64,000 nucleotides of DNA, taken from contig NZ_JPOI01000001.1 of assembly GCF_000733845.1 (NCBI RefSeq), forward strand, positions 2,915,001 to 2,979,000, written 5' to 3'. The notes under the pieces were generated by a model that was not told the origin of the DNA, ran no database searches, and was given only the letters and a program-made list of their open reading frames with translations. This document shows, one piece after another, positions 1 to 64,000 of this stretch. The stretch comes from Geobacillus vulcani PSS1 (GTDB taxonomy: Bacteria; Bacillota; Bacilli; Bacillales; Anoxybacillaceae). How positions within the stretch are numbered: the stretch's first letter is position 1; each line of letters starts with the position of its first letter. The translations under genes and the position numbers were made by a program.

Positions 1-81
1 ATGATCGATGAGCGTCGTCTCCGGCACAGCCAGCGTTTTCGAGAGCCGTTTCGGCCAATACGGGTAATGTCTCGTATTCAT
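1..81 (-). CDS. Acyl-CoA synthetase, N-terminal fragment (runs off window)
   Basis: Only the first 27 codons are inside the window, reading leftward off the edge. The peptide begins MNTRHYPYWPKRLSKTL and continues with a VPETTL segment. A YPxWPK...VPxTTL opening is typical of Bacillus long-chain acyl-CoA ligases of the AMP-binding superfamily, so the call rests on family memory of the N-terminus only. A strong GGAGGGG ribosome binding site lies just upstream of the ATG. No catalytic motif can be seen because the rest of the gene is missing. An alternative is any other AMP-forming ligase. Confidence 0.5.
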   Translation of the reverse strand, partial: MNTRHYPYWPKRLSKTLAVPETTLIDH

Positions 82-156
82 TCCGTTCCCCTCCTCCTTT
101 TCACGCGATCGTTCCATGCGGCAGCCTCCGCGCAAGCAGCATTGAATAGCTTTTTT

Positions 157-170
157 ACTGACCGGTTGGT
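157..170. promoter_or_regulatory. Candidate TetR-type operator upstream of acyl-CoA synthetase
   Basis: ACTGACCGGTTGGT is an imperfect inverted repeat (AC..ACCGGT..GT) about 75 bases upstream of the acyl-CoA synthetase start. TetR-family repressors of acyl-CoA metabolism often bind ACCGGT-centred dyads, but no regulator is encoded next to it here, so this is a guess from symmetry and context. Confidence 0.25.
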
Positions 171-232
171 ATATAACCATCCGTTTTTATTGTACACGCT
201 TTCATAAATATTTTCAATAATTTTCAGAATAT

Positions 233-268
233 AAAAAACAAAAAAATACACCGCCTACAACAGGCGGC
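233..268 (-). terminator. Intrinsic terminator of the HAD phosphatase gene
   Basis: On the minus strand a CCGCCT...AGGCGG hairpin (251-267) includes the stop codon of the upstream gene and is followed by a run of seven T and further T-rich sequence. Stem and U-tract are both clear. Confidence 0.8.
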
Positions 269-1091
269 GCAGCACCGGCACACACGCCGACGTGGAAGCG
301 ACAATGAAATCTGCATCCCCTTGTTTTGCCAAGCCATAGGGGTCGATCAACATCGTCCGGCAGCCGAGCCGGCGGGCCGGCGCGATGTCATTGCCGATGT
401 TGTCACCGACGCAAAGCATTTGCCGATAGTCGACGCCAAAACGCGCCCGGATCGCTTCCAAGTGGGCGGCCGTTTGAATCGGTTTGGCAGCTCGGAAAAT
501 TTTATGGTGAAATACATCTGCCAACCCCAGCTTCCGCAAAATGGCTTCGCTGTCCGGCTCCGGACTGTTCGTCATTAACACAAGCGCCGCTTTTTCACAC
601 AATTCGGCGAGCGTCTCCGCCAACCCCGGCGCCCCGTTCATTTTGAATTCCGACCCCATCATCCATTCGCGCGTCTCCAAAAACGCTGCGTAGGTGTCTT
701 CGCTCGTCAATCCGTAATGGCGGCCGATCGAGCTTGGCACCCACCAAAGGTCGCCGATGCTGAAAAAGCGGTCCAAGTCAACCGCCACCGGCTTCGTGTA
801 AACCGTTTCAATCTCCCGCTTCGTCAACGGCTCGCCGCTCCAACGGAACACCTCACGAACCGCGCCTTCTTCGAGCCATACAATCAAGTCTTCTTTCGCA
901 TCGTACACGCTCCCGATGCGAAGCGGATGACAACCGGCGAGCACGGCGCGGTAATCGTCCCAAAACCGCGGCCGATCTGCTTCACGAAGACGTTTCGCCA
1001 CCCGCTCGGCATAATGGTCAAAATGCTCCGTTTCCTCGTATAATGTTCCGTCCAAATCAAAGACGATCGCTTTGATGTCTGCCCCGTGCAT
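255..1091 (-). CDS. HAD-family phosphatase
   Basis: A 278-residue soluble haloacid-dehalogenase superfamily hydrolase. Motif I is DLDGT (D12 nucleophile, D14 acid/base), motif II is the TNS at 174-176, motif III the lysine at about 203 and motif IV GDNIGND at 229-235, all in the correct order. These residues hydrolyse phosphate esters through an aspartyl-phosphate with Mg2+. The cap region (roughly 20-165) is helical and fits subclass I enzymes. A longer reading frame begins at 1157, but the ATG at 1091 has an AAAGGGG site at proper spacing and places motif I at residue 12, as is usual. The substrate cannot be told from sequence. It stands alone with its own terminator. Confidence 0.85.
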   Translation of the reverse strand: MHGADIKAIVFDLDGTLYEETEHFDHYAERVAKRLREADRPRFWDDYRAVLAGCHPLRIGSVYDAKEDLIVWLEEGAVREVFRWSGEPLTKREIETVYTKPVAVDLDRFFSIGDLWWVPSSIGRHYGLTSEDTYAAFLETREWMMGSEFKMNGAPGLAETLAELCEKAALVLMTNSPEPDSEAILRKLGLADVFHHKIFRAAKPIQTAAHLEAIRARFGVDYRQMLCVGDNIGNDIAPARRLGCRTMLIDPYGLAKQGDADFIVASTSACVPVLRRLL

Positions 1092-1214
1092 ACCGTTTCC
1101 CCTTTCTTGGCCCGTCATCATTTGCTTGTTCGTTTTTGGTTGATAGACGAACGCCAATATGGCAAAATATGATTCTAGAAAAGCTTACCATCATGTTGCA
1201 AAGAGGAGGAACAC

Positions 1215-1487
1215 ATGATGAGATTCGTGATCTCGCTTGTCCTTTCCTTTGCGCTCGCAGCCAGCTTTTTCTTCGATTCGTTCCGTTTGGCCGAAGCGGC
1301 AGCCAAAATCCAAACGTATCCAAACTGCGCCGCGCTCAACAAAGATTATCCAGGGGGCGTGGCCCGCTCCGCCTCTGTCAAAAACAAAGGAGGAAAAACG
1401 AGATATAAGCCTTATGTCTCGAAAGCATTATACGATGCCAACAAACGATTGGATCGAGATAAAGATGGGATCGCCTGTGAACGTTAG
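1215..1487 (+). CDS. Small secreted excalibur calcium-binding domain protein
   Basis: A 90-residue protein. Residues 1-28 form a signal peptide (hydrophobic core VISLVLSFALAAS, then AEAAA), so the mature chain is secreted. The mature part is essentially one excalibur domain: a cysteine at 38, a YKPYVSKALYDAN stretch, and the terminal DRDKDGIACE motif with calcium-ligand aspartates at 80, 82 and 84 and a partner cysteine at 88. The two cysteines probably form a disulfide. GAGGAGG lies just upstream of two consecutive ATG codons; either could start. Excalibur domains occur in extracellular nucleases and surface proteins, but here no nuclease domain is present, so the role is unknown. Confidence 0.8.
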   Translation: MMRFVISLVLSFALAASFFFDSFRLAEAAAKIQTYPNCAALNKDYPGGVARSASVKNKGGKTRYKPYVSKALYDANKRLDRDKDGIACER

Positions 1488-1519
1488 CTTCTTTGCGCCC
1501 TCCGTTTCCCATCTTGCTC

Positions 1520-1560
1520 AAAGCCAAAGGGCCACCAGTTCACCCTTTGGCCTTTGTTTT
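1520..1560 (+). terminator. Terminator of the excalibur-domain gene
   Basis: GCCAAAGGG pairs with CCCTTTGGC across an 11-base loop, followed by a T-rich tract ending TTTTCTTTG. It sits about 35 bases after the stop codon. Confidence 0.75.
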
Positions 1561-1579
1561 CTTTGAATGCACATTCCAC

Positions 1580-1689
1580 TCACACCGCCGTTTCCCGTCC
1601 GTTGCCCGCATGAAGGTACACACCCATATACGCCATTAAGAAGACGGCAAGAGCGCCAAATATGGTGATCCTGCGTTCTTCTTCATCAT
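1580..1689 (-). pseudogene. Frameshifted small single-span membrane protein at end of pxp operon
   Basis: An ATGATG at 1689 overlaps the pxpA stop (ATGA, as at other joints of this operon) and follows a GGGAGGAG site, but that frame reads only [17 protein letters not shown] and stops. The neighbouring frame continues with RRITIFGALAVFLMAYMG, then a short tail to a stop at 1580: a clear hydrophobic span with no start of its own. Adding one base near the AAGAAGAAC run would join them into an approximately 36-residue protein with a lysine-rich N-terminus and one membrane helix. I read it as a one-base frameshift, either real decay or a sequence error. Function is unknown. Confidence 0.45.
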
Positions 1690-2453
1690 CTCTCCTCCCG
1701 ACGCACCGCCTGAATGGCGATTCCTTCGTTTTGCAAGGCTTGATAGAGCCGCTTGGCAAATCGCACCGCCTGTTCATTGTCGCCATGGAGACAGATGGTG
1801 TCAGCTTCAATTGCCACATCCGTCCCTTGCACCGAGCGGACGCGCCGGTCGCGGATCATCATGAGCACTTGCTTGACCGCTTCGTCTTCATCCGCGATGA
1901 TAGCGCGCGGATCGCTTCTTGGGGTGAGCGAACCATCCGTCTGATACGTCCGGTCGGCGAACACTTCGCTCGCCGTCCGCAAGCCGTAGGCGCGGCCGGC
2001 GCGGATGAGTTCGCTTCCCGACAAGCCGTATAAGACAAGCATCGGATCGACATCATGCACCGCTTTGGCGATCGCTTCGGCCAGCGCCGCGTCTTTCGCC
2101 GCCATATTGTACAAAGCGCCGTGCGGCTTCACATGCGTCATCACGCCGCCTTCCGCCTTCACAAACGCAGCCAGCGCGCCGATTTGGTAGACGACATAGG
2201 CGTATACTTCCTCTGACGAAACGGCCATGGCGCGCCGTCCAAAGCCAAACAAGTCCGGAAACCCCGGATGGGCGCCGATGGCCACTCCATGACGAATCGC
2301 AAGCTGCACCGTCCGCCGCATGACGAGCGGGTCGCCGGCGTGAAACCCGCAGGCGATGTTGACGGAAGTCACATACGATAAGATTTCTTCTTGTCCAAGC
2401 CTATACACCCCAAAGCTTTCGCCGAAATCGCAATTCAAATCAATCGTCCTCAC
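1686..2453 (-). CDS. pxpA: 5-oxoprolinase subunit A (LamB/YcsF family)
   Basis: A 255-residue protein with the LamB/YcsF signature near its N-terminus ([12 protein letters not shown]) followed by [16 protein letters not shown] and VKPHGALYN. PxpA with PxpB and PxpC forms the bacterial ATP-dependent 5-oxoprolinase that opens L-pyroglutamate to glutamate, repairing spontaneously cyclised glutamine. The start is taken as GTG at 2453, which overlaps the pxpC stop (GTGA) and has a GGGAGGGAG site; upstream ATG codons would lie deep inside pxpC. It is the last intact gene of the kipR-pxpB-pxpC-pxpA operon. Confidence 0.93.
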
Positions 2454-3421
2454 CGTTCTCCCTCCCATTGACGGCGAATGGCGGCAATCCAACGAAGCAA
2501 TCGATGATGTTGTTCCTTATAAAGACGCGTTGCTTCCTCCGAAGTAATCAACTGAAATTGCAGACAATCGCCCGGGCGAGCCTGCGCCAAAATCGGCAAA
2601 TCGACCGCCGCGACTTGGGCGATGCGCGGATAGCCGCCCGATGTTTGGCTGTCGGCCATCAATACAATCGGTCGGCCGGATGCCGGGACCTGCACCGTAC
2701 CGAAAACGACTGCTTCCGAGACCATCTCCCGCTCGCGTACAAGCGCCAACGCTGGTCCAGAAAGCCGATAGCCGGTTCGGTCGGACTGCGGCGTCACTTC
2801 ATAACGGGCGGCGAAAAACTGGCGGCGACTCTCCGGCGTAAATTCATCATACTCCGGACCGGGAATCACGCGCACCGTTTTTGTTTTCCCGTCAATATAG
2901 GAAGCGGCTAGACGCGAAAGCCCCCAGCGGATCGAGCCAACCGCAGTGAACGGGTGCATAGCGCCGACCGGAAGCACATCTCCACGGCGCAACGGCCGCC
3001 CCGCCAAACCACCAAGCTGCGCTGGAACATACGTGGAGCGGCTGCCCATCACGGGCGGCACATCGATGCCGCCTGATACCGCGATATACGCCCGAAACCC
3101 CGTCCGACACACTCCCACTTCAAGCACATCCCCCGGTTTGACGATCTCCGGTTTCCAAAGGGAAATCGGCTGCCCATTGAGCGCGCACGGGAAATCGCCC
3201 CCGCACACCGCAACGACGGCCTCAACGCGAAACCGAAGCGTCGGTCCGGCCATCGTCACTTCCAGCACTGCTTCATCACCGCTGTTGCCGACAAGCGCAT
3301 TGGCAAGACGATATGCCCATGCATCCATGGCTCCGCTCGTTGGCACACCGGCATGCCGGTAACCGGTGCGTCCGCTATCTTGGACGGTTGTAAAAAATCC
3401 GCTCTCGATGACGTCAATCAT
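2450..3421 (-). CDS. pxpC: 5-oxoprolinase subunit C (KipA family)
   Basis: A 323-residue carboxyltransferase subdomain A/B protein (KipA/biotin-dependent carboxylase-like fold). The N-terminus [20 protein letters not shown] with GVPTSGAMD is diagnostic, as are the later [15 protein letters not shown] and the [11 protein letters not shown] and [16 protein letters not shown] segments. It is a subunit of the PxpABC 5-oxoprolinase; in Bacillus the KipA name comes from its effect on the KipI inhibitor of sporulation kinase KinA. The ATG at 3421 overlaps the pxpB stop by 8 bases and has a GGAGCGAGG site, so translation is probably coupled. Confidence 0.92.
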
Positions 3422-4106
3422 GTTCCTCGCTCCAACGTGCAAATTCCTTGGCGTCAATGGGCTGAAACTCGACGATATCGCCAGCGGCAAGCAAACTCGG
3501 CTCAGCCCGGCACGGGTCAAACAGCTTCAGCGGCGTCCGGCCAATCAACTGCCAGCCGCCCGGCGTGGCAAGCGGATAGACGCCTGTCTGTCCACCGGCG
3601 ATGCCGACCGAACCGGCTGGCACTTTTGTGCGCGGCACCGGCCTCCTTGGCGTCGCCAAGCGCGGCGACAGCCCTCCTAAATAGGCAAATCCAGGAGAAA
3701 AGCCGATCATATAAACTCGGTAGCGTCCGGTCGAATGAAGCGTCACCACCTCGTTTTCCGTCATCCCATGAAAGCGGGCGACATCCGACAAATCCGGACC
3801 GAATTCGCCGCCGTAACAGACGGGAATGACGACCGTACGCGCCAAACGCCGCACCGCTTGTTCAGGCTGCCTGATGTTTTTCCTTATCCATGCGCCTACG
3901 CCGATGTAATCGATGACCAATGGATCATAGTAGATGGTGAGCGACGAAAACGCCGGCACGATCTCCTCGATGCCTTCTTTTTTCTCTGCCTCAAGACGGG
4001 CTGCCGCCCCATGGACGACTTCGTTCACCGCCTCATCAATGCAGTCGGCGAACCGAACCGTCACCGCATATTCGCATAGCGGAAACAACGTATACTCCAT
4101 CCTCAT
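3414..4106 (-). CDS. pxpB: 5-oxoprolinase subunit B (KipI family)
   Basis: A 230-residue KipI-family protein. The C-terminal half carries the typical IGFSPGFAYLGGL and the proline-rich RPVPRTKVPAGSVGIAGGQTG block, which forms the cyclophilin-like carboxyltransferase subdomain. It acts with PxpA and PxpC in pyroglutamate hydrolysis; in B. subtilis KipI also inhibits KinA. Its ATG overlaps the kipR stop (ATGA). A second in-frame ATG two codons downstream is equally possible. Being translated between the regulator and the other two subunits fits a stoichiometric complex. Confidence 0.92.
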   Translation of the reverse strand: MRMEYTLFPLCEYAVTVRFADCIDEAVNEVVHGAAARLEAEKKEGIEEIVPAFSSLTIYYDPLVIDYIGVGAWIRKNIRQPEQAVRRLARTVVIPVCYGGEFGPDLSDVARFHGMTENEVVTLHSTGRYRVYMIGFSPGFAYLGGLSPRLATPRRPVPRTKVPAGSVGIAGGQTGVYPLATPGGWQLIGRTPLKLFDPCRAEPSLLAAGDIVEFQPIDAKEFARWSEEHD

Positions 4107-4852
4107 CCCTTCCCTCGAAAGCCGAGTTCGCGCGAAATGTCCATCGCCGCCTTCTTCAGAAGCGGAACGATGCGCACCACATCATCCGACGAAAAGCGTT
4201 GTTCCGGTCCGGCAACGCTCAGCCCGGCGACCGCCGCACCTTCATGGTTGAAAATCGGCACAGCAACGGCGGCAGAATAATTTTCCAGCTCGGAATAGCT
4301 GACTGTGTAGCCGCGCTCCCGATCCATCTCCAGCAACCGGCGCAGCGCTTCTTTGTCGGTCACCGTATGTTTGGCGATTTTTACAAGCTCGACGTGTTCT
4401 AAATAACGTTCCCGATCCTCCTTGTCCATAAACGCGAGCAACACGCGCGGACACGCACCGGCGTACAGCGGAGCGCGCCGCCCAACTTTCGTATAAACGC
4501 GCACCGGCTCGGATGTCTCGACTTTTTCAATATACAGCGCCTCATCGCCGTCGCGGATGACTAAATTGACTGCTTCGTTCGTCTCCTCTTTCAGCCGCTT
4601 CATCACCGGCAGCGCCGCTCGGCGAATATCGAGCCGCTCGGCGACGAGCGCGCCAAACGTCAAGAAGGCTAGCCCCAACTCATAGTGATCGCCTCGCTTT
4701 TGCAAAAAACCGAGGACAACAAGCGACTGCGCCATTCGGTACACCGACGTTTTGGGCATCCCCAGCCGCTCGACCATCTCCGGCAAGGTCAATCGTTCAC
4801 AATCGAGAAACAAATCAAGCAGTTCTTTTGTTTTTAACACCGTTTTGTTCAT
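4103..4852 (-). CDS. kipR: IclR-family regulator of the pxp operon
   Basis: A 249-residue IclR-family protein. Residues 1-65 are a winged helix with MPKTSVYRMAQSLVVLG as recognition region, and 75-245 the ligand-binding domain with the family features RAPLYAGACPRVLLAF and GYTVSYSELENYSAAVAVPIF. KipR represses the kip operon in B. subtilis. Here it is the first gene of the operon, not the last, and overlaps pxpB by ATGA, so it should control itself. A promoter and short repeated elements lie directly upstream. Confidence 0.88.
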   Translation of the reverse strand: MNKTVLKTKELLDLFLDCERLTLPEMVERLGMPKTSVYRMAQSLVVLGFLQKRGDHYELGLAFLTFGALVAERLDIRRAALPVMKRLKEETNEAVNLVIRDGDEALYIEKVETSEPVRVYTKVGRRAPLYAGACPRVLLAFMDKEDRERYLEHVELVKIAKHTVTDKEALRRLLEMDRERGYTVSYSELENYSAAVAVPIFNHEGAAVAGLSVAGPEQRFSSDDVVRIVPLLKKAAMDISRELGFRGKG

Positions 4853-4869
4853 CGTCGCCCCTCTGTTCC

Positions 4870-4942
4870 GAATATCAGAATATCAATTCCAAAATACGAG
4901 TTATCTATTTCTTATTATAATGAAAAGTAGAACAACTTTCTA
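4870..4942 (-). promoter_or_regulatory. kipR promoter with repeated GAATATC elements
   Basis: On the minus strand TAGAAA (4937-4942), a 17-base spacer and a perfect TATAAT (4914-4919) make a sigma-A promoter. Between the expected transcript start and the kipR ATG, GAATATC and AGAATATC repeat in direct orientation flanked by TTCC elements (4868-4890), a plausible autoregulatory operator. Confidence 0.55.
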
Positions 4943-4950
4943 TACATAAA

Positions 4951-4977
4951 ATGAAAAGCGCCCGCTCAACGGACGCT
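4951..4977 (-). terminator. Terminator of the GNAT gene
   Basis: AGCGTCCG and CGGGCGCT pair around a 5-base loop, followed on the minus strand by TTTTCATTTT. It begins only a few bases after the stop codon at 4985. Confidence 0.8.
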
Positions 4978-4984
4978 GTTGGAT

Positions 4985-5419
4985 TTAAATCGATAAGCGT
5001 TTCAAAAACACATAACTTACTTTTTGATATTCCATTTTTTCCTCATAGAAGCGATGGGCGTCAATCCGCTGCAGGCCGGATGACAGCGAGACAATCCCGT
5101 AGCCATGCTCCCTCGCCCATTCGTGCACATGCGACAGCAGCACTTTTCCATACCCTTTCGAACGCTCGGTTGATGTCGTGACTAAATCGCAAACCCAAAT
5201 AAAACGGCCGTTATAGAGCGTGATCATCGGCATGAATCCGACAGCAGCAACCATTTTGTCCCCTTCGTAAAGCGCCGCGAGCTTATACCCTTCTTTTTCT
5301 TGCGCTTCACGCACAAGCGCCACGTATGTTTCCTCATCCAAATGGGTGCGCAGCTCGCGCATGACCGGAAAAGCGCTTCTTACTTCCTCCTCCGTTTCGA
5401 GCCAAACGAATTGCGGCAT
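4985..5419 (-). CDS. GNAT-family N-acetyltransferase
   Basis: A 144-residue protein of the GCN5-related N-acetyltransferase fold. The acetyl-CoA loop is visible as TERSKGYGKVLLSHV (R/Q-x-x-G-x-G) at about 86-100, preceded by the beta strands WVCDLVTTS and followed by the LSSGLQRIDAHRFYEEKMEY helix, where the tyrosine region usually supplies the general acid. A start three codons earlier is open, but the AAGGGAG site is spaced 9 bases from the ATG at 5419. Substrate unknown. It is monocistronic. Confidence 0.85.
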   Translation of the reverse strand: MPQFVWLETEEEVRSAFPVMRELRTHLDEETYVALVREAQEKEGYKLAALYEGDKMVAAVGFMPMITLYNGRFIWVCDLVTTSTERSKGYGKVLLSHVHEWAREHGYGIVSLSSGLQRIDAHRFYEEKMEYQKVSYVFLKRLSI

Positions 5420-5592
5420 GATTCCCATCTCCCTTCTCTTTATACATTCATGATTTCAATGTTTGACCAAAAGTGAAACCGCCGCCTTTCCGCAACGTTG
5501 ATCATCGTTTCGAAAGAAGACTCCGCTTCAAGCGCGTAAAGGGCGCAGCCCAGCGATCAGTGGAAGATGAATGTCGGCTGATAAACCAGCAA

Positions 5593-6294
5593 TTACAGCT
5601 GCAGCCGCAAATACGGCTTCAGCGTTGAAAACGGGATCAGGAATTCGCGAATACCGGCGGCGTAAGGAGCTATTTCATACAGTCCATAGTACACAACTAT
5701 CCCCTTCGGAGTGAGATAGTACGGCTGGCCGTTTTTCAGCTCTTTGACCACATCTACCGCGTTTTCAAAATATATGTCCGGCTCTTTTTCGATCTGCTTG
5801 ACGATTTCTTCAACAATCACTTGTTGATAACGGCTTCCCTTTTTGAATAAATCGCTTAATTTCAACTCTTTGCCCTGGTTAAAATCGAAATTGTGAGGGA
5901 TTTTCACCGTCATCCCATGAGCGCCTCCCGTATAGCTGTAAAACTCGACAGGGATGCTTACAATGCCGTTTTGGTTATACGTGACATCAAACCGGCTGAC
6001 CGCCGTATGGAGATGATACGGAAACCCTTGCTGCTGGCTGAGGACAAAATTTTGCTTGGCCTGTTTTTCTATTTCCCTTTTGAAATCAAGAGCTTGTTTT
6101 TGCAATAGGCGATTGGCTTTTTGCTGAAACGGCTTATTCACCGCCCCCGATATGATCGGAATCGCCATATTGACTTCGATGAGTTTGTCCTTGTATTGAA
6201 TCGTCCGGCTTGTCACGTTCAGAGCATAACTGTATCCCGGCAGCAGCAGGGCAAGGCAAAGGATCAACAACAACCATGGCTTCTTGTTCACCAT
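5593..6294 (-). CDS. Secreted DUF3298/DUF4163 domain protein
   Basis: A 233-residue exported protein. Residues 1-25 are a signal peptide (KKPWLLLILCLALLLPGYSYA). A DUF4163-like beta-rich segment follows, then the DUF3298 region with YSYTGGAHGMT (about 140-150) and LKLSDLFKKGS, the arrangement seen in the extracellular part of RsiV-like anti-sigma factors and PdaC-type proteins. There is no membrane anchor or catalytic domain, so it is probably an extracellular or wall-associated binding protein. GGAGGGAG precedes the start at good spacing. The 160 bases between it and the GNAT gene hold no recognisable feature. Confidence 0.8.
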   Translation of the reverse strand: MVNKKPWLLLILCLALLLPGYSYALNVTSRTIQYKDKLIEVNMAIPIISGAVNKPFQQKANRLLQKQALDFKREIEKQAKQNFVLSQQQGFPYHLHTAVSRFDVTYNQNGIVSIPVEFYSYTGGAHGMTVKIPHNFDFNQGKELKLSDLFKKGSRYQQVIVEEIVKQIEKEPDIYFENAVDVVKELKNGQPYYLTPKGIVVYYGLYEIAPYAAGIREFLIPFSTLKPYLRLQL

Positions 6295-6450
6295 ATATCA
6301 CTCCCTCCTATAAGAAATGCATGTAAAGTTTGCGCCCAAACCACATGCCTTATGCACAGAAGGCTGGGAGAAAGAAAAACGCCAGCCGGTTATTCGCAAA
6401 CCAGCTGGATCGTTTTCATCCCCCAGCGCCCCTTTCAATGGACCGGTTGA

Positions 6451-7971
6451 TCACGCCAGCGAAGCGAGCACAGCCGGCAAGGCCTCCACAACGTCCGACG
6501 CCAATACATCCCAGGGCGAATGACCGTGTTGAACAAGCCAATCAGCAGCCTTTCCATGCACGAACACCGCATTGCTCACCGCCGGCTGCACCGCCTCGTG
6601 CTGCAACAAAAACGCCCCCACAATGCCCGTTAACACGTCACCGCTGCCGCCTTTCGCCAAAGCCGGATTGCCGGTCGTGTTGACATATTGTGATCCATCC
6701 GGCGTGGTGACGATCGTGTACGGCCCTTTCAACACGACATACACGCCATATTCCATCGCCAACCGCTTGGATAACCCAAAGCGGTCGTGCTCGACCTCGC
6801 GAATGGAGCGATGGACGATGCGCGCCATTTCCCCCGGATGCGGGGTGATCACCGTCGGCGCGCTTCGGCGTCGCACTTGTTCAGCATAATCTTCCCAAAA
6901 AAACAGGGCGTCCGCATCGAGGACAAGCGGCACCGGCCGGCGCACAAGTTCGCAGACCAGGCGGCGCGCCCCTTCCGTTCTCCCCATGCCTGGACCAACG
7001 GCGAGCGCATCGACATCCAGCCCGTCCCAATCGGTCGCTCCGGCAAACGCTCCCCCTTCGGCCGGCCATGGCCTGCACATCGCCTCGGGCATCCGATTGG
7101 CAACGGCTTCGTACACTGTTTCTGGAACAGCCATGGTCACCAACCCAGCCCCGCTTCGCAGCGCTGCCTTGGCGGCGAGCGTCACCGCTCCTGCCATAGC
7201 TTTCGATCCGCCGACTACAAGCAGTTTGCCATACGTTCCTTTATGCGAGGACCGCCTCCGCTTTGGCATCGTCCGCATGACATCGCTTCGCTCCCACACG
7301 AACCGACGGGCTGCATTCGTTTTGACCACGAGCGGTGGAATGCCGATATCCACAACAACAAGCTCTCCGTAATAATCGGCCGCTGGGAACGTATACGCCC
7401 CAAGCTTCGGGCATTGAATGGTGAACGTCACATCCGCGCGAACGGCTGCAGCCACATCACCGCCCTCGGCCGGCACCCCGCTTGGCACATCGATTGCGTA
7501 CACAACAGCCCGCGAGCGGTTCAGTTGTTCAATGATTTCTTGATACGGAGAGCGAACCTCGCCTTTCACGCCGATGCCAAGGAGCGCATCAATGATCACG
7601 TCGTAGTGCGGCGCACGCATCGCAAACTCTTGTTCATTCCCTTCATACGGAATCCACGAATACCCGGACCGCTCGTACACCTCAAGCGCGGTGCGCGCCG
7701 CTCCTTTCACCTTTTCCTTTGGTGGAACGAGCCATACATCGGTTTCGTAGCCGTAGCTTTTCAACATGCGGGCAACGACAAACCCATCCCCGCCGTTGTT
7801 GCCCGCCCCGGCAAGCACCGCCACGTTAGCAGCGCGCGAAATTCGTTCTTTCAGTGCTGAAAACAGCGCCTGTCCGGCGTTTTCCATCAACGAATCAGCG
7901 CTGATGCCGATCCGCTCCGTCACTTCTCGGTCGATGGCGTACATCTCATTAGATGTTACGATCGGAATCAT
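6451..7971 (-). CDS. nnrD: Bifunctional NAD(P)H-hydrate epimerase / ADP-dependent dehydratase
   Basis: A 506-residue fusion that repairs hydrated NADH and NADPH. The YjeF_N epimerase domain (1-220) shows AGAGNNGGDGFVVARML at 54-70 and VYAIDVPSGVPAEGG. The C-terminal ribokinase-like dehydratase domain (about 230-500) shows GKLLVVGGSKAMAGAV, ITPHPGEMARI, LKGPYTIV and the GNPALAKGGSGDVLTG nucleotide-binding loop. The full length matches the usual fused enzyme of Bacillaceae. A GAAAGGGG site supports the start. It is transcribed alone. Confidence 0.93.
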   Translation of the reverse strand: MIPIVTSNEMYAIDREVTERIGISADSLMENAGQALFSALKERISRAANVAVLAGAGNNGGDGFVVARMLKSYGYETDVWLVPPKEKVKGAARTALEVYERSGYSWIPYEGNEQEFAMRAPHYDVIIDALLGIGVKGEVRSPYQEIIEQLNRSRAVVYAIDVPSGVPAEGGDVAAAVRADVTFTIQCPKLGAYTFPAADYYGELVVVDIGIPPLVVKTNAARRFVWERSDVMRTMPKRRRSSHKGTYGKLLVVGGSKAMAGAVTLAAKAALRSGAGLVTMAVPETVYEAVANRMPEAMCRPWPAEGGAFAGATDWDGLDVDALAVGPGMGRTEGARRLVCELVRRPVPLVLDADALFFWEDYAEQVRRRSAPTVITPHPGEMARIVHRSIREVEHDRFGLSKRLAMEYGVYVVLKGPYTIVTTPDGSQYVNTTGNPALAKGGSGDVLTGIVGAFLLQHEAVQPAVSNAVFVHGKAADWLVQHGHSPWDVLASDVVEALPAVLASLA

Positions 7972-8275
7972 GTTCTTTTCCCCTTTCGATTTCCACTGCT
8001 ATGTTTGATGTACCATGTTTTCATAAGGAAAGACGCGCCGAAACGTTTCCCTTAAGCTGCAGAAGGCAACCGCCAAAGCCAACAGGTAATTAAGGAGGAA
8101 AACCGAAATGGAGATGGAAGCAACACCAACAGCCGGGACGCGCCACTGCCACACAATCCTCATATCTTCTACCATATCTTCACCACGAAGAACCTCGTTC
8201 CCACCGTAGGCAAGTAGGGGGGAAGAAGATCAACGCCGCCTTGCGCCTTATCATATCCGCTTATCCATTTTGCCG
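7972..8275. other. Gap without a convincing gene
   Basis: About 300 bases. A 33-codon frame at 8108-8209 follows a good AAGGAGG site, but its predicted peptide (MEMEATPTAGTRHCHT...) is low in complexity and unlike anything I know. No promoter, RNA structure or repeat stands out. Confidence 0.4.
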
Positions 8276-8312
8276 AAAAACGACGGCCATCGCCTTCACG
8301 ATGACCGCCGTC
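8276..8312 (-). terminator. Terminator of the zinc finger gene
   Basis: CGACGGCCATCG (8281-8292) pairs with CGATGACCGCCGTC (8299-8312) with one small bulge; five T follow on the minus strand. Confidence 0.75.
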
Positions 8313-8316
8313 TTGC

Positions 8317-8721
8317 TCAAGGCCGCTTGGCGATCACTTGCAGCCCAAACTGCAGGCAATCGTCACAAATCGCCGCCAGCGGACCTTGGGCCAGCCTTGG
8401 TTTTTCTTTGAGACAAAACGAGCAACGGCCGCCGCCATGCGCCTTTTCTGCCTCCAAGGACAACGTCTCCTCAATTTTTTCCAATGAGAAGACCGTCAAC
8501 GCCTCGTATACATTATCAAGCAACTGATCATCAATATAGGCGCATTTTCCTTCCCACCGGAGCGCGATGAGTTTCGCCGCCACCGCCATCCCTTCGTAAA
8601 ACCGGCGCCGAGCCTCGTCCGCACTTTGCTCGGCCATAGCGATCAATTCATCGGCAAAATGCTCAAGCGCCCGAGGCGTGCAATCATTAAGCCACCGTGT
8701 TGTTCCGTTTGCCATACCCAT
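8317..8721 (-). CDS. Small ClpX-type C4 zinc finger protein
   Basis: A 134-residue protein whose C-terminus carries a C4 zinc site of the ClpX N-domain kind: CSFC at 100-103 and CDDC at 119-122, with GPLAAICDDCLQFG closely matching the zf-C4_ClpX pattern. The first 90 residues are a helical region rich in acidic residues without a known domain. There is no AAA+ module, so it is not ClpX; it may be an adaptor or recognition protein. The ATG at 8721 is chosen because GAGGGAGGGG lies at correct distance; an earlier start at 8751 has none. Confidence 0.75.
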   Translation of the reverse strand: MGMANGTTRWLNDCTPRALEHFADELIAMAEQSADEARRRFYEGMAVAAKLIALRWEGKCAYIDDQLLDNVYEALTVFSLEKIEETLSLEAEKAHGGGRCSFCLKEKPRLAQGPLAAICDDCLQFGLQVIAKRP

Positions 8722-8778
8722 TTCCCCTCCCTCGTTTCTTTCCCTTTTCAATACGACAAACGGGCGTATTTTCCTTCT

Positions 8779-9186
8779 TCACCGCAGCGGCCATTCATCA
8801 AGAAAGCGGGATCGCAGCTCAGGCGGCGGCAGCTGACAATGATCGCGCTTCAGAGCGAGACGATGCCGATGGTTGGCGACCGTGTCATATATATGATCGC
8901 GCAACAGCCGCGGGACAAGAAATCCAGACGCTGCTAACCAATTCCAAGGCCAAGCAAGACGACGTCCGATGCACAGGACAGCATCAGATTTTACATAACA
9001 GCAACCGTTCTCGATGAGGACGACGCTGTCTCCCGCTGACATCTCCTGCTTGGCCAACAATGCTTGACCAACGGCGCTCTGTTGCGCCGCAAAGCGGAAC
9101 ACCGCCTGACGGTCGCGGGCAACGATCCAGTGTACACTCCCACGGCAAAATAGGCAATCGCCATCAAACAAGATGACAGGATGCAT
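8779..9186 (-). CDS. DCC-family thiol-disulfide oxidoreductase (DUF393)
   Basis: A 135-residue protein of the YuxK/DUF393 family. The opening VILFDGDCLFC carries the defining DxDCxxC motif with the CxxC at 11-14, and IYDTVANHRHRL near the end matches the family's Y-x-x-V/I-A-x-x-R signature. The thioredoxin-like fold suggests a redox role but no substrate is known. The ATG at 9186 overlaps the stop of the SRAP gene (TGATG) and has GGAGGGAACG upstream, so the two are translationally coupled. Confidence 0.85.
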   Translation of the reverse strand: MHPVILFDGDCLFCRGSVHWIVARDRQAVFRFAAQQSAVGQALLAKQEMSAGDSVVLIENGCCYVKSDAVLCIGRRLAWPWNWLAASGFLVPRLLRDHIYDTVANHRHRLALKRDHCQLPPPELRSRFLDEWPLR

Positions 9187-9869
9187 CACGTTCCCTCCAT
9201 TGGCCGGCTGTTGACGGGCTCAATGCAGGCGCTCACATCGTTTTTCGGCGAATTGACCAGCGGCGCCACTTCGTACGTTCGCATTCGTTCGCTCGGATAT
9301 GGCTGCAGGAACATTTTCAAATACTCGCTGTCATCCAAGCTTGGATCCAGCCAGTCGTCATGCCGCTCAGAAGGCAGGATGACCGGCATCCGGTCGTGAA
9401 TGGGGGCGATGAGCTCGTTCGCCCTCGTCGTAATGATCGTGCACGTCTCAAGCGGCCCGCTCGCTCCCTCCCAACGCTCCCACAGACCGGCGAACGCAAA
9501 CGGCGCATCCGTTGCGAGCGTAAACCGATACGGCACTTTTTTCGCTCCCTCTTTTCTCCACTCATAAAATCCGTCGGCTAAAATCAAGCAGCGCCGCCGC
9601 TTGAACGCATGGCGGAAGCTCGCCTTCTCATCGACTGTTTCCGCCCGGGCGTTGATCATTTTGGCGCCGATGCGGTCATCTTTCGCCCAAAACGGCACAA
9701 GCCCCCAGCGCATCATTTTCCCGACTCTCTCCTCCCCTTCGGCGACGACGGTCAACACATCTTGACCCGGGGCGATGTTGAACCGAGGCGCAAGCGAACC
9801 TTGATAACGGAAACGAAACAACGCCCTCAATGTTTCCAAATCAGCTGTCAACGTAAACCGACCGCACAT
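9186..9869 (-). CDS. SRAP peptidase / abasic-site DNA-protein crosslinking protein (HMCES/YedK family)
   Basis: A 227-residue SOS-response-associated peptidase. The start at 9869 is fixed by function: the initiator Met must be removed to expose Cys2 (MCGRF), which crosslinks to abasic sites in single-stranded DNA. The other conserved residues are present: NARAE at 73-77, the catalytic glutamate in DGFYEW (103) and the histidine in PIHDRMPVI (158). An AAGGAG site lies 9 bases upstream. An in-frame GTG three codons earlier would block processing. It protects replication forks from abasic lesions. Confidence 0.93.
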   Translation of the reverse strand: MCGRFTLTADLETLRALFRFRYQGSLAPRFNIAPGQDVLTVVAEGEERVGKMMRWGLVPFWAKDDRIGAKMINARAETVDEKASFRHAFKRRRCLILADGFYEWRKEGAKKVPYRFTLATDAPFAFAGLWERWEGASGPLETCTIITTRANELIAPIHDRMPVILPSERHDDWLDPSLDDSEYLKMFLQPYPSERMRTYEVAPLVNSPKNDVSACIEPVNSRPMEGT

Positions 9870-9923
9870 GGCATTCACTCCTTGATTCGTTGATCAATGC
9901 CATCTTAATTCTCTATTTCTTCC

Positions 9924-9953
9924 ATTATAATACAAAAAGCGGCCGAACACGAA
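9924..9953 (-). promoter_or_regulatory. Probable promoter of the SRAP-DUF393 pair
   Basis: A perfect TATAAT (minus strand, 9924-9929) lies 18 bases from a weak TTCGTG. It overlaps the terminator of the upstream hydrolase gene. Confidence 0.4.
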
Positions 9954-9967
9954 TCGCAGCCGCCTTA
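9934..9967 (-). terminator. Terminator of the alpha/beta hydrolase gene
   Basis: GGCGGC pairs with GCCGC across a long loop, followed by TTTTTGTATT on the minus strand. The stem includes the stop codon. Confidence 0.65.
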
Positions 9968-10900
9968 GGAAGAAGTTTTTACCAATGAGCGCAAAAACGC
10001 CGACACTCGTTCTACATACTCATTGCTGTAGAGAGAAAAACTTTTCACATGATCCGCTTTGTCCGTCAGCCATAGCTGAAACGCATCCGGATGGGTGTTG
10101 TACAACTTCACACTTTCTTTGTATGGAATCGAACGGTCGTCTTTGCTGTGGATGAACAAAATCGGCCTGGGCGCGACACGATCGACCGCATGGATGGGCG
10201 AAGACACACCCAAATCCAAATCCGCAAGCGCCGGGACGATCGCTAAAATCAAGTACGTAAACGGCACGTTCGGCAAGTGCGTCCATACCGGCATGTTGGC
10301 GCGCAAATACGATTCGAGGTCGCTAAACGGGCTGTCCGCAATCACCCCGCGAACATCACTGTCTTCTGCCGCTGCCAAAATCGACGTCGCCGCCCCCATT
10401 GAAACACCGTACAGTGCGATCGGTTCACGGAAGTGTTTCTTCGCGTAATCGATCACGCCAAGCAAATCATCCTTCTCTTTGACGCCGATCGTAATCATAT
10501 CGCCTCCCGACTCGCCGCTGGCGCGAAAATCAAACAAGATGACGCGGTACCCTTCGGCAACGAGCCGTTTGGCGAGCGGCAAAAACGGTACATTTTCTTG
10601 AATGCGATTGTTGCCGTATCCGTGGGCAAAAATGACCGTCATCTTCGCCGCCCCGTTAGGCGGAATGATCCAGCCTTTGAGCGCCGTTTTCCCATCTTTG
10701 CTTGTAAATGTCGCGCTTTCATACGCCATGCCGTAGTCTTTCGGCGTCACGGTAATCGGTGCGCGCGGTTTATGCGTCAACTGCCAGCCGACGTAAACAG
10801 ATAAACCGACGCAAACGAGCAACCCGAAAATGACAACGCCAATGGCCGCCGAAATCCAAATGCGCCGTTTCGCTCGGCGCGGTGTGCGCACCACTTCCAT
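9965..10900 (-). CDS. Membrane-anchored alpha/beta hydrolase
   Basis: A 311-residue hydrolase of the serine aminopeptidase/YfhR-like branch. One membrane span at about 14-38 follows a basic N-terminus (RRAKRR), so the catalytic domain is likely outside. The oxyanion loop HGYG is at 93-96, the nucleophile Ser167 lies in GVSMG, the aspartate in HSKDD at 254-255, and the histidine at 284 in KADHVKSF completes the triad. Full length for the family. The substrate is unknown; an ester or peptide is likely. No operon partners. Confidence 0.85.
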   Translation of the reverse strand: MEVVRTPRRAKRRIWISAAIGVVIFGLLVCVGLSVYVGWQLTHKPRAPITVTPKDYGMAYESATFTSKDGKTALKGWIIPPNGAAKMTVIFAHGYGNNRIQENVPFLPLAKRLVAEGYRVILFDFRASGESGGDMITIGVKEKDDLLGVIDYAKKHFREPIALYGVSMGAATSILAAAEDSDVRGVIADSPFSDLESYLRANMPVWTHLPNVPFTYLILAIVPALADLDLGVSSPIHAVDRVAPRPILFIHSKDDRSIPYKESVKLYNTHPDAFQLWLTDKADHVKSFSLYSNEYVERVSAFLRSLVKTSS

Positions 10901-10957
10901 ATCGGTTTTCCCCCTTCCTTTCTTTCATCCTACTTGTTGAATGGCTCATTTGGCAAT

Positions 10958-10993
10958 CAAAAAAAGAGATGTCCGCCAAAAACGAACATCCCT
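10958..10993 (-). terminator. Terminator of the acyl-CoA dehydrogenase gene
   Basis: GGGATGT and ACATCTC pair around a loop containing TTTTTGGCGG; seven T follow on the minus strand. The same hairpin style recurs at 14741-14774. Confidence 0.7.
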
Positions 10994-11023
10994 TTTGTCC
11001 ATGGCCCGCTCCATGCCGCCAAC

Positions 11024-12706
11024 TTACGAATGAGCAAGCGGTGCAGACGCTCCTTTACATCTGACGATCAAGTCAAACTCACGCACCGATGTCATCCGCT
11101 CGTCGACAAGCCCGCGCTCCCACACATGGCGCAAAAACAGCTCGGCGATCCGCTTGTTCCGCTCGTTTTCTTGCCCGCGTTCGAGGGCGATGACGCTCAA
11201 ATACACATCGCACATCCGATTGGCCACCGTTTTCACATGAAACGTCTGCACCTCGTCCGCTTGGCCGCCAAGACGCGCGAGCGCCGCCATCCATTCCTTC
11301 ACCCCTTCTTCAACCGGGCGGGCAAGCGGCTTCATCTCGTCCGCCACCCCCTCAAGCCGTGCCTTCATCTCGGCGGCAAACCGCTCGTGAATGCGGTATT
11401 TGCGCATGAGCCGCAGCACCTCGAGCGCCAAAATGTTGGCCGTCCCTTCCCAGACGGTCAGCACTTGGGCGTCGCGGAGCAGGCGCGGGGTGACGAAATC
11501 TTCAATGTATCCGTTGCCGCCGTGCAGTTCAATCGCCTCATGGCTGAACGCGATCGCCTCTTCGGCCGTACGCATCTTAAGGAGCGCAATCAGAAGCCGG
11601 AGCCAGGCTTTCTCCGCCTCGTCTGCCTCGTGCGGTACGGTCATGACGCGGTCAAACAAGGCGACCATGTCAAAACAAGCGCTCGTTTCCACTTCTTGCC
11701 GCGCTGTCAAGTCGGCGAGCGTCGCGCGCACCATCGGGTAATCGGTCAATCGCCGGCCAAACGCCGTGCGCTGCTCGGCGTATTGTTTCGCTTCCTCGAG
11801 CGCCCGCTTCATGATGCCGACCGAGGCGATCGCATTGCAGACGCGCGAGAGATTAAGCGCTTCCATCATATAATAGAAGCCTTTGCGCGGATCGCCGACG
11901 ACATACGCCTTGGCGCCATCAAACACAACTTCGGCCGACGGCACGGCGCGCACCCCTAATTTATCTTTTAAGCGGCGGATGGTGATACCGTTTACTGTTC
12001 CATCCTCGTTGCGCCATGGGACGAGAAACAAGCTCAGCCCCTTCGTCCCCGGACCGCTCCCGTCAATGCGCGCCAACACGAGCGCTACGCCGCAGCGTCC
12101 GGCGTTGCTGGCAAAATATTTTTCCCCGTATAACTGATAATGATCGCCGCACGGCACGGCGCGCACGGCGTTGGCGCCAACGTCCGACCCGCCTTGCCGC
12201 TCCGTTAAAAACGTCGCCCCTTCATACAGCTCGACCTCGCCGGTGGAAATGATATGGGGCAAGTACCGTGCTTTTAACTCGTCGTCGGCAAAATGTTCAA
12301 GCACATAGGCGGTTGCCATCGTCAGCGTCACGGGACAATAAAACCCCGGCTCGGCTTGGGATAAAATGTACCCTTGGGCGTACGAATACATGTAGTTTCC
12401 TTTTCTCCCAAGCTCGGGAATCGGTTTGTGCACATACCCGACGATTCCCGTTTCGTACGTTTGTTTCGCCGTCTGCTCGTACCCTTCGTTCACCCACACT
12501 TCGGAAATGTCGTTTCCAAAGCGGTCATATTTGATCAGGCGCGGCTGCCCTTCACGATCGGTATGCACGGCGCGGCGGTCGACGTCCGTCAAACAAAACT
12601 CGTAAAACGATGAGAGTTTTTCCTCTGCATATTGGTACAACTCATCATCCAAATACCGTTTCAAATTCGCCAGCAAATTCGGATCGGCTTCACGAAGTGG
12701 TTTCAT
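11024..12706 (-). CDS. Acyl-CoA dehydrogenase (AidB-like)
   Basis: A 560-residue flavoenzyme, longer than the roughly 380 residues of classical acyl-CoA dehydrogenases and close to the AidB/long-form subgroup. The flavin-binding segment LTERQGGSDVGANAVR (about 168-183) and the C-terminal IELHGGNGYIEDFVTPRLLRDAQVLTVWEGT are characteristic; the last conserved glutamate sits in the WEGT region. The C-terminal extension (about 440-560) is helical. It probably oxidises a branched or aromatic acyl-CoA; AidB itself binds DNA, which cannot be excluded. GGGGAGGG precedes the start. It lies just downstream of the MerR-ligase pair and is likely co-regulated. Confidence 0.85.
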   Translation of the reverse strand: MKPLREADPNLLANLKRYLDDELYQYAEEKLSSFYEFCLTDVDRRAVHTDREGQPRLIKYDRFGNDISEVWVNEGYEQTAKQTYETGIVGYVHKPIPELGRKGNYMYSYAQGYILSQAEPGFYCPVTLTMATAYVLEHFADDELKARYLPHIISTGEVELYEGATFLTERQGGSDVGANAVRAVPCGDHYQLYGEKYFASNAGRCGVALVLARIDGSGPGTKGLSLFLVPWRNEDGTVNGITIRRLKDKLGVRAVPSAEVVFDGAKAYVVGDPRKGFYYMMEALNLSRVCNAIASVGIMKRALEEAKQYAEQRTAFGRRLTDYPMVRATLADLTARQEVETSACFDMVALFDRVMTVPHEADEAEKAWLRLLIALLKMRTAEEAIAFSHEAIELHGGNGYIEDFVTPRLLRDAQVLTVWEGTANILALEVLRLMRKYRIHERFAAEMKARLEGVADEMKPLARPVEEGVKEWMAALARLGGQADEVQTFHVKTVANRMCDVYLSVIALERGQENERNKRIAELFLRHVWERGLVDERMTSVREFDLIVRCKGASAPLAHS

Positions 12707-12733
12707 CGTCCCTCCCCTTTCCTCCCTTCTTAT

Positions 12734-14266
12734 TCATGCCTGTGTCTTCTGTGTTGCCGCCTCCCGCGCCCGCAGCGCTTGTTTCAACACTTTTCCCGTC
12801 GCATTGCGCGGCAATTCAGCGATCGCCTCATACAAGCGGGGGATTTTATAGTCAGCCAGTTTGCCAGACAGGAAACGCTTACACTCCTCGGCAAGCGGTT
12901 CAAGCGGCGCACTCAGCACAACGAACGCTTTCGCTGTTTCCCCCCACTCCGGATGCGGCACGCCGATCACGGCGACATCGGCGATCGCTGGATGCGTCCG
13001 CAGCACATCTTCCACTTCCTTTGGGTAAATATTGACGCCGCCGGAAATAATGACATCTTTCTTCCGGTCAACGATCCAAATGTAGCCGTCCTCGTCACGG
13101 CGCGCCAAATCGCCGGTGTACAGCCAACCGTTTCGGATCGCTTCATTCGTTTTTTCCTCGTCTTTGTAATATCCTTTCATCACGCCCTCCCCGCGCAGCA
13201 CGATCTCGCCGACCTCGCCGGGCGCGACTTCCTGCCCGTTTTCGTCCACGATCGCCACTTCACAATGGAGAGCGGCATATTTGCCGATGCTTCCTGCTTT
13301 TTCTTCATGTTCCTCAGGAGCTAAGTAGGTACCGTTCGGACCGGCCTCGGTCAAACCGTATAAACACATCATCCGCTCGACGCCAAAGCAGTCGGCGACA
13401 AACCGCACTTCCTCGCGCGACAGCGGCGCCCCGCCGTACATCCAACAACGGACGGAAGAAAGATCATAATCCGAAAACCGCGGATGCTTCGCCGTCAACA
13501 AATACGCCACCGGCGCGCCGAAAAAGTGGGTGATCTTGTGACGCTCGACCAGTTCCAGCAAGGCATCCGGGGAAAATGCAGGCGCCAAGACATGGGTCGC
13601 GCCGACATACGTGCCGCCGACAAAAAACAGATGAAGCGGCGCCGAGTGGCTGAGCGGCATCAGGTGCAGCAGGCGGCTTTGACGGTCGATTTTCGTTTCG
13701 ATCACGATCATGTCCGCGACCGTGAGAATGTTGCGGTGCGTGAACAACACGCCTTTCGGCCGCCCTGTTGTTCCCGATGTATACAAAATCGTCGCCTCAT
13801 CGTCCTCTTTGGCCGGACAGACGATCGCTTGCGGATCACCTGAACCGATCAACTCCTCAAGCGACAGCCAGCCGTCTTCCGCCTCCCCTGTCTTAATCCA
13901 GGTGATATGGCTTCCACCAACAAGCGGGGCGAGCGCCTGATGCACCCAATCGTGGGCGATGAGCAATTTTGCTTCACTATGGCCGAGAATGTATTGCACT
14001 TCCGCCGCCGTAAGACGGGCGTTGATCGGCACGACAACCGCGCCAAGGCGCAAAACAGCAAAGTACGAAACGGCAAACTCCTTCGTATTCGGCATATACA
14101 GCGCGACTTTATCACCGCGGCCGACGCCAAGTCGAGCCAATGACGAAGCCAAGCGGTTGACCATGCGATCGACTTCGGCATACGAAAGCTCCGTTTCCCC
14201 ATCAATGACCGCCGTTTTCGCCGGAAATTTCCTCGCTTGGCGGGCAAGCAACTCCGAAATGTTCAT
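12734..14266 (-). CDS. Fatty/aryl acyl-CoA ligase, AMP-forming
   Basis: A 510-residue ANL-superfamily ligase that adenylates a carboxylic acid and transfers it to CoA. The P-loop ILYTSGTTGRPKG (about 162-174), YGLTEAGPN (A5), the YTGDL hinge region (A7-A8) and the catalytic lysine in NATGKVLKQ near the C-terminus are all present. The start ATG at 14266 overlaps the MerR gene stop (ATGA), which couples the enzyme to its regulator. The specificity is not visible; a medium or long-chain or branched substrate is suggested by the acyl-CoA dehydrogenase 28 bases downstream. Confidence 0.9.
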   Translation of the reverse strand: MNISELLARQARKFPAKTAVIDGETELSYAEVDRMVNRLASSLARLGVGRGDKVALYMPNTKEFAVSYFAVLRLGAVVVPINARLTAAEVQYILGHSEAKLLIAHDWVHQALAPLVGGSHITWIKTGEAEDGWLSLEELIGSGDPQAIVCPAKEDDEATILYTSGTTGRPKGVLFTHRNILTVADMIVIETKIDRQSRLLHLMPLSHSAPLHLFFVGGTYVGATHVLAPAFSPDALLELVERHKITHFFGAPVAYLLTAKHPRFSDYDLSSVRCWMYGGAPLSREEVRFVADCFGVERMMCLYGLTEAGPNGTYLAPEEHEEKAGSIGKYAALHCEVAIVDENGQEVAPGEVGEIVLRGEGVMKGYYKDEEKTNEAIRNGWLYTGDLARRDEDGYIWIVDRKKDVIISGGVNIYPKEVEDVLRTHPAIADVAVIGVPHPEWGETAKAFVVLSAPLEPLAEECKRFLSGKLADYKIPRLYEAIAELPRNATGKVLKQALRAREAATQKTQA

Positions 14267-14652
14267 CCGCCCGATTCCTCCCATTCTCGCAATCGCTTTT
14301 CAAAATCGGAAAGCAGGGATTCCATCTCCGCCTTCAGTTGCAATAAATCTTCGATCCGCTCGTTCACCTCCTTCAGTTTTCGCCGCCCGTATTCGACCGT
14401 TTTTTCGAGTTGTTTCTTTCCCGTGCGATCCTCATCAAACAGCGCAATCATCTCATGAATTTCGTCAAGCGAGAAGCCGAACCGTTTGCCGCGCAAAATG
14501 AGCTTGAGCTTCGCCCGCTCCTTTTTCGTATACAGCCGCTGCCCGGATTCCGTGCGAATCGGGGCAAGCAGCCCGCGCTCTTCGTAATAGCGGATCGTCC
14601 GCGTGCTCACATCAAACTCGTGCGCCAAATCGGAAATGGTGAAACAGTGCAT
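14263..14652 (-). CDS. MerR-family regulator of acyl-CoA metabolism
   Basis: A 129-residue MerR-type protein. The N-terminal winged helix has the canonical FTISDLAHEFDVSTRTIRYYEERGLL and RLYTKKERAKLKLILRGKRFGFSL; residues 75-125 form a coiled coil ending in REWEESGG, and there is no cysteine cluster for metal sensing. This matches the LiuR-like subgroup that governs fatty and branched-chain acid degradation. It leads the ligase operon. Two ATG codons compete; the one at 14652 has AAGGG at better spacing. Confidence 0.85.
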   Translation of the reverse strand: MHCFTISDLAHEFDVSTRTIRYYEERGLLAPIRTESGQRLYTKKERAKLKLILRGKRFGFSLDEIHEMIALFDEDRTGKKQLEKTVEYGRRKLKEVNERIEDLLQLKAEMESLLSDFEKRLREWEESGG

Positions 14653-14687
14653 CGTCATCCCTTCTTAGATATAATATTCTGAATTTT

Positions 14688-14716
14688 ATTTTATTTTACG
14701 TTGACGTAAAAGTCAA
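14688..14716 (-). promoter_or_regulatory. MerR-gene promoter with palindromic operator in the spacer
   Basis: On the minus strand TTGACT (14711-14716), 17 bases, then TAAAAT (14688-14693). The spacer holds the perfect 7-bp inverted repeat TTTACGTTGACGTAAA (14695-14710). MerR proteins bind exactly such spacer dyads, and a TTTACG-type palindrome is the kind of site reported for LiuR-like regulators. Confidence 0.8.
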
Positions 14717-14740
14717 TCAACATCTTGCTTGAGGAACAAA

Positions 14741-14774
14741 GAAAAAAGGATGTCTCAGCAAAAACGAGACACCC
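14741..14774 (-). terminator. Terminator of the ABC exporter operon
   Basis: GGGTGTCTC pairs with GAGACATCC around a GTTTTTGCT-type loop, followed by TTTTTTC on the minus strand. Confidence 0.75.
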
Positions 14775-14797
14775 TTTGCCTGAAGATGGATGAATCC

Positions 14798-15592
14798 TCA
14801 CCCGCCCGCTCCTGTATAAAAGCGCAAGGCAAAGCGCCAAAAGCGGCGGGCAATCCATAAAAAGAGGAGAGCCACAACCAAAGCGGCAAACGCTGCCCAA
14901 GCACTCCATTTGCCAAGCAGCGCCAGCGCGGGCGTGTTCGTGATTAATACGGCCGGCAATATGTAGGTGATCACCATCCGAACCGCGCCGCGGTACATGC
15001 TGCCGGGGAAGCGGGCCGTTTCAAAAAACGAGTCGAAAATAAACGACAAGTCGTCGATGCGCACCACCCAAAACGACGTCGTCATGAGCATCATCCATAG
15101 GGAATAAATAAGTAAGAACGAAGCGGCCATGACGACAAGAAACACCAATACGTCCGCCACCGATGGCACGTAGCGTTCGACATACAAGCCGTAGCCGATG
15201 ACGCCAAAGCCGAGCACGACATCGATGAGCCGCCAAAAAACAAGGTGACGGAAGCTGACGTAAAACATGCTGTCGACCGGCTTCGTCAACACGTAATCGA
15301 GCGTGCCGCGCCGGACGTGTTCAAGCAGTCTCGGCATGTTGGGGCGGAGCGCAAAATCGATACATCCACGCAACGTATTGAAGACACCAAGCAACACAAG
15401 CACTTCCCCATACGTCCAGCCGCCTAAGCGATCCGTCTGGTAAAAAAAGATCTGGATGGTGAGCAGCGCCATGCCAATGCCGAAAAAGCTGGAGATGACA
15501 TTGCCGAAAAACTCGCTCCGATATTCCATTTCCTCGACCAAACAAGCGCGGAAAAATTCGCGGAACACCCGTCCATACCGCCGCACGTTCAT
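14798..15592 (-). CDS. ABC-2 type exporter permease (second subunit)
   Basis: A 264-residue integral membrane protein with about six hydrophobic spans (SSFFGIGMALLTIQIFF, LVFLVVMAASFLLIYSLW, MVITYILPAVLI, AFAALVVALLFLW and others). It belongs to the ABC-2 permease group that comes in heterodimer pairs with a daunorubicin-type ATPase. The start at 15592 overlaps the preceding permease stop (ATGA); a longer frame to 15667 would overlap the neighbour heavily. Together with the two upstream genes it makes a complete exporter. The substrate is unknown. Confidence 0.82.
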   Translation of the reverse strand: MNVRRYGRVFREFFRACLVEEMEYRSEFFGNVISSFFGIGMALLTIQIFFYQTDRLGGWTYGEVLVLLGVFNTLRGCIDFALRPNMPRLLEHVRRGTLDYVLTKPVDSMFYVSFRHLVFWRLIDVVLGFGVIGYGLYVERYVPSVADVLVFLVVMAASFLLIYSLWMMLMTTSFWVVRIDDLSFIFDSFFETARFPGSMYRGAVRMVITYILPAVLITNTPALALLGKWSAWAAFAALVVALLFLWIARRFWRFALRFYTGAGG

Positions 15593-16362
15593 CCACCTAC
15601 CGCCTGATTTTTTCGCATTCCCGCTCTCCACAACCATTGCAAAGCGGCCGTCAACACCACCATCCACCCGCCAGCAATCGCAAAACCGCGCACCAACTCC
15701 CCGCCATCCGCCGCTCCGGTGGCGATTTCAATCGGAAAGCTGATCATATAGCGGAACGGCAGCCACTCGCTCCATTCCCGAAGCCGCGGCGGAAGCAGCT
15801 CAAGCGGCGCGATTCTTCCCGACAAAAACAGCGAAATGACATCGATGACGCCGTACACGGCCGCCACTTTGGTCACCCAAAACGCCAGCAGTCCGCACGA
15901 GTAACTCAACAAGAAACGAAGCGCCGCCCCCAACACGACCGCCAGCAAAAACCACCCAATTTGGCTTCCCGTCATATGCGGGCGAAGCGCCGGCCAAAAC
16001 GCCGCCCCCACCGCCCAAACCGGCACTAAAATGACGAGAAACAACCATTTATAGACGACATTTTCCGCAATCGCCCAATGGATCGGATGAAGCGGCCGCA
16101 ACAACAAGTTCGAAAACGTCCCTTCACGGATTTCACGGTCCAACTCCCATACGTCCCACGCGCTCGTCATCCGCTCGACAAAAATGACCGCCATAAAATA
16201 AAAGACAAACGACTCACTCTCTTCCGGATGAATGTTCATCCAGACGAACATCGTGATGAGCGGCTGCGTAACCGCGCCCGTCATCCAGACGAACGTCGCG
16301 AGCCGATACGCGAGCATTTCAATGTATTTCATCCGCAGCAGGGCAATATATTTGCGAATCAT
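15589..16362 (-). CDS. ABC-2 type exporter permease (first subunit)
   Basis: A 257-residue membrane protein with about six spans, homologous in plan to the next gene. The sequence FVWMTGAVTQPLITMFVWMNI near the N-terminus and SAWDVWELDREIREGTFSNLLLRPLHPIHW in the middle are typical of this permease family (REGTFSNLLLRP corresponds to RRGTLDYVLTKP of its partner). The ATG overlaps the ATPase stop (ATGA). It pairs with the second permease to form the export channel. Confidence 0.82.
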   Translation of the reverse strand: MIRKYIALLRMKYIEMLAYRLATFVWMTGAVTQPLITMFVWMNIHPEESESFVFYFMAVIFVERMTSAWDVWELDREIREGTFSNLLLRPLHPIHWAIAENVVYKWLFLVILVPVWAVGAAFWPALRPHMTGSQIGWFLLAVVLGAALRFLLSYSCGLLAFWVTKVAAVYGVIDVISLFLSGRIAPLELLPPRLREWSEWLPFRYMISFPIEIATGAADGGELVRGFAIAGGWMVVLTAALQWLWRAGMRKNQAVGG

Positions 16363-17339
16363 ACGTGCTCCTCCTGAAACGCGCGCGCAATCACTTCCTC
16401 CAGCGGCGGATCTTCGATATTGATGTCACGGACTTCAAACTGCTGAAGCAGCCGCGCCGCCGTTTCCGCCGCCGTCTCGCGCGCCACTCTAAGCACGACC
16501 GCCCCCTCTTCGACTTCCGCCACTTCGCCATACTCGCTCCAATTCACCTTCGGCAGCCGCGAAAACCGAACCTCAAGCCGCTTGTACGGCGCCAGTTTCT
16601 CCGTCAGCACCGAAAGCTCGCCGTCGTAAATGAGCCGCCCGTAGTTAATAATCATCACCCGGTCGCAAAGCGCGGCGACATCACCCATGTAATGCGACGT
16701 CAACAAAATGGTCGTCTCGTGCTCTCGATTGTAGTCAACGATAAAACGGCGCACGTTTTCTTGCGTATGAACGTCCAGTCCGATCGTCGGCTCATCTAAA
16801 AACAACACGTGCGGCCGATGCAACAGCGCCGCCGCCAGCTCGCAGCGCATCCGCTGGCCGAGCGACAAGCTGCGCGTCGGTTTGTCCAACAGGGGCGCCA
16901 AATCAAGCAGCTCGGTGAGCTCCTCGAGCGTCTGGCGGAACACCCGATCGTCAATGTCATAAATGGCTTTATTGACCAAAAACGTCTCCAGCGGCGGAAT
17001 GTCCCAAATAAGCTGGCTTTTTTGCCCCATCACTAAGCTCATCATCTTTTTAAACTCCGGCTTTTGTTCAAACGGCACAAAACCGCCGACCGTGATTTCC
17101 CCCGACGTCGGATGCAACAGGCCGGCCAGCATTTTCATCGTCGTCGTCTTCCCCGCCCCGTTCGGGCCTAAAAAACCGACAATCTCCCCTTTTTCGATCG
17201 TGAACGAAACGTCTTTCACCGCCTCGACGATCCGGTAGTCACGGCGCCATAAATGGCGCACCGCCTCAAGCCATCCGGCTTCGCGGCGATGGACGCGGAA
17301 CGATTTATGCAAATGGCTGACACGGATCACGACATTCAT
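16359..17339 (-). CDS. ABC exporter ATPase
   Basis: A 326-residue ATPase. Walker A GPNGAGKTT at 58-66, Q-loop VMGQKSQLIWD, signature LSLGQRMRCELA, Walker B VLFLDEPTIGLD and the H-loop LLTSHYMGD are all intact. The N-terminal extension with WLEAVRHLWRRDYR before the core and a C-terminal beta-rich domain (250-320) are features of the daunorubicin/NatA-like group. It drives the two ABC-2 permeases encoded downstream with ATGA overlaps. Confidence 0.9.
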   Translation of the reverse strand: MNVVIRVSHLHKSFRVHRREAGWLEAVRHLWRRDYRIVEAVKDVSFTIEKGEIVGFLGPNGAGKTTTMKMLAGLLHPTSGEITVGGFVPFEQKPEFKKMMSLVMGQKSQLIWDIPPLETFLVNKAIYDIDDRVFRQTLEELTELLDLAPLLDKPTRSLSLGQRMRCELAAALLHRPHVLFLDEPTIGLDVHTQENVRRFIVDYNREHETTILLTSHYMGDVAALCDRVMIINYGRLIYDGELSVLTEKLAPYKRLEVRFSRLPKVNWSEYGEVAEVEEGAVVLRVARETAAETAARLLQQFEVRDINIEDPPLEEVIARAFQEEHV

Positions 17340-17452
17340 CCCCCAATATGCGCAATGCTGTTGACATTCTTTTGTTATATCACATTCAGAGGGAGCGCGG
17401 CAAAGAAAAACATTTCGTCATCTTTTCCCTATCGTTCCCATCTTTCGTCATG

Positions 17453-17458
17453 TATAAT
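17453..17458 (+). promoter_or_regulatory. -10 element of the coiled-coil gene
   Basis: A perfect TATAAT 38 bases before the likely ATG at 17497. No good -35 hexamer is visible. Its position shows that an in-frame ATG overlapping it (17457) cannot be the translational start. Confidence 0.45.
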
Positions 17459-17516
17459 GATAGAGAAAAGAATCAAACGAGAAAGGGGATTGTCGAATGG
17501 GGAGATCACCAATGAA

Positions 17517-17882
17517 ATGATTTGGCAAGCCATCAAAGAGCTCGCCGATCAGCTTCAACAAACAAACGGACAAGTCGAGCGACTCGCCAAACAAGTGCAA
17601 CAAACGAACGAACAAGTCAAGCAGCTCACCAAACAAGTGCAACAAACGAACGAGCAAGTCGAACAGCTCACCAAACAAGTGCAACAAACGAACGAGCAAG
17701 TCGAACAGCTCACCAAACAAGTTCAACAAACAAACGAACAAGTGCACCGGTTAAGCGAACAAGTGTCCGACATGGACCAGCGGCTCACCGATGTCGCCAA
17801 CGGCCAAACAATTTTAGTGGAAGAGCTGTTCGAAAACAAAAAGGAGATCAAGCGGGTCAAGACGGCGCTCAACCTGTATTAA
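17517..17882 (+). CDS. Coiled-coil protein with 14-residue repeats
   Basis: At least 121 residues. From about residue 15 to 85 it repeats a 14-residue unit of the form KQVQQTNEQVEQLT five times, two heptads per unit, with V/L at core positions: a long parallel or antiparallel coiled coil. The tail DMDQRLTDVANGQTILVEELFENKKEIKRV continues the helix. No known enzyme domain. The start is uncertain: the ATG with the best AAAGGGG spacing (17497) reads only seven codons before a stop that overlaps the in-frame ATG at 17517; adding one G to the GGGG run would give a start MGEITNEMIWQ. Either a frameshift or translational coupling from a mini-ORF explains this. Function unknown; t-SNARE-like bacterial proteins of this kind are common in Bacillaceae. 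Confidence 0.6.
   Translation: MIWQAIKELADQLQQTNGQVERLAKQVQQTNEQVKQLTKQVQQTNEQVEQLTKQVQQTNEQVEQLTKQVQQTNEQVHRLSEQVSDMDQRLTDVANGQTILVEELFENKKEIKRVKTALNLY
17583..17750 (+). repeat. Tandem 42-bp repeats coding for coiled coil
   Basis: About four nearly identical 42-base units (core CAAGTGCAACAAACGAACGA). They are part of the coiled-coil gene; near identity at DNA level, not only protein level, means recent duplication and likely copy-number variation between strains. Confidence 0.85.
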
Positions 17883-17946
17883 GGCTGATCCTTTCGCCCG
17901 TTTTACCATTTCGCTGCTTTCCTCTCGATTTGTTTCTCATCTTTGC

Positions 17947-18072
17947 TTCACTCATCCAGAGGAGTTGACAAAACGGGGCATTCCCGTCACCGCTGTCCAC
18001 AACCATTGGTTGTTTGAGCAACCGCGGGCTATGTATATGTTGGACCTAAGCCAAATTCTTCGCAGTTTGTAA
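17947..18072 (+). pseudogene. C-terminal fragment of a DUF1259 (LppY/LpqO-like) protein
   Basis: In this frame the sequence reads KRGIPVTAVHNHWLFEQPRA followed by MYM, which matches the C-terminal motif VTA-x-HNH-x-(L/M)-x(3-4)-PR-x-x-(F/Y)M of DUF1259 proteins. No start, no upstream domain, and the tail after MYM diverges to a stop, so only a remnant survives. Upstream in frame the peptide quickly loses resemblance. Confidence 0.6.
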
Positions 18073-18294
18073 TAAACACTCGAAGAGGGATCCTTTTCAT
18101 CGACCTTCTAGCCATATGATCAAGCTCAGAACTCAGCAGCAAATACTTGATTTTGACGTTGATATCATTCGTCGTTCCGCCAAACACGACTGCTCCTGAA
18201 TCCGCTTAAATCACTCCATTTGCAGGCAACCGGCGCTATAGAGCTGTCGAATGTCCCCCATTGCCCTTACAGCCGGGACATATCTTGCGGCCTT

Positions 18295-18333
18295 AAAAGA
18301 AACCCAAGAGATCTTGCCTAACGATCTCTTGGG
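18295..18333 (-). terminator. Strong hairpin with U-rich tail
   Basis: CCCAAGAGATC is followed after 9 bases by its exact complement GATCTCTTGGG; on the minus strand TTTCTTTT follows. It could end transcripts of the gentisate operon that read through the preceding 250 bases. Confidence 0.7.
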
Positions 18334-18357
18334 CCTTCCTGTCACCATCGTTTATTA

Positions 18358-18420
18358 GCGTGTGAACTACCCACCGCCTAGGTTTCGCTTAGAAGCGGGA
18401 CTTCAAGCGACTTGTGCATG
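18358..18420 (-). mobile_element. Possible IS200/IS605 right-end remnant
   Basis: On the minus strand the segment ends with GAAGTCCCGCTTCTAAGCGA, then a CCTAGGCGG stretch and GGTGGGTAGTTCAC. A GC hairpin followed by GTAGTTCAC is the usual 3' terminus of IS605-type (TnpB/omega-RNA) elements in Bacillaceae. No tnpA or tnpB frame is left. The assignment is from memory of such ends, not from alignment. Confidence 0.4.
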
Positions 18421-18586
18421 TTCACCGAACGGTAAGCCACACACAAGAGCCCTTTACGCCTCCATCCGTTCCAACCATCAATGATCCTATTCGCTGGCGA
18501 TGGCCAACCGACATTCATCCCCTCCTACTCATTGGGCGATCGCCCTGCACATTCCTTGAGACGGAAGACTTCCTTCGGAAATTACG

Positions 18587-19177
18587 TTAAATAACAACAA
18601 ACTGGCCGTTGACAACCCCTAACGGCCAATGGCCGCGTTCTAGCACAGCAATGAGAAAGTGAAACGGATTTGTCTCCCATCCTTCAAGATCAGACAATAG
18701 TTCCCAAGCACAAGCCATTCCACCGATGTACATCATATAGCCGACCGCGGTAGTGACAACATTATCTCCATACGGACGTAACACCGCAAATAACGGGTCA
18801 AAACTGTGTTGAAAAACCGCAGCCGGCACCTCATCGGCCAGCACCAAAAGCGCTTCCAATCTTCCTGCCTGTTCAGCCTGGCGCTTGAATTGATCAGGAA
18901 CATGCCGCAGCGCCTGCCAAATGCTATCCTCTTCAAGACGAATGGCCTCGATTGACGATCGCAATTCTTGTTCAGCCAGCCACTTCACCCCGACGTGATG
19001 AACGCCGAAAAAATCAGCAAATTGGCGGAGCGACTGTTCAACCTGTTCATCTCCCTGCTGGCCAAGCGAAGAAAGCCAATCGATATTTATAAAACGGTCG
19101 AGCAAACGGCGGACTGCTGCATTTTCCGTCATCGTTGTGGCTGTCTGATTGGTTCCCTTTTCAGAAACTGTGCTCAT
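18587..19177 (-). CDS. Unknown protein at the end of the gentisate operon
   Basis: A 196-residue soluble protein, mostly helical, that I do not recognise. Visible features are an RLLDRFINIDWLSSLGQQGDEQVEQSLRQFADFF helix pair at 24-57, a central helix pair at about 70-125, and a C-terminal small-residue patch AVGYMMYIGGMACAWELL at 143-160, which could be a buried helix, not necessarily a membrane span. No cysteine cluster or catalytic motif. It follows gentisate dioxygenase by 54 bases and has an AAGGAGGGGG site, so it is the last gene of the module A operon. A role in the pathway, for example as accessory or stabilising protein, is only inferred from position. Confidence 0.7.
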   Translation of the reverse strand: MSTVSEKGTNQTATTMTENAAVRRLLDRFINIDWLSSLGQQGDEQVEQSLRQFADFFGVHHVGVKWLAEQELRSSIEAIRLEEDSIWQALRHVPDQFKRQAEQAGRLEALLVLADEVPAAVFQHSFDPLFAVLRPYGDNVVTTAVGYMMYIGGMACAWELLSDLEGWETNPFHFLIAVLERGHWPLGVVNGQFVVI

Positions 19178-19231
19178 CGTCCCCCTCCTTATTTATACCC
19201 CCTGCAGCTGCCGATCCCAAGGGAACGGCAT

Positions 19232-20356
19232 TTAACTGCTTACCGCCTCTGCCTCGAACTCCCCGACAACTGATTGATATCCGTTGTTATCCGGGTACGC
19301 TTCTTCACGCTGCAACCCCAGTTTTTCCATAATCGGCAAATCATTGGCGCAGAAGAGAAGCGCATCCTCATTAGACGTGTTCACATGTTCATGCCAGGCC
19401 CAGTTCGGAATGACGAAATAGTCGCCTTTTGTCCAGTTGAACCGGACACCGTTAATGACTGTATATCCTTCGCCTTTGAACACGTGATAAATCGCTGAAT
19501 ACGTGTGGCGGTGCGCCTTTGAGTGATAGCCGACTGGCAATTTTTGCATCCAAGCAGCAATGTTCGGGTTGGCCGTATGACCATTTGATGGATTAATGTA
19601 CTCGACCCCAATGCCATCATACGGATCCGGTTCAAAATCACTTAACCCCGTCAATGCCGCTTCAGTCTGTTTCCACTTGTACAACCCAAGCGGTGCGACT
19701 TGCGGCTTCCGGTCGCCAATCGGCCGAACCATGCCGCCGCGATACTTGCGCGCCGAGTAATCATCCGGAAGCGACGGCTGCTCAATGCCATCCGGGTACG
19801 GTTCAAAGAATGTACCGCCTGTCGAATAAATAAATGGGATATCTAAACAATCCATCCAGAACATCGGCTCTTCCCCCGGGTGGCTATGGCCATGCCATAA
19901 TCCGCCTGGGGTGATGAGAAAATCTCCTTCTTCCATAAACAGACGTTCGCCCTGGACGATCGAATACGCCCCTTTTCCGTCTGTGATAAACCGCATGGCG
20001 CTTTGTGTATGGCGATGCGACGGTGCTGTTTCACCCGGCAAAATAAGTTGAACAGCCGCATATAGCGTGTTGGTCGTTGATGCCCATCCCCAGGGCTGCC
20101 GCTGCTTGAGCCCGGGATTTTGCAAGTAAATGGCTCGCCGTTCTCCGCCGCGCTCTGGTGTGAAAATTTGCGTGGCCTCCAGAAGTAATTCGCGGATCGT
20201 TTCTCCCTTCCATAAGTACGGCACTGCTTCCGGCCTCGGTTCTGTATGCATCAAATCCGGGATTGCCTCCCAAAGCGGACCTAAATGATACTGTTCAATT
20301 TTTTTCGTAAAATCTTTCACCTCTTTACTTTGAAAAAACGGATTCATTTCTGCCAT
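19232..20356 (-). CDS. Gentisate 1,2-dioxygenase (module A)
   Basis: A 374-residue bicupin Fe(II) dioxygenase that opens gentisate to maleylpyruvate. The first cupin has HRH at 114-116 in GETAPSHRHTQSAMRF and a further histidine at about 155 in GGLWHGHSHP, the expected iron ligands; the second cupin repeats the pattern with KAHRHTYSAIYHV (282-284) and GDYFVIPNWAWHEHVN. Length and layout match known gentisate dioxygenases. It lies between the DinB gene (15 bases upstream) and the unknown 196-residue gene, inside a complete CoA-to-gentisate cluster. A paralogue is encoded at 47863-48975. Confidence 0.92.
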   Translation of the reverse strand: MAEMNPFFQSKEVKDFTKKIEQYHLGPLWEAIPDLMHTEPRPEAVPYLWKGETIRELLLEATQIFTPERGGERRAIYLQNPGLKQRQPWGWASTTNTLYAAVQLILPGETAPSHRHTQSAMRFITDGKGAYSIVQGERLFMEEGDFLITPGGLWHGHSHPGEEPMFWMDCLDIPFIYSTGGTFFEPYPDGIEQPSLPDDYSARKYRGGMVRPIGDRKPQVAPLGLYKWKQTEAALTGLSDFEPDPYDGIGVEYINPSNGHTANPNIAAWMQKLPVGYHSKAHRHTYSAIYHVFKGEGYTVINGVRFNWTKGDYFVIPNWAWHEHVNTSNEDALLFCANDLPIMEKLGLQREEAYPDNNGYQSVVGEFEAEAVSS

Positions 20357-20371
20357 AAAAATTCCCCCTCC

Positions 20372-20872
20372 TCATTGTTTCGATTGCATAGCTTCATATT
20401 TATGCAAATTTCGTTCAATTTGGCGTAAATGGCCAGTCAAATGTTCAGTCAAAAAATGCTCAATTAAAAACGTCATCGGCTTCACGCCAAATTTCGGATT
20501 GCGGTGTGGCGCTTCCAACGCCAACTGTTCGTCATTTAGCGCCGCCAGTTGTTGATCGGCCAATTCCGCCGCCTCCTGAATCCCGTGAATCACCTCATCG
20601 ACATGGCGGACGTCCGCTTGGCGAACCGCCGCTAGCCTCGCTTCATCATTGAGCCCCCGTCCCCACTCGCAGCCGCCAGCTTGAATGACACGAACAAGTT
20701 CCCTTATCCAGTAGCCGATCACTTCTTCAACGTGACAAAGGATTTCCATGATGGACCATTCGTCGGCAGACGGTTTCCAGCGGATCTCTTCTTCTGTCAA
20801 CGTGCCAACTTTTTGGATGATCTTCTCGACCGACTCTTTAATTTCTTGGCGGTATTGCTCGATCAATGGCAT
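20372..20872 (-). CDS. DinB-family protein, likely thiol-dependent maleylpyruvate isomerase
   Basis: A 166-residue four-helix DinB/MDMPI-fold protein. Putative metal ligands are His47 in ILCHVEE and His144 and His148 in FLTEHLTGHLRQIERN, the H...H-x3-H arrangement of the family. This superfamily contains the mycothiol-dependent maleylpyruvate isomerase of actinobacteria and bacillithiol transferases of Bacillaceae. Sitting between a gentisate dioxygenase and an FAH hydrolase, it is best read as a bacillithiol-dependent isomerase making fumarylpyruvate. Its ATG overlaps the FAH gene stop by 10 bases. A less specific bacillithiol transferase is the alternative. Confidence 0.75.
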   Translation of the reverse strand: MPLIEQYRQEIKESVEKIIQKVGTLTEEEIRWKPSADEWSIMEILCHVEEVIGYWIRELVRVIQAGGCEWGRGLNDEARLAAVRQADVRHVDEVIHGIQEAAELADQQLAALNDEQLALEAPHRNPKFGVKPMTFLIEHFLTEHLTGHLRQIERNLHKYEAMQSKQ

Positions 20873-21810
20873 GACGATTCCACCTCCATCGGACTCGGTA
20901 CAGCGGCGACCCGGTTCTCGAGTACGCCAATGTTCTCCACTTCAATACGCACAATATCCCCGTGCTGCAAAAAGACTTGCGGATTGCGGGCAACGCCGAC
21001 GCCGCCCGGCGTTCCGGTGCAAATGACATCGCCCGGTTCAAGCGTCATGATATGCGACAAAAATTCTACAAGATAATGAACACTAAACACCAAGTTTTTC
21101 GTATTCGACCGTTGGCGTTCTTCTCCATTAACACTCAATGAAATTTCTAAGGAATGCGGATCGGGAATTTCATCTTTTGTTACAAGCCATGGTCCCATCG
21201 GCGCGCTCCCATCGAGCGTTTTTCCTTGCAGCCATTGGATCGTCCGCCGTTGCAAGTCCCGTGCTGTCACATCATTGACAATCGTATACCCGGCCACATA
21301 CTCGAGCGCATCCGCCTGCTTTACATTCCGCGCTCGTTTGCCGATGACGAACGCAAATTCCGCCTCGTAATCGAGCTGACTCGTGATCGGCGGCAACGGG
21401 ATGTCATCTTCCGGACCGATGATCGCATTGCTAAACTTGGCAAAAATGACAGGGTATTCAGGCAGTTCTCGTTTCATTTCGAGAATATGCTCACGGTAAT
21501 TATGGCCGACGCAAATGATTTTGTTTGGCTTTAACACCGGCGCTTCCATTTTGACATGGGCGCGGTCGATCGTCAGCCCATGTGCCAAGGCGAATTCAAC
21601 CGCTTTTTGCGCCTCTTCCAAACTTTTCTCTCCGCCTTCAAGCAGCCCGATGGTATCGGTTGGAACAAGCGCGGCGGCAAGTTGCTCGGCGCGCGGATGC
21701 CCATCGGCTTTTAACCGGGCCACATACGCTTGATGGAGATCGATGACTTTGTCTTCAACGATGCACCCAGCGCGCACCGCATCCCCCAATCGGTAGTTGA
21801 TGATTTTCAT
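20863..21810 (-). CDS. FAH-family acylpyruvate hydrolase (module A)
   Basis: A 315-residue fumarylacetoacetate hydrolase family enzyme. The C-terminal catalytic domain begins near KIICVGHNYREH (97-108). Metal ligands are E149 and E151 in DYEAEFAFVIG and D180 in YTIVNDVTARDLQ; QGKTLDGSAPMGPWLV, MTLEPGDVICTGTPGGVG complete the signature. In this cluster it should hydrolyse fumarylpyruvate (or maleylpyruvate) to pyruvate plus fumarate (or maleate). Translationally coupled to the thioesterase upstream (ATGA) and DinB downstream. The N-terminal 80 residues form the short FAH N-domain. Confidence 0.9.
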   Translation of the reverse strand: MKIINYRLGDAVRAGCIVEDKVIDLHQAYVARLKADGHPRAEQLAAALVPTDTIGLLEGGEKSLEEAQKAVEFALAHGLTIDRAHVKMEAPVLKPNKIICVGHNYREHILEMKRELPEYPVIFAKFSNAIIGPEDDIPLPPITSQLDYEAEFAFVIGKRARNVKQADALEYVAGYTIVNDVTARDLQRRTIQWLQGKTLDGSAPMGPWLVTKDEIPDPHSLEISLSVNGEERQRSNTKNLVFSVHYLVEFLSHIMTLEPGDVICTGTPGGVGVARNPQVFLQHGDIVRIEVENIGVLENRVAAVPSPMEVESSCH

Positions 21811-22238
21811 CCTTGTCCCTCCTTATGTGTGATCATGGCCGCCGTCTGCCGCACGTTCTCACGAAGCTCCGCCGGGATGGGAGCGGCTTTCGGCCTGCCT
21901 CCAGCGAATGTCGTCCACACCCGCACCTCATACCCGTCAGCCACAAGCTGGTCCCCGCGGAAAAACTGATGCTGGATGCGGAACGATTTTTCTCGCAGAT
22001 CAGCGATAGATGACTTCACACAAACGTGATCTTCAAAAAAGAGCGGGGCAAGAAACTGACATTTCGCTTCCACAATCGGTATCCCGATTCGCTCCTCTTG
22101 AAACCATTTCCATGTCGAATGCCCAAGGCTGGCGAAAAAGTGGTGAGACGCTTCGTCCATCCACTTATAAAAATTCGGGTAAAAGACGATGCCTGCCGCG
22201 TCGGTATCCCCCCAGCGAACTTGAAAAGCGTACTCCAT
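21807..22238 (-). CDS. 4-hydroxybenzoyl-CoA thioesterase family, likely gentisyl-CoA thioesterase
   Basis: A 143-residue single hotdog-fold thioesterase. The opening YAFQVRWGDTDAAGIVFYPN carries the 4HBT active-site aspartate (D13) and the GIVFYPNFYKWMDEA helix. The family frees aromatic acids from CoA. Between an aryl-CoA hydroxylase and a gentisate ring-cleavage set, the expected reaction is gentisyl-CoA to gentisate, as for PhgC of Brevibacillus. The stop overlaps the FAH start (ATGA). 16 bases separate it from the hydroxylase. Confidence 0.85.
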   Translation of the reverse strand: MEYAFQVRWGDTDAAGIVFYPNFYKWMDEASHHFFASLGHSTWKWFQEERIGIPIVEAKCQFLAPLFFEDHVCVKSSIADLREKSFRIQHQFFRGDQLVADGYEVRVWTTFAGGRPKAAPIPAELRENVRQTAAMITHKEGQG

Positions 22239-22253
22239 CGCGTTTCCTCCTGT

Positions 22254-23480
22254 TCAATATTTCGTCGACAGTTGCGGCGGGCCCGATTTCGGTCCATACG
22301 GTCCTTCATCAAGCCATTTGCCGAGACTTGGCAAAATCGGAGCAAGCGAAGCTGCTACTTCACGCTTCAGATGAATGGCCGGATCGGTGCCTTGAATATG
22401 CTCTAAGGCGATGCCTGCGCAATCGCGATTGTATCTTGCCGCGATCAGCCGCTCGTTGGCCGCTGCCGCAATGGCTGCTTTTGCTTCTTCGCGGTCTTCT
22501 GTGTCAAGAGCGGCCCGAATCGCTTTCGCCGCCATGATCGCATCCGGCACGCCGGAGTTCATGCCGCGGGCGCCAAACGGGGCAAACAAGTGCGCAGCCT
22601 CCCCGGCTAACAGCACACGATGATGGCGGTCGGTAAGTGATTTAGCAACCACTTGGAAAAAGCGGTACGTTGACACCCATGTGATGCGGTCTGCGTATTT
22701 GTCCGGCATCACTTTCGGCAGCCATTGTTTCACGCCTTCCACACTGCCGAACTGTTCCGGGTCATCCCCATCAAGCAGCTGCAAGTCAATGCGCCATCCA
22801 CCAGCAAACGGTACAAAGAGGACGTTGCGCCCATCCACAGCCGGGTGTTGATAATGAAACACTCGCTCGAGCGGCAACGGATCCGCTTCATCTTCCTTCA
22901 CATCGACGACAACAAAATAATCTTTCGTCCGCGGCCCTTCCATTTCAATGCCGACCGATTGGCGGACGGTCGAGCGCGCTCCGTCAGCAGCAATGAGATA
23001 ATCGCACGACCACCGTTCACCGGATGCGGTGATGACAGTGACTCCTTCCTCATCGGTCTGGACATTGGAAACCGGCGTCTCCCAGACGAATTCGACCCCC
23101 TCCTCAAGGCAGGCGTTATACAAAAATTTTTCCGCTTCCACCTGCGGCAAACTCGTAAACGGCGGAAGCGCGTTCGGATCAGGAGACGGATATCGCTTTA
23201 CATACACTTCCTTGCCGCGGAACAATGTGCGCTTAATCGGCCATACGATGCCATGTTGGGCAAAGGTTCTGCCTAGCCCGGGAGAAATATCCTCTAAATG
23301 CTGCAATGTCGCCTTATGAAAATAGATTGCCCGACTTCCTGGGCGAAGGCGGTCTTTTGGTTCCGCTTCCAATATGGTCGCGGGAAGTCCGACATGACGC
23401 AATGCTAAAGCAGCAGTCATTCCGATCGGTCCCGCCCCGACAACGAGAACAGAGCGCCGTTGAACGTTAGCTTGGCTCAT
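22254..23480 (-). CDS. FAD-dependent hydroxylase, likely aryl-CoA (4-hydroxybenzoyl-CoA) hydroxylase
   Basis: A 408-residue class A flavoprotein monooxygenase. GAGPIG at 15-20 binds the FAD ADP moiety, CDYLIAADGARSTVR is the DG motif and LLAGEAAHLFAPFGARGMNSG the GD motif. Annotation by similarity alone would say 3-hydroxybenzoate 6-hydroxylase. The flanking CoA ligase and CoA thioesterase instead point to hydroxylation at the CoA-ester stage, as in Brevibacillus PhgB (4-hydroxybenzoyl-CoA 1-hydroxylase with NIH shift of the carboxyl-CoA) or Streptomyces SdgC (salicylyl-CoA 5-hydroxylase). The ATG at 23480 has AAGGGAGAAGGG upstream. Confidence 0.82.
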   Translation of the reverse strand: MSQANVQRRSVLVVGAGPIGMTAALALRHVGLPATILEAEPKDRLRPGSRAIYFHKATLQHLEDISPGLGRTFAQHGIVWPIKRTLFRGKEVYVKRYPSPDPNALPPFTSLPQVEAEKFLYNACLEEGVEFVWETPVSNVQTDEEGVTVITASGERWSCDYLIAADGARSTVRQSVGIEMEGPRTKDYFVVVDVKEDEADPLPLERVFHYQHPAVDGRNVLFVPFAGGWRIDLQLLDGDDPEQFGSVEGVKQWLPKVMPDKYADRITWVSTYRFFQVVAKSLTDRHHRVLLAGEAAHLFAPFGARGMNSGVPDAIMAAKAIRAALDTEDREEAKAAIAAAANERLIAARYNRDCAGIALEHIQGTDPAIHLKREVAASLAPILPSLGKWLDEGPYGPKSGPPQLSTKY

Positions 23481-23525
23481 CGTCCCTTCTCCCTTCTTTC
23501 CTATGACTTTTGTTTCCTTACTCAA

Positions 23526-24815
23526 TTAACCCACTTGTTGTTGGTGATTGCGCTCATCGATGACTCGCTTGGCCTTCATCGAAAAACGGGGCAATGATCC
23601 CGGCGCGACCCGTTCGACATCAATTCGAATGCCGATCCGTTCTCTGAGACGGTCGGCTAAACGCCATTCGACATCCGCTTCTGACTCGATTTGCACTTTT
23701 ACTTGATTCATTTTGTGCTCTGTATAATAGACAATGCGAAATTCTTTAATCTCTATAAATTCCCTGACAACCGTTTCAATCGACGATGGGAAAATATTGA
23801 CACCACGAACAACAACCATGTCGTCAGCCCGTCCAATGATCCCTCCCGGCAAAAAGCGATACGGATTACCACAAGAACATGGCGCTGACGAACAAAGCAC
23901 GATATCTCTCGTCCGATAACGGATCAGTGGGTAACCGTAACGGCTGAAGTTGGTGAGCACGAGTTCTCCGCGCTCCCCTTCTTTCACTGGTTGCAGTGTT
24001 TCTGGATCGATAATTTCCGCCAGAAATTGTGCTTCGTTAATATGAAGCCCGTTTCGGACCGAACAGGAGTAACCGTACGCTCCCATTTCCGTCATCCCGG
24101 CATGATCGTACACGGCAGCTCCCCAGCGCGTTTCAATCTGCTCTCGCGTTGATGGCACTGATCCGCCCGGCTCTCCTGCGGTGATGATGGCTCTAACCGA
24201 CGTCGATGGTAAATCAATGCCCATCTCCTCAGCCACCTCGGCTAAATGAAGGGCATAGCTTGGCGTACAAAGCAATACGGTCGCTTGATTTTCAATCATG
24301 CTGTACAATCGCTCCTTCGACGACTGTCCGCCTCCTGGGATAACAAGCGCCCCCATTTTTTTCGCCGCCTCATAGGCGGACCAAAAACCGATAAACGGTC
24401 CGAACGAAAACGCCAAAAACAAGCGGTCTCGATTTGTCACTCCGCTTGATTTCAACACTTCAACCCAACAATCCCGCCACCAGTTCCAGCTTTCTTCTGT
24501 ATCCAAAATTTTGAGCGGCTTGCCGGAAGTGCCTGATGTTTGGTGGTAGCGGACATAACTCGTTTCCGGGTAACAGTGATTCCGGCCAAATGGCGGGTAA
24601 AGCTGTTGGTCTTGCACAAGCTCTTCTTTCGTTGTAAACGGCAATTTCCGGAACTCCTCCATCGTCCGGATCGGCAAACAAAGGCTGCGGAACTTCTCCT
24701 TATAAAACTCGTTAAACTGGGTGACAAAGATGAGCAATTCATTGATTTTTTGCAGCTGATACTGCTTTAAATCGAGTTCCATCTCCCGAACCGACAACCC
24801 CATCCCGTTTCCCAT
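23526..24815 (-). CDS. Aryl-CoA ligase (PaaK-like), first gene of the gentisate operon
   Basis: A 429-residue phenylacetate-CoA-ligase-like adenylating enzyme. The P-loop reads QTSGTSGKPLKIL (92-104), followed by VYDHAGMTEMGAYGY, RYGYPLIRYRTRDI with the CSCGNPYRF zinc-like cysteines, and GRADDMVVVRGVNIFPSSIE, the usual C-terminal hinge of PaaK-type ligases. It should activate the entry compound of module A; by analogy with PhgA this is 4-hydroxybenzoate, with salicylate or phenylacetate as alternatives. It leads the operon 23526-18587 and is transcribed from the divergent region with a 39-bp regulatory box. Starts at 24815 and 24803 are both possible. Confidence 0.85.
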   Translation of the reverse strand: MGNGMGLSVREMELDLKQYQLQKINELLIFVTQFNEFYKEKFRSLCLPIRTMEEFRKLPFTTKEELVQDQQLYPPFGRNHCYPETSYVRYHQTSGTSGKPLKILDTEESWNWWRDCWVEVLKSSGVTNRDRLFLAFSFGPFIGFWSAYEAAKKMGALVIPGGGQSSKERLYSMIENQATVLLCTPSYALHLAEVAEEMGIDLPSTSVRAIITAGEPGGSVPSTREQIETRWGAAVYDHAGMTEMGAYGYSCSVRNGLHINEAQFLAEIIDPETLQPVKEGERGELVLTNFSRYGYPLIRYRTRDIVLCSSAPCSCGNPYRFLPGGIIGRADDMVVVRGVNIFPSSIETVVREFIEIKEFRIVYYTEHKMNQVKVQIESEADVEWRLADRLRERIGIRIDVERVAPGSLPRFSMKAKRVIDERNHQQQVG

Positions 24816-24888
24816 CCCCTCTTTTCTATTTTGTTCTTAATGAAGTTGATAATATTTAAAACGTTCTGAAAGTTATGTTATACTATTA

Positions 24889-24927
24889 TTGTCCCATATA
24901 AAAGTTTTATATTCCTCTATACGAAAC
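24889..24927 (-). promoter_or_regulatory. 39-bp bipartite box, copy 1 (gentisate operon / iclR)
   Basis: The left half is TTGTCCCATATAAAA and the right half TTCCTCTATACGAAAC, in the same layout as three other copies. Divergent -10 elements overlap next to it: TATAAC on the minus strand (24877-24882) for the ligase operon and TATACT on the plus strand (24879-24884) for the iclR gene. For the ligase operon the box is upstream of -10; for iclR it is downstream, which suits activation of one and repression of the other. Confidence 0.75.
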
Positions 24928-24981
24928 ATCGTAAGATTTTTTGAAAACGATTTCTTTTAAGCGAAGGAGGAAGGGAAACTC

Positions 24982-25743
24982 ATGGGAGTGCGCAAAACTC
25001 GAACGTCTTTTTCTTCGTTAGAAAATGCGTTGAGACTGCTGCAGCTGTTTTCGATGGATGAAACAGAACTTAGCATCATCGATATTTCCGAGAGGCTGAA
25101 TATCAGCAAAAGCGCCGCCCACCGGCTGCTGCAAACGTTAAAAAGCGAGGGATTTGTCAAAAAAGACGCGAAAACCAATCTATATTCCCTCGGTGCTTCT
25201 TTACTAGCAATGAGAAAAATCATTCATTCCCGCTTTCCGATTTGCCAGATTGCTCTTCCTTTCTTGCAAGAACTTGTTTCGGTATCAGGAGAAAGCGCAC
25301 ATATCGCCACGTTGCACGGTGCTGATGTCATTTATTTGCACAAAGTAGAATGTGATCATCCGGTTCGCCTTCTTTCTTACGTAGGCAAAAAAAATCCAGC
25401 GTTTTGCACAAGCACCGGTCAAGCCATTCTTGCTTATCAGCCGAGGGAAACGATCGACCGCATCATCGCCCGTGGACTTCCTTCGTTTACACCAAGAACG
25501 ATCACCTCGCCATCGGCGCTTCTTGAAAAATTAACGCAAGTAAAACAACAAGGCTATGCCATCAGCAAAGAAGAACTTCATGAAGGGGTAACGTCAATCA
25601 GTGCTCCCATTCGTCACCGTAACGGTGAGGTGCGCTACTCTGTTTCCATCGCCGGACCAATCCAACGCATCAATGACCGTTCCATCCCTCATCTCGTACA
25701 GCTTGTCATGCAAACAGCCCATGCGATTTCTGCCAAACTGTAA
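24982..25743 (+). CDS. IclR-family regulator 1 (aromatic catabolism)
   Basis: A 253-residue IclR-family protein. The winged helix spans 10-70 (LSIIDISERLNISKSAAHRLLQTLKSEGF) and the effector domain 80-250, with the conserved pattern HPVRLLSYVGKKNPAFCTSTGQ and GYAISKEELHEGVTSISAPI. IclR proteins of this subgroup (PcaU, PobR) respond to aromatic acids and often activate. It is divergent from the gentisate operon and followed in tandem by a second IclR gene. GGAGGAAGGG precedes the ATG. Confidence 0.88.
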   Translation: MGVRKTRTSFSSLENALRLLQLFSMDETELSIIDISERLNISKSAAHRLLQTLKSEGFVKKDAKTNLYSLGASLLAMRKIIHSRFPICQIALPFLQELVSVSGESAHIATLHGADVIYLHKVECDHPVRLLSYVGKKNPAFCTSTGQAILAYQPRETIDRIIARGLPSFTPRTITSPSALLEKLTQVKQQGYAISKEELHEGVTSISAPIRHRNGEVRYSVSIAGPIQRINDRSIPHLVQLVMQTAHAISAKL

Positions 25744-25809
25744 AAACGATCCACCGAACTTATAGAACAAGCACAGATGTGATGAAAAAACAAAAGGAGG
25801 ATCCTTACT

Positions 25810-26577
25810 TTGGAAAAAATTACTGATACTCTTTCCTCTGTAAAAAACGGGATGCGCATTTTGCGTTTATTTTCTGTTGAAACGCCGGAACTAGGCGTTA
25901 CGGAGATGGCTCAACGACTCGGGCTGCACAAGACGACCGTACATCGATTAGCCACGCTATTAGAAAAAGAAGGATTTCTTGAACAAAATAAAAAAACTCG
26001 CAAATACCGCCTTGGCCTTTCCATTTTGCATTTAAGCGGAGTGGTTGATTTGCATACAGAAATATTTCAAGACGCCGTTCCGATCCTGGAATCTTTGATG
26101 AAAGAGGCTAATGAAGCTGTTCATTTATCTGTGTTGGAAGACGATCGAATTGTTTACCTGTACAAAATAGAATGCCCGCACCCAGTGCGCCTGCTCTCTC
26201 ATATCGGCCGAAGCAACCCGTGTACGTGCACAAGCTCGGGTAAAGTCATTCTAGCATTCAGTCCGAAATCGATAGTAGAAAGCATTCTCCGCCGCGGGTT
26301 GCCAAAATACGGACCGAACTCGGTGACCGACCAAAACGAGTTTATCCGCCAGTTAGCAGCCATCCGCCAGCAAGGGTACGCCGTCTGCATCGATGAACTC
26401 CATGAAGGAGCGACAAGCATCGCCGCCCCTATTCGCGACTATTCCGGTGAAGTCGTCGCCGCCGTCAGCATCGTCGGGCCAAATCAGCGGATTACTCAAG
26501 CAAACATTCTCCGTTTGGTTCAGCTCGCTTGCCAAGCCGCCCGCGACATTTCATTGCTGCTTGGATATTATGAATAA
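25810..26577 (+). CDS. IclR-family regulator 2 (aromatic catabolism)
   Basis: A 255-residue paralogue of the preceding regulator, starting with TTG after an AAAGGAGGA site. HTH at 12-70 (LGVTEMAQRLGLHKTTVHRLATLLEKEGFL), effector domain with HPVRLLSHIGRSNPCTCTSSGK and GYAVCIDELHEGATSIAAPI. It shares an operon with regulator 1 (66 bases apart) and has no box of its own. It ends head-on against the aldehyde dehydrogenase gene, with a bidirectional terminator between. Confidence 0.88.
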   Translation: MEKITDTLSSVKNGMRILRLFSVETPELGVTEMAQRLGLHKTTVHRLATLLEKEGFLEQNKKTRKYRLGLSILHLSGVVDLHTEIFQDAVPILESLMKEANEAVHLSVLEDDRIVYLYKIECPHPVRLLSHIGRSNPCTCTSSGKVILAFSPKSIVESILRRGLPKYGPNSVTDQNEFIRQLAAIRQQGYAVCIDELHEGATSIAAPIRDYSGEVVAAVSIVGPNQRITQANILRLVQLACQAARDISLLLGYYE

Positions 26578-26640
26578 AGCTTTCTCTAACCAAGTGCAAC
26601 CAATGACGAAAAAGATGGACTTCTTCCATATTATTACAAA

Positions 26641-26679
26641 AAGCCTGGAAGATCCGACTAAACCTGATCTCCCAGGCTT
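26641..26679. terminator. Bidirectional terminator
   Basis: AAGCCTGGAAGATC pairs with GATCTCCCAGGCTT. T-rich tracts follow on both strands. It separates iclR 2 from the convergent aldehyde dehydrogenase gene. Confidence 0.85.
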
Positions 26680-26687
26680 TCCCTTCA

Positions 26688-28148
26688 TTAAAATGGATAC
26701 GTTCTTGCCTTCGTCTGCACGGACACCCATTTCACTGTCGTAAATTCATCGACCACCCACGGATTTCCAAAACGGCCTAAGCCGCTTGCTTTATTGCCGC
26801 CAAACGGAATGTTTGGAGCGTCATTAACCGTCTGATCGTTAATGTGTGTCATTCCGCTGTCAATTTGCAACGCCCACTCTTTTCCTTTTTCAATATCACC
26901 CGTAAAAATAGCGGAACTGAGTCCGTATTCCGTTTGGTTAGCAATGGAGATTGCCTCTTCGTCTGTTTTCGCTTTAATCACCACCGCAATGGGGGCAAAC
27001 AGTTCTGTTTGGGCGAGCTTGCTTGCTGGATCGACATCAACAAACACATATGGGGTCAACACATTGCCGATCCGCTTTCCTTCCAAGGCCACTCGGACTC
27101 CTTCCCGCTTGGCTTCTTCAATCATCTGCAGCGCCTTTTGCATTTGCTTTTCGTTGATGATTGGCCCAATCACGGTGCTTGGGTCGCGCGGATCGCCGCA
27201 CGGAAGCGCAGCCGCCCTTTGCACGAACTTCTCGACGAATTCGTTATATTTGCTTTCATGGACAATAATGCGGTTGATGATCATGCAAATTTGTCCTTGA
27301 TGAATAAACTTGCCAAAAATCGCTGCATTCACTGCTTGATCTACATCCGCATCGGATAAAACAACAAACGGACTATTTCCCCCTAATTCCAATGCCACTC
27401 GTTTTAACTGTCTGCCGGCAATCTCACCAATTCGTCTGCCTACCGTCGTCGACCCGGTAAAACTGATAAGGCGTGAATGTGGATTGGTCAACATCTCATC
27501 GCCAATCTCATCAATGTCGGTTAACAAAACGTTCAATACCCCTTTCGGCAGCCCAGCGTACTCAAACGCTCGAGCAATCACCACACCCCCGACGAGTCCA
27601 ACTTGAATATCGGGTTTATGCACGACGGTATTGCCCAAGGCAATCGCAGGAACAATCGTGCGCAGCGATAAATTTAACGGGAAGTTAAATGGAGAAATGG
27701 AAGCAATCACCCCTAACGGCAACCGATAAATGTAGTTGACTTTCCCCTCTATGTTAGAAGGCACCTCTTTTACAGCTCCAACCTCATCAACATAATGTAG
27801 CGCCTCTTCCAAAAGCTCAAGCGCCAAATGAAACTCCACGTTCGCTTTCAGCAGTGTTCCGCCTGTTTCGCGGACAATCAAGTCGACGATCTCCTCACGA
27901 TTTGCTTGCAAATAGGCCATCGCTTTGTGCAACACTTCTTTTCGTTGGCCCGCTGAAGAACGCCCCCACTCCTTTTGCGCTTCGCTCGCCGCTTCAAATG
28001 CCCGATGAAGCTGTTCTGCTGTAGCCAACGGGATAGAGGCAATAACCGATCGATCATACGGATTCAAAATATCATAGGTACGGCCGCTTTCTCCTTCCAC
28101 CCATTCTCCATTAATAAAGCTTTTGTTCCATTGTTCGTACCGTTCCAT
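26688..28148 (-). CDS. Benzaldehyde-type aldehyde dehydrogenase
   Basis: A 486-residue NAD(P)+-dependent aldehyde dehydrogenase. The general base E254 lies in ALELGGNSPF and the catalytic C288 in FIHQGQICM; GRRIGEIAG is the cofactor loop. The QGQICM motif, instead of the more common QGQVC, is typical of the aromatic (benzaldehyde/vanillin dehydrogenase) subgroup that includes YfmT. It is the last gene of module B, behind an MFS transporter and a thiamine enzyme whose expected product is an aromatic aldehyde, so it would give the corresponding benzoate. 218 bases of non-coding sequence separate it from the transporter. Confidence 0.87.
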   Translation of the reverse strand: MERYEQWNKSFINGEWVEGESGRTYDILNPYDRSVIASIPLATAEQLHRAFEAASEAQKEWGRSSAGQRKEVLHKAMAYLQANREEIVDLIVRETGGTLLKANVEFHLALELLEEALHYVDEVGAVKEVPSNIEGKVNYIYRLPLGVIASISPFNFPLNLSLRTIVPAIALGNTVVHKPDIQVGLVGGVVIARAFEYAGLPKGVLNVLLTDIDEIGDEMLTNPHSRLISFTGSTTVGRRIGEIAGRQLKRVALELGGNSPFVVLSDADVDQAVNAAIFGKFIHQGQICMIINRIIVHESKYNEFVEKFVQRAAALPCGDPRDPSTVIGPIINEKQMQKALQMIEEAKREGVRVALEGKRIGNVLTPYVFVDVDPASKLAQTELFAPIAVVIKAKTDEEAISIANQTEYGLSSAIFTGDIEKGKEWALQIDSGMTHINDQTVNDAPNIPFGGNKASGLGRFGNPWVVDEFTTVKWVSVQTKARTYPF

Positions 28149-28205
28149 CTTCTTTCACTCCCTCTATCATGTTTATAAATCTAATAATTTTAATTTCTTT
28201 CAATA

Positions 28206-28326
28206 ATATATAAGTTGTAATAAAGAATTTCCGATCTCCATGCCTCGTCTTTATCACCTGACAAGCTGGCACGGTAACAAGAAGATCGAACAATGCCATG
28301 TAAAACAAAATTGCAACTTATATAGA
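28206..28326. repeat. Inverted ATATAAGTTG elements upstream of the aldehyde dehydrogenase
   Basis: ATATAAGTTGTAAT at about 28206 and, 100 bases on, ATTGCAACTTATAT at about 28311 are inverted copies of a 10-base core. The gap between the transporter and the dehydrogenase genes holds nothing else. They might be operator sites for a separate dehydrogenase promoter. Confidence 0.4.
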
Positions 28327-28366
28327 TAACGCTTTCAACCGTGAGACCACAAGCGGATCCTCTACC

Positions 28367-29749
28367 TCATAGAGTTATATTATTTGTTTCGGACACCCGA
28401 GAGGGTAGTTGTTTCAAATGACTGGAATTGCCCACATTATCAAAACTCCCAAATCTCTCCTGAACGCAAAGTAAGGCGAGAGCACCTATTATACTTGGAA
28501 CTGCGAAAACCATAAATGTTTTTTGTGGCGCAAGTCCTACCGCTAAAATTAAGGCGATCAACGTAGGAGCTACGACAGCACCAATTCTGCCAACCCCTAA
28601 CGCCCATCCGATTCCTGTAGCCCTTGCTTCCTTAGGATAATACTCTGAGATATAAGGATTGGCTAAATTTTGTGTGCCGACTGTGCATGCTCCCCCCATA
28701 GCTACAAGTACGTATAACATAAACAGATTTGAAGTCGCTCCCAAAATCACGAAACATACTGCCCCTAATATATACATCGAAACTAATACTTTTCTATGAC
28801 CGAGCTTTCCCGCTAAGAAACCACCGATCAACGAACCAGCAACTTGACCTATACATAGAACTATATTGAATACCAATCCCGATGAAAGACCATAACCAGA
28901 CTGTTGCATAATTTTCGGAAGCCATGTATTTAAGCCGTATACCATTAATAAACAACTAAATACAGCGATCCAAAAGGCAAAGGTGCTAATGGCCCGTTGT
29001 TTTTCAAACAACTTTTTGACTGGAAATCCCTTGGACTCATTTTGAATCTCTTCAAAACAATAATCATCTTCTTCCGTATAATCACCAAGGGGATTTATAC
29101 GATTTAAGATGCTACTCAGTTTCTTGGTTTGTCTTTTCAAAATGTAAAATGAAAGAGATTCTGGGAACTGTTTTAGGAGAAACGGAAGAACCAGCAGCGG
29201 AAACCCACCGACCCAATACAGAATTCTCCATCCTACTTCCGGAACTGCATATATTCCTAGCAACGATACTAGGATCCCACCGATAGAGTATCCACAGTAC
29301 ATTGTGGCGACAATAATCGTCCTGTTCGCCTTCGGGGAGTACTCTGTCATTAAAGAAATAGCATTAGCTGGTAACCCACCAATTCCTAATGCAGCAATAA
29401 AGCGCATAATAGTAAAAGCAATAGGACTATCAATTACTCCACCTAGAAATGTAAAGATACTGAATATGGTCATACATATGATCAACACTTTTTTTCTTCC
29501 TATTTTGTCTGCTAAAGGAGCAAATACTAACGCACCGATTATCATTCCGATCAGTGAATAGCTTCCTATAGCGCCGGCCTGAACCACTGTCAAATTCCAT
29601 TCTTTCATGAGTAAAGGCAAGCTTACTCCATATAAAGCAATGTCATATCCATCAAAAGTAATTGCAAAAAAACACCATAGATAGACCATAAGGTGAAATT
29701 TATTAAACTTACTAGTCGCCGCAACTTCCAATGCATTGACCTGACGCAT
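28367..29749 (-). CDS. Aromatic acid MFS transporter (AAHS family)
   Basis: A 460-residue proton symporter with 12 predicted spans. The first loop motif LADKIGRKKVLI and the N-terminal FAITFDGYDIALYGVSLPLL (with D in the first helix) are characteristic of the aromatic acid:H+ symporter family (PcaK, BenK). The DGYD motif is needed for aromatic substrate transport in PcaK. The start at 29749 has an AGGGGGATC site; the longer frame to 29851 adds a non-membrane extension without a ribosome site. It is the middle gene of module B and could import benzoylformate, mandelate or a hydroxybenzoate. Confidence 0.87.
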   Translation of the reverse strand: MRQVNALEVAATSKFNKFHLMVYLWCFFAITFDGYDIALYGVSLPLLMKEWNLTVVQAGAIGSYSLIGMIIGALVFAPLADKIGRKKVLIICMTIFSIFTFLGGVIDSPIAFTIMRFIAALGIGGLPANAISLMTEYSPKANRTIIVATMYCGYSIGGILVSLLGIYAVPEVGWRILYWVGGFPLLVLPFLLKQFPESLSFYILKRQTKKLSSILNRINPLGDYTEEDDYCFEEIQNESKGFPVKKLFEKQRAISTFAFWIAVFSCLLMVYGLNTWLPKIMQQSGYGLSSGLVFNIVLCIGQVAGSLIGGFLAGKLGHRKVLVSMYILGAVCFVILGATSNLFMLYVLVAMGGACTVGTQNLANPYISEYYPKEARATGIGWALGVGRIGAVVAPTLIALILAVGLAPQKTFMVFAVPSIIGALALLCVQERFGSFDNVGNSSHLKQLPSRVSETNNITL

Positions 29750-29855
29750 CTTGATCCCCCTAATAACTTTAATATTCGCGCGACTGCAAAAAGCCAACCT
29801 ACTTGGACAGGTTAGAAGTATATTACCTCCTTTACGACCGAAGCTTCTCATAATG

Positions 29856-31586
29856 TTACCACTCTTCTTGGACAGTAGGAAGATGAACGTCCAATACAGC
29901 CGCTCTCCCCTCTTCCAATGCCCTTAACCCACTCTGTAAGGCATCTTTCAGTTCATCAGGGCTTTTAACAGTCCTAGCGTAAGCTCCTCCGGCTGCCTCT
30001 GCGATTTTTGCCAGGTCTGCAGATGGCTCAAAACTCACCCAAAATTCATTTATTTTTCGTGCTGCCCCGTTCGGATGCACGCCTAATGTGGATAATTTAG
30101 GAGATTTCCATCCTTTGTTGTTGTATATAACAGTCAAAAATGGAGTTTGATATCTTCTAGCCATCCAGTGAACAGTAGAAGGGATGCTAAATAAATAGCT
30201 TCCATCTCCTGTTAAGTTAATAACCTTCTTATGCGGCAAGGCCAATTTTACTCCTATGCTAGCTCCACCGTTCCATCCTAGTGAGCCTGCACCACTTCCG
30301 ATAATAGATCCAGGCTTTGTCGCTCCAATATGTCTATATATCGTTTCATAATTAGAGATTCCTTCATTAACGATAATCGTGTTATCATCAACAAGTTCCC
30401 TAATGCACGCAGTTAAATACTCAGAGGTAATGATGCCCTCCCTATACGACTCTTTTTCTTTCCATTCCTTTCGTTGCTCGTGATGAATCCGCTCGACCCA
30501 CTTATATCTTTTCTGTACTGCATCCCAATTTACAGGAGTTTGCCGCAATAACCCATTTAGTTGTTTCAATGCTGTAAAGGAGTCCGCCCTAAAAAAGTGC
30601 TGAGAGGGAATGTACCATAATGGCATCTGTTCTTTAAGAGGATCTACGTCAATATAGTAAATTTTACAATATTCTGGCGGCTTATTTTTTATAGGAATCC
30701 ACGGTACATCGCTATCTAAGACTAGTATAACGTCTGCTTTAGTTAATAACATATTTTGGTCTTGTGAGTTCCATAAATAACCACAGTGCATAGGATGATT
30801 GCTTGGAAAGTTCATGTAATTAGGAACCGATTCAATAACCGGTATGGACAAGCGATCACTTAGCTCTACAAGTTCATCAACCGCTTTAGCATTTCTCCCC
30901 AAATAGGACGTTATAATTAACGGGTTATCTGCGTTTACCAAACTGCTCACAATTTCCCTTGCCCCTTCCTCAGGGAGGGCGGATGGCCGAATCGGCTCCC
31001 ACAACGCTGGATTAACTGTAACTCTACCAGTTTCTTCTTCCATTACCTCCCGAGGTCCAACTAAATATACTGGACCTTTTGGATCACTTTGGGCAATCTG
31101 TAACGCCCGATGCACCAATTGCTTTACATTTTTTCCTGATCGAATTTCGTTATTGTACTTAACGTATCCCCTTACTATCCCTCTTTGATCAAAGACATCC
31201 TGTATCCAATGGATAAACTCGTTTCTACTTCCCACCATTTCTCCTTCCTGCGTGAAAGGAGAAGCGCCAGCAAAAATGAGTACAGGGATTCTCCCTTTTG
31301 CCGCATTATGGATAGCTCCGCCAAGATTTTGTGTACCACATTCAACATGCACGAGAACTGCCTGAGGCTTTCCAGTAACCTGCGCAAATCCATGCGCTGC
31401 ACTGAGTGCTACCATTTCATGTGGACAAGTGATCACTTTAGGAAGCTCGATCCCCTTCTGACTAGCCTCTGCTAGACCTTCTATAATCGCAGGATGATCG
31501 CTACCTAAGTTACAAAAGATATAGGATACACCAGCTTCTTGCAGAGCCTCTAAAAAAGCGGTGCCGGTAGTATATTTATCGAACAC
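29856..31586 (-). CDS. Thiamine diphosphate-dependent decarboxylase-like enzyme
   Basis: A 576-residue protein of the acetolactate synthase/benzoylformate decarboxylase superfamily. The N-terminal pyrimidine-binding domain has the catalytic glutamate E57 in CPHEMVALSAAHG; the C-terminal domain has the ThDP motif GDGSYLF...NN at 460-490, and SGAGSLGWNGGASIGVKLA precedes it. The sequence is not a close match to acetolactate synthase (no FAD-domain length) nor to pyruvate decarboxylase. Located with an aromatic MFS transporter and benzaldehyde-type dehydrogenase, it may decarboxylate an arylglyoxylate such as benzoylformate or 4-hydroxybenzoylformate. Specificity is inference. It leads module B. 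Confidence 0.8.
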   Translation of the reverse strand: MFDKYTTGTAFLEALQEAGVSYIFCNLGSDHPAIIEGLAEASQKGIELPKVITCPHEMVALSAAHGFAQVTGKPQAVLVHVECGTQNLGGAIHNAAKGRIPVLIFAGASPFTQEGEMVGSRNEFIHWIQDVFDQRGIVRGYVKYNNEIRSGKNVKQLVHRALQIAQSDPKGPVYLVGPREVMEEETGRVTVNPALWEPIRPSALPEEGAREIVSSLVNADNPLIITSYLGRNAKAVDELVELSDRLSIPVIESVPNYMNFPSNHPMHCGYLWNSQDQNMLLTKADVILVLDSDVPWIPIKNKPPEYCKIYYIDVDPLKEQMPLWYIPSQHFFRADSFTALKQLNGLLRQTPVNWDAVQKRYKWVERIHHEQRKEWKEKESYREGIITSEYLTACIRELVDDNTIIVNEGISNYETIYRHIGATKPGSIIGSGAGSLGWNGGASIGVKLALPHKKVINLTGDGSYLFSIPSTVHWMARRYQTPFLTVIYNNKGWKSPKLSTLGVHPNGAARKINEFWVSFEPSADLAKIAEAAGGAYARTVKSPDELKDALQSGLRALEEGRAAVLDVHLPTVQEEW

Positions 31587-31760
31587 TTTCTCCCCCCCTT
31601 TTTTTCACTAGCTCCCTTTCCCCTCTTCTCGTGACAGTTTATTATTCCCTATATTCGCCATAGCTCACCTCAAGCGAACATTAAACCCCTCCCCCCAATT
31701 ATTAAATTAACTTTTATTTTAAATATTAAAAATATTATTAATATTATTTTAATACATAAA

Positions 31761-31799
31761 TTGTTTCGCATGGAAACCTTGCATTCCTCTATATGAAAT
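31761..31799 (-). promoter_or_regulatory. 39-bp bipartite box, copy 2 (thiamine enzyme operon)
   Basis: Left half TTGTTTCGCATGGAA, including a perfect GTTTC-GCATG-GAAAC inverted repeat, right half TTCCTCTATATGAAAT. It lies 175 bases upstream of the thiamine enzyme start. A TAAAAT -10-like hexamer is on the minus strand at 31746-31751. The rest of the 400-base gap to the ABC transporter genes is A/T-rich without any other clear feature. Confidence 0.75.
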
Positions 31800-31989
31800 A
31801 AAACTAGAAATCGTATGGCTACTCTTGATTAGGAAACGATGCTGTGGGAATCTCTCATCCCGTAATAGCAGCTTTATCAATTTCTTTGGATAATACCTAA
31901 CAAGTCTGAAAGATGATCCTTTTCCTTCAAACTCAACATTAAGTTGGATGTGCATACTGTGGCAATCATCAGTTTTTGATCAAAAATGT

Positions 31990-32700
31990 CTAACTCGAAA
32001 CCCCTAGATACTTATGCCTGACATCTTCATTGGCCATCAATTCATTCGGCGAACCGCTCCATACAATTTTCCCTTTATTCATGACCAAAATTTCATCTGC
32101 TGTTTTGCAGGCGAGGGCGATATTTTGCTCCACAATCAAAATCGACAACCCCGCTTCTTTCAACTGAACGATAATCTCCCCAACCTGGTCAATAATGATC
32201 GGCGCCAGCCCTTCAGACGGTTCATCCATTAACAAAAGCTCGGGATTGGTCATCAGCGCTCGCCCAATCGCCAGCATTTGCTGCTGGCCGCCTGACAACT
32301 GCGTGCCTAAGTTGTTCTCCCGTTCCTTTAAGACAGGAAACAACTGATAAACATTCTCCAGCTCCCAATGGCCGCGTCCTTCCTGCTCTCGTTTCCGCGC
32401 CGGCATCGTCAAATTTTCTTTTACCGTCAACGACGGAAAGATTCTCCTCCCCTGCGGCACAAACCCGATGCCAAGGCGAGAAATTTGATGGGGAGGAAGC
32501 GATTCAATCGATCGATCTTTGAACCGAATGCTTCCTTGTCTTGCCTTATGCAACCCGACAATTGTATGAATGGTAGTCGTTTTTCCTGCTCCGTTCCGTC
32601 CAAGCAAAGCGACGCATTTTCCTTTTGGAACAGAAAAGCTGACTCCCTGAAGAATGTAACTCGTTCCATAGTACGAGTGAACATCTTGGAGCTCAAGCAT
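31990..32700 (-). CDS. livF: Liv-type ABC importer ATPase (LivF-like)
   Basis: A 236-residue ATPase of the branched-chain amino acid/aromatic transport family. Walker A GRNGAGKTT, signature LSGGQQQMLAIGRALM, Walker B LLLMDEPSEGLAP and H-loop IVEQN are present; DEPSEGLAP is the LivF hallmark. ATG 32700 overlaps the livG-like stop by 8 bases and has GGAGGAGG upstream; the frame upstream to 32760 lies inside livG. It ends the module C operon. Confidence 0.9.
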   Translation of the reverse strand: MLELQDVHSYYGTSYILQGVSFSVPKGKCVALLGRNGAGKTTTIHTIVGLHKARQGSIRFKDRSIESLPPHQISRLGIGFVPQGRRIFPSLTVKENLTMPARKREQEGRGHWELENVYQLFPVLKERENNLGTQLSGGQQQMLAIGRALMTNPELLLMDEPSEGLAPIIIDQVGEIIVQLKEAGLSILIVEQNIALACKTADEILVMNKGKIVWSGSPNELMANEDVRHKYLGVSS

Positions 32701-33448
32701 ATTGTTTCGCTCCTCCTCCAAAGTAAATTTCTTTGACCATCTCATTGTTTCTGATCTCATCTGGGGAGCCGCTTAACACCACTTCCCCATGGTGCAGAAC
32801 TGTGATGCGGTCCGCAATGGCAAAGACAACGTCCATATCGTGTTCAATAATCACCAGCGCTATAGAGCGAGGCATCTTTTGAATCATTGCCGCTGTCTGC
32901 GCCGTTTCCGCCGGCGACATTCCTGATGTCGGTTCGTCGAGCAAAAGAACCTTCGGATTGCTGGCCATGGCCAACAACACTTCAAGCAATCGCTGCTCCC
33001 CATAAGAAAGATGTTTCACCTTTACATGACGACGATTGAAAATTTCCCACTGTTCCAAAATATCATTGGTTTCCTTGCGTATGTCCGACCGGGCAGTCAG
33101 TGGTAAAAAAATATCGTACCGATACACTTTTTTTGCTGCAAGCGCCAAATGAATATTTTCTTCCACTGTCAAGTCGCCAAATAAGTTGTTTTTTTGGAAC
33201 GTCCTTGACATACCTAAATGGACAAGATGATGGGCAGGAAGTTTGCTGATCTCTTTTCCGTCCAAATACACAGCACCGGTGTCAATAGGCAGGATGTTCG
33301 TTATGCAATGGAAAAGCGTCGTTTTCCCAGCACCGTTCGGTCCAATGATGACATGGCGCTCCCCGTGGTTCACCTCCAAAGAAACATCGCGCAGCACTTG
33401 CAACGTTTTAAACGACTTGCTAATGTTTTCTACTCTAAGCAAGCTCAA
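32693..33448 (-). CDS. livG: Liv-type ABC importer ATPase (LivG-like)
   Basis: A 251-residue ATPase. Walker A IGPNGAGKTTLFHCI, signature LSYGEQRLLEVLLAMA, Walker B VLLLDEPTSGMSP, H-loop VIIEHDMDVVF. GMSP in place of GL-P and the HDMD after the H-loop are typical of LivG. The start is a TTG that overlaps the permease stop (TTGA) with GGGGGAGG 7 bases upstream, so coupling is likely. Confidence 0.9.
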   Translation of the reverse strand: MSLLRVENISKSFKTLQVLRDVSLEVNHGERHVIIGPNGAGKTTLFHCITNILPIDTGAVYLDGKEISKLPAHHLVHLGMSRTFQKNNLFGDLTVEENIHLALAAKKVYRYDIFLPLTARSDIRKETNDILEQWEIFNRRHVKVKHLSYGEQRLLEVLLAMASNPKVLLLDEPTSGMSPAETAQTAAMIQKMPRSIALVIIEHDMDVVFAIADRITVLHHGEVVLSGSPDEIRNNEMVKEIYFGGGAKQYA

Positions 33449-34434
33449 TGGACAGCCTCCCCCTTTTTTACCGGCTGTTGCGAAACCGCCTCACCGGTCC
33501 GTTTGCGTGAAACCAAAAGACGCCTTCCGTGTTGCAGCCAATGAATAAGCCCTCCTTTTCCAGCAAGAACAAGAGCGACAAGCAATACTCCCATGATCAT
33601 CGGCCATCTTTCGGTATACGTGCTCATAAAGTTTTGCAAGTAAATAAAGATGCTGGCGCCAAGTGCTGGCCCAAGCAACGTGCCTACTCCGCCGATAATC
33701 GCCATCACCATCACTTGCCCAGAAAACATCCAGCTGGACAAATCCGGCGAAACGAATACATTAAAATAGGCATAGAGCGCACCGGCCAGTCCTGCCAATG
33801 ATCCAGACAATGTATAAACAAGCAGTTTGTAAGCTCGAACGTTATGACCGAGAGCGCTCATTCGCGCCTCATTTTCCATCACACCTCTCGTAATCCTTCC
33901 TGCTGGTGATTCAACAAACAGGTGCAAAAGAAAGTAAGAAATGACAAAAGCGAGTCCCATGACATAATAGAGACCATTCGGAGATACAATTTCTCCAAAC
34001 CCAAAATTCATGACAGCGGAAACGGACATTCCGTCTGCCCCGCCTGTCCAAGTCTTTAATTGCCAAAACAAAACATACAACAATTGTCCAAAAGCGAGAG
34101 TAATCATTAAAAAGTAAAACTTGGACGTACGAATAAACACAACTCCGGTGACTAAGGCAATAAGCCCTGAAATAACCACAGCCAGCAGAAGCAACAAATA
34201 TGTATTTGCTACGTGCTGACCGATAACGGCCACTGTATAAGCACCAATGCCAAAAAAACCGGCGTGCCCAAGCGACACCATTCCTGCATAGCCCATGATC
34301 AACCCAAGGCTCATCGCAAAAATGGCCATAATGTAGATCTCCGTTGCCAAGTTGATCCCGAAATCTGACAAAACGAGCGGCATAGCAAAAACAAGAGCAA
34401 TCAACAACACAGCACCAAACAACAACTTTTTCAC
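33445..34434 (-). CDS. livM: Liv-type ABC importer permease (LivM-like)
   Basis: A 329-residue membrane protein with about ten spans. GYAGMVSLGHAGFFGIGAY (about 47-65) and ENEARMSALGHNVRAYKLLVYTLSGSLAGLAGALYA are the LivM signatures, the second being the ATPase-coupling loop. GTG at 34434 lies just after the livH-like stop with GAGGTGG upstream; a TTG at 34455 is the alternative start. Confidence 0.9.
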   Translation of the reverse strand: MKKLLFGAVLLIALVFAMPLVLSDFGINLATEIYIMAIFAMSLGLIMGYAGMVSLGHAGFFGIGAYTVAVIGQHVANTYLLLLLAVVISGLIALVTGVVFIRTSKFYFLMITLAFGQLLYVLFWQLKTWTGGADGMSVSAVMNFGFGEIVSPNGLYYVMGLAFVISYFLLHLFVESPAGRITRGVMENEARMSALGHNVRAYKLLVYTLSGSLAGLAGALYAYFNVFVSPDLSSWMFSGQVMVMAIIGGVGTLLGPALGASIFIYLQNFMSTYTERWPMIMGVLLVALVLAGKGGLIHWLQHGRRLLVSRKRTGEAVSQQPVKKGEAVH

Positions 34435-34435
34435 T

Positions 34436-35296
34436 CTATACCACCTCTCTTCCAAACAACCCTTGCGGTCGAACGATAAGAACCATCATCATGATGAGGA
34501 ACACGATCAACATAGACAAAGAGGGGAACCATACTTTTCCAAAGGTTTCAATCACTCCGACTGCAATCGCACCAATAAACGAGCCCTTCCATGACCCCAG
34601 TCCGCCAATGACGACGACAATAAGGGACGTGACAAGAATTTCATTGTCCATGCCCGTATACATGCCGATCAACGGCCCGCCCAATACGCCGCTTAATCCT
34701 GCCAGCGCCGCTCCAAAAGCAAACACTCCAGTAAACACAAGTCCAACATTAACACCAAGTGCGCTAACCATGGCACGGTCGTCCACACCCGCGCGGATAA
34801 TCGCTCCGATACGTGTTTTCGTTTCCAAGTACCATAGCAACCAAGCCAATAAACACCCAACCAAAACAACGAACAGCCGATACACCGGAAACTCCGTGCT
34901 TCCAATGGATAATGACCCACTCAACAAATCCGGTGTTGGAAGCGTATGCATTTCCGTGCCCCATATCCATTCAACAGTATCGGCAATGATAAAACTTAAC
35001 CCGAAGGTCAGCAACACTTGTTCAAGCTCTTTGCCATATACAGGCTTAATCAGCCATTTTTCCAGCACTAATCCCAATACAGCAGTCAGAAAAACAGCTA
35101 GAAGCAAAGAAATCCAAAAGCTTAGTTCATCATTGATAAACGTAAACGCAATATAAGCGCCAAGCATAAACAGCGTTCCGTGAGCAAGATTCACAACATT
35201 CATGACCCCAAGGATAATCGTCAAACCAGCGGCAATCATGAAATAGAGCATCCCATAGGCTACTCCTGTGAGCAACTGTGCTAGAATGGCAGACAC
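34436..35296 (-). CDS. livH: Liv-type ABC importer permease (LivH-like)
   Basis: A 286-residue permease with about eight spans. GMLYFMIAAGLTIILGVMNVVNLAHGTLFMLGAY at the N-terminus is the LivH signature and RAGVDDRAMVSALGVNVGLVF the ATPase-contact loop. The start is GTG after an AGGATGAGAG stretch. It pairs with the LivM-like protein. Confidence 0.9.
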   Translation of the reverse strand: MSAILAQLLTGVAYGMLYFMIAAGLTIILGVMNVVNLAHGTLFMLGAYIAFTFINDELSFWISLLLAVFLTAVLGLVLEKWLIKPVYGKELEQVLLTFGLSFIIADTVEWIWGTEMHTLPTPDLLSGSLSIGSTEFPVYRLFVVLVGCLLAWLLWYLETKTRIGAIIRAGVDDRAMVSALGVNVGLVFTGVFAFGAALAGLSGVLGGPLIGMYTGMDNEILVTSLIVVVIGGLGSWKGSFIGAIAVGVIETFGKVWFPSLSMLIVFLIMMMVLIVRPQGLFGREVV

Positions 35297-35349
35297 CTCT
35301 CATCCTACCTTTTTTTCTAAATTTTCAGTTCTAGTGCTAATTTTTTAGG

Positions 35350-35375
35350 AAGGAGGAGACGACCATCTCCTCCTT
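35350..35375. other. Intercistronic hairpin between binding protein and permease genes
   Basis: AAGGAGGAGA and TCTCCTCCTT form a perfect 10-bp stem with a 6-base loop, 10 bases beyond the livK-like stop. There is no U-run on either strand, so it is more likely an mRNA 3' stabiliser that lets the abundant binding protein be made in excess than a full terminator. Confidence 0.7.
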
Positions 35376-35384
35376 GCTGGTGAA

Positions 35385-36617
35385 TTAAAATGGTGAGTCC
35401 TCGGGCATCTTGACATTCTCTACGGTCTCCATGATTTGGGGAACGATGGCACCGTCTTTTAAAACATTTTTTGAAATATAGAAATTTTGAACTGGGTTAT
35501 GTGTTGCCGGATCGATCGTAATTTTACCACGCGGGCTATCGAGAGAAATGCCTTTCAAGACTTTAATCAAATCCTGAGAGTTTAAACTTCCAGCTTTATT
35601 TATCGCTTGATCAATCGCTGCCGCTGAGTCGTATCCTTGGACGGCAAAAATATTTGGCAATTTTCCATATTTCTCTTTATAAGCTTCAACAAATTGTTTA
35701 TTTTGTTCGTTGTCTAAGTACGGTGAATAGTTAATCCCAGCGATGATGCCTTCAGCCGCTTCCCCAGTAGGCTGAGTTAAAAGCTCATCCCCAAACTCCA
35801 GAGAACCTGTCAACGGAATCTTCCCTTTCAAACCAAATTCTTTATACTGAGTAATAAACCTAATGCCGTCGCTTCCAGTAAAGAACGCGTAAATGAAATC
35901 CGGTTTTTCCGCTGACGCCTGCTGAAGATACGGGGCGAAATCGTTCGTGTTCAACTTCGGATAAATTTCTTTCAAAACTTTTCCACCCGCTGCTTCAAAG
36001 GTAACCTTGAACGCCCGAAGCACTTCCTTCCCAGCTGGGTAGTCCGGAGCAAGGATAACGGCTTTTTTGCCGACTTGTTCTGCTAAATATTTCGCGGTGC
36101 TGCTACCGTTTTGCCAGTTCGAGAATGAGACACGGTAGACGTAATCGCTCTTTTTGCTCCACGAAAGATCATCACCAGCAGCGTTGGCATCGATTAGCAC
36201 TTTTTTGTCCTTTTCGACTTCATCACGCAAGGCATACGCAACCGCTGAAGAAATCGGTCCTACAAGGATATCAGCTTTTTCACCATGAACTAATTGCCGA
36301 TATTTACGCAAAGCCACCTGTGGGTTCGCTTCATCATCTTCCACCTTCATTTCAACCTTCTTTCCACCAAGCATCCCGTTATGCTGTTCTAAATACAGTT
36401 GAAAACCGTTGATGATCCCTTCGGATAGAGGAGCAAACGTACCGGTTTGCGAAAGAATAAAACCGATTTTGACCGATCCCCCTGAATCTCCTCCATTGCC
36501 CTTATCTGAACCGGATCCACTCGATGTGTTACTTTGCGCACATCCCGCCGTCATGAGCAAGGCGGCCATCACCATCATCCCCATTGCCCGTTTCCAAAAC
36601 CCTTTCGTTTTCCTCAT
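35385..36617 (-). CDS. livK: Substrate-binding lipoprotein of the Liv-type importer
   Basis: A 410-residue type I periplasmic-binding-fold protein. The signal peptide ends in the lipobox LMTAGC, with lipidated Cys26, then a Ser/Gly-rich linker (GSGSDKGNGGDSGGS) before VKIGFILSQTGTFA at about 50. Such proteins bind branched-chain amino acids, amides or aromatic acids (as HmgE/CouP-type proteins do). It leads an operon transcribed from a promoter with the 39-bp box found before the aromatic operons, so an aromatic acid is the probable ligand. AAGGAGG is upstream. Confidence 0.88.
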   Translation of the reverse strand: MRKTKGFWKRAMGMMVMAALLMTAGCAQSNTSSGSGSDKGNGGDSGGSVKIGFILSQTGTFAPLSEGIINGFQLYLEQHNGMLGGKKVEMKVEDDEANPQVALRKYRQLVHGEKADILVGPISSAVAYALRDEVEKDKKVLIDANAAGDDLSWSKKSDYVYRVSFSNWQNGSSTAKYLAEQVGKKAVILAPDYPAGKEVLRAFKVTFEAAGGKVLKEIYPKLNTNDFAPYLQQASAEKPDFIYAFFTGSDGIRFITQYKEFGLKGKIPLTGSLEFGDELLTQPTGEAAEGIIAGINYSPYLDNEQNKQFVEAYKEKYGKLPNIFAVQGYDSAAAIDQAINKAGSLNSQDLIKVLKGISLDSPRGKITIDPATHNPVQNFYISKNVLKDGAIVPQIMETVENVKMPEDSPF

Positions 36618-36767
36618 TCTTCTCGCCTCCTTTGGTTATTAAAGCGTTTTCATTTTTTGTAAAGTGAATCAATCACCAATCAAGAAAATGAAAACCCATC
36701 CCCAGCGCATGCCACGGAATATATTGTAAATATTTAAAAGATTACAACTATTATATTAATGCAAAAG

Positions 36768-36806
36768 TTGTTGCGTATGAAAGCGCTGTACTCCTCTATA
36801 TGAAAC
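36768..36806 (-). promoter_or_regulatory. 39-bp bipartite box, copy 3 (Liv-type importer)
   Basis: Left half TTGTTGCGTATGAAA, right half CTCCTCTATATGAAAC, in the same frame as the other copies. A perfect TATAAT is on the minus strand at 36740-36745. About 150 bases upstream of the livK-like start. Confidence 0.75.
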
Positions 36807-36854
36807 AAAACTAAAAGCAATGTTTTTTCAGCAGGAAACCAAATGAAACAACTT

Positions 36855-37709
36855 TCACGAGTGCTGTGCAGTCTGTTGCGGAACGTACAACGTCTTGTAT
36901 TGGACAGGGGCAGGTTCGAACGTCATTACCACATTCCCACTGCCGGATGATTGGCCATACCCATAATAACGGCTGTGATAGTTTTCTTGAATGACACCAA
37001 GCAAGGCGGCCAAGTGGCGGCCTCCGGATTCAACACCGGCTGCTCGCGCGTATTGCGGAAGCATGTTCCAAGCGGCTCGCACACGATTGTTTTGTAAATA
37101 TTGCAAAAATTCTCGGTCCAACGCCTGCTCGGCCAATGTCGGTAGCGCCTCGGGTCGCCGAACGAGGTTATGCGCTAACGCACCGCTACATACAAACATC
37201 GTCTTTTTCTTGCTTTCACGCAACACTTTGCCGATCACTTGTCCCCACGTATACGTTTCTTCCAAGTTGGCTGCCCACGTCACCGATAGACTAATAACAG
37301 CGATATCCTCATTTGGCACTAAGTAGCGAAGAGGAACGACCGTCCCGTAATCCCAAATGTAGGTTGGATCGTTGACTTCAACGACCCGAAGCCCTGCTTC
37401 TTTCCCCACCTTCACAAGTTGTTTACCAAGCTCTTCATCCCCTGGATAATCGTAAGGGACATCAGCAATCAAATCCGGACATTCTACAGCGGTCAATATC
37501 CCCTTATGTCTTGGGGTGGCATCAACGAAATGGTCGAAACTTGACATCCAATGGCACGAGATCAAAACAAGGGTATCCGGTTTGACTTGCTCGACGATTT
37601 TCGCCACTTCGTGCATTCCTTTGACGAGTTCATGTTGAAACTCAGGAGTGCGATCCTCAAAACACATTCGCGGCGTATGCGGAACAAGCATGGCTAACTC
37701 CAAACTCAT
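36855..37709 (-). CDS. Class III (LigB-type) extradiol dioxygenase, likely protocatechuate 2,3-dioxygenase
   Basis: A 284-residue LigB-superfamily Fe(II) ring-cleavage enzyme. Expected ligands are H11 in LVPHTPRM, H53 in ISCHWMSS and E227 in GVESGGRH; H180 in SGALAH fits the acid/base histidine. Usual meta operons of this gene order use a class I enzyme at this place; a class III enzyme fits protocatechuate 2,3-dioxygenase (PraA) of Paenibacillus, and the divergent ACMSD-type decarboxylase supports this. 3,4-dihydroxyphenylacetate dioxygenase is the alternative. It ends the module D operon. The ATG at 37709 has AGAGGAGG upstream. Confidence 0.8.
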   Translation of the reverse strand: MSLELAMLVPHTPRMCFEDRTPEFQHELVKGMHEVAKIVEQVKPDTLVLISCHWMSSFDHFVDATPRHKGILTAVECPDLIADVPYDYPGDEELGKQLVKVGKEAGLRVVEVNDPTYIWDYGTVVPLRYLVPNEDIAVISLSVTWAANLEETYTWGQVIGKVLRESKKKTMFVCSGALAHNLVRRPEALPTLAEQALDREFLQYLQNNRVRAAWNMLPQYARAAGVESGGRHLAALLGVIQENYHSRYYGYGQSSGSGNVVMTFEPAPVQYKTLYVPQQTAQHS

Positions 37710-37734
37710 CGTGATTTTTCCTCCTCTTCCATTT

Positions 37735-37923
37735 TCATTGTTTATCGGACATTGGGATACCGGCGACACCCCAATGAGATTTTGGCACTTCTGACACGAT
37801 GACCCGCACGTTTTCCTTTGGCGAGCCTAAAACAGTGCTGATTGTATCAGTTACTTCGCGAATGACTCCTTGAATCTTTTCTTCCGGCCTTCCTTCGAGC
37901 AAATAGATATGAACAATCGGCAT
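37735..37923 (-). CDS. dmpI: 4-oxalocrotonate tautomerase
   Basis: A 62-codon tautomerase. Processing of the Met exposes catalytic Pro1 (MPIVHIYLLEGR), and the arginines in EGR (11) and VRV (39) match the substrate-binding arginines of 4-oxalocrotonate tautomerase. The start must be ATG 37923 to provide Pro1; an upstream ATG would abolish activity. It isomerises 2-hydroxymuconate to 2-oxohex-3-enedioate in the meta pathway, between the dehydrogenase and decarboxylase steps. Three extra C-terminal residues compared with classic 62-residue mature forms are not evident. Confidence 0.92.
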   Translation of the reverse strand: MPIVHIYLLEGRPEEKIQGVIREVTDTISTVLGSPKENVRVIVSEVPKSHWGVAGIPMSDKQ

Positions 37924-37939
37924 GCGGATCATCCTTTCC

Positions 37940-38725
37940 TTAATCTGTCGCTCGGAACGAAACCGTTCCTAATTGATCGAACTGGGCAAACACGACATCC
38001 CCTGCCACAAAGCGGACAGCTTCCGTCATCGCTCCAGCTAAAATGATTTCCCCAGCTTTCAGTCCTTCCCCTTTTCTGGACAGCATGTTAGCCAGCATGG
38101 CAATCGCGTTAGCTGGATGCCCCAACACCGCCGCACCAGCACCGAACGCCTTTCCTTCACCATTGATTGATAAACTCACTCCAAGCAAGTCGAGTTCAAG
38201 GGCGCTTGGAGAAACAAGGCGGCTTCCGAATACGACTCGGGATGAGGAAGCGTTGTCGGCAATCACATCCATCAGCGTAAATTGAAAGTTAGTATAGCGG
38301 CTATCAATAATTTCTAAAACCGGGATGATATACTGCGTTGCCTCTAAAATGTCTGCCGCGTCAATATTCGGCCCTTTAACATCTTCTTTTAAAATGAAGG
38401 CGATTTCCGCTTCCACCTTCGGATGGATCAGCTCATTCATGGCCACCGTCCCCCCGTTAGAGACGACCATATAATCGAACACATATCCGTAGATCGGCTC
38501 GTTCACCCCCATTTGCGCCATTTTCGCGGCGCTCGTCAATCCCATTTTTGGGCCGATGATGCGATAGCCGTTCTCCCGTTTCATCGCCACGAGCCGCTCT
38601 TGAACAGCATACGCCTCCTCAACCGTCATGTTTGGATATTGAACAGTTAGGCGAACAATTTCTCTCTTCTCATATTCAGCATTCAGAAGCTCCACAGCGA
38701 GTTTTCCATAGTCAAGAGAGGTCAT
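37940..38725 (-). CDS. dmpH: 4-oxalocrotonate decarboxylase
   Basis: A 261-residue FAH-like enzyme. It matches the decarboxylase rather than its hydratase paralogue by [21 protein letters not shown] and [34 protein letters not shown] holds the metal ligands. It removes CO2 from 4-oxalocrotonate, working as a complex with the hydratase encoded at 40667. ATG 38725 overlaps the aldolase stop (ATGA). The gene order C-E-F-G-H-I is exactly that of dmp/xyl operons, which independently assigns it. Confidence 0.9.
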
Positions 38726-39753
38726 CGCCACTCTCCCTCCCCGACAGTAGCCTTTTGGCGTGCCATTTCAGCAGCGACATCGACAATCATATCTTCTTGA
38801 CCGCCAACAACCTTTCGACGGCCAAGTTCGATTAAAATATCGCGGACATCGATGCCAAACATTCGAGCGGCCCGTTGCGCGTGAAGAAGGAAGCTTGAAT
38901 AAACCCCCGCATATCCGAGAGTCAAACTGTCGCGCGTAATCTCCTGAGCTTTTGGCAAGATCGGTGCCACAAGCTGCTCGGCCAAATCCATCATTTTATA
39001 CAAATCAATGCCGGTCGGAATGCCCATCCGATCCAACACCGCAACAAGCACTTCCGTCTGCGTGTTCCCAGCGCCAGCCCCTAAACAGCGAACACTGCCG
39101 TCAACGCGCGTCGCTCCTTCCTCGATCGCGGCTAATGTATTGGCCATCGCCAATGACAAATTGTTATGAGCGTGGAAACCAACCTCAATTCCAAGACTTT
39201 CCCTTAATGCACGAACGCGCTCTTTCACTTCATGCGGCAAGAGGGCGCCGGCTGAATCTACGACATAGACGACATCCGCTCCGTAGCTTTCCATAAGCTG
39301 CGCTTGATGGACAAGCACCTCCACAGGCGCCATATGCGACATCATTAAAAACCCGGCTGTTTCCATTCCAAGCTCCTTCGCTGCGGAAATATGTTGGGCT
39401 GAAATATCTGCCTCGGTCACATGAGTGGCGACGCGTACCATTTTCGCTCCTAAGCGAGCGGCCTGTTTCAATTCCTTAACCGTTCCGATGCCAGGAAGAA
39501 GAAGCACTGCAATTTTGGCCTGCCGACAAACTGCCACAGCTGTTTCAATCAGTGCAAATTCATCGGTACGCGACAATCCATACTGCAGCGAAGACCCGCC
39601 CAAACCATCTCCGTGCGATACTTCAATATACGGAACGTTCGCTTCATCGAGCGCTTTGGCGATCATGGCCACTTGCTCCGTTGTATATTGGTGGGCGATG
39701 GCGTGGCTGCCGTCACGCAATGCCACTTCTGTAATCGTAATTGCTCGCTTCAT
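38722..39753 (-). CDS. dmpG: 4-hydroxy-2-oxovalerate aldolase
   Basis: A 343-residue TIM-barrel class II aldolase of the HMGL-like family. [16 protein letters not shown] at the N-terminus carries the metal-binding aspartate (14) and catalytic histidine (21); [23 protein letters not shown] holds the other metal histidines. It splits 4-hydroxy-2-oxopentanoate into pyruvate and acetaldehyde. It forms a channelling complex with the acetaldehyde dehydrogenase, whose gene overlaps it by ATGA. Confidence 0.95.
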
Positions 39754-40649
39754 CGTTTTCCCTCCTCAGCCAACAACTTCGACAGTCGATGTTTCGCGAC
39801 TTCTTCCGCCACTTTCACCGCAGCGGCAGTCATAATATCCAAGTTTCCGGCATACTTCGGTAAATAATCGCCCGCTCCTTCGACTTCAATCATCACCGTC
39901 ACCTTATTCCCTTCAATGATCGGACTTGTGCGCAACCGATAGCCGGGAACGTACGAACGAATGGTTTCTACCATTTCCTCGATCGAATCGCAAATTTCGC
40001 GCGCCGCTGCTTTATTTCCTTCCACAAGTGCATAAATCGTATTTCTCATCAAAATGGGTGGCTCAGCCGGGTTGAGAATAATGATGGCTTTTCCGCGCTT
40101 TGCCCCACCGATTTTTTCAAGCCCTCGAGCAGTCGTTGCTGTAAATTCATCAATGTTCGCTCTTGTCCCTGGCCCTGCGCTTTTGCTTGAAATCGTCGCG
40201 ACAATTTCAGCGTAAGCGACCGGTTGGACGCGTCCAATGGCATGAACGATCGGAATCGTCGCCTGTCCACCACATGTGATGAAGTTAATGTTGGTTTCTT
40301 CTAAATGGTCCGTTATATTAACAGGCGGCACAACAAACGGTCCAACGGCCGCCGGCGTCAAATCAAAGACGACCCTCCCGATCCGCTTCAACAGCTTTGC
40401 ATGACGGATGTGCGCTTTCGCCGACGTCGCATCAAAGACGAAATCCGCCCATTCCGGGTGTTCTAAAAACGTTTGAATGCCGCTGTCAATGACGCGATAC
40501 CCTTTCTCCCGCGCCAGACGCAACCCTTCCGACTGCGGATCGATCCCAATTACTGTCGTCAACCGCAACACATCCGAACGCTCAAGCTTCAACATCAAGT
40601 CAGTTCCGATATTTCCAGAACCAAGAATCGCTACATTGATCTTCTCCAC
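39750..40649 (-). CDS. dmpF: Acetaldehyde dehydrogenase, acylating
   Basis: A 299-residue enzyme. The Rossmann loop GSGNIG is at 10-15 and the catalytic C126 in [14 protein letters not shown]. It oxidises acetaldehyde from the partner aldolase to acetyl-CoA with NAD+ and CoA. Standard length and standard neighbours. Confidence 0.95.
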
Positions 40650-40666
40650 AGTCTCTCCTCCCTTAC

Positions 40667-41449
40667 TTATGGCGCAAACTCGACCCGCACTTCCCCCAAA
40701 TGGGCGAAGCGAGCGAAAAACACATCGCCGGGCTCGACGCTCACCGCTGCCGACAAAGCGCCGGATAAAATCACTTCCCCTGCTTTCAACTCTTTTCCAT
40801 ATTCATGGAGCTTGTTTGCCAGCCAAGCGACACAAAGCGCAGGATGTCCGAGCGCTGCGGCCCCAACGCCCGTATTGGCCAACTTCCCGTTTCGATAAAG
40901 AGCCATGCCGATTTGCGCAATATCAACGGCATGAACAGGCAACCGTTTTTCCCCCAAAACATAAAGTCCCGATGAAGCGTTATCGGCGATTGTATCCTCA
41001 AGACAGATATTCCAATCGGCAATGCGGCTGTCAACGATCTCCAGCGCCGGGACGATATAATCCGTCGCCAGTAGCACATCAATGACAGTCACGCGCGGGC
41101 CAACTAAGTCACGTTTTAAGACAAACGCAATTTCCGCTTCCATCTTTGGCTGCAACACTTGCTCCCACGAAACAACCCCACCGTTTTCCACCGCCATATC
41201 ATCAAGCAAATGGCCATAATCCGGCTGGTCAACCCTCAACAACTGCTGCATCGCCTTAGAGGTCAATCCGATTTTCTTGCCGACAATCTGACGCCCTTCC
41301 TTTACTTTTTGTTCAATTGTCCTTAATTGAATTTGATAGGCGTCATACACGGTTAGCGCCGAATCGAGTGTCGTCAAGGGAGAGAGAGGACGTCTCTCCC
41401 TCTCAGCAGCCAGCAGTAACTTGGCATAATCGTTCCACTTCTTCACCAT
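40667..41449 (-). CDS. dmpE: 2-oxopent-4-enoate hydratase
   Basis: A 260-residue paralogue of the decarboxylase, of the MhpD/XylJ kind. It is told apart by [27 protein letters not shown], where the decarboxylase has KMAQMGV. Metal ligands are in [10 protein letters not shown]. It adds water to 2-oxopent-4-enoate to give 4-hydroxy-2-oxovalerate. Several starts are possible (41455, 41452, 41449, 41446); the third fits GGAGGTG best. Confidence 0.9.
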
Positions 41450-41473
41450 CATCACCTCCTTCGGTCATCGCGG

Positions 41474-42949
41474 CTAAAGCTTAATGCAAATATTCGTCAA
41501 CTCTGTATAAAACTCAAAGCTATGCATGCCTCCTTCACGCCCAATGCCGCTTTGTTTCATGCCACCAAACGGTGTGCGCAAATCCCGCAAAAACCATGTA
41601 TTTACCCAAACGATTCCGGCTTCAATACGCGCCGCCACCCGGTGAGCCCGACGCAAATCGTTCGTCCAAATCGTCGCGCTCAATCCATAGTGGGTGTCGT
41701 TCGCTTGGGCGATCACCTCCTCTTCTTCGTCAAACGGCATGACCGTCACCACCGGGCCGAACACTTCTTCCCGGATGATGCGGCAATTTCGGTTGACACC
41801 GACAATAATGGTCGGTTCAAGGTAATATCCTTGAGCCAGGCCATCCGGTCGCTTACCTCCTGTTAGAATACGACCACCTTCCTCCTTTGCTAGCTCGATG
41901 TAGCTCATCACCCGTTCGTAATGCTCTTCGCTGATGAGTGCGCCGACATTGGTTTTCGGGTCAAACGGATCGCCGACAACAAGTTCTCTCGTTTTCGCTA
42001 CAAATTTTTGCAAAAATTGTTCATAAACCGGCCGTTCTACATAAATTCTTGATCCGCAGAGACACACTTCTCCTTGGTTCATAAAACTCGATTTCAACGT
42101 TGTCTCGATCGCTTCGTCCAAATCTGCATCGGCGAAAATGATGTTCGGATTTTTCCCCCCCAACTCGTAAGACAGCTTTTTTAACGATTTCGCCGCTGCC
42201 GCCATAATGACTTTCCCTGTTGTTGTCTCTCCGGTGAACGTAATAGCGTCAACATCCGGATGCTCGCTCAACGCAGCCCCTGCTGAGTTCGGGCCAAATC
42301 CATGGACAACATTCACCACGCCATCCGGCACCCCGGCTTCTTTGCAAATTTCTGCCAATACAGTTGCAGTGAGCGGCGTCCATTCCGCCGGCTTGATGAC
42401 GGCTGTATTACCAGCGGCCAAACACGGGGCGAGCTTCCATGTCAACAACAGCAATGGCAAATTCCACGGATTGATCAACCCGACGACCCCAACAGGCCGA
42501 CGGATCGAATAGTTGATAGCTACCTCATCGGTTTGATACGCTTCCGTGCCAACCGAACGCAAGTAGTCGGCGAAAAAATGGAAATTATACGCTGCACGCG
42601 GAATATCCAACGTGAGGGAGAGCGAATATGGCTTTCCCGTATCAAGCGACTCGAGGCGAGCCAATTCCTCTTTGCGCTCTAAAATGAGATCACCGATACG
42701 CCGCAAAACTGCGATCCGCTCCCCTGTCGTCATCCGCTTCCATGGACCATCCAACGCTCTTCTTGCAGCGGCTACGGCCAAGTCAATCTCTTCTTTTCCT
42801 CCTTCACAGACAGTGCCGATCACTTCCCCCGTAGCGGGATTGATATTTGGAAACACCTTTCCGCTTTTTGAAGGCAAAAACCTCCCATTGATGAAATGTT
42901 GACAGTCAAACGCTTTCACTTTCTCACTGATCATTGCTTCTGTTTGCAT
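41474..42949 (-). CDS. dmpC: 2-hydroxymuconic semialdehyde dehydrogenase
   Basis: A 491-residue aldehyde dehydrogenase. The general base is in SYELGGKNPNI and the catalytic cysteine in FMNQGEVCLCGSRIYV. The motif GEVCLCGSR is characteristic of the XylG/DmpC/PraC subgroup. It oxidises 2-hydroxymuconate semialdehyde to 2-hydroxymuconate. It is the first gene of the module D operon with GGGAGGAG upstream and is transcribed away from iclR 3 through a region holding a 39-bp box. Confidence 0.92.
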   Translation of the reverse strand: MQTEAMISEKVKAFDCQHFINGRFLPSKSGKVFPNINPATGEVIGTVCEGGKEEIDLAVAAARRALDGPWKRMTTGERIAVLRRIGDLILERKEELARLESLDTGKPYSLSLTLDIPRAAYNFHFFADYLRSVGTEAYQTDEVAINYSIRRPVGVVGLINPWNLPLLLLTWKLAPCLAAGNTAVIKPAEWTPLTATVLAEICKEAGVPDGVVNVVHGFGPNSAGAALSEHPDVDAITFTGETTTGKVIMAAAAKSLKKLSYELGGKNPNIIFADADLDEAIETTLKSSFMNQGEVCLCGSRIYVERPVYEQFLQKFVAKTRELVVGDPFDPKTNVGALISEEHYERVMSYIELAKEEGGRILTGGKRPDGLAQGYYLEPTIIVGVNRNCRIIREEVFGPVVTVMPFDEEEEVIAQANDTHYGLSATIWTNDLRRAHRVAARIEAGIVWVNTWFLRDLRTPFGGMKQSGIGREGGMHSFEFYTELTNICIKL

Positions 42950-43024
42950 TCAATGTCTCCTCCCTTGTCAGAAAGCATCGAAATCAAAGAATTTAGAATC
43001 TTTTGTCCCCATCATAATGATTTG

Positions 43025-43063
43025 TTGTACCGTATACAACACTAATGTTCTTTTATATGAAAC
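43025..43063 (-). promoter_or_regulatory. 39-bp bipartite box, copy 4 (meta-cleavage operon)
   Basis: Left half TTGTACCGTATACAA, itself an inverted repeat, right half TTCTTTTATATGAAAC, same geometry as the other three. A TATGAT -10-like hexamer for the dehydrogenase gene is on the minus strand at 43011-43016. Confidence 0.78.
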
Positions 43064-43122
43064 AATAAAAAATTTTTTATTTTTATTCTTTGTGATATTT
43101 TCAAAAATCATGTTCCCTATGT

Positions 43123-43157
43123 TATGATATAAGAAATATTGTTCTTTTATATGAAAC
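43123..43157 (+). promoter_or_regulatory. iclR 3 promoter with single half-box
   Basis: TATGAT at 43123-43128 is a -10 for the plus strand. TTCTTTTATATGAAAC at 43142-43157 is identical over 16 bases to the right half of box 4 and lies at the expected transcript start, directly before the AAAGGAG site, as expected for autorepression. Confidence 0.65.
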
Positions 43158-43178
43158 TCTAAAAAGGAGCTGCATTCG

Positions 43179-43982
43179 ATGGCACGCAATACAGAAGACT
43201 ACTTGCTTTCATCCGTCAAAAACGCTCTCCGCATTTTGCGTAGCTTCTCACTGGATGAACCGGAGAAAAAAGTGACCGAATTAGCCTCTTCCCTTGGATT
43301 ATCAAAAAGCACTGTCAGTCGTCTTCTTCACACATTAGCCAGCGAAGGATTCGTCACGAAAGATCCGGAAACGCAAAAATATCGGCTTGGCTTGACCATT
43401 TTGCAACTAAACACGGTGCTGACATCCCATTTAGAAATCAACCGAGAAGCGCAACCAATACTGGAAAGGTTGGTCGACGACTTGCGGGAAACAGCGCATC
43501 TTGCCATGCTTGATGACCAGAGTGTGATTTACATTCACCGAGTGGAAAGCCGGCAACCTGTTCAAGCTCTTTCACACATTGGTCGAAGAAACCCTCTCCA
43601 TTGCACCAGCTCAGGCAAAGTGCTGCTCGCTCATCAAAAAGATGAGGATATTGAAGCATACATCGAGCAAGGATTGACGCAGTTTACGCTGAATACGATG
43701 ACCGACCCCCACGTGCTGCGCGAGGCATTGTATGCCATTCGCCGCCAAGGTTACGCCGTTAGTATCGAGGAACTCCGTGAAGGGGTCGCTTCCATCGCAG
43801 CGCCGATCCGCGACTACACCGGAAAAGTCTCCTACGCACTCAGCGTGATCGGGCCGATTCACCGTTTTCATCCATACGATCCTACGGTCATCGCCAAAGT
43901 AAAACGCGCAGCAAGTGAGATTTCGGAAAAAATCGGCTATTGGCCGTCGTCACCGCCAACGAAACAGCCGACGATACCATGA
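43179..43982 (+). CDS. IclR-family regulator 3 (aromatic catabolism)
   Basis: A 267-residue IclR-type protein closely resembling regulators 1 and 2. Its HTH is VTELASSLGLSKSTVSRLLHTLASEGFV (34-61), and the effector domain has QPVQALSHIGRRNPLHCTSSGK and GYAVSIEELREGVASIAAPI. It is divergent from the meta-cleavage operon and transcribed with the amidohydrolase 21 bases downstream. The high similarity of the three regulators and of the boxes next to them suggests overlapping or shared operator recognition. Confidence 0.9.
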   Translation: MARNTEDYLLSSVKNALRILRSFSLDEPEKKVTELASSLGLSKSTVSRLLHTLASEGFVTKDPETQKYRLGLTILQLNTVLTSHLEINREAQPILERLVDDLRETAHLAMLDDQSVIYIHRVESRQPVQALSHIGRRNPLHCTSSGKVLLAHQKDEDIEAYIEQGLTQFTLNTMTDPHVLREALYAIRRQGYAVSIEELREGVASIAAPIRDYTGKVSYALSVIGPIHRFHPYDPTVIAKVKRAASEISEKIGYWPSSPPTKQPTIP

Positions 43983-44003
43983 TGTAGAAAGGAGAAGAAA
44001 ACG

Positions 44004-44942
44004 ATGGAAAAACGTTTTGATGTCCATACGCACTTCATTCCACCGGAAGTAATGCAGTGGCTGAGAGAAGAACAAACCCACATTCCTGTTCATTGGGATG
44101 ACGCGGAAAAAATGTTGACTATCAACCATCAGTGGGGATTTCGCCTAAAGGAGGAATTCATCGATCTCCATGCTTACCTCGAGGCGCAACGGCGGGCTTA
44201 CGTTTTCCATTCACTCCTCTCTCCCATTCCGCAGCTGTTTTTATACAACGTGGAAGCCGCCATCACCAATGAGCTGGCACGCCTTTACAACGATGCGCTG
44301 TGCCGATTGGCGTCAAACCACCCTGATCGTCTGTCGGCTTTGGCAACAGTGCCGCTCAATCATCCGGAACAAGCAGCCTTGGAATTGCGCCGGGCCATGA
44401 AAAACGGCTTAAAAGGGGCAATTATCGGCCCATCTGTCGAACAGAAGCTCCTCACCGACGATTCATTCATCCCATTTTGGGAAGAAGCGGATGCGCTAGA
44501 CGCCATTCTATTTATTCATCCGCTTCTTTGCGACGACCCACGCCTGAAAGGCCGGCGAATGACAAATTTGATTGGCGTCCCTTGGGAAACGACCGTTTGC
44601 GCTGCCGATTTGCTGCTTGGCGGCTGGCTCGACCGCTACCCGCACGTCCGCATTTTATTGGCCCATGGCGGCGGCTTTCTTCCCTATCAAATCGGACGGT
44701 TGCAGAAAGGGTATGACGTATGGCACCCAGTGGCGTCTTCACTGCAAGCTCCGCCGCTCGACTATTTGCGCCGTTTTTGGTTCGACACCGTTGTTTGGGA
44801 TCATCGCGTGCTGCAGCTATTGCTCGACCTCGTCGGCCAAGATCGGGTGCTTCCGGGCTCAGATTTTCCGTTCGATTTATCACAATGGCCGCCTGTGCAG
44901 TCAAGCCTTGAAGCCGTTCAGGCTTTCTTAGGCTTGCCATAA
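44004..44942 (+). CDS. ACMSD-type amidohydrolase, likely 5-carboxy-2-hydroxymuconate-6-semialdehyde decarboxylase
   Basis: A 312-residue member of amidohydrolase family 2 (ACMSD-like). Metal ligands are H8 and H10 in DVHTHFIP, H172 in LFIHPL and D287 in LPGSDFPFD, with H221 in LLAHGGGFLPY as catalytic base. These enzymes perform non-oxidative decarboxylation. In the protocatechuate 2,3-cleavage pathway of Paenibacillus the ring-opened carboxylated semialdehyde is decarboxylated by an enzyme of this kind (PraB) to 2-hydroxymuconate semialdehyde, the substrate of the divergent dehydrogenase. ACMSD of tryptophan breakdown is an alternative, but no 3-hydroxyanthranilate dioxygenase is nearby. Confidence 0.8.
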   Translation: MEKRFDVHTHFIPPEVMQWLREEQTHIPVHWDDAEKMLTINHQWGFRLKEEFIDLHAYLEAQRRAYVFHSLLSPIPQLFLYNVEAAITNELARLYNDALCRLASNHPDRLSALATVPLNHPEQAALELRRAMKNGLKGAIIGPSVEQKLLTDDSFIPFWEEADALDAILFIHPLLCDDPRLKGRRMTNLIGVPWETTVCAADLLLGGWLDRYPHVRILLAHGGGFLPYQIGRLQKGYDVWHPVASSLQAPPLDYLRRFWFDTVVWDHRVLQLLLDLVGQDRVLPGSDFPFDLSQWPPVQSSLEAVQAFLGLP

Positions 44943-44956
44943 AGGAAAACAAGCAA

Positions 44957-44988
44957 AAAGGGGACGAATGTTCTTTGTCGTCCCCTTT
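44957..44988. terminator. Terminator after the amidohydrolase gene
   Basis: AAAGGGGACGA pairs with TCGTCCCCTTT around a 10-base loop, beginning 14 bases after the stop codon. The plus-strand tail is only modestly T-rich. Confidence 0.75.
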
Positions 44989-45041
44989 GCCTCGTCTACA
45001 TTACCATTTTAAAACAATATTGTTCATTGTCCATGCCTAAA

Positions 45042-45170
45042 TCAATGACCACGCCTAAAAATGTCTACTAAATGCGGCAACATAGTTAACGTTCGATCAA
45101 TGTAAGAAACAACCCAGCCTAAAAAGAGCATTAGCCATATGGTATGGTACCGCTGCCAACCTTTCTCCAT
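45042..45170 (-). pseudogene. Truncated MFS (ACS-family) transporter, N-terminal remnant
   Basis: After GGGAGGAATGGTTT an ATG opens a 42-codon frame beginning MEKGWQRYHTIWLML and continuing with FLGWVVSYIDRTLT, which is the first membrane helix and D-R motif of anion:cation symporter MFS proteins. It then departs from the family and stops. The remaining 400 residues are missing. It is 22 bases downstream of the module E hydrolase gene, so this operon once ended with its own transporter. Confidence 0.65.
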
Positions 45171-45192
45171 AAACCATTCCTCCCTCCCTCGT

Positions 45193-46065
45193 TTACCGCA
45201 ATACAGCCGTATTAGAGGCTAAGGCAACATGAACGGAGTATCCTCCGACTCCCTCAATTTCCATATGGATGACATCCCCATCATGAATCGGCCCAACGCC
45301 ATCCGGTGTTCCTGTCGTAATGACATCGCCCGGTTCAAGTGTCATAATGTGCGAATAAATTTCCACCAACTCGGCGACAGAACAGATCATTTCCTTTGTG
45401 TTGACCTGCTGCCGAACCTCTCCATTGACTGTCAGCACCATATTGACGTTGTTAGGGTCGGCAATTTCCTCTTTCGTCACGATCCACGGCCCCATCGGTG
45501 TGAACGTATCAAATGACTTGCGCAAACACCGTTCCTCGTGGTGCGTTTCATCCGGACGCATCGTGACATCGATCAACCCGGTGTAGCCAAATATATAATC
45601 GTAGGCGTTTTCCGCTTTGACATTTTTTGCTGTTTTTCCGATAACAAATGCGAATTCCAGCTCATGGTCGAAACGACGGTTCGGATCCGGCAAAACAATC
45701 GTGTCGCCGGGCCCGATAATGGAAGAAGGCGCTTTCAAGAAAAAGCCTAGCCCTCTTGCCGTATGCTCCACTTTCATTTCCTTTTGGTGGGATACGTAGT
45801 TAACAGGAGCCGCAACGATTTTCCCCGGCTTTTTCACCGGCTGGCGCAGCCGAACATCCGCTAACGCATAAGCCGGACATTCGTATAAATGGTTTTCAAT
45901 TTGCGGATAATAGGTGTCAAACTCGGCAACCAGCTGTGTCATTGGACAGAAACCAACCCCTTGATGCAGACGGCCGAACAGTCGGCTTCCAATCTCATAA
46001 ATGACATCATCCACAATGACCCCAAGCTGAAAGTCATTAAACAGCGCTAGTTTCATATAGTTCAT
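45193..46065 (-). CDS. FAH-family hydrolase (module E)
   Basis: A 290-residue fumarylacetoacetate hydrolase-like enzyme. Metal ligands E135 and E137 in DHELEFAFVIG and D166 in YTGLIDVTMRP, later TPMGPWIVTKEEI and MTLEPGDVITTGTPDGVG. It is shorter than and clearly different from the module A hydrolase. It shares a transcript with an aryl-CoA-type ligase and gentisate dioxygenase, so it should hydrolyse an acylpyruvate, probably maleylpyruvate directly because no isomerase gene is in this operon. The ATG at 46065 or at 46056 may be used. Confidence 0.87.
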   Translation of the reverse strand: MNYMKLALFNDFQLGVIVDDVIYEIGSRLFGRLHQGVGFCPMTQLVAEFDTYYPQIENHLYECPAYALADVRLRQPVKKPGKIVAAPVNYVSHQKEMKVEHTARGLGFFLKAPSSIIGPGDTIVLPDPNRRFDHELEFAFVIGKTAKNVKAENAYDYIFGYTGLIDVTMRPDETHHEERCLRKSFDTFTPMGPWIVTKEEIADPNNVNMVLTVNGEVRQQVNTKEMICSVAELVEIYSHIMTLEPGDVITTGTPDGVGPIHDGDVIHMEIEGVGGYSVHVALASNTAVLR

Positions 46066-46078
46066 TCACTCCTTTTTC

Positions 46079-47644
46079 CTACTGGACTCCCGTCTGCGCG
46101 TATTGCTTGCGCAACATTCCTTTGCTCACCTTTCCTGATGCTGTCGTCGGCAGCTCGTCAATGATTTTTAAATATTCAGGTAGCTTATATTTTGCCATGC
46201 CCGCCTTAAGCAAATATTGCTGCATGTCCTTGAGTGAAAATGTCGTTCCTTCTTTCAAGGACACAATCGCACAGCCGCGCTCTCCAAGCCGTTCGTCGGG
46301 AACGGCGATCACCGCTGCTTGGCGAATATGCGGATGCGAGAGCAAGACTTCCTCAATTTCCACGGCATGTACTTTCAACCCACCGCGATTGATAATGTCT
46401 TTTTTTCGGCTGACATAGTGGAGATAGCCTTTCTCATCTTTCCACCCTAAATCTCCAGTGAGAAAAAAGCCGTCTTTGGTCATAAATTGTTGAGTCGCAG
46501 CTTCGTTTTTATAATATCCTTTGAAGAGCGAACGACCTCGAAAACCGATCTCTCCTACTTGCCCGTTCGGCAACGGTTGCTGATTCTCATCAAAAATGCC
46601 GATTTCCCCTGTTGGGCACGGCCGGCCGACCGTATCGGAAGCGAGATAAGGCTCATCATTCGGCCGCGTAAATGATCCCGCTCCAATTTCCGTCATCCCC
46701 CACTGAGCAGCGACGCTACAACGGAAACGCTGACGGAACGATTCGACCATCCAAGACGGAATTTTTGTTCCCCCGGTTAAGACAAGACGCAGTGTTGAGG
46801 GATATTCTTTTGTTTCATCCGTTCCTTTTAATATATCAATCAAATGGGCAGGTGCAGCTACACAAAAGGTTACTCCGTGCTGGCTGAACGCATCTAAAAC
46901 GTGCTCAACTGAAAATTGCGATAGCATGACTTGAGCAGCACCGTTATAAAGGCTCATTAAAATCATTGGTAAAGAAAACATATGGCTCATTGGGGTCAAA
47001 CAAAGAACAACGTCATCATCCGTCAGCCCGTACTCCCGCCCATTGTACAAATGGGCGGGAATAAATGTCTCATACGTATGGATGACTGCTTTTGGATCAG
47101 ACTCCGTTCCCGAGGTAAACATCATGATCATTGGATCATCTGGCGAAATCCTGTCGTCATTCACTGAAAGCCCGTTACCTGTCAACAACGACTCGAAACT
47201 ATAGTGATCAGGATGCTTTCTCTCCCCAACGATGATGATATGTTGCAACGTCGGAATCGTTTGCCGGAGCGATTCCATCATTTTCGCATGATTAAATCCT
47301 TTCCATTCGTCAATGGCAATGACCGCTTTAACATGGGCAAACGAAAACATAAACGACAGCTCTTTTTGTCGATACACTAAATTGATAGGTACCATAATGG
47401 CTCCAAGACGTGCCAAAGCTAAATGAGCTATCACAAATTCCCAGCTATTTGGTAACTGTACAGCCACGGCGTCACCTTTTTGCACACCTAAACCTCTCAA
47501 CCGCTCCGCCAGCCGCAAAGACCGTTCGTTCACTTCCACAAAAGACAGTACATGCTCTCCATCAATCAGGGCGGTCTTCTCCCCATAACGGGTTGTCGCA
47601 TGATCCACAATGTCTTGCACCATATTCGGTATTGGAACCTTCAA
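46079..47644 (-). CDS. AMP-forming acyl/aryl-CoA ligase (module E)
   Basis: A 521-residue ANL ligase. P-loop MFTSGTESDPKAVIHT (unusual E-S-D instead of T-G-x), A5 AAQWGMTEIGAGSF, hinge TGDLGWKDEKGYLHYVSRKKDIINRGGLK, and lysine in TTASGKVSKGML. Substrate not evident; association with gentisate dioxygenase suggests an aromatic acid such as salicylate. The best start is TTG at 47644, 9 bases after AGGAGGG; the frame stays open to 47701 without a ribosome site. Confidence 0.83.
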   Translation of the reverse strand: MKVPIPNMVQDIVDHATTRYGEKTALIDGEHVLSFVEVNERSLRLAERLRGLGVQKGDAVAVQLPNSWEFVIAHLALARLGAIMVPINLVYRQKELSFMFSFAHVKAVIAIDEWKGFNHAKMMESLRQTIPTLQHIIIVGERKHPDHYSFESLLTGNGLSVNDDRISPDDPMIMMFTSGTESDPKAVIHTYETFIPAHLYNGREYGLTDDDVVLCLTPMSHMFSLPMILMSLYNGAAQVMLSQFSVEHVLDAFSQHGVTFCVAAPAHLIDILKGTDETKEYPSTLRLVLTGGTKIPSWMVESFRQRFRCSVAAQWGMTEIGAGSFTRPNDEPYLASDTVGRPCPTGEIGIFDENQQPLPNGQVGEIGFRGRSLFKGYYKNEAATQQFMTKDGFFLTGDLGWKDEKGYLHYVSRKKDIINRGGLKVHAVEIEEVLLSHPHIRQAAVIAVPDERLGERGCAIVSLKEGTTFSLKDMQQYLLKAGMAKYKLPEYLKIIDELPTTASGKVSKGMLRKQYAQTGVQ

Positions 47645-47862
47645 CCGCACAACCCTCCTGTTTTTGATTGGCACATTACAGACAAAAATCGTCTTTATCA
47701 TTTATTCATTTAAATCGCTAAGCAAGCCGCTTATCAAGCTCGTTTCTCAAATAGATAAGCCTTGTCACATCAGGATCGCCTTTCAAACGCTCCCCCATTG
47801 CTCAAGAGAAACAACCGTTTTTCACCAGCCTTCTAGGCACATCTTGAGAAAATGTGTATATA

Positions 47863-48975
47863 CTAGATTTGGGAAAGTGGCTCGAACACATCAACGATAG
47901 ATTGATAACCACCGTTTTTGTCATACTCCTCTTCCCTTTCCAAATCAAGCTTCTCCATAATCGGCAGATCATTAATGGAGAATAAATGAGCGTCTCCCTC
48001 TCCTGTATTGACATGCTCATGCCAACTCCAAGGCGGTAAAATGAAGAAATCACCTTTCGCCCATTCAAATTTGACACCGTTGATGATCGTGTATCCTTCA
48101 CCGTCAAGAACGTGATACACGGCGCTGTGGACATGGCGATGCGCCTTCGTGTGCATACCAGGAGTTAATTTTTGCATTGTTGTCCCAATACGCAAATCTG
48201 CTGATCCCCCTGTCAATGGATTGATGTAATCGACCGCATAACCGTCATAGGGATCAGGATCAAGTTGGGATAAATTCTCAAGTACTTGTTTCGTTGTCTT
48301 CCATTTATAGGCGATCAACGGAGATGGGTAGCCTTTTCGCTTCCGGTCGGAAACCGGACGCAGCGCTCCCGTTGCATATTTGAACGTTGAACCGTTGTGA
48401 GGGGCGACAACCGGGAATACATCTTCGGAATACGGTTCAAAGAACGAACCAGCAAAATTTCTCACCAATCCGACGTCGAGACCATCCATCCAAATGACCG
48501 GTTCCGTTCCTTCGTGACCGTGATCATGCCACGTCCATGCCGGGGTCAAAATCAAATCCCCGCGCTCCATATATGTTCGTTCGCCATCGACAGCCGTATA
48601 AGCCCCTTCACCTTCAATAATGAATCGGATCGCCGATTGGCTATGGCGATGTGCGGGTGCCACTTCGCCCGGCAACAACAGTTGCACTCCAACATACAGC
48701 GTGTTGGTCGAATAACCGATTAGACCTCGTTTCAATAGCGATGGATTCTGCAAATAAACGACTCGCCGCTCGCTCTCTCTCCCTAAGCGAAGCAACTCTC
48801 CAGCCTCCAGCAAATGCTTGCGGATCGTCTCCCATTTCCACAAGTACGGAACAACTTCATGATCGGGCTCGGGCGTCACCATTTTACCGAGTTTTTCCCA
48901 CAACGGACCTAAATACACTTTTTCCAACTCTTCATGAAGCCGCTCAAGCGCCCTCATTCTCGTATCCGCCATCAT
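47863..48975 (-). CDS. Gentisate 1,2-dioxygenase (module E)
   Basis: A 370-residue bicupin dioxygenase paralogous to the module A enzyme. Iron ligands are H109 and H111 in APAHRHSQSAIRF and H150 in TWHDHGH; the second cupin has KAHRHVHSAVYHV. Related to but well diverged from its paralogue, with differing segments around the iron site (TPAWTWHDHGHEG here, TPGGLWHGHSHPG there), which may mean a different ring substituent preference. It leads module E. ATG 48975 has GGAAGGAG upstream. Confidence 0.88.
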   Translation of the reverse strand: MMADTRMRALERLHEELEKVYLGPLWEKLGKMVTPEPDHEVVPYLWKWETIRKHLLEAGELLRLGRESERRVVYLQNPSLLKRGLIGYSTNTLYVGVQLLLPGEVAPAHRHSQSAIRFIIEGEGAYTAVDGERTYMERGDLILTPAWTWHDHGHEGTEPVIWMDGLDVGLVRNFAGSFFEPYSEDVFPVVAPHNGSTFKYATGALRPVSDRKRKGYPSPLIAYKWKTTKQVLENLSQLDPDPYDGYAVDYINPLTGGSADLRIGTTMQKLTPGMHTKAHRHVHSAVYHVLDGEGYTIINGVKFEWAKGDFFILPPWSWHEHVNTGEGDAHLFSINDLPIMEKLDLEREEEYDKNGGYQSIVDVFEPLSQI

Positions 48976-48988
48976 TCCCTCTCCTTCC

Positions 48989-49005
48989 AATTCATATAGT
49001 GAATT
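48989..49005. promoter_or_regulatory. Palindromic operator between module E and its IclR gene
   Basis: AATTCATATAGTGAATT is a perfect 6-bp inverted repeat with 5-base centre, immediately upstream of the gentisate dioxygenase start, followed by A/T-rich sequence. It is distinct from the 39-bp boxes, so module E is likely under separate control by IclR 4. Confidence 0.55.
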
Positions 49006-49171
49006 AACAATTCATTTTTACACTTTAAATAATATAACAAATATAAATACTTGTCAAACTATTTAGAATATAAATAAAAAAATATTCAATCTTCCCTCCA
49101 GCCTGGGCATCAATCATCGCTTTATGTTACAATGATGGACAGAGGTAAAATCGCTGCAGAGGAGAGCAATC

Positions 49172-49954
49172 ATGAGAAAGGTAAATGTGGAGACAATTCG
49201 TTCAGTGGAACGAGCGGTTCAAATCTTGAACTGTTTTAGTTTTGAACGTCCGAGCCTCCCTATCGAAGAGATCGTCGCGAAAACAAAATTAGCGAAAGCT
49301 ACCGTCTACCGCCTGTTATGGACGCTCGAAACGCAAGGGCTGATCCATTACGACCAAAAGGAAAACGTATACCGTCTCGGTTATAAAATGCTGGAATACG
49401 GAGGAATCGTTCTCGAAAACCTAGATATGCGGCGCGAGGCGGAACCGTTTTTGCATGACTTGCAGGCGCAAACTGGCTACACCGTTTTGTTTGCGGTGCG
49501 CCAACAAGACAGCTTGCAATATGTCATCCGTCTCGACAGCGATGATGGCTTTCAGCCCCGCTCATACATTGGACGTCGGCGCGTTTTGCACTACGGGGCG
49601 CTTGGAACGACCATTATGGCATATTTGCCTGATGAAGAAACAAAGGCAATTCTCGAAAAATATCCATTAGAAGCTCATACGCCGAACACGATCGTGGATA
49701 AACATCAATTTCTCGAGCGTTTGCGTGTCATTCGCAAAAACGGATTTTTTGTCGACAGGGATGAAACATTTATCGGTTTTACAGCGGTTGCCGCACCCGT
49801 TTTTGATCGAACTGGCATCATCGGCGCTATCGGACTGGCTGGTGCCACATTTAAAATGGCCGAGACATTGCCTGAGCTGATCCGTCAAACGGTCGATACG
49901 GCCCGACATATATCGAAACGGCTTGGACATCTTCCCCATCCCCCCTCCGCATAA
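49172..49954 (+). CDS. IclR-family regulator 4 (module E)
   Basis: A 260-residue IclR protein more distant from regulators 1-3. HTH around LPIEEIVAKTKLAKATVYRLLWTLETQGLI (28-57), effector domain with RSYIGRRRVLHYGALGTTIMAYL and GFFVDRDETFIGFTAVAAPVF. Divergent from the module E operon, which it probably controls. GAGGAGAG upstream of the ATG. A hairpin follows. Confidence 0.87.
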   Translation: MRKVNVETIRSVERAVQILNCFSFERPSLPIEEIVAKTKLAKATVYRLLWTLETQGLIHYDQKENVYRLGYKMLEYGGIVLENLDMRREAEPFLHDLQAQTGYTVLFAVRQQDSLQYVIRLDSDDGFQPRSYIGRRRVLHYGALGTTIMAYLPDEETKAILEKYPLEAHTPNTIVDKHQFLERLRVIRKNGFFVDRDETFIGFTAVAAPVFDRTGIIGAIGLAGATFKMAETLPELIRQTVDTARHISKRLGHLPHPPSA

Positions 49955-50003
49955 AAAGTGTCTTCTTTTCCACTTCATTAATGCGTTACGTTATATAAAA
50001 TCA

Positions 50004-50037
50004 GGCGGTTTTTCCTGTTGGGCATGGAAAAACCGCC
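50004..50037. terminator. Terminator-like hairpin between convergent genes
   Basis: GGCGGTTTTTCC and GGAAAAACCGCC form a perfect 12-bp stem around a 10-base loop, between iclR 4 and the convergent thiolase gene. Long T-runs are absent, but the A/T-rich stem half may serve in both directions. Confidence 0.65.
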
Positions 50038-50124
50038 GTTACGACTCATTTGCCAATTACCTTCCATTGTAAAAATACCGTCCTTATAATTCTTTTGCGA
50101 GCTTACAAACTTTCTCTTAGCCTA

Positions 50125-51303
50125 TTACAGTCTCTCCCAAATCGCAGCAATGCCTTGGCCGCCACCAATGCATAGCGAAGAAACGCCGTATTTCTTTCCT
50201 CTTCTTCCTAATTCATAAACGAGCGTCAATGTGAGGCGCGTTCCCGAGGCTGCCAACGGATGACCAAGCGCAACTGCGCCGCCATTGACGTTACCTTTGT
50301 CGTCGTCAAATCCCAGTTCTTTCTGGCAAGCCAAATATTGAGCTGAAAATGCTTCGTTGATTTCGATTAAGTCAAGGTCATTCATCGATAAATTCGCCTT
50401 GTCAAGCGCTTGGCGAATCGCCGGAACCGGGCCGATTCCCATGTACTGCGGCTCAACGCCGACGATTCCCCACGAAACGAGACGGGCGAGCGGCTTCAAT
50501 CCACGCTTGGCGGCATAATCCTCCGAAGCGATAACGACTGCCGCAGCTCCATCGTTCATCCCACTGGCGTTTCCTGGGGTTACCACTCCATTTTCAAGGA
50601 AGCGCGGTTGAAGCGCCCTTAACTGTTCCAGACTTGTCTGGCGCGGATGCTCATCGGTGTCAACGACCGTTTCTCCCTTTTTTTCTCGCACGGTCACGGG
50701 GACAATTTCTTGGCGGAAATATCCGTTGGCCATCGCCGCAAGCGCCCGCTCATGGCTGCGGAGGGCATGTTGGTCGGCCTCTTCGCGCGTGATGTCATAT
50801 TTTTTCGCTAAATTTTCTGCTGTTATCGCCATGCTACAACCACCAACGGTATCATACAGACCGTCCCACAACCAGTCTTCCACCGTCGGACTGCCTAATG
50901 GCGTTCCCCAGCGCATACCTCGGATGACGTGCGGCACTTGACTCATGTTTTCGGTGCCCCCCGCCAGCACCACTTCCGCTTCCCCGGTTAAAATGAGGCG
51001 TGCCCCCATGATAATCGTCTCGAGTCCTGTTCCACATAAACGATTTACCGTTACGGCGGGCACATCGATCGGCACCCCGGCCTTCAAGCCGACGTGGCGA
51101 GCGAGCAAGTGAGCATCGCGGCTTGACTGCTGAACATTACCAAATACGACATGATCGATTTCTTCCGGTTCAACGTTCGCCTTTTTTATCGCTTCCTTCG
51201 CTGCGATAGCTCCTAAATCGGTCGCGGAGATTTCACGAAACGAGCCGCAAAATTTGGCGAATGCAGTGCGTGCTCCTTCAAGCAGCACAATGTCTGTCCG
51301 CAT
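50125..51303 (-). CDS. Thiolase (acetyl-CoA acyltransferase)
   Basis: A 392-residue thiolase. The nucleophile C90 is in TVNRLCGTGLETI, the histidine is in GGAVALGHPLAASGTR and the second cysteine in SSLCIGGGQGIA. These residues cleave 3-oxoacyl-CoA with CoA. It is the last gene of module F; in context it would release acetyl-CoA from the shortened aryl side chain and leave an aroyl-CoA. ATG 51303 has GGGAGGG upstream. Confidence 0.9.
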   Translation of the reverse strand: MRTDIVLLEGARTAFAKFCGSFREISATDLGAIAAKEAIKKANVEPEEIDHVVFGNVQQSSRDAHLLARHVGLKAGVPIDVPAVTVNRLCGTGLETIIMGARLILTGEAEVVLAGGTENMSQVPHVIRGMRWGTPLGSPTVEDWLWDGLYDTVGGCSMAITAENLAKKYDITREEADQHALRSHERALAAMANGYFRQEIVPVTVREKKGETVVDTDEHPRQTSLEQLRALQPRFLENGVVTPGNASGMNDGAAAVVIASEDYAAKRGLKPLARLVSWGIVGVEPQYMGIGPVPAIRQALDKANLSMNDLDLIEINEAFSAQYLACQKELGFDDDKGNVNGGAVALGHPLAASGTRLTLTLVYELGRRGKKYGVSSLCIGGGQGIAAIWERL

Positions 51304-51321
51304 ATTCTTCCCTCCCAAGGT

Positions 51322-52863
51322 TTAACCCTCTTTGATCATCTCTCTTAATTTTCCTTTCTGAATTTTTCCGCTCGCCGTCGTCGGAAATTGGTCAACAAAA
51401 ACAACTTTGTTCGGAAGTTTATAGTCCGCAACCAATGGACGCAAAAACTCGACAATGTCCGCCTCAGTTATATAAGACCCTTCCTTTGGTTGGATGACAG
51501 CGCAAACCTCCTCTCCCAACACCGGCTCAGGCAGACCGATCACTGCCGCGGCGAAGACACCCGGGTGCCGTTGCAAAATGGTTTCGATCTCTTTCGGATA
51601 AATGTTGTATCCCCCGCGGATGATCAGCTCCTTTTTCCGACCCATAAACCGAATATATCCGTCCTCATCCATCATCCCGAGGTCGCCGGTATAATACCAA
51701 CCTTCCTCGTCAAGCACTTCCGCTGTTTGTTCCGGCATGTTGTAATATCCTTTCATGACACCAAACCCTCGGCAGGCAATTTCACCAATTCTCCCTGGCG
51801 GCAGCACCTCTCTCCGTTCATTCACAATCTTCACCTCATTTCCTTCCAATGCCTTGCCAACCGTTTCAAATATTCGGTCTTCTTTTGCCTCAAACGGGGT
51901 GATCGTAACAGAGCCAGTCTCTGTTGTCCCGAATGATATGCATAATACCATTCCCATTTTTTCACGCACCGCTTTCACTGTTTCCAATGGACAAATATCA
52001 GCTCCCGTCATTCCCGCGCGCAATGACGACAAATCAAATGACTCATTATTCAACACATGCAACTCCATATGAAACATTGCCGGTACCGCATGATGAATTG
52101 TTACTCGTTCTTTTTCGATCAGTTGCAGCGCCTCTCTTGGGTTGTATCTTTCCTGCAACACCATTTTTGCTTGGCTGTATACAGCAGACATCAAGTTGCA
52201 CGCCATGCCAAACACATGGAAAATCGGTGTACAAATAAGAAACACATCATCTTGACGGCACTTCAAGTTATCTGCAATGGCCATACCTGATTGGACGATG
52301 CCGCGATGAGTAATCATCACCCCTTTTGGGATTCCAGTCGTACCTGATGTATATAAAAGACAAAACAAGTCATGCTGCGGGTCGATTGCCACCGTACGCA
52401 ACGGTTGATCAGTTGCATAGGATCTAAGTTGTTCCAAGGAAAGGAAGCCCGATTTGACAAACCGAACGGTGATGATCTGATTGACAATGGTCTGAATGAG
52501 ATTCAATCCAATATGCTTTTCGATTTCCTCACATACAAACACAGTCCTCATTCCAGAATTTTTTATAATATGTTCGACTTCGTGCTGTCGATATTTCGGA
52601 TTAAAAGGAACAACGATCGCCCCTATTTGGGAGATAGCAAAAAATAGTTGAACTGTCTCAAGCCAGTTTGGTAAACAAACGCCGACTCGATCTCCTTGTT
52701 TAATGCCGAGTGCGATCAACGCTGATGCCAACTGTCGTACTTCTTTATACAACTCACCATAAGTCATCCGATGACGAAGGTCATAAACAGCTTCTCTAGA
52801 TGGATTGTCCGCCGCCGCTCGCTCCAACAATTGCGGAACAGACAAAACGCGAACTGTTTCCAC
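51322..52863 (-). CDS. AMP-forming CoA ligase (module F)
   Basis: A 513-residue 4-coumarate:CoA ligase-like ANL enzyme. LLYTSGTTGIPKGVMITHRG (P-loop), ISFGTTETGSVT, YYTGDLGMMDEDGYI and TTASGKIQKGKL (catalytic K) are in order. GTG start after GGAGGATGGGGAG. With the hydratase, dehydrogenase and thiolase of the same operon it makes a side-chain beta-oxidation set. Confidence 0.87.
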   Translation of the reverse strand: METVRVLSVPQLLERAAADNPSREAVYDLRHRMTYGELYKEVRQLASALIALGIKQGDRVGVCLPNWLETVQLFFAISQIGAIVVPFNPKYRQHEVEHIIKNSGMRTVFVCEEIEKHIGLNLIQTIVNQIITVRFVKSGFLSLEQLRSYATDQPLRTVAIDPQHDLFCLLYTSGTTGIPKGVMITHRGIVQSGMAIADNLKCRQDDVFLICTPIFHVFGMACNLMSAVYSQAKMVLQERYNPREALQLIEKERVTIHHAVPAMFHMELHVLNNESFDLSSLRAGMTGADICPLETVKAVREKMGMVLCISFGTTETGSVTITPFEAKEDRIFETVGKALEGNEVKIVNERREVLPPGRIGEIACRGFGVMKGYYNMPEQTAEVLDEEGWYYTGDLGMMDEDGYIRFMGRKKELIIRGGYNIYPKEIETILQRHPGVFAAAVIGLPEPVLGEEVCAVIQPKEGSYITEADIVEFLRPLVADYKLPNKVVFVDQFPTTASGKIQKGKLREMIKEG

Positions 52864-52891
52864 CTCTCCCCATCCTCCGTTTCCCCAAAAG

Positions 52892-53347
52892 TTAGTTCAC
52901 TTGATAAAACGCTACTTGTACTTCCACTGGCTTCCGAATTCCTTCTCCAATAAATACCATTCTGTTTAAAAAATCATACCGACTATTCCGCACTTCAAAA
53001 GTAGGAGTCGTTTTAAAATAATAAGAACCTTGTGGTACATCCTCGCCACGAAAAATTTTATCGATGATTTCTTGTGGTCCGTGTCGGTATCCTCTATTCA
53101 CAACATAAATAGGTATTCCATCATCTGTCTCAATCACATAACAAGCAAGCAACTCTATGACTCCATCTTTCCGAATCAGTTGATAGTCTGCTCCTCCTGA
53201 AAGCACACGTCCCCGCATCCTCTTTCCTTCAAACCTTCCACCGATAATCGGTACTATCCTCCGATAGCCAAAACCAACTTCGCCGATCTCGATTGGCTTT
53301 CCCACCTCGACATAAGCCGTAAATAGGTGTTCAAACTGAATGTTCAT
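52892..53347 (-). CDS. DUF3237 family protein
   Basis: A 151-residue beta-rich protein of the DUF3237/UPF0311 family. Recognisable are EVGFGYRRIVPIIGGRFEGKRMRGRVLSGGADYQLIRKDGVIELLACYVIETDDG, then GYRHGP and YYFKTTPTFE, the usual order. It has no signal peptide or catalytic motif I can name. Similar genes turn up in degradation operons of several bacteria, but the biochemical role is not known to me. It sits between the transporter and the CoA ligase. ATG 53347 has GGAAGGGAG. Confidence 0.8.
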   Translation of the reverse strand: MNIQFEHLFTAYVEVGKPIEIGEVGFGYRRIVPIIGGRFEGKRMRGRVLSGGADYQLIRKDGVIELLACYVIETDDGIPIYVVNRGYRHGPQEIIDKIFRGEDVPQGSYYFKTTPTFEVRNSRYDFLNRMVFIGEGIRKPVEVQVAFYQVN

Positions 53348-53400
53348 TTTCTCCCTTCCAAATCCCAATTGCATTTTCTGCGGAATGCCGACAGCACACA

Positions 53401-54753
53401 TTATGAAACAGTGATCTGTTCATTGGCTAATTCAACCCGCTCCGCACGATAAACTGCGTATTTTTCCTGTACACATAACACGGCAATTCCTCCTAATACT
53501 GCGGCACTAGCAATAGCTGCAAAGTTATATTGTGGCGACAAGTTCAAAGACAGCAAAAATCCAACAAACGTTGGTGCAACGATACCTCCTATCCGACCAA
53601 ACGCCATCGTGCTTCCTAAGGCAGTGGACCGCATCGCTTCCGGATAATATTGGGAAACAAATGCATTGGCAATGTTTTGGACACCGACCGAAGCCGCACC
53701 AATAATGGCAATGAGAACAAAAGCAATCATCATGCTGTTCGCAAAACCAATGAGTGATAAAGCAACCGCTCCGCAAAAGAATAAGGGAACAAGCACTTTC
53801 TTAAACCCCCATTTATTAACCAACGGCCCAAAAACAACGGTGCCAATGATCGCCCCAATTTGCATCACCGCTGTAAACACAAGGCTAGAGCTCAAATCAT
53901 AGCCAACCTCCATCATTAGCCGAGGAAGCCATGTGTTCATTGAGTAAATGAGAACAAATGCACTGAAGCAAGATAGCCAAAACATTACGGTGCTAAACGC
54001 CCGCTTCTCTGTGAATAATTTCACGATAGGCAAAGAAGCTTGAGTCTTTCTTTCAGGCTTGACTAGTTCAATAGCACCATCATGGCGAATATGAGGATCA
54101 ATCAAAGCAAGAACCTTTCGCGCTTCCTCTTCTCTTCCCTTCTCTAGAAGAAAACCAACCGACTCAGGAACACCTTTCATCAAAAACGGAAGCAATAATA
54201 CCGGAATGCCTCCGATCCAATAAATAGGTTCCCATCCAACTGTCGGTAAGAGTGCACGGCTCGTCAATGCCGCGGCAATCGCACCAACAGAATAACCACA
54301 AAAAATCGAGGCAACAATGGCTGTACGAACTCGTTTCGGAAAAATTTCTGTCGCTAGGGCAATGACGTTGGGCATAACGCCGCCAAGACCAATCCCAGCA
54401 ATGATCCGAGAGATGGTAAATAAAATTGGATTTGGAGCAAAGCCAGCAAGGAAAGTAAAAAAGCCGAACAAAAATGTAGTCAACAAAATAATTTTTTTTC
54501 GTCCCATCCGGTCAGCTAGCATACCAAATAATACTGCTCCAATGGCTGTTCCAATCACCGTATAACTCCCGATGGCGCCAGCTGTAACATCTGAAATTCC
54601 CCACTCCCGAATCAATAAAGGAACCGAAGCACCGTAAATCACTACGTCATACCCATCAAGCATGATCACTAAAAACAACCAAATCATAAGCCAAATGTGG
54701 AATGGACGGATCGAACTATTATCGATCACATTAAACGGATGGATTTGTTTCAC
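53401..54753 (-). CDS. Aromatic acid MFS transporter (module F)
   Basis: A 450-residue AAHS-family proton symporter, related to the module B transporter. VIMLDGYDVVIYGASVPLL in helix 1 carries the DGYD motif, LADRMGRKKIILLT the loop 2-3 motif, and RIIAGIGLGGVMPNVIALATE helix 4. It is expected to import the aromatic or arylpropenoid acid that module F degrades. GTG start overlaps the stop of a small upstream ORF (GTGA). Confidence 0.88.
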   Translation of the reverse strand: MKQIHPFNVIDNSSIRPFHIWLMIWLFLVIMLDGYDVVIYGASVPLLIREWGISDVTAGAIGSYTVIGTAIGAVLFGMLADRMGRKKIILLTTFLFGFFTFLAGFAPNPILFTISRIIAGIGLGGVMPNVIALATEIFPKRVRTAIVASIFCGYSVGAIAAALTSRALLPTVGWEPIYWIGGIPVLLLPFLMKGVPESVGFLLEKGREEEARKVLALIDPHIRHDGAIELVKPERKTQASLPIVKLFTEKRAFSTVMFWLSCFSAFVLIYSMNTWLPRLMMEVGYDLSSSLVFTAVMQIGAIIGTVVFGPLVNKWGFKKVLVPLFFCGAVALSLIGFANSMMIAFVLIAIIGAASVGVQNIANAFVSQYYPEAMRSTALGSTMAFGRIGGIVAPTFVGFLLSLNLSPQYNFAAIASAAVLGGIAVLCVQEKYAVYRAERVELANEQITVS

Positions 54754-54806
54754 ATGGATTCCCTCCCTGAATAGCTTTTGTTATCCGTTTCCTTCGGGAT
54801 GTTCAT
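54750..54806 (-). CDS. 18-residue upstream ORF coupled to the transporter
   Basis: After AAAGGAGGGCTCA an ATG opens an 18-codon frame (MNIPKETDNKSYSGRESM), whose TGA overlaps the transporter GTG. A GGGAGG site for the transporter is inside it. Its start region lies in the loop of a hairpin. I take it as a coupling/leader ORF; there is no similarity to a known peptide. Confidence 0.45.
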   Translation of the reverse strand: MNIPKETDNKSYSGRESM

Positions 54807-54839
54807 TGAGCCCTCCTTTCCCAAAGGTAACGGATACTG
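54781..54839 (-). promoter_or_regulatory. Long stem-loop presenting the leader ribosome site
   Basis: TATCCGTTACCTTT and AAGGAAACGGATA pair with one mismatch. The approximately 32-base loop contains the AAAGGAGG site and ATG of the leader ORF. In mRNA such a structure could modulate entry of ribosomes into the transporter gene. Confidence 0.45.
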
Positions 54840-54900
54840 ATCTCAATCTATCAGCAACCTGTGTAAACATAAGATTTATTCTGTCAATTTCTAAAATAAT

Positions 54901-55680
54901 CTATTTACCGCTAAAAACTGGCTTTCGTTTTTCAGTAAACGCTCGCATTCCTTCTTTTCGATCTTCAGTCGCAAAAGCGTTTCCAAAGCAGGCAGTTTCC
55001 ACCATCAACCCGGACTGCAAGTCAACATTAGCTCCCGTGTTGACCGCTTCTTTGAGCATACGCATGGCAATGGCCGGTTTTTTCGCCAATTTTCCGGCCC
55101 ATTCTTTCGCCGTCGGCAAAAGTTCGTCGGATGGGACGACTTTGTTTACCAAATGAATAGAAAGCGCCCGCTGGGCATCGATCATTTCGCCGAAATAAAG
55201 CAATTCTTTCGCCACCCCTTGACCGACGATGCGCGGCAACCGCTGCGTCCCGCCGCCGCCCGGAATAATGCCGAGATTGATCTCTGGAAAGGCAAATTTG
55301 GCATGCTCAGAACAAATGCGCAAATCGCATGCGAGCGCCAATTCACAGCCCCCGCCGAGCGCCAGCCCGTTCACCGCCGCGATCACCGGTTTGGATGCGT
55401 TTTCAATTTTCAAAAACGCACTTCGCGATATTTTGTTCATTTCCATCATGCCGGCCAAATCCAAGTCCATCATTTCATGAATATCGGCGCCGGCCACAAA
55501 CGCTTTTTCCCCCGCTCCCGTAATGACCACCGCCCCAACCTGCTGATTGGCTTCGAGCTCATCGATTAAGGCGGATAGCTCTTGAAACACTTTTGTATTC
55601 AACGGATTGAGCGGAGGGCGGTGAATGGATACAACCGCCACTCGATTTTCGATTTCACACTGCAAAAATTCGTAGTTCAC
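54901..55680 (-). CDS. Enoyl-CoA hydratase
   Basis: A 259-residue crotonase. Both catalytic glutamates are present, E113 in GGGCELALACD and E133 in FPEINLGIIPGGGGTQRLPR, and the oxyanion loop is AGADIHEM (63-70). It hydrates trans-2-enoyl-CoA. In module F the likely substrate is an aryl-propenoyl-CoA. Start GTG with GGAGG upstream. Confidence 0.92.
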   Translation of the reverse strand: MNYEFLQCEIENRVAVVSIHRPPLNPLNTKVFQELSALIDELEANQQVGAVVITGAGEKAFVAGADIHEMMDLDLAGMMEMNKISRSAFLKIENASKPVIAAVNGLALGGGCELALACDLRICSEHAKFAFPEINLGIIPGGGGTQRLPRIVGQGVAKELLYFGEMIDAQRALSIHLVNKVVPSDELLPTAKEWAGKLAKKPAIAMRMLKEAVNTGANVDLQSGLMVETACFGNAFATEDRKEGMRAFTEKRKPVFSGK

Positions 55681-55753
55681 AACTCATTCCTCCTCTTCAA
55701 ATTTTTAGAAACGTAGTTGTGGCGTATAGCCAACATCACCACCTCTCCGTTTA

Positions 55754-56611
55754 TCAGACATCATCGTAATCATAAAACCCGGCTCCTGTTTTTCGGCCGA
55801 GCCTTCCTGACCGGACAAGCTGTCTGAGCAATAAAGGGGCGGCAAACCGATCGTCCTTAAACTCTTCGTAAAAATAGTCCATGACATGAAGGCCGATATC
55901 GACTCCGGCGAAATCTTGCAACGTAAACGGCCCCATTGGGTAGTTCAAACCAAGCGTCACCGCTTTATCGATGTCTTCCATCGAAGCCACTCCCTCCTCG
56001 ACAAGGCGAATTGCTTCGATAAACTGCGGAATCATAATGCGGTTGACGATGAACCCCGGGGAATCTTTTTTCACCTCAACCGGCTCTTTCCCCAGTTTCC
56101 GGGCGAGTTCTTTCGCCTGTTCGACCGTTTCATCACTCGTTTTGTATCCGCGTACTACTTCGACGAGTTTCATCAGCTGGGGGGGATTGAAAAAATGCAT
56201 ACCAACAACTTGGCTTGGACGGTTGGTGGCAGAAGCGATTTCTGTGATGGACATCGATGATGTGTTCGTCGCTAGGATGGTGTGTTCTGCTGCAATGTTG
56301 TCCAATTGAGAAAAAACTTCTTTTTTCACCTCCATGTTTTCGATGACCGCTTCAATAATGACATCTGCCTGTCTCATTTCCTGTAAGTTAGTTGATCCCT
56401 TCACTCGTTCCAGCGCTTCATGTTTTTGCTCGGTGGTCAGCTTCCCTTTGGCCACGCTTTTATCCATAAATGCTTCCATGCGTGAGCGCGCTTTTTGCAA
56501 CATAGGCTCGTCAATATCTACTAAAATGACATTAAATCCTGATAACGCAGCTAAATTGGCGATGCCGCTTCCCATCGTACCAGCTCCCACGATTCCGATC
56601 GTTGCTGCCAT
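55754..56611 (-). CDS. 3-hydroxyacyl-CoA (3-hydroxybutyryl-CoA) dehydrogenase
   Basis: A 285-residue NAD-dependent dehydrogenase. Rossmann loop GAGTMGSGI at 9-17, catalytic histidine in VVGMHFFNPPQLMKLVEVV, C-terminal domain with VNRIMIPQFIEAIRL and GLNYPMGPFTLQDFAG. It oxidises the 3-hydroxyacyl-CoA from the crotonase upstream in the pathway. It is the first gene of module F. Confidence 0.92.
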   Translation of the reverse strand: MAATIGIVGAGTMGSGIANLAALSGFNVILVDIDEPMLQKARSRMEAFMDKSVAKGKLTTEQKHEALERVKGSTNLQEMRQADVIIEAVIENMEVKKEVFSQLDNIAAEHTILATNTSSMSITEIASATNRPSQVVGMHFFNPPQLMKLVEVVRGYKTSDETVEQAKELARKLGKEPVEVKKDSPGFIVNRIMIPQFIEAIRLVEEGVASMEDIDKAVTLGLNYPMGPFTLQDFAGVDIGLHVMDYFYEEFKDDRFAAPLLLRQLVRSGRLGRKTGAGFYDYDDV

Positions 56612-56681
56612 TCGTCAAATCCTCCCTTATTTTTCGAATTTTCTATATTGTCTTTGCTATTGATTATAAATAAGGTAAATA

Positions 56682-56706
56682 TAAAAAAATACCTGCATAA
56701 TGCAGG
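56682..56706 (-). terminator. Terminator of the PucR-type gene
   Basis: CCTGCA-TTA-TGCAGG hairpin followed on the minus strand by TATTTTTTTATATTT. Confidence 0.85.
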
Positions 56707-56715
56707 AAAACACGC

Positions 56716-58935
56716 TTATCTTTTCAGTATTTTGGCGGAAGGCAGGCCATATAAATCGTACAACTTTAACGCCATCATCAAATTGAATCGCTGCTCTGCC
56801 CCGCTCAAAGAGAAACCGAGCATTTCTTCAATCTTTTCGAGCCGGTATTGAAGGGTGCTGCGGTGAATATACAGCCTTTCGGCGGTTTCAGTCAAATGAC
56901 CGTTGCAATCGAGAAAGACACGAATCGTTTGCAGCCAATCCACGTTTCGTTCCGCGGAATGCCGGATCAACGGGCCAAGATAGTTGTCGACAAACAGTTT
57001 TGCCGCCTCCAGCTCTTTTAAATGGTGCAATACCGTGTATGCCCCAAGCTCGTCAAAAAACGCCAAGCTTGTCCCTTGAAAACTATGGAGAATGACGTGC
57101 AACGCCTGAACCGCCTGCTGATAGCAAAAATAATAGTCACGGATCGATGCTGTCTTCCCTCCGATCCCCAAAAAAGCTCGGCATGACGCCCCCTCCTCTT
57201 TGATCCACTCGTTAATCCGTTGGTACCATTTTTCCCAGTATTTAATTGGAAATTTTCCTTCCTTGCGAGCTGGTACAATCAAAATATACCAATCCCCAAT
57301 ACCCCCGTATAACACGTTAGGATCCTCCATAGTAATTCGTGCTTTTAAACGATCCCATAATGTTGTTTTCTCAACATTCCTTTTAAACAGATCTACCTGC
57401 CCTTCCGGTTCGGAAAATTGAAAGTGCAAGACGGCAATACGGTGCTCATCAAAAATATTCCATTGAAATACATTGGCATACTGGATAATGCTCTCTTCCT
57501 CCTCGATTTCTGCAGCCAACAATTTATTTAAAAAACTATCTTTTAGTTGCTCCCTTGTATCAAAAACGAGCTTTTGTTTCATAAACTGGATAGAAAAAAT
57601 ATTAAGAGCTAGTTCAACACTCAAGCGAAAAAAATCATCGATCTCTTGTGGATGTACGCCAATAGCTAAATAGCCCACCACATCCCTTCCCCTGTTAATT
57701 GGCCAAACTGTCACCGGAACGTCCGGTAAGCCATCGAGCAAAGTATATCCTTCCATTCGGCTTTGTCCGACCGCTTGTTGTAATGCTTTCTTGGCAATGT
57801 CCTGCAGGTGTTGCTCATTTAAAGTCCCTAACTCATAAGCGATTGGCCGCATAAAACGATCAAATACCATAACTGCTTTGGCAAACATTTGACTAAGTGT
57901 CTTCGTAATGCCTTGAAAGTTTTCGTGTTGAATCGTTTCTTTCATCAACTTTTGTTGATATTGAAGGAGAAGATGAAGACGATAGGTATGATCCCGTTCC
58001 TGACGATATAATCGGAGGTTTTCGAGCGTAACCGCAACATAGTTGGCTAACATATCCAAAATTTCTAAATCTTCTTTTGTGAATTTTCCTTCCTGTTTCC
58101 GCTCAACATGCAACACACCAATTGTTTTGAAGTTAACAACGAGCGGCACTGTTAGCTCATCTCCACCTGGTCTCTCTAAAAAGCGAAAATAATCACTGAC
58201 CCGGTAATTATTTTTCATCATTACTTGTTTCGGACTAGCTATATTTCCATATAAAGGAGGATGAACAACGAAACTATTGTCCTCCTCCCGGTATAAATAC
58301 ATGCAGGCACCATCCGCATTTGTTCCCTTGCCTGCTCGCTCGACAATTTTTTCAACAAACTGCTCAAGAGGTGAGTCGAGCGAAAAGTGTTGAGCAATCC
58401 ACTCAAGGTCGATCATTTTTCGTCGTTGCACTTCCTTGTTCCGAGCCACTGTCACAGCAAGGGCAACATCTTCTCCAAAGTGATCAAACAATTGCTTAGC
58501 CTCTGCGAGTAGTGAAACGTGACGTTGAAACCCGATCATACAAATTCCGTATTCGTTTTCTTCATCTTTAATTGGAACGCTGAACCACGTTTTTATCCTA
58601 TTTTTTTTCAACAAGCCAATCAATGGACACGCGCACTCGTCATTCACTTCTTGAAACGTTGTACTCCCTTTAAACAACCGGGGCAAACAGTTAGCCATTG
58701 CAATCGGCGAGTGTGGAATTCCATATTGAAAATCACCTTGATATAATGTTGGAATGACGTGATCCCCTTCCTTTAGCACAATGGCGATCAGATCGCACTC
58801 CAGTTCCTCACGAAAAGCGTTCACCAAGTATTGCAAAGCCTCCTTTTCGGTATCAAACTTTACTAATTTCCGTGCTGTCGTCCGTAAATGGTTTTCAATT
58901 TTTTTCATCAGCCTCTGTCGCTTGCTTTCATTCAT
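56716..58935 (-). CDS. GAF-domain PucR/CdaR-type transcriptional regulator
   Basis: A 739-residue regulator. Two GAF-like sensory regions can be seen, about 30-170 and 195-320 (VPLVVNFKTIGVLHVERKQEGKFTKEDLEILDMLANYVAVTLEN), then a linker, a middle CdaR-like GGDEF-related segment (about 490-650), and a C-terminal HTH of the PucR type, GHLTETAERLYIHRSTLQYRLEKIEEMLGF (about 690-720). Such proteins activate aromatic or purine catabolic genes in response to small molecules. It lies just upstream of module F in the same direction with a terminator between, and probably controls that module. Confidence 0.82.
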   Translation of the reverse strand: MNESKRQRLMKKIENHLRTTARKLVKFDTEKEALQYLVNAFREELECDLIAIVLKEGDHVIPTLYQGDFQYGIPHSPIAMANCLPRLFKGSTTFQEVNDECACPLIGLLKKNRIKTWFSVPIKDEENEYGICMIGFQRHVSLLAEAKQLFDHFGEDVALAVTVARNKEVQRRKMIDLEWIAQHFSLDSPLEQFVEKIVERAGKGTNADGACMYLYREEDNSFVVHPPLYGNIASPKQVMMKNNYRVSDYFRFLERPGGDELTVPLVVNFKTIGVLHVERKQEGKFTKEDLEILDMLANYVAVTLENLRLYRQERDHTYRLHLLLQYQQKLMKETIQHENFQGITKTLSQMFAKAVMVFDRFMRPIAYELGTLNEQHLQDIAKKALQQAVGQSRMEGYTLLDGLPDVPVTVWPINRGRDVVGYLAIGVHPQEIDDFFRLSVELALNIFSIQFMKQKLVFDTREQLKDSFLNKLLAAEIEEEESIIQYANVFQWNIFDEHRIAVLHFQFSEPEGQVDLFKRNVEKTTLWDRLKARITMEDPNVLYGGIGDWYILIVPARKEGKFPIKYWEKWYQRINEWIKEEGASCRAFLGIGGKTASIRDYYFCYQQAVQALHVILHSFQGTSLAFFDELGAYTVLHHLKELEAAKLFVDNYLGPLIRHSAERNVDWLQTIRVFLDCNGHLTETAERLYIHRSTLQYRLEKIEEMLGFSLSGAEQRFNLMMALKLYDLYGLPSAKILKR

Positions 58936-58974
58936 AATACCAGCTCCCTTTGTTTATAGCCTTGTAGTAAGCAT

Positions 58975-59014
58975 AAAGGTTGTTATTAAGCATCCCTGCT
59001 CAATAACAACCTTT
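58975..59014. terminator. Hairpin after acetoacetyl-CoA synthetase
   Basis: AAAGGTTGTTATT and AATAACAACCTTT form a perfect 13-bp stem with a 14-base loop, only 9 bases from the synthetase stop. No strong U-run. Confidence 0.65.
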
Positions 59015-59022
59015 CTCGCGCT

Positions 59023-61038
59023 TTACGAAAAATGCCCACTCATGTTCCATTTCTCCGCCAATTCTTTCGCCAGCTCGAGGAAAACGTCGAGCGCCTCTGG
59101 ATTGGCCATCGAGCCCGGGTTGACCGCTTTTTCAAGCGGGAAGCCTAAGAGCAGCTTGCGGACCGGAATTTCCATCTTCTTTCCATTTAGCGTTTTTGGA
59201 ATTTGCTTCACTTCGTAAATTTCGTCTGGAACAAAGCGCGGCGAGACGTGTTGCCGAATCGACTGGCGGATGCGGTCTTTCAGCTCATCATCGAGCGCCA
59301 CGCCTGGCTTCAGGACGACAAACAGCGGCATAAACGACTGCTTGCCCATCATTTCTAAATCGACTACCAAGCTTTCGAGCACCCCGTCGACCGCTTCGAC
59401 GGCGCGATAAATTTCGCTCGTGCCCATGCGGACGCCGGCGCGGTTGATCGTTGAGTCGGAGCGGCCGTAAATGACGCAGCCGCCTTGTTCATCAATCTTA
59501 ATCCAATCGCCGTGCTTCCAGACGCCTGGATACGTGTCAAAATAGCTGTTCCGGTACCGCTCGCCGTCCGGGTCGTTCCAGAAAAAGAGCGGCATCGACG
59601 GCATTGGTTTTGTAATCACAAGTTCACCGACTTCATTCACAAGCGGCTGGCCGTTTTCGTCAAACGCCTGCACATCGGCGCCCAACGCGCGGCACGAGAG
59701 GACGCCGGCACGCACCGGCAAAATCGGCGAACCGACGACAAACGCGGTGCACACATCTGTTCCGCCGCTGCATGATGCCAGGCAAATGTCATCCTTGACG
59801 TTTTCATACACCCAGGCGAACCCTTCGACCGTCAGCGGCGAGCCGGTCGAAAGCACAGCCTCAAGCTTCGATAAGTCATAGTGCTCTTTCGGTTTGAGGC
59901 CGAGCTTCATGCAGACGTTAATAAACGCCGCGCTTGTGCCGAAATGGGTGATGCCTGCCTTCTCGGCGAGCTCCCATAAAACGTTGCCGTCCGGATACGT
60001 CGGGCTGCCGTCATAGAGCACAATGGTCGATCCGGCCAGCAGGCCGCCGACGAGAAAGTTCCACATCATCCATCCGGTCGTCGTAAACCAGAAAAACGTA
60101 CTGTCTTTCGTCAAGTTCTCGGAAATGGTCAACGCTTTCAAATGTTCAAGCAAAATGCCGCCATGCCCTTGAACGATCGGCTTCGGCAAACCCGTCGTTC
60201 CCGAAGAGTACAAAATCCAAAGCGGATGGTCAAATGGAACGTCTTCAAAGGCGAGCTCTCCCTTATCCGCCACGATATCATCCCACAGCACGACACCCTC
60301 ATCCAGGGCCTCCATCTGCCCGCGCCAATACGGAAGCAGCACCGTCTTTTTCAATGACGGCAGCTTGGCGCGCAGTTCGGACACGACTGGCATTTTGTCA
60401 AACTCTTTGCCGTTGTATTGGCAGCCGTCGACGGCAAACAAGACCGTCGGCTCGATTTGCGCAAACCGGTCGATGACGCTGCCGGCGCCAAAGTCCGGCG
60501 AGCAGCTTGACCAAATGGCGCCGATCGACGCGCACGCCAAAAACGCCATCACCGTCTCGGGGATATTCGGCATATAAGCAACCACGCGATCGCCGCGCTT
60601 TACCCCCATCGCTCGCAATGCTTTGGCGATCGCCGCCGTTGTTTCGCTCAGCTCCTGCCATGACACTTCCCGGTACGGCACTCGCTCCGAGCGGAAAATG
60701 ATGGCCGGACGGTCGGCGCGCGCATGCCGGAACATATGCTTCGCATAGTTGAGCGTCGCGCCCGGAAACCACTCCGCCCCTGGCATCTTCCGCTCCCGCA
60801 GCACGCATTCATATGGCGTCGCCGCTTGCACACCGCCATACTCCCAAATCGTTTCCCAAAATTCTTCAAGATGCTCAACTGACCATGTCCATAGCTCGCG
60901 ATACGAGTTAAATGACAACCCCTTTTTCTCTTTCAGCCAGTCCATATACCGTCGAATGTTCGATTGCCGAATTTGCTCCTCGGTCGGCTGCCAAAGAATC
61001 GTCCCTTCCGTAATCGCTTTCATTTCATCGTGCGTCAC
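59023..61038 (-). CDS. Acetoacetate-CoA ligase
   Basis: A 671-residue ANL enzyme. The N-terminus with ILWQPTEEQIRQSNIRRYMDWL is specific for acetoacetyl-CoA synthetases; P-loop LYSSGTTGLPKPIVQGHGG, SGGTDVCTAFVVG, YGRSDSTINRAGVRMGTSEIY and TLNGKKMEIPVRK (catalytic lysine) follow. It activates acetoacetate to acetoacetyl-CoA for thiolysis. Start is GTG 61038 or ATG 61023; neither has a strong ribosome site. The promoter TTCAAA-17-TATCAT lies upstream. Confidence 0.92.
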   Translation of the reverse strand: MTHDEMKAITEGTILWQPTEEQIRQSNIRRYMDWLKEKKGLSFNSYRELWTWSVEHLEEFWETIWEYGGVQAATPYECVLRERKMPGAEWFPGATLNYAKHMFRHARADRPAIIFRSERVPYREVSWQELSETTAAIAKALRAMGVKRGDRVVAYMPNIPETVMAFLACASIGAIWSSCSPDFGAGSVIDRFAQIEPTVLFAVDGCQYNGKEFDKMPVVSELRAKLPSLKKTVLLPYWRGQMEALDEGVVLWDDIVADKGELAFEDVPFDHPLWILYSSGTTGLPKPIVQGHGGILLEHLKALTISENLTKDSTFFWFTTTGWMMWNFLVGGLLAGSTIVLYDGSPTYPDGNVLWELAEKAGITHFGTSAAFINVCMKLGLKPKEHYDLSKLEAVLSTGSPLTVEGFAWVYENVKDDICLASCSGGTDVCTAFVVGSPILPVRAGVLSCRALGADVQAFDENGQPLVNEVGELVITKPMPSMPLFFWNDPDGERYRNSYFDTYPGVWKHGDWIKIDEQGGCVIYGRSDSTINRAGVRMGTSEIYRAVEAVDGVLESLVVDLEMMGKQSFMPLFVVLKPGVALDDELKDRIRQSIRQHVSPRFVPDEIYEVKQIPKTLNGKKMEIPVRKLLLGFPLEKAVNPGSMANPEALDVFLELAKELAEKWNMSGHFS

Positions 61039-61086
61039 GAGACGCCGTCACCGCCTTTCTGCCGATAGTTTGTTCAGACTATTCAT

Positions 61087-61115
61087 ATGATAACACGATT
61101 TCCTACTGTTTTGAA
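61087..61115 (-). promoter_or_regulatory. Promoter of acetoacetate-CoA ligase
   Basis: TTCAAA (61110-61115) and TATCAT (61087-61092) with a 17-base spacer on the minus strand. Confidence 0.45.
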
Positions 61116-61162
61116 TAGTTGCCAGTTCGACAACTCTGTCAGAAAAAAATGAAACAAATTGA

Positions 61163-61192
61163 TTGACAACAGCAAGGCAACTGGAATATGAT
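61163..61192 (+). promoter_or_regulatory. feo operon promoter
   Basis: TTGACA (61163-61168), an 18-base spacer and TATGAT (61187-61192), about 70 bases upstream of feoA. A clear Fur box was not found. Confidence 0.65.
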
Positions 61193-61260
61193 AAACACAA
61201 AAGTTGGTCTAAGCAAAAAAAATGTCTTTTATAAAAAATATTAAACGGAGGGAAACTTTT

Positions 61261-61515
61261 ATGGCGCAAGGAAAACGTTGCCGCCTCTCCGATATGAAAC
61301 CGGGCGATCAATTTCTCATCGAAAAGGTTGATGTTCCTGATCCTATGTTAAAAAGGCGGTTGCTTGATTTGGGATTTGTACCCGGCGGGGAAGTAGAAGT
61401 CGGGCAAAGAAGCCCTCTTGGCGACCCGACCGCCTATCGCATTTGTGGAACGACGATCGCATTAAGGAAAGAAGAAAGTGACTATATTTACGGGGAGAAG
61501 ATCCACCATGACTGA
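61261..61515 (+). CDS. feoA: Ferrous iron transport protein A
   Basis: An 84-residue SH3-like FeoA. LSDMKPGDQFLIEKVD and RRLLDLGFVPGGEVEVGQRSPLGDPTAYRICGTTIALRKEE match the family over its full length. It is a small cytosolic partner of FeoB. ATG 61261 follows GGAGGGAAAC; the frame upstream lacks a site. Its stop overlaps the start of the GTPase gene by 8 bases. Confidence 0.92.
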   Translation: MAQGKRCRLSDMKPGDQFLIEKVDVPDPMLKRRLLDLGFVPGGEVEVGQRSPLGDPTAYRICGTTIALRKEESDYIYGEKIHHD

Positions 61516-62242
61516 TATGACGTATACGATTGCCTTAATGGGAAATCCGAACACCGGCAAAAGCACGTTGTTCAATGTCTTAACGGGCCTGCGCCAACAT
61601 ACCGGCAACTGGCCTGGGAAAACGGTCACTCATGCGGAAGGAGAATGCCGCCACCGCGGCACATTGTACCGAATCGTCGACTTGCCGGGAACGTATTCCC
61701 TCTATTCCAACTCAGCCGATGAAGAGGTGGCGCGCGATTTTCTCCTGTTTCAACGTCCTGACGTCACAGTCGTTGTGGTCGATGCTACGGCATTAGAGCG
61801 CAACCTAAATCTGGCGCTTCAAGTATTGGAAATGACCAACCGCGTCATTGTCGCCATCAATTTGATGGATGAAGCGAAAAAGAAAGGCATTCATATCAAT
61901 ACAAAAAAATTAGCCGCCAAACTCGGCGTGCCGGTCGTGCCGATCTCGGCCCGCAACCGGGAAGGAATCGATGCACTTCTTGATACGGTGGATGCCATGG
62001 CGCATGGCCGTATCAACACCAACCCACTTTCCATCCGGTACAGTCCGGAAATCGAACGAGGCATTGCCAAGCTTCTTCCATTCGTTAAAGAAGTGATGGG
62101 AGACACGTATCCTGCTCGCTGGATCGCTCTTCGTCTCCTTGACGGCGATACATCGCTGCTTCAAGCACTGAAACAGCCGCCGCAACCATTGATCAAGGAG
62201 GGGAACGCGTATGCCTGCTGTGGATCCATCAAATCGATTTGA
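61508..62242 (+). CDS. feoB: FeoB GTPase domain as separate protein
   Basis: A 244-residue protein corresponding to the N-terminal cytoplasmic part of FeoB. G1 GNPNTGKST (11-19), switch with HTGNWPGKTV, G3 DLPGTYSL, G4 NLMD, G5 ISARNREG are present, followed by the helical GDI domain up to about 230. The chain ends there, while normal FeoB continues into the membrane. The next gene supplies that part, starting with its own ribosome site inside the last 32 bases of this gene. Confidence 0.9.
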   Translation: MTDMTYTIALMGNPNTGKSTLFNVLTGLRQHTGNWPGKTVTHAEGECRHRGTLYRIVDLPGTYSLYSNSADEEVARDFLLFQRPDVTVVVVDATALERNLNLALQVLEMTNRVIVAINLMDEAKKKGIHINTKKLAAKLGVPVVPISARNREGIDALLDTVDAMAHGRINTNPLSIRYSPEIERGIAKLLPFVKEVMGDTYPARWIALRLLDGDTSLLQALKQPPQPLIKEGNAYACCGSIKSI

Positions 62243-63605
62243 CCGCTTAATGGCAGAAGCGAAATCATTGGCGCCGGACAATGTGCGCGAGCAAATCGTT
62301 ACCGCCATCTTTCAAACATCAACAGCGCTTTGTCGAGAATGTGTCACTCATACAAACAGCGTGAAACGGGATCGAACGGAACAAATTGACCGGATCGTCA
62401 CGTCGAAGCGGTGGGGATTTCCGATTATGCTGGTGCTGCTCGCCGCTGTCCTGTACGTGACCATTGCCGGCGCCAACGTATTTTCCGATTCGCTCGCCCG
62501 CTTGTTCGGGACGATCGAAACGTATCTCACCATGGCCTTTCAAGCGATTCACGCCCCCGACTGGCTGCACGGCCTTATTGTACTTGGCCTATACCGCGGC
62601 ACGGCTTGGGTCGTCAGCGTGATGCTGCCGCCGATGGCAATTTTCTTTCCCGTATTCGCTTTGCTCGAAAACTACGGCTACTTGCCCCGTGTCGCCTTCA
62701 ACATGGATCGCTTGTTTAAAAAAGCGGGGGCGCACGGCAAACAATCGCTGACAATGGCCATGGGCTTCGGCTGCAACGCGGCGGCCATCATGTCGACGCG
62801 CATTATCGAATCGCCGCGCGAACGGATGCTGGCCATTTTGACCAACAACTTCGTCCCCTGCAATGGACGTTGGCCGACGCTGATCCTGCTTTCTTCCTTA
62901 TTCATGGCGGCTGGCTATACAGGTGGATGGAACACGTTCGTTACCGCGGGCGTGGTCGTCGCCATGGTGTTGTTTGGCATCGTCGTTACGTTGACCGTTT
63001 CATGGGTCTTATCTAAGACGGCCTTGCGAGGGATTCCGACCCATTACACGTTGGAGCTGCCGCCGTACCGACGCCCGAAAATCATGGAGACGATCATCCG
63101 GGCCACCCTCGACAAATCACTCTATGTGCTGAAACGGGCGGTAACGGTTGCGGCGCCGGCCGGCATTCTGACATGGGTGCTCGGCAACGTTCACGTGGGA
63201 GATACGACCGTGCTGGCGTATTTAGCCGACTGGCTTGACCCATTTGCCAAAGCATTGGGATTGGATGGCTACATTTTGATGGCGTTCATTTTAGGCTTGC
63301 CAGCCAATGAAATTGTCGTGCCGATTTTGCTGATGGGCTATTTATCCGCGGGGGCGCTCACTGAAGTCGATGGCCTGCATTCTCTAAAACAAATTTTGCT
63401 CGACCACGGCTGGACGTGGCTCACCGCCTTCAATATGATGCTGTTTTCCCTGCTTCACTACCCATGCGGCACGACGCTCGTCAACATTTACAAAGAAACG
63501 AAAAGCGCGAAATGGACGTTCGTCGCCTTTGCCTTGCCGACAGCGATTGCCATTATGGTCACCTTTGCGACCGCACAGCTGGCAAGATGGCTCGGGCTCG
63601 TTTAA
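62211..63605 (+). CDS. FeoB membrane (Gate) domain as separate protein
   Basis: A 464-residue membrane protein with about ten spans, equal to the C-terminal part of FeoB: two Gate motifs (LENYGYLPRVAFNMDRLFKKAGAHGKQSLTMAMGFGCNAAAIMSTR and LPANEIVVPILLMGYLSAG), and the conserved cysteine in NNFVPCNGRWPT. The N-terminal 65 residues carry LCRECVTH, a possible thiol site. AAGGAGGGG at 8 bases from ATG makes this a genuine gene start, so the split is natural rather than a sequencing slip. It probably associates with the GTPase encoded upstream to import Fe2+. Confidence 0.88.
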   Translation: MPAVDPSNRFDRLMAEAKSLAPDNVREQIVTAIFQTSTALCRECVTHTNSVKRDRTEQIDRIVTSKRWGFPIMLVLLAAVLYVTIAGANVFSDSLARLFGTIETYLTMAFQAIHAPDWLHGLIVLGLYRGTAWVVSVMLPPMAIFFPVFALLENYGYLPRVAFNMDRLFKKAGAHGKQSLTMAMGFGCNAAAIMSTRIIESPRERMLAILTNNFVPCNGRWPTLILLSSLFMAAGYTGGWNTFVTAGVVVAMVLFGIVVTLTVSWVLSKTALRGIPTHYTLELPPYRRPKIMETIIRATLDKSLYVLKRAVTVAAPAGILTWVLGNVHVGDTTVLAYLADWLDPFAKALGLDGYILMAFILGLPANEIVVPILLMGYLSAGALTEVDGLHSLKQILLDHGWTWLTAFNMMLFSLLHYPCGTTLVNIYKETKSAKWTFVAFALPTAIAIMVTFATAQLARWLGLV

Positions 63606-63610
63606 CACTC

Positions 63611-63656
63611 GAGGCTGTCTCAACAGGTCGGTTTAACGACCTTTTGAGACAGCCTC
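63611..63656 (+). terminator. feo operon terminator
   Basis: GAGGCTGTCTCAA and TTGAGACAGCCTC pair, with an inner GGTCG/CGACC stem; TTTTAT follows. Confidence 0.9.
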
Positions 63657-63662
63657 TTTTAT

Positions 63663-63850
63663 CCACTATATATACACAACAACTTCTTGTTCCGTTCTAT
63701 ATGTTGTGTCTGTATTGAAGACAGACGACCTTTTGGATCATCCCCCTCTTTCGCCGCTATATATACGCACCGGCTTCTTATGTCACGCGATCCGTTGTGC
63801 CCATCTTGAGGACGGACGGACCTTGTAGGTCAGCCCCCCGTTTATTTGCC
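63663..63850. repeat. Imperfect tandem repeat of about 91 bases
   Basis: Copy one starts CCACTATATATACACAAC at 63663, copy two CCGCTATATATACGCACC at 63754. Both continue with similar CTTCTT, GTTGTG, TTGA-GAC-GAC and GACC-TT-GG-TCA segments and end in a C-run. I estimate roughly two-thirds identity by eye. No reading frame. Confidence 0.65.
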
Positions 63851-63865
63851 GAAATCAACTTCCAT

Positions 63866-64000
63866 CTATACTTCTTTTACGTTCTCTACATGAGAGGCAT
63901 CCCCCTCTACAATTACGCGAAACCCCTCCTCACCCGCCTCAACGACCGTCACGCTCGTGCCATACATATACGGCGGCGCCCAAAGCTGGTCAAGCGGCGC
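63866..64000 (-). CDS. C-terminal fragment of an unknown protein
   Basis: The last 44 codons of a gene running in from the right edge. It reads ...PPYMYGTSVTVVEAGEEG, then FRVIVEGDASHVENVKEV and a stop. Beta-strand-like, no recognisable motif. Function unknown. Confidence 0.6.
   Translation of the reverse strand, partial: APLDQLWAPPYMYGTSVTVVEAGEEGFRVIVEGDASHVENVKEV

Follow-up and report, generated by a model that had tools for sequence, protein, structure and literature searches.

Four 39-bp boxes in the window (the whole 64,000-nt stretch of the Geobacillus vulcani PSS1 genome that was analysed) probably serve as tandem operators for tetrameric IclR regulators of the PraR/PcaU/PobR type, each fused to a catabolic promoter. 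The boxes themselves, their overall symmetry and conservation, their co-occurrence with the regulators and their register with the promoters were observed directly.

The 39-bp boxes and the genes they precede

The earlier note had described four boxes of fixed geometry on the plus strand, and all four 39-mers were recovered with their left and right elements (Table 1). A pattern composed of these elements with an 8-base spacer matched the window four times and was absent from 100 dinucleotide shuffles. In the whole 3.39-Mb genome, allowing up to three mismatches, it matched these four boxes and nothing else, rather than many unrelated genes, while the reversed control gave 0 matches; the uniqueness check by scoring covered 150 out of 978 first-look candidates. 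Identity between boxes is 64-77% pairwise, compared to 19-37% for the 100-bp flanks in the same register (one AT-rich pair reaches 52%), and hence no longer repeat contains them. A minus-strand operon follows each box on its 5′-proximal side (CoA ligase/gentisate, ThDP enzyme, Liv-type importer and meta-cleavage, respectively, with the box 5′ of the operon); for box 1, order and strand imply that its genes form one operon. The small dyads reported for the left half of two copies are visible by eye in box 2 (GTTTC/GAAAC) and box 4 (TTGTA/TACAA). The right element alone occurs exactly five times in the genome, always inside the window, and the fifth copy, at 43142, which had been taken for a single right half-box at iclR3, proved to belong to a full box in degenerate form (box 4′), of which it makes up the right part and which is clearer in relatives.

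Table 1. Boxes, predicted promoter elements and genes in the window
Feature	Position	Strand	Remarks
Box 1	24889..24927	+	between CoA-ligase/gentisate operon (leftward) and iclR1 (rightward)
Right group 1 dyad, box 1	24911..24927	+	15/17 consensus; about -43 to -59 from predicted start
Predicted -35 TTTTAT	24898..24903	-	inside box 1
Predicted -10 TAACAT	24875..24880	-	+8 from box 1 edge; alternative TAGTAT at +3; 6/6 box-1 orthologues
Box-1 genes	19232..24815	-	PaaK-like CoA ligase, FAD hydroxylase, thioesterase, FAA hydrolase, DinB-like, gentisate-dioxygenase-like cupin
iclR1	24982..25743	+	HTH_IclR + IclR_C
iclR2	25810..26577	+	HTH_IclR + IclR_C
Box 2	31761..31799	+	upstream of ThDP enzyme-MFS-ALDH genes; also in G021
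Predicted weak -35 TTCCAT	31770..31775	-	inside box 2
Predicted -10 TAAAAT	31746..31751	-	+9 from box 2 edge
Box-2 genes	26688..31586	-	ThDP enzyme, aromatic-acid MFS transporter, aldehyde dehydrogenase
Box 3	36768..36806	+	upstream of Liv-type ABC importer operon; also in G018, G021
Predicted weak -35 TTTCAT	36777..36782	-	inside box 3
Predicted -10 TAATAT	36753..36758	-	+9 from box 3 edge; alternative TATAAT at +12
Box-3 genes	31990..36617	-	substrate-binding protein, LivH, LivM, LivG, LivF homologues
Box 4	43025..43063	+	between meta-cleavage (pra-like) operon (leftward) and iclR3 (rightward)
Right group 1 dyad, box 4	43047..43063	+	15/17 consensus; about -43 to -59 from predicted start
Predicted -35 TTGTAT	43034..43039	-	inside box 4; TTG in 23/24 meta-cleavage-type promoters examined
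Predicted -10 TATGAT	43011..43016	-	+8 from box 4 edge; 5/5 family box-4 promoters
Box-4 genes	36855..42949	-	hydroxymuconic semialdehyde dehydrogenase, hydratase, acetaldehyde dehydrogenase, aldolase, oxalocrotonate decarboxylase, LigB-type extradiol dioxygenase
Box 4′	43119..43157	+	degenerate full box over iclR3 promoter/start; fuller copies in relatives
Predicted iclR3 -10 TATGAT	43123..43128	+	in left half of box 4′; by eye
iclR3 (PraR-like)	43179..43982	+	HTH_IclR + IclR_C; amidohydrolase-family gene next, 44004-44942

Probable tandem operator sites and the predicted embedded promoter

We compared the box with the IclR group 1 consensus dyad, GKTYCRYW3-4RYGRAMC (taken from PMC8222616). 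In the four window copies, 14-15 of the 17 positions of the right half agree with it, and 11-16 of 17 do so across 31 boxes; the left half reaches just 9-12 of 17. The dyad of the whole box, centred at about position 21, scores 0.54, compared to 0.21-0.35 at the other long axes tried; taken alone, the right half scores 0.42-0.53 and the left half (positions 3-19), with 0.26, is hardly palindromic. Under this overall dyad, the partner of the right site (23-39) is an inverted, poorly palindromic copy (3-19), their centres lying 20 nt apart. Judged by sequence, a probable tandem IclR operator is the best reading of the box, with a standard group 1 dyad on the right and a degenerate inverted copy on the left. 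Suvorova and Gelfand (2021, PMC8222616) report tandem IclR sites spaced 18-22 nt, along with autoregulation and regulons for aromatics. Their tandem group 1 (GTT-11-AAC) operators resemble our boxes in the right-half consensus, the two putative sites 20 bp apart, the predicted control of aromatic catabolism and Liv-type transport genes and the predicted autoregulation; however, in the present case the left site is degenerate and merged with the predicted -35. The left element, previously treated as pure operator, is predicted to be partly promoter, its ATACAA or equivalent being the -35.

The -10-like hexamers that had been placed 6-22 bases away are present, but this range was loose: a TANNAT lies 8 bp (boxes 1 and 4) or 9 bp (boxes 2 and 3) past the box edge. 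Additional TANNAT hexamers occur at +3 in the box-1 copies and at +12 in four of five box-2/3 copies. The catabolic transcripts are predicted to begin near 24868, 31739, 36746 and 43004 on the minus strand, some 20 bp past the box edge. A TANNAT at +8 or +9 was found in 32 of 35 catabolic promoters, which were hand-picked (boxes 1-4 of the family and, from each distant genome, one or two catabolic boxes, leaving out the L058 catabolic box, where the matrix hit is at background, and the box in L052, beside which no catabolic gene of the window set lies), and whose orthologous members are not independent of one another. The remaining 26 boxes, taken regardless of neighbours, were the others scoring above 25 in 20 stretches chosen for holding box hits, with a matrix trained on 31 boxes, many of them from the family and the named loci. 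A TANNAT at +8 or +9 was present in 12 of these and missing from 14, and it accompanied 11 of 17 boxes with CAA compared to one of nine without. Five of the 26 (in L126, L129, L117, L116 and L114) had been examined earlier; minus these, the count is 10 of 21 (9/15 with CAA, 1/6 without).

With -10 and -35 weights set by hand, the mean -10 score of 24 meta-cleavage-type promoters peaked at +8 (4.67; largest null value 0.29 in 2000 rotations), and the same test on 11 box 1-3 promoters gave no peak at +8 (best offset 32, p 0.01). CAA at box positions 13-15, corresponding to the -35 TTG, was found in 23 of 24 meta-cleavage-type boxes and in none of 17 regulator-gene boxes, which were hand-picked from among more (e.g., those in L118, L131, L056 and L057). 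One of the 17 came from L047, which, like L048, is identical in length to a family contig (G018:C3 and G035:C26, respectively) and probably the same record; neither is among the 24 promoters.

The IclR regulators and recurrence of the boxes in relatives

IclR1, IclR2 and IclR3 each carry the HTH_IclR and IclR_C Pfam domains above gathering scores, which places them in the IclR family, and the sequence matches of IclR1 and IclR3 include solved IclR structures; 8eju (Pca regulon) and 5hpf (PobR) are among the solved relatives matched. They had been called near-identical, but their pairwise identities are just 42, 45 and 48%. On their sequences, the three are paralogues of one clade, which probably overlap in binding targets. 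Five IclR genes are present among the window ORFs, and a genome search with IclR3 returned seven matches. The TIGR02431 (PcaR/PcaU/PobR) scores of IclR1-3 (164.7, 159.6 and 175.9 bits) are all below the cut-off of 284.75, so we describe these proteins as working like PcaR/PcaU/PobR and do not file them as members.

In the family, the 39-bp pattern was found in six of 41 genomes, with no match for the reversed control in any of the 41, and these six lie among the eight genomes with an IclR3 match of at least 45% identity over at least 230 residues. Box 1 is present in six of the 41, own genome counted, and box 4 also in G018, G021, G032 and G035, with more diverged copies in distant Bacillota. 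In all ten loci L049-L058 (13-21 kb), the best match of the four-box matrix lay at the iclR3 or the meta-cleavage-operon promoter. It exceeded all six first-order Markov sequences made per locus in nine cases, the exception being L058; the best match in L059 (14.2) was above its Markov sequences, yet at a distance of 5 kb from the IclR gene. In an order-wide set of 299 genomes, where 22 candidates were scored per genome under stricter filters, an IclR3 search match at E 1e-60 was found in 11 of 12 strong-box genomes compared to 11 of 287 without a strong box (Fisher p 2e-13). Four of the latter 11 have a weak box; G309 has a strong box and no regulator match at E 1e-60, and in G039 the IclR1/2-like copies are broken and a box is absent. 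The boxes also cover the regulator's own start, which supports the proposal that the regulators' own genes are repressed. With the group 1 match of the right half and the order-wide co-occurrence, the sequence likewise supports a shared IclR-type operator for the four operons. A regulon is retained, by sequence, but not its confinement to one island, as the boxes of several relatives are scattered at separate places in the genome. In summary, the boxes recur beside PraR/PcaU/PobR-like IclR genes in related Bacillota, and, from sequence comparison, they are real and suitably located, although such operators are known already.

For the protocatechuate 2,3-cleavage (pra) cluster of Paenibacillus sp. 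JJ-1b, the published order is praRABEGFDCHI (PMC12455638). IclR3 is divergent from pra-like genes, as PraR is there, and the genes of the Paenibacillus validus locus (L057) follow the published arrangement, R-A-B-E-G-F-D-H, a likeness in gene order that makes IclR3 a candidate PraR-type regulator. Compared to the PraR system, we find three paralogues and four operons, including a gentisate branch and a Liv importer. PcaR of Pseudomonas putida is an IclR regulator of 4-hydroxybenzoate/protocatechuate genes with sites on the core promoter, and is reported to act by binding the -35 and -10 elements (Guo and Houghton 1999), whereas our box covers the predicted -35 and stops 8-9 bp short of the predicted -10. 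The Acinetobacter regulators PcaU and PobR belong to the same regulator family and substrate class; their site is a GTNCG-type palindrome with an extra direct half-site (PMC8222616), whereas the box has an AT-rich core and an inverted pair. In the titles and abstract openings surveyed in the open-licence literature, there was no description of the box.

Proposed modes of control and alternative readings

In the proposed mechanism, the right half (about -43 to -60) would act as the strong group 1 dyad. The left half, at about -23 to -40, would be a weaker version of it, inverted and 20 bp off, and its middle would double as the poor -35 (TTGTAT, TTTTAT, TTTCAT) of the leftward promoter, with the -10 8-9 bp past the box. 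Without bound aromatic acid, the regulator would most likely sit on both halves and cover the -35. With ligand, it would most likely stay on the right dyad, with the left one freed or reshaped, and aid RNA polymerase at the weak -35. The second, degenerate box over the iclR3 -10 and start may lead to autorepression. Binding, the tetramer, the ligand and the sign of control are all what we infer.

Our first reading of the difference between boxes 1-3 and box 4 was regulator specificity, which was dropped to the status of a rival: IclR1/2 would read boxes 1-3 and IclR3 boxes 4 and 4′, as separate regulators with look-alike operators and no single regulon. The recognition helices do differ consistently (H-R in 18 of 18 IclR1/2 rows, S-R in 29 of 29 IclR3 rows), as do the boxes, with A/C before TTC or TCC and AAA/GAA at 13-15 in boxes 1-3, and G and CAA in box 4. 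Moreover, IclR1/2 occur together with box 1 in G033, which lacks both IclR3 and box 4, and G031 has IclR3 plus its boxes but no IclR1/2. However, the chosen regulator-gene boxes all lack CAA, and G096 has a CAA box although both its E 1e-60 matches fall in IclR1/2 clades; hence, the CAA part of the difference tracks the embedded -35 of the leftward meta-cleavage-type promoter and not the regulator. We regard this rival as conceivable rather than probable. Much the same weight is given to a pure repressor operator, in which the -35 and start sites are covered and aromatic acids merely release the regulator, with no activation. The left half on the -35 and box 4′ on the iclR3 -10 and start would fit it. 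Against it stand the poor -35 hexamers and the upstream position of the strong dyad, at about -51, where activators often bind. In addition, PcaU and PobR are reported as activators, and PcaR is reported to activate and repress.

A reading of the boxes as some conserved promoter or RNA element unrelated to IclR could be argued from the -35 forming part of the left element. It is opposed by the fit of the right half to the IclR consensus, the order-wide co-occurrence with IclR3-like regulators and the boxes over the regulator start, and an Rfam search of the window at gathering scores found no match; we hold this to be very improbable. Upstream regions are AT-rich and the right half alone, with up to two mismatches, has 62 genomic matches against 35 for its reversed control, which would suit a chance likeness of AT-rich intergenic DNA, but the absence of the 39-mer from shuffles and reversed controls and its conservation across genera make chance a negligible explanation. 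We also considered and rejected a CcpA cre site within box 3: the strict pattern, with one mismatch allowed, gave no match to the box.

The preferred reading, a tandem IclR operator fused to the promoter, allows a more speculative extension, which we put forward as rather unlikely: box and -10 would be a portable promoter-operator module in which the -35, at a fixed register, lies within one of the two sites for IclR dimers. Several unlinked operons in Bacillales and relatives would have reused this module, and up to three cross-acting paralogues would read it, where one tetramer would shut the promoter via the left site and open it via the right. Looping between boxes 4 and 4′, raised by their spacing, was considered as well.

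These results provide a testable regulon for 4-hydroxybenzoate/protocatechuate-type aromatics in Geobacillus-like thermophiles and their relatives, predicted to comprise four operons and up to three regulators, with exact predicted promoter elements. One control element would tie together the gentisate branch, the protocatechuate 2,3-cleavage-like branch and the Liv-type importer, and its built-in -35 suggests how a single operator could both block and activate.

Occurrence and conservation of the box

We examined the 39-bp boxes in which an earlier note had seen a shared IclR-type operator and found all four 39-mers at the positions claimed. The composite pattern matched the window four times and none of 100 shuffles and, allowing up to three mismatches, the 39-bp pattern matched boxes 1-4 only in the complete 3.39-Mb genome. 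With 150 of 978 first-look candidates scored, a 31-box sequence model recovered boxes 1-4 at E <1e-4 and, up to E 10, only one further genomic stretch, at 43128-43157 (E 0.07 on one strand, 0.22 on the other). On comparison of the flanks of the four boxes, no repetition was found.

Coordinates of boxes, regulator genes and nearby features (window positions)
Feature	Position	Strand	Description
Box 1	24889	+	upstream of PaaK-like CoA ligase, FAD hydroxylase, thioesterase, FAA hydrolase, DinB-like protein, gentisate-dioxygenase-like cupin
Box 2	31761	+	upstream of ThDP enzyme, aromatic-acid MFS transporter, aldehyde dehydrogenase
Box 3	36768	+	upstream of Liv-type importer
Box 4	43025	+	upstream of meta-cleavage operon with LigB-type dioxygenase; iclR3 and amidohydrolase gene on opposite side
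Box 4′	43119-43157		degenerate box over iclR3 promoter/start
iclR1	24982-25743	+	IclR-family regulator
iclR2	25810-26577	+	IclR-family regulator
iclR3	43179-43982	+	IclR-family regulator
IclR4 gene	49172		further IclR
Other IclR gene	4103-4852
Second gentisate set	45193-49954		cupin, CoA ligase, FAA hydrolase, with own IclR (IclR4)
Candidate cre site	36639-36652		importer leader
Candidate cre site	24942-24955		box 1-iclR1 interval
Candidate cre site	28324-28337		upstream of aldehyde dehydrogenase
A/T-tract (AATAAAAAATTTTTTATTTTTATT)	43064-43087		lies between box 4 and box 4′; many relatives have a similar tract (by eye)

The box pattern was present in six of 41 family genomes (16 boxes), compared to none for a reversed control, and an IclR3 match of at least 45% identity over at least 230 residues in eight, including all six with boxes. 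In one of the two others (G031), iclR3 has a more mismatched box, picked up by the matrix; in the other (G039), the IclR copies are interrupted by stops and lack a box. For distant loci, a matrix was built from the four window boxes alone, and its best match lay at the iclR3 or meta-cleavage-operon promoter in all ten named loci (L049-L058, spanning Bacillus, Ammoniphilus, Aneurinibacillus, Paenactinomyces and Paenibacillus), exceeding all six locus-specific first-order Markov sequences in nine, with L058 as the exception. The best match in a Cellulomonadaceae locus (L059, 14.2) was above its own Markov sequences, but lay 5 kb from the IclR gene.

Of 299 genomes in the order, 28 matched the 31-box model at E 0.01, 12 of these at 0.001. 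An IclR3 match at E 1e-60 was found in 11 of the 12, compared to 11 of 287 others, and in 15 of the 28, compared to 7 of 271 others, part of these IclR3 matches being only 42-46% identical, with clade placement limited to those in the tree. Many of the single weak box matches across the order are probably due to chance. Boxes stand at several separate places in G211 (L114, L126), G133 (L120, L125, L129) and G236 (L118, L119), hence the regulon can be dispersed in some genomes; in L119, L126 and L129, a box precedes an aldehyde dehydrogenase gene with 63% identity to that of the window.

Promoter register and anatomy of the box

The left element had been read purely as an operator, a view that was not upheld, since part of it appears to be a promoter −35. 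Among 24 meta-cleavage-type promoters (those of the meta-cleavage operon, or of a lone homologue of one operon gene), 17 have TTGTAT at box positions 15-10 when read on the leftward strand, and six more have TTG followed by other bases (23/24). Of 35 chosen promoters, 25 have a TANNAT starting 8 nt past the box edge, seven more have it at 9 nt and three (G133, G248, G096) at neither offset, the next commonest offset having six. The mean −10 score at +8 was 4.67 for the 24 meta-cleavage-type promoters, compared to a maximum of 0.29 in 2000 rotations, and 4.08, compared to 1.02, for the 19 distant promoters alone. This test gave no +8 peak for the 11 box 1-3 promoters, whose best offset was 32 (p 0.01); TANNAT itself is at +8 in 6/6 box-1 copies and at +9 in 5/5 box-2/3 copies, with an additional one at +3 in 6/6 and at +12 in 4/5, respectively.

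In 26 other boxes, TANNAT occurs at +8/+9 in 12 (10 of 21 after removing five previously viewed), that is, in 11 of 17 with CAA at box positions 13-15, compared to one of nine without. CAA is present in 23 of 24 meta-cleavage-type boxes, compared to none of 17 chosen boxes at regulator starts, as expected if CAA belongs to the −35 of the leftward promoter. The register and CAA data thus point to a left element of two parts, predicted to be an outer IclR half-site (GTNNC) and the promoter −35. Relative to the predicted starts, the right dyad lies at −43 to −60, with the left half at −23 to −40.

In the 31-box profile, the overall dyad centres on position 21, where it scores 0.54, compared to 0.21-0.35 for the further long axes tested. 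Over the 31 boxes, 11-16 of the 17 positions of the right half (14-15 in the window) agree with the published group 1 IclR consensus, and this half scores 0.42 as a palindrome over positions 23-39 and 0.53 over 23-38. For the left half (3-19), agreement is at 9-12 positions and the palindrome score only 0.26, a shorter left dyad (1-15) scoring 0.48. These scores suggest that the left half copies the right mainly in the outer arm and core. PMC8222616, the source of the group 1 consensus, reports that IclR sites occur in tandem, 18-22 nt apart, in 94 of 181 groups, and also describes over-represented GTT-11-AAC motifs in Firmicutes and IclR regulons of aromatic metabolism. The box appears close to this already described kind of site.

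Regulators and neighbouring genes

IclR1, IclR2 and IclR3 each carry both IclR Pfam domains. Among solved structures, a regulator of the Pca regulon (8eju) and PobR (5hpf) are included in the sequence matches obtained for IclR1 and IclR3. All three regulators fall below the cut-off of the PcaR/PcaU/PobR model. In a tree of 59 IclR rows, with some long branches, their clades (9, 9 and 29 members) form one group of 47 (95/94 support), and one consistent recognition-helix residue differs between the regulator lines (H or S preceding R). A box scoring >18 lies within ~420 bp upstream in 7/9 IclR1, 1/9 IclR2, 26/29 IclR3 and 1/12 outside rows, a comparison in which some loci had been selected by their boxes and some boxes had served to train the matrix. 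The IclR2 gene is mostly second of a tandem pair; in G021 (L060, 9026-10862), 1.8 kb separates iclR1 from iclR2, which are neighbours in the window. No box >18 was found upstream of the other IclR gene of the table or of IclR4, which is 28% identical to IclR1. Since one relative (G033) keeps IclR1/2 and box 1 without IclR3, and G031 keeps IclR3 and its boxes without IclR1/2, the same kind of box is associated with both lines. In G031, the iclR3 orthologue and boxes lie at L080 12660-13568, and no window meta-cleavage gene was found within the 30 kb examined around them.

The box-1 gene set resembles a CoA-dependent route to gentisate. Among the named loci, iclR3 has a 96% match in Geobacillus jurassicus, which makes the source Geobacillus-like. 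The same genes in Paenibacillus validus (L057: regulator, LigB, semialdehyde dehydrogenase, hydratase, acetaldehyde dehydrogenase, aldolase, decarboxylase, amidohydrolase) agree in order with praRABEGFDCHI of Paenibacillus sp. JJ-1b, whose transcription is under PraR regulation according to PMC12455638; the pra gene paper (Kasai 2009) is cited among IclR-family autoregulation cases in PMC8222616. Judged by gene order, iclR3 is PraR-like.

Predicted regulation of the four operons

The weak site lies on a poor −35, with the strong dyad directly upstream. The simplest mechanism fitting both facts, we infer, is a regulator tetramer that would block the −35 without ligand and assist the polymerase with ligand; a PcaR study reportedly described activation and repression via −35 and −10 elements. 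The position of a box on the iclR3 −10 and start predicts that iclR3 would be autorepressed, and by eye several distant relatives have a −10-like sequence for the regulator gene just upstream of the regulator-start box. The A/T-tract may be a bend or an UP element. With one mismatch, TGNAANCGNWWNCA, taken as the CcpA cre consensus, gave 37 window matches, compared to 20 expected, and such cre-like matches suggest that the same cluster may be subject to catabolite repression.

In summary, the box is real and conserved and is best read as an IclR-type operator-promoter common to four operons, with regulator binding predicted from sequence. The core of the earlier note, a shared operator linking these operons, stands, while its left element, its half-box at iclR3 and its near-identical regulators had to be corrected. 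If this reading holds, the box joins four operons under one IclR-type operator-promoter.
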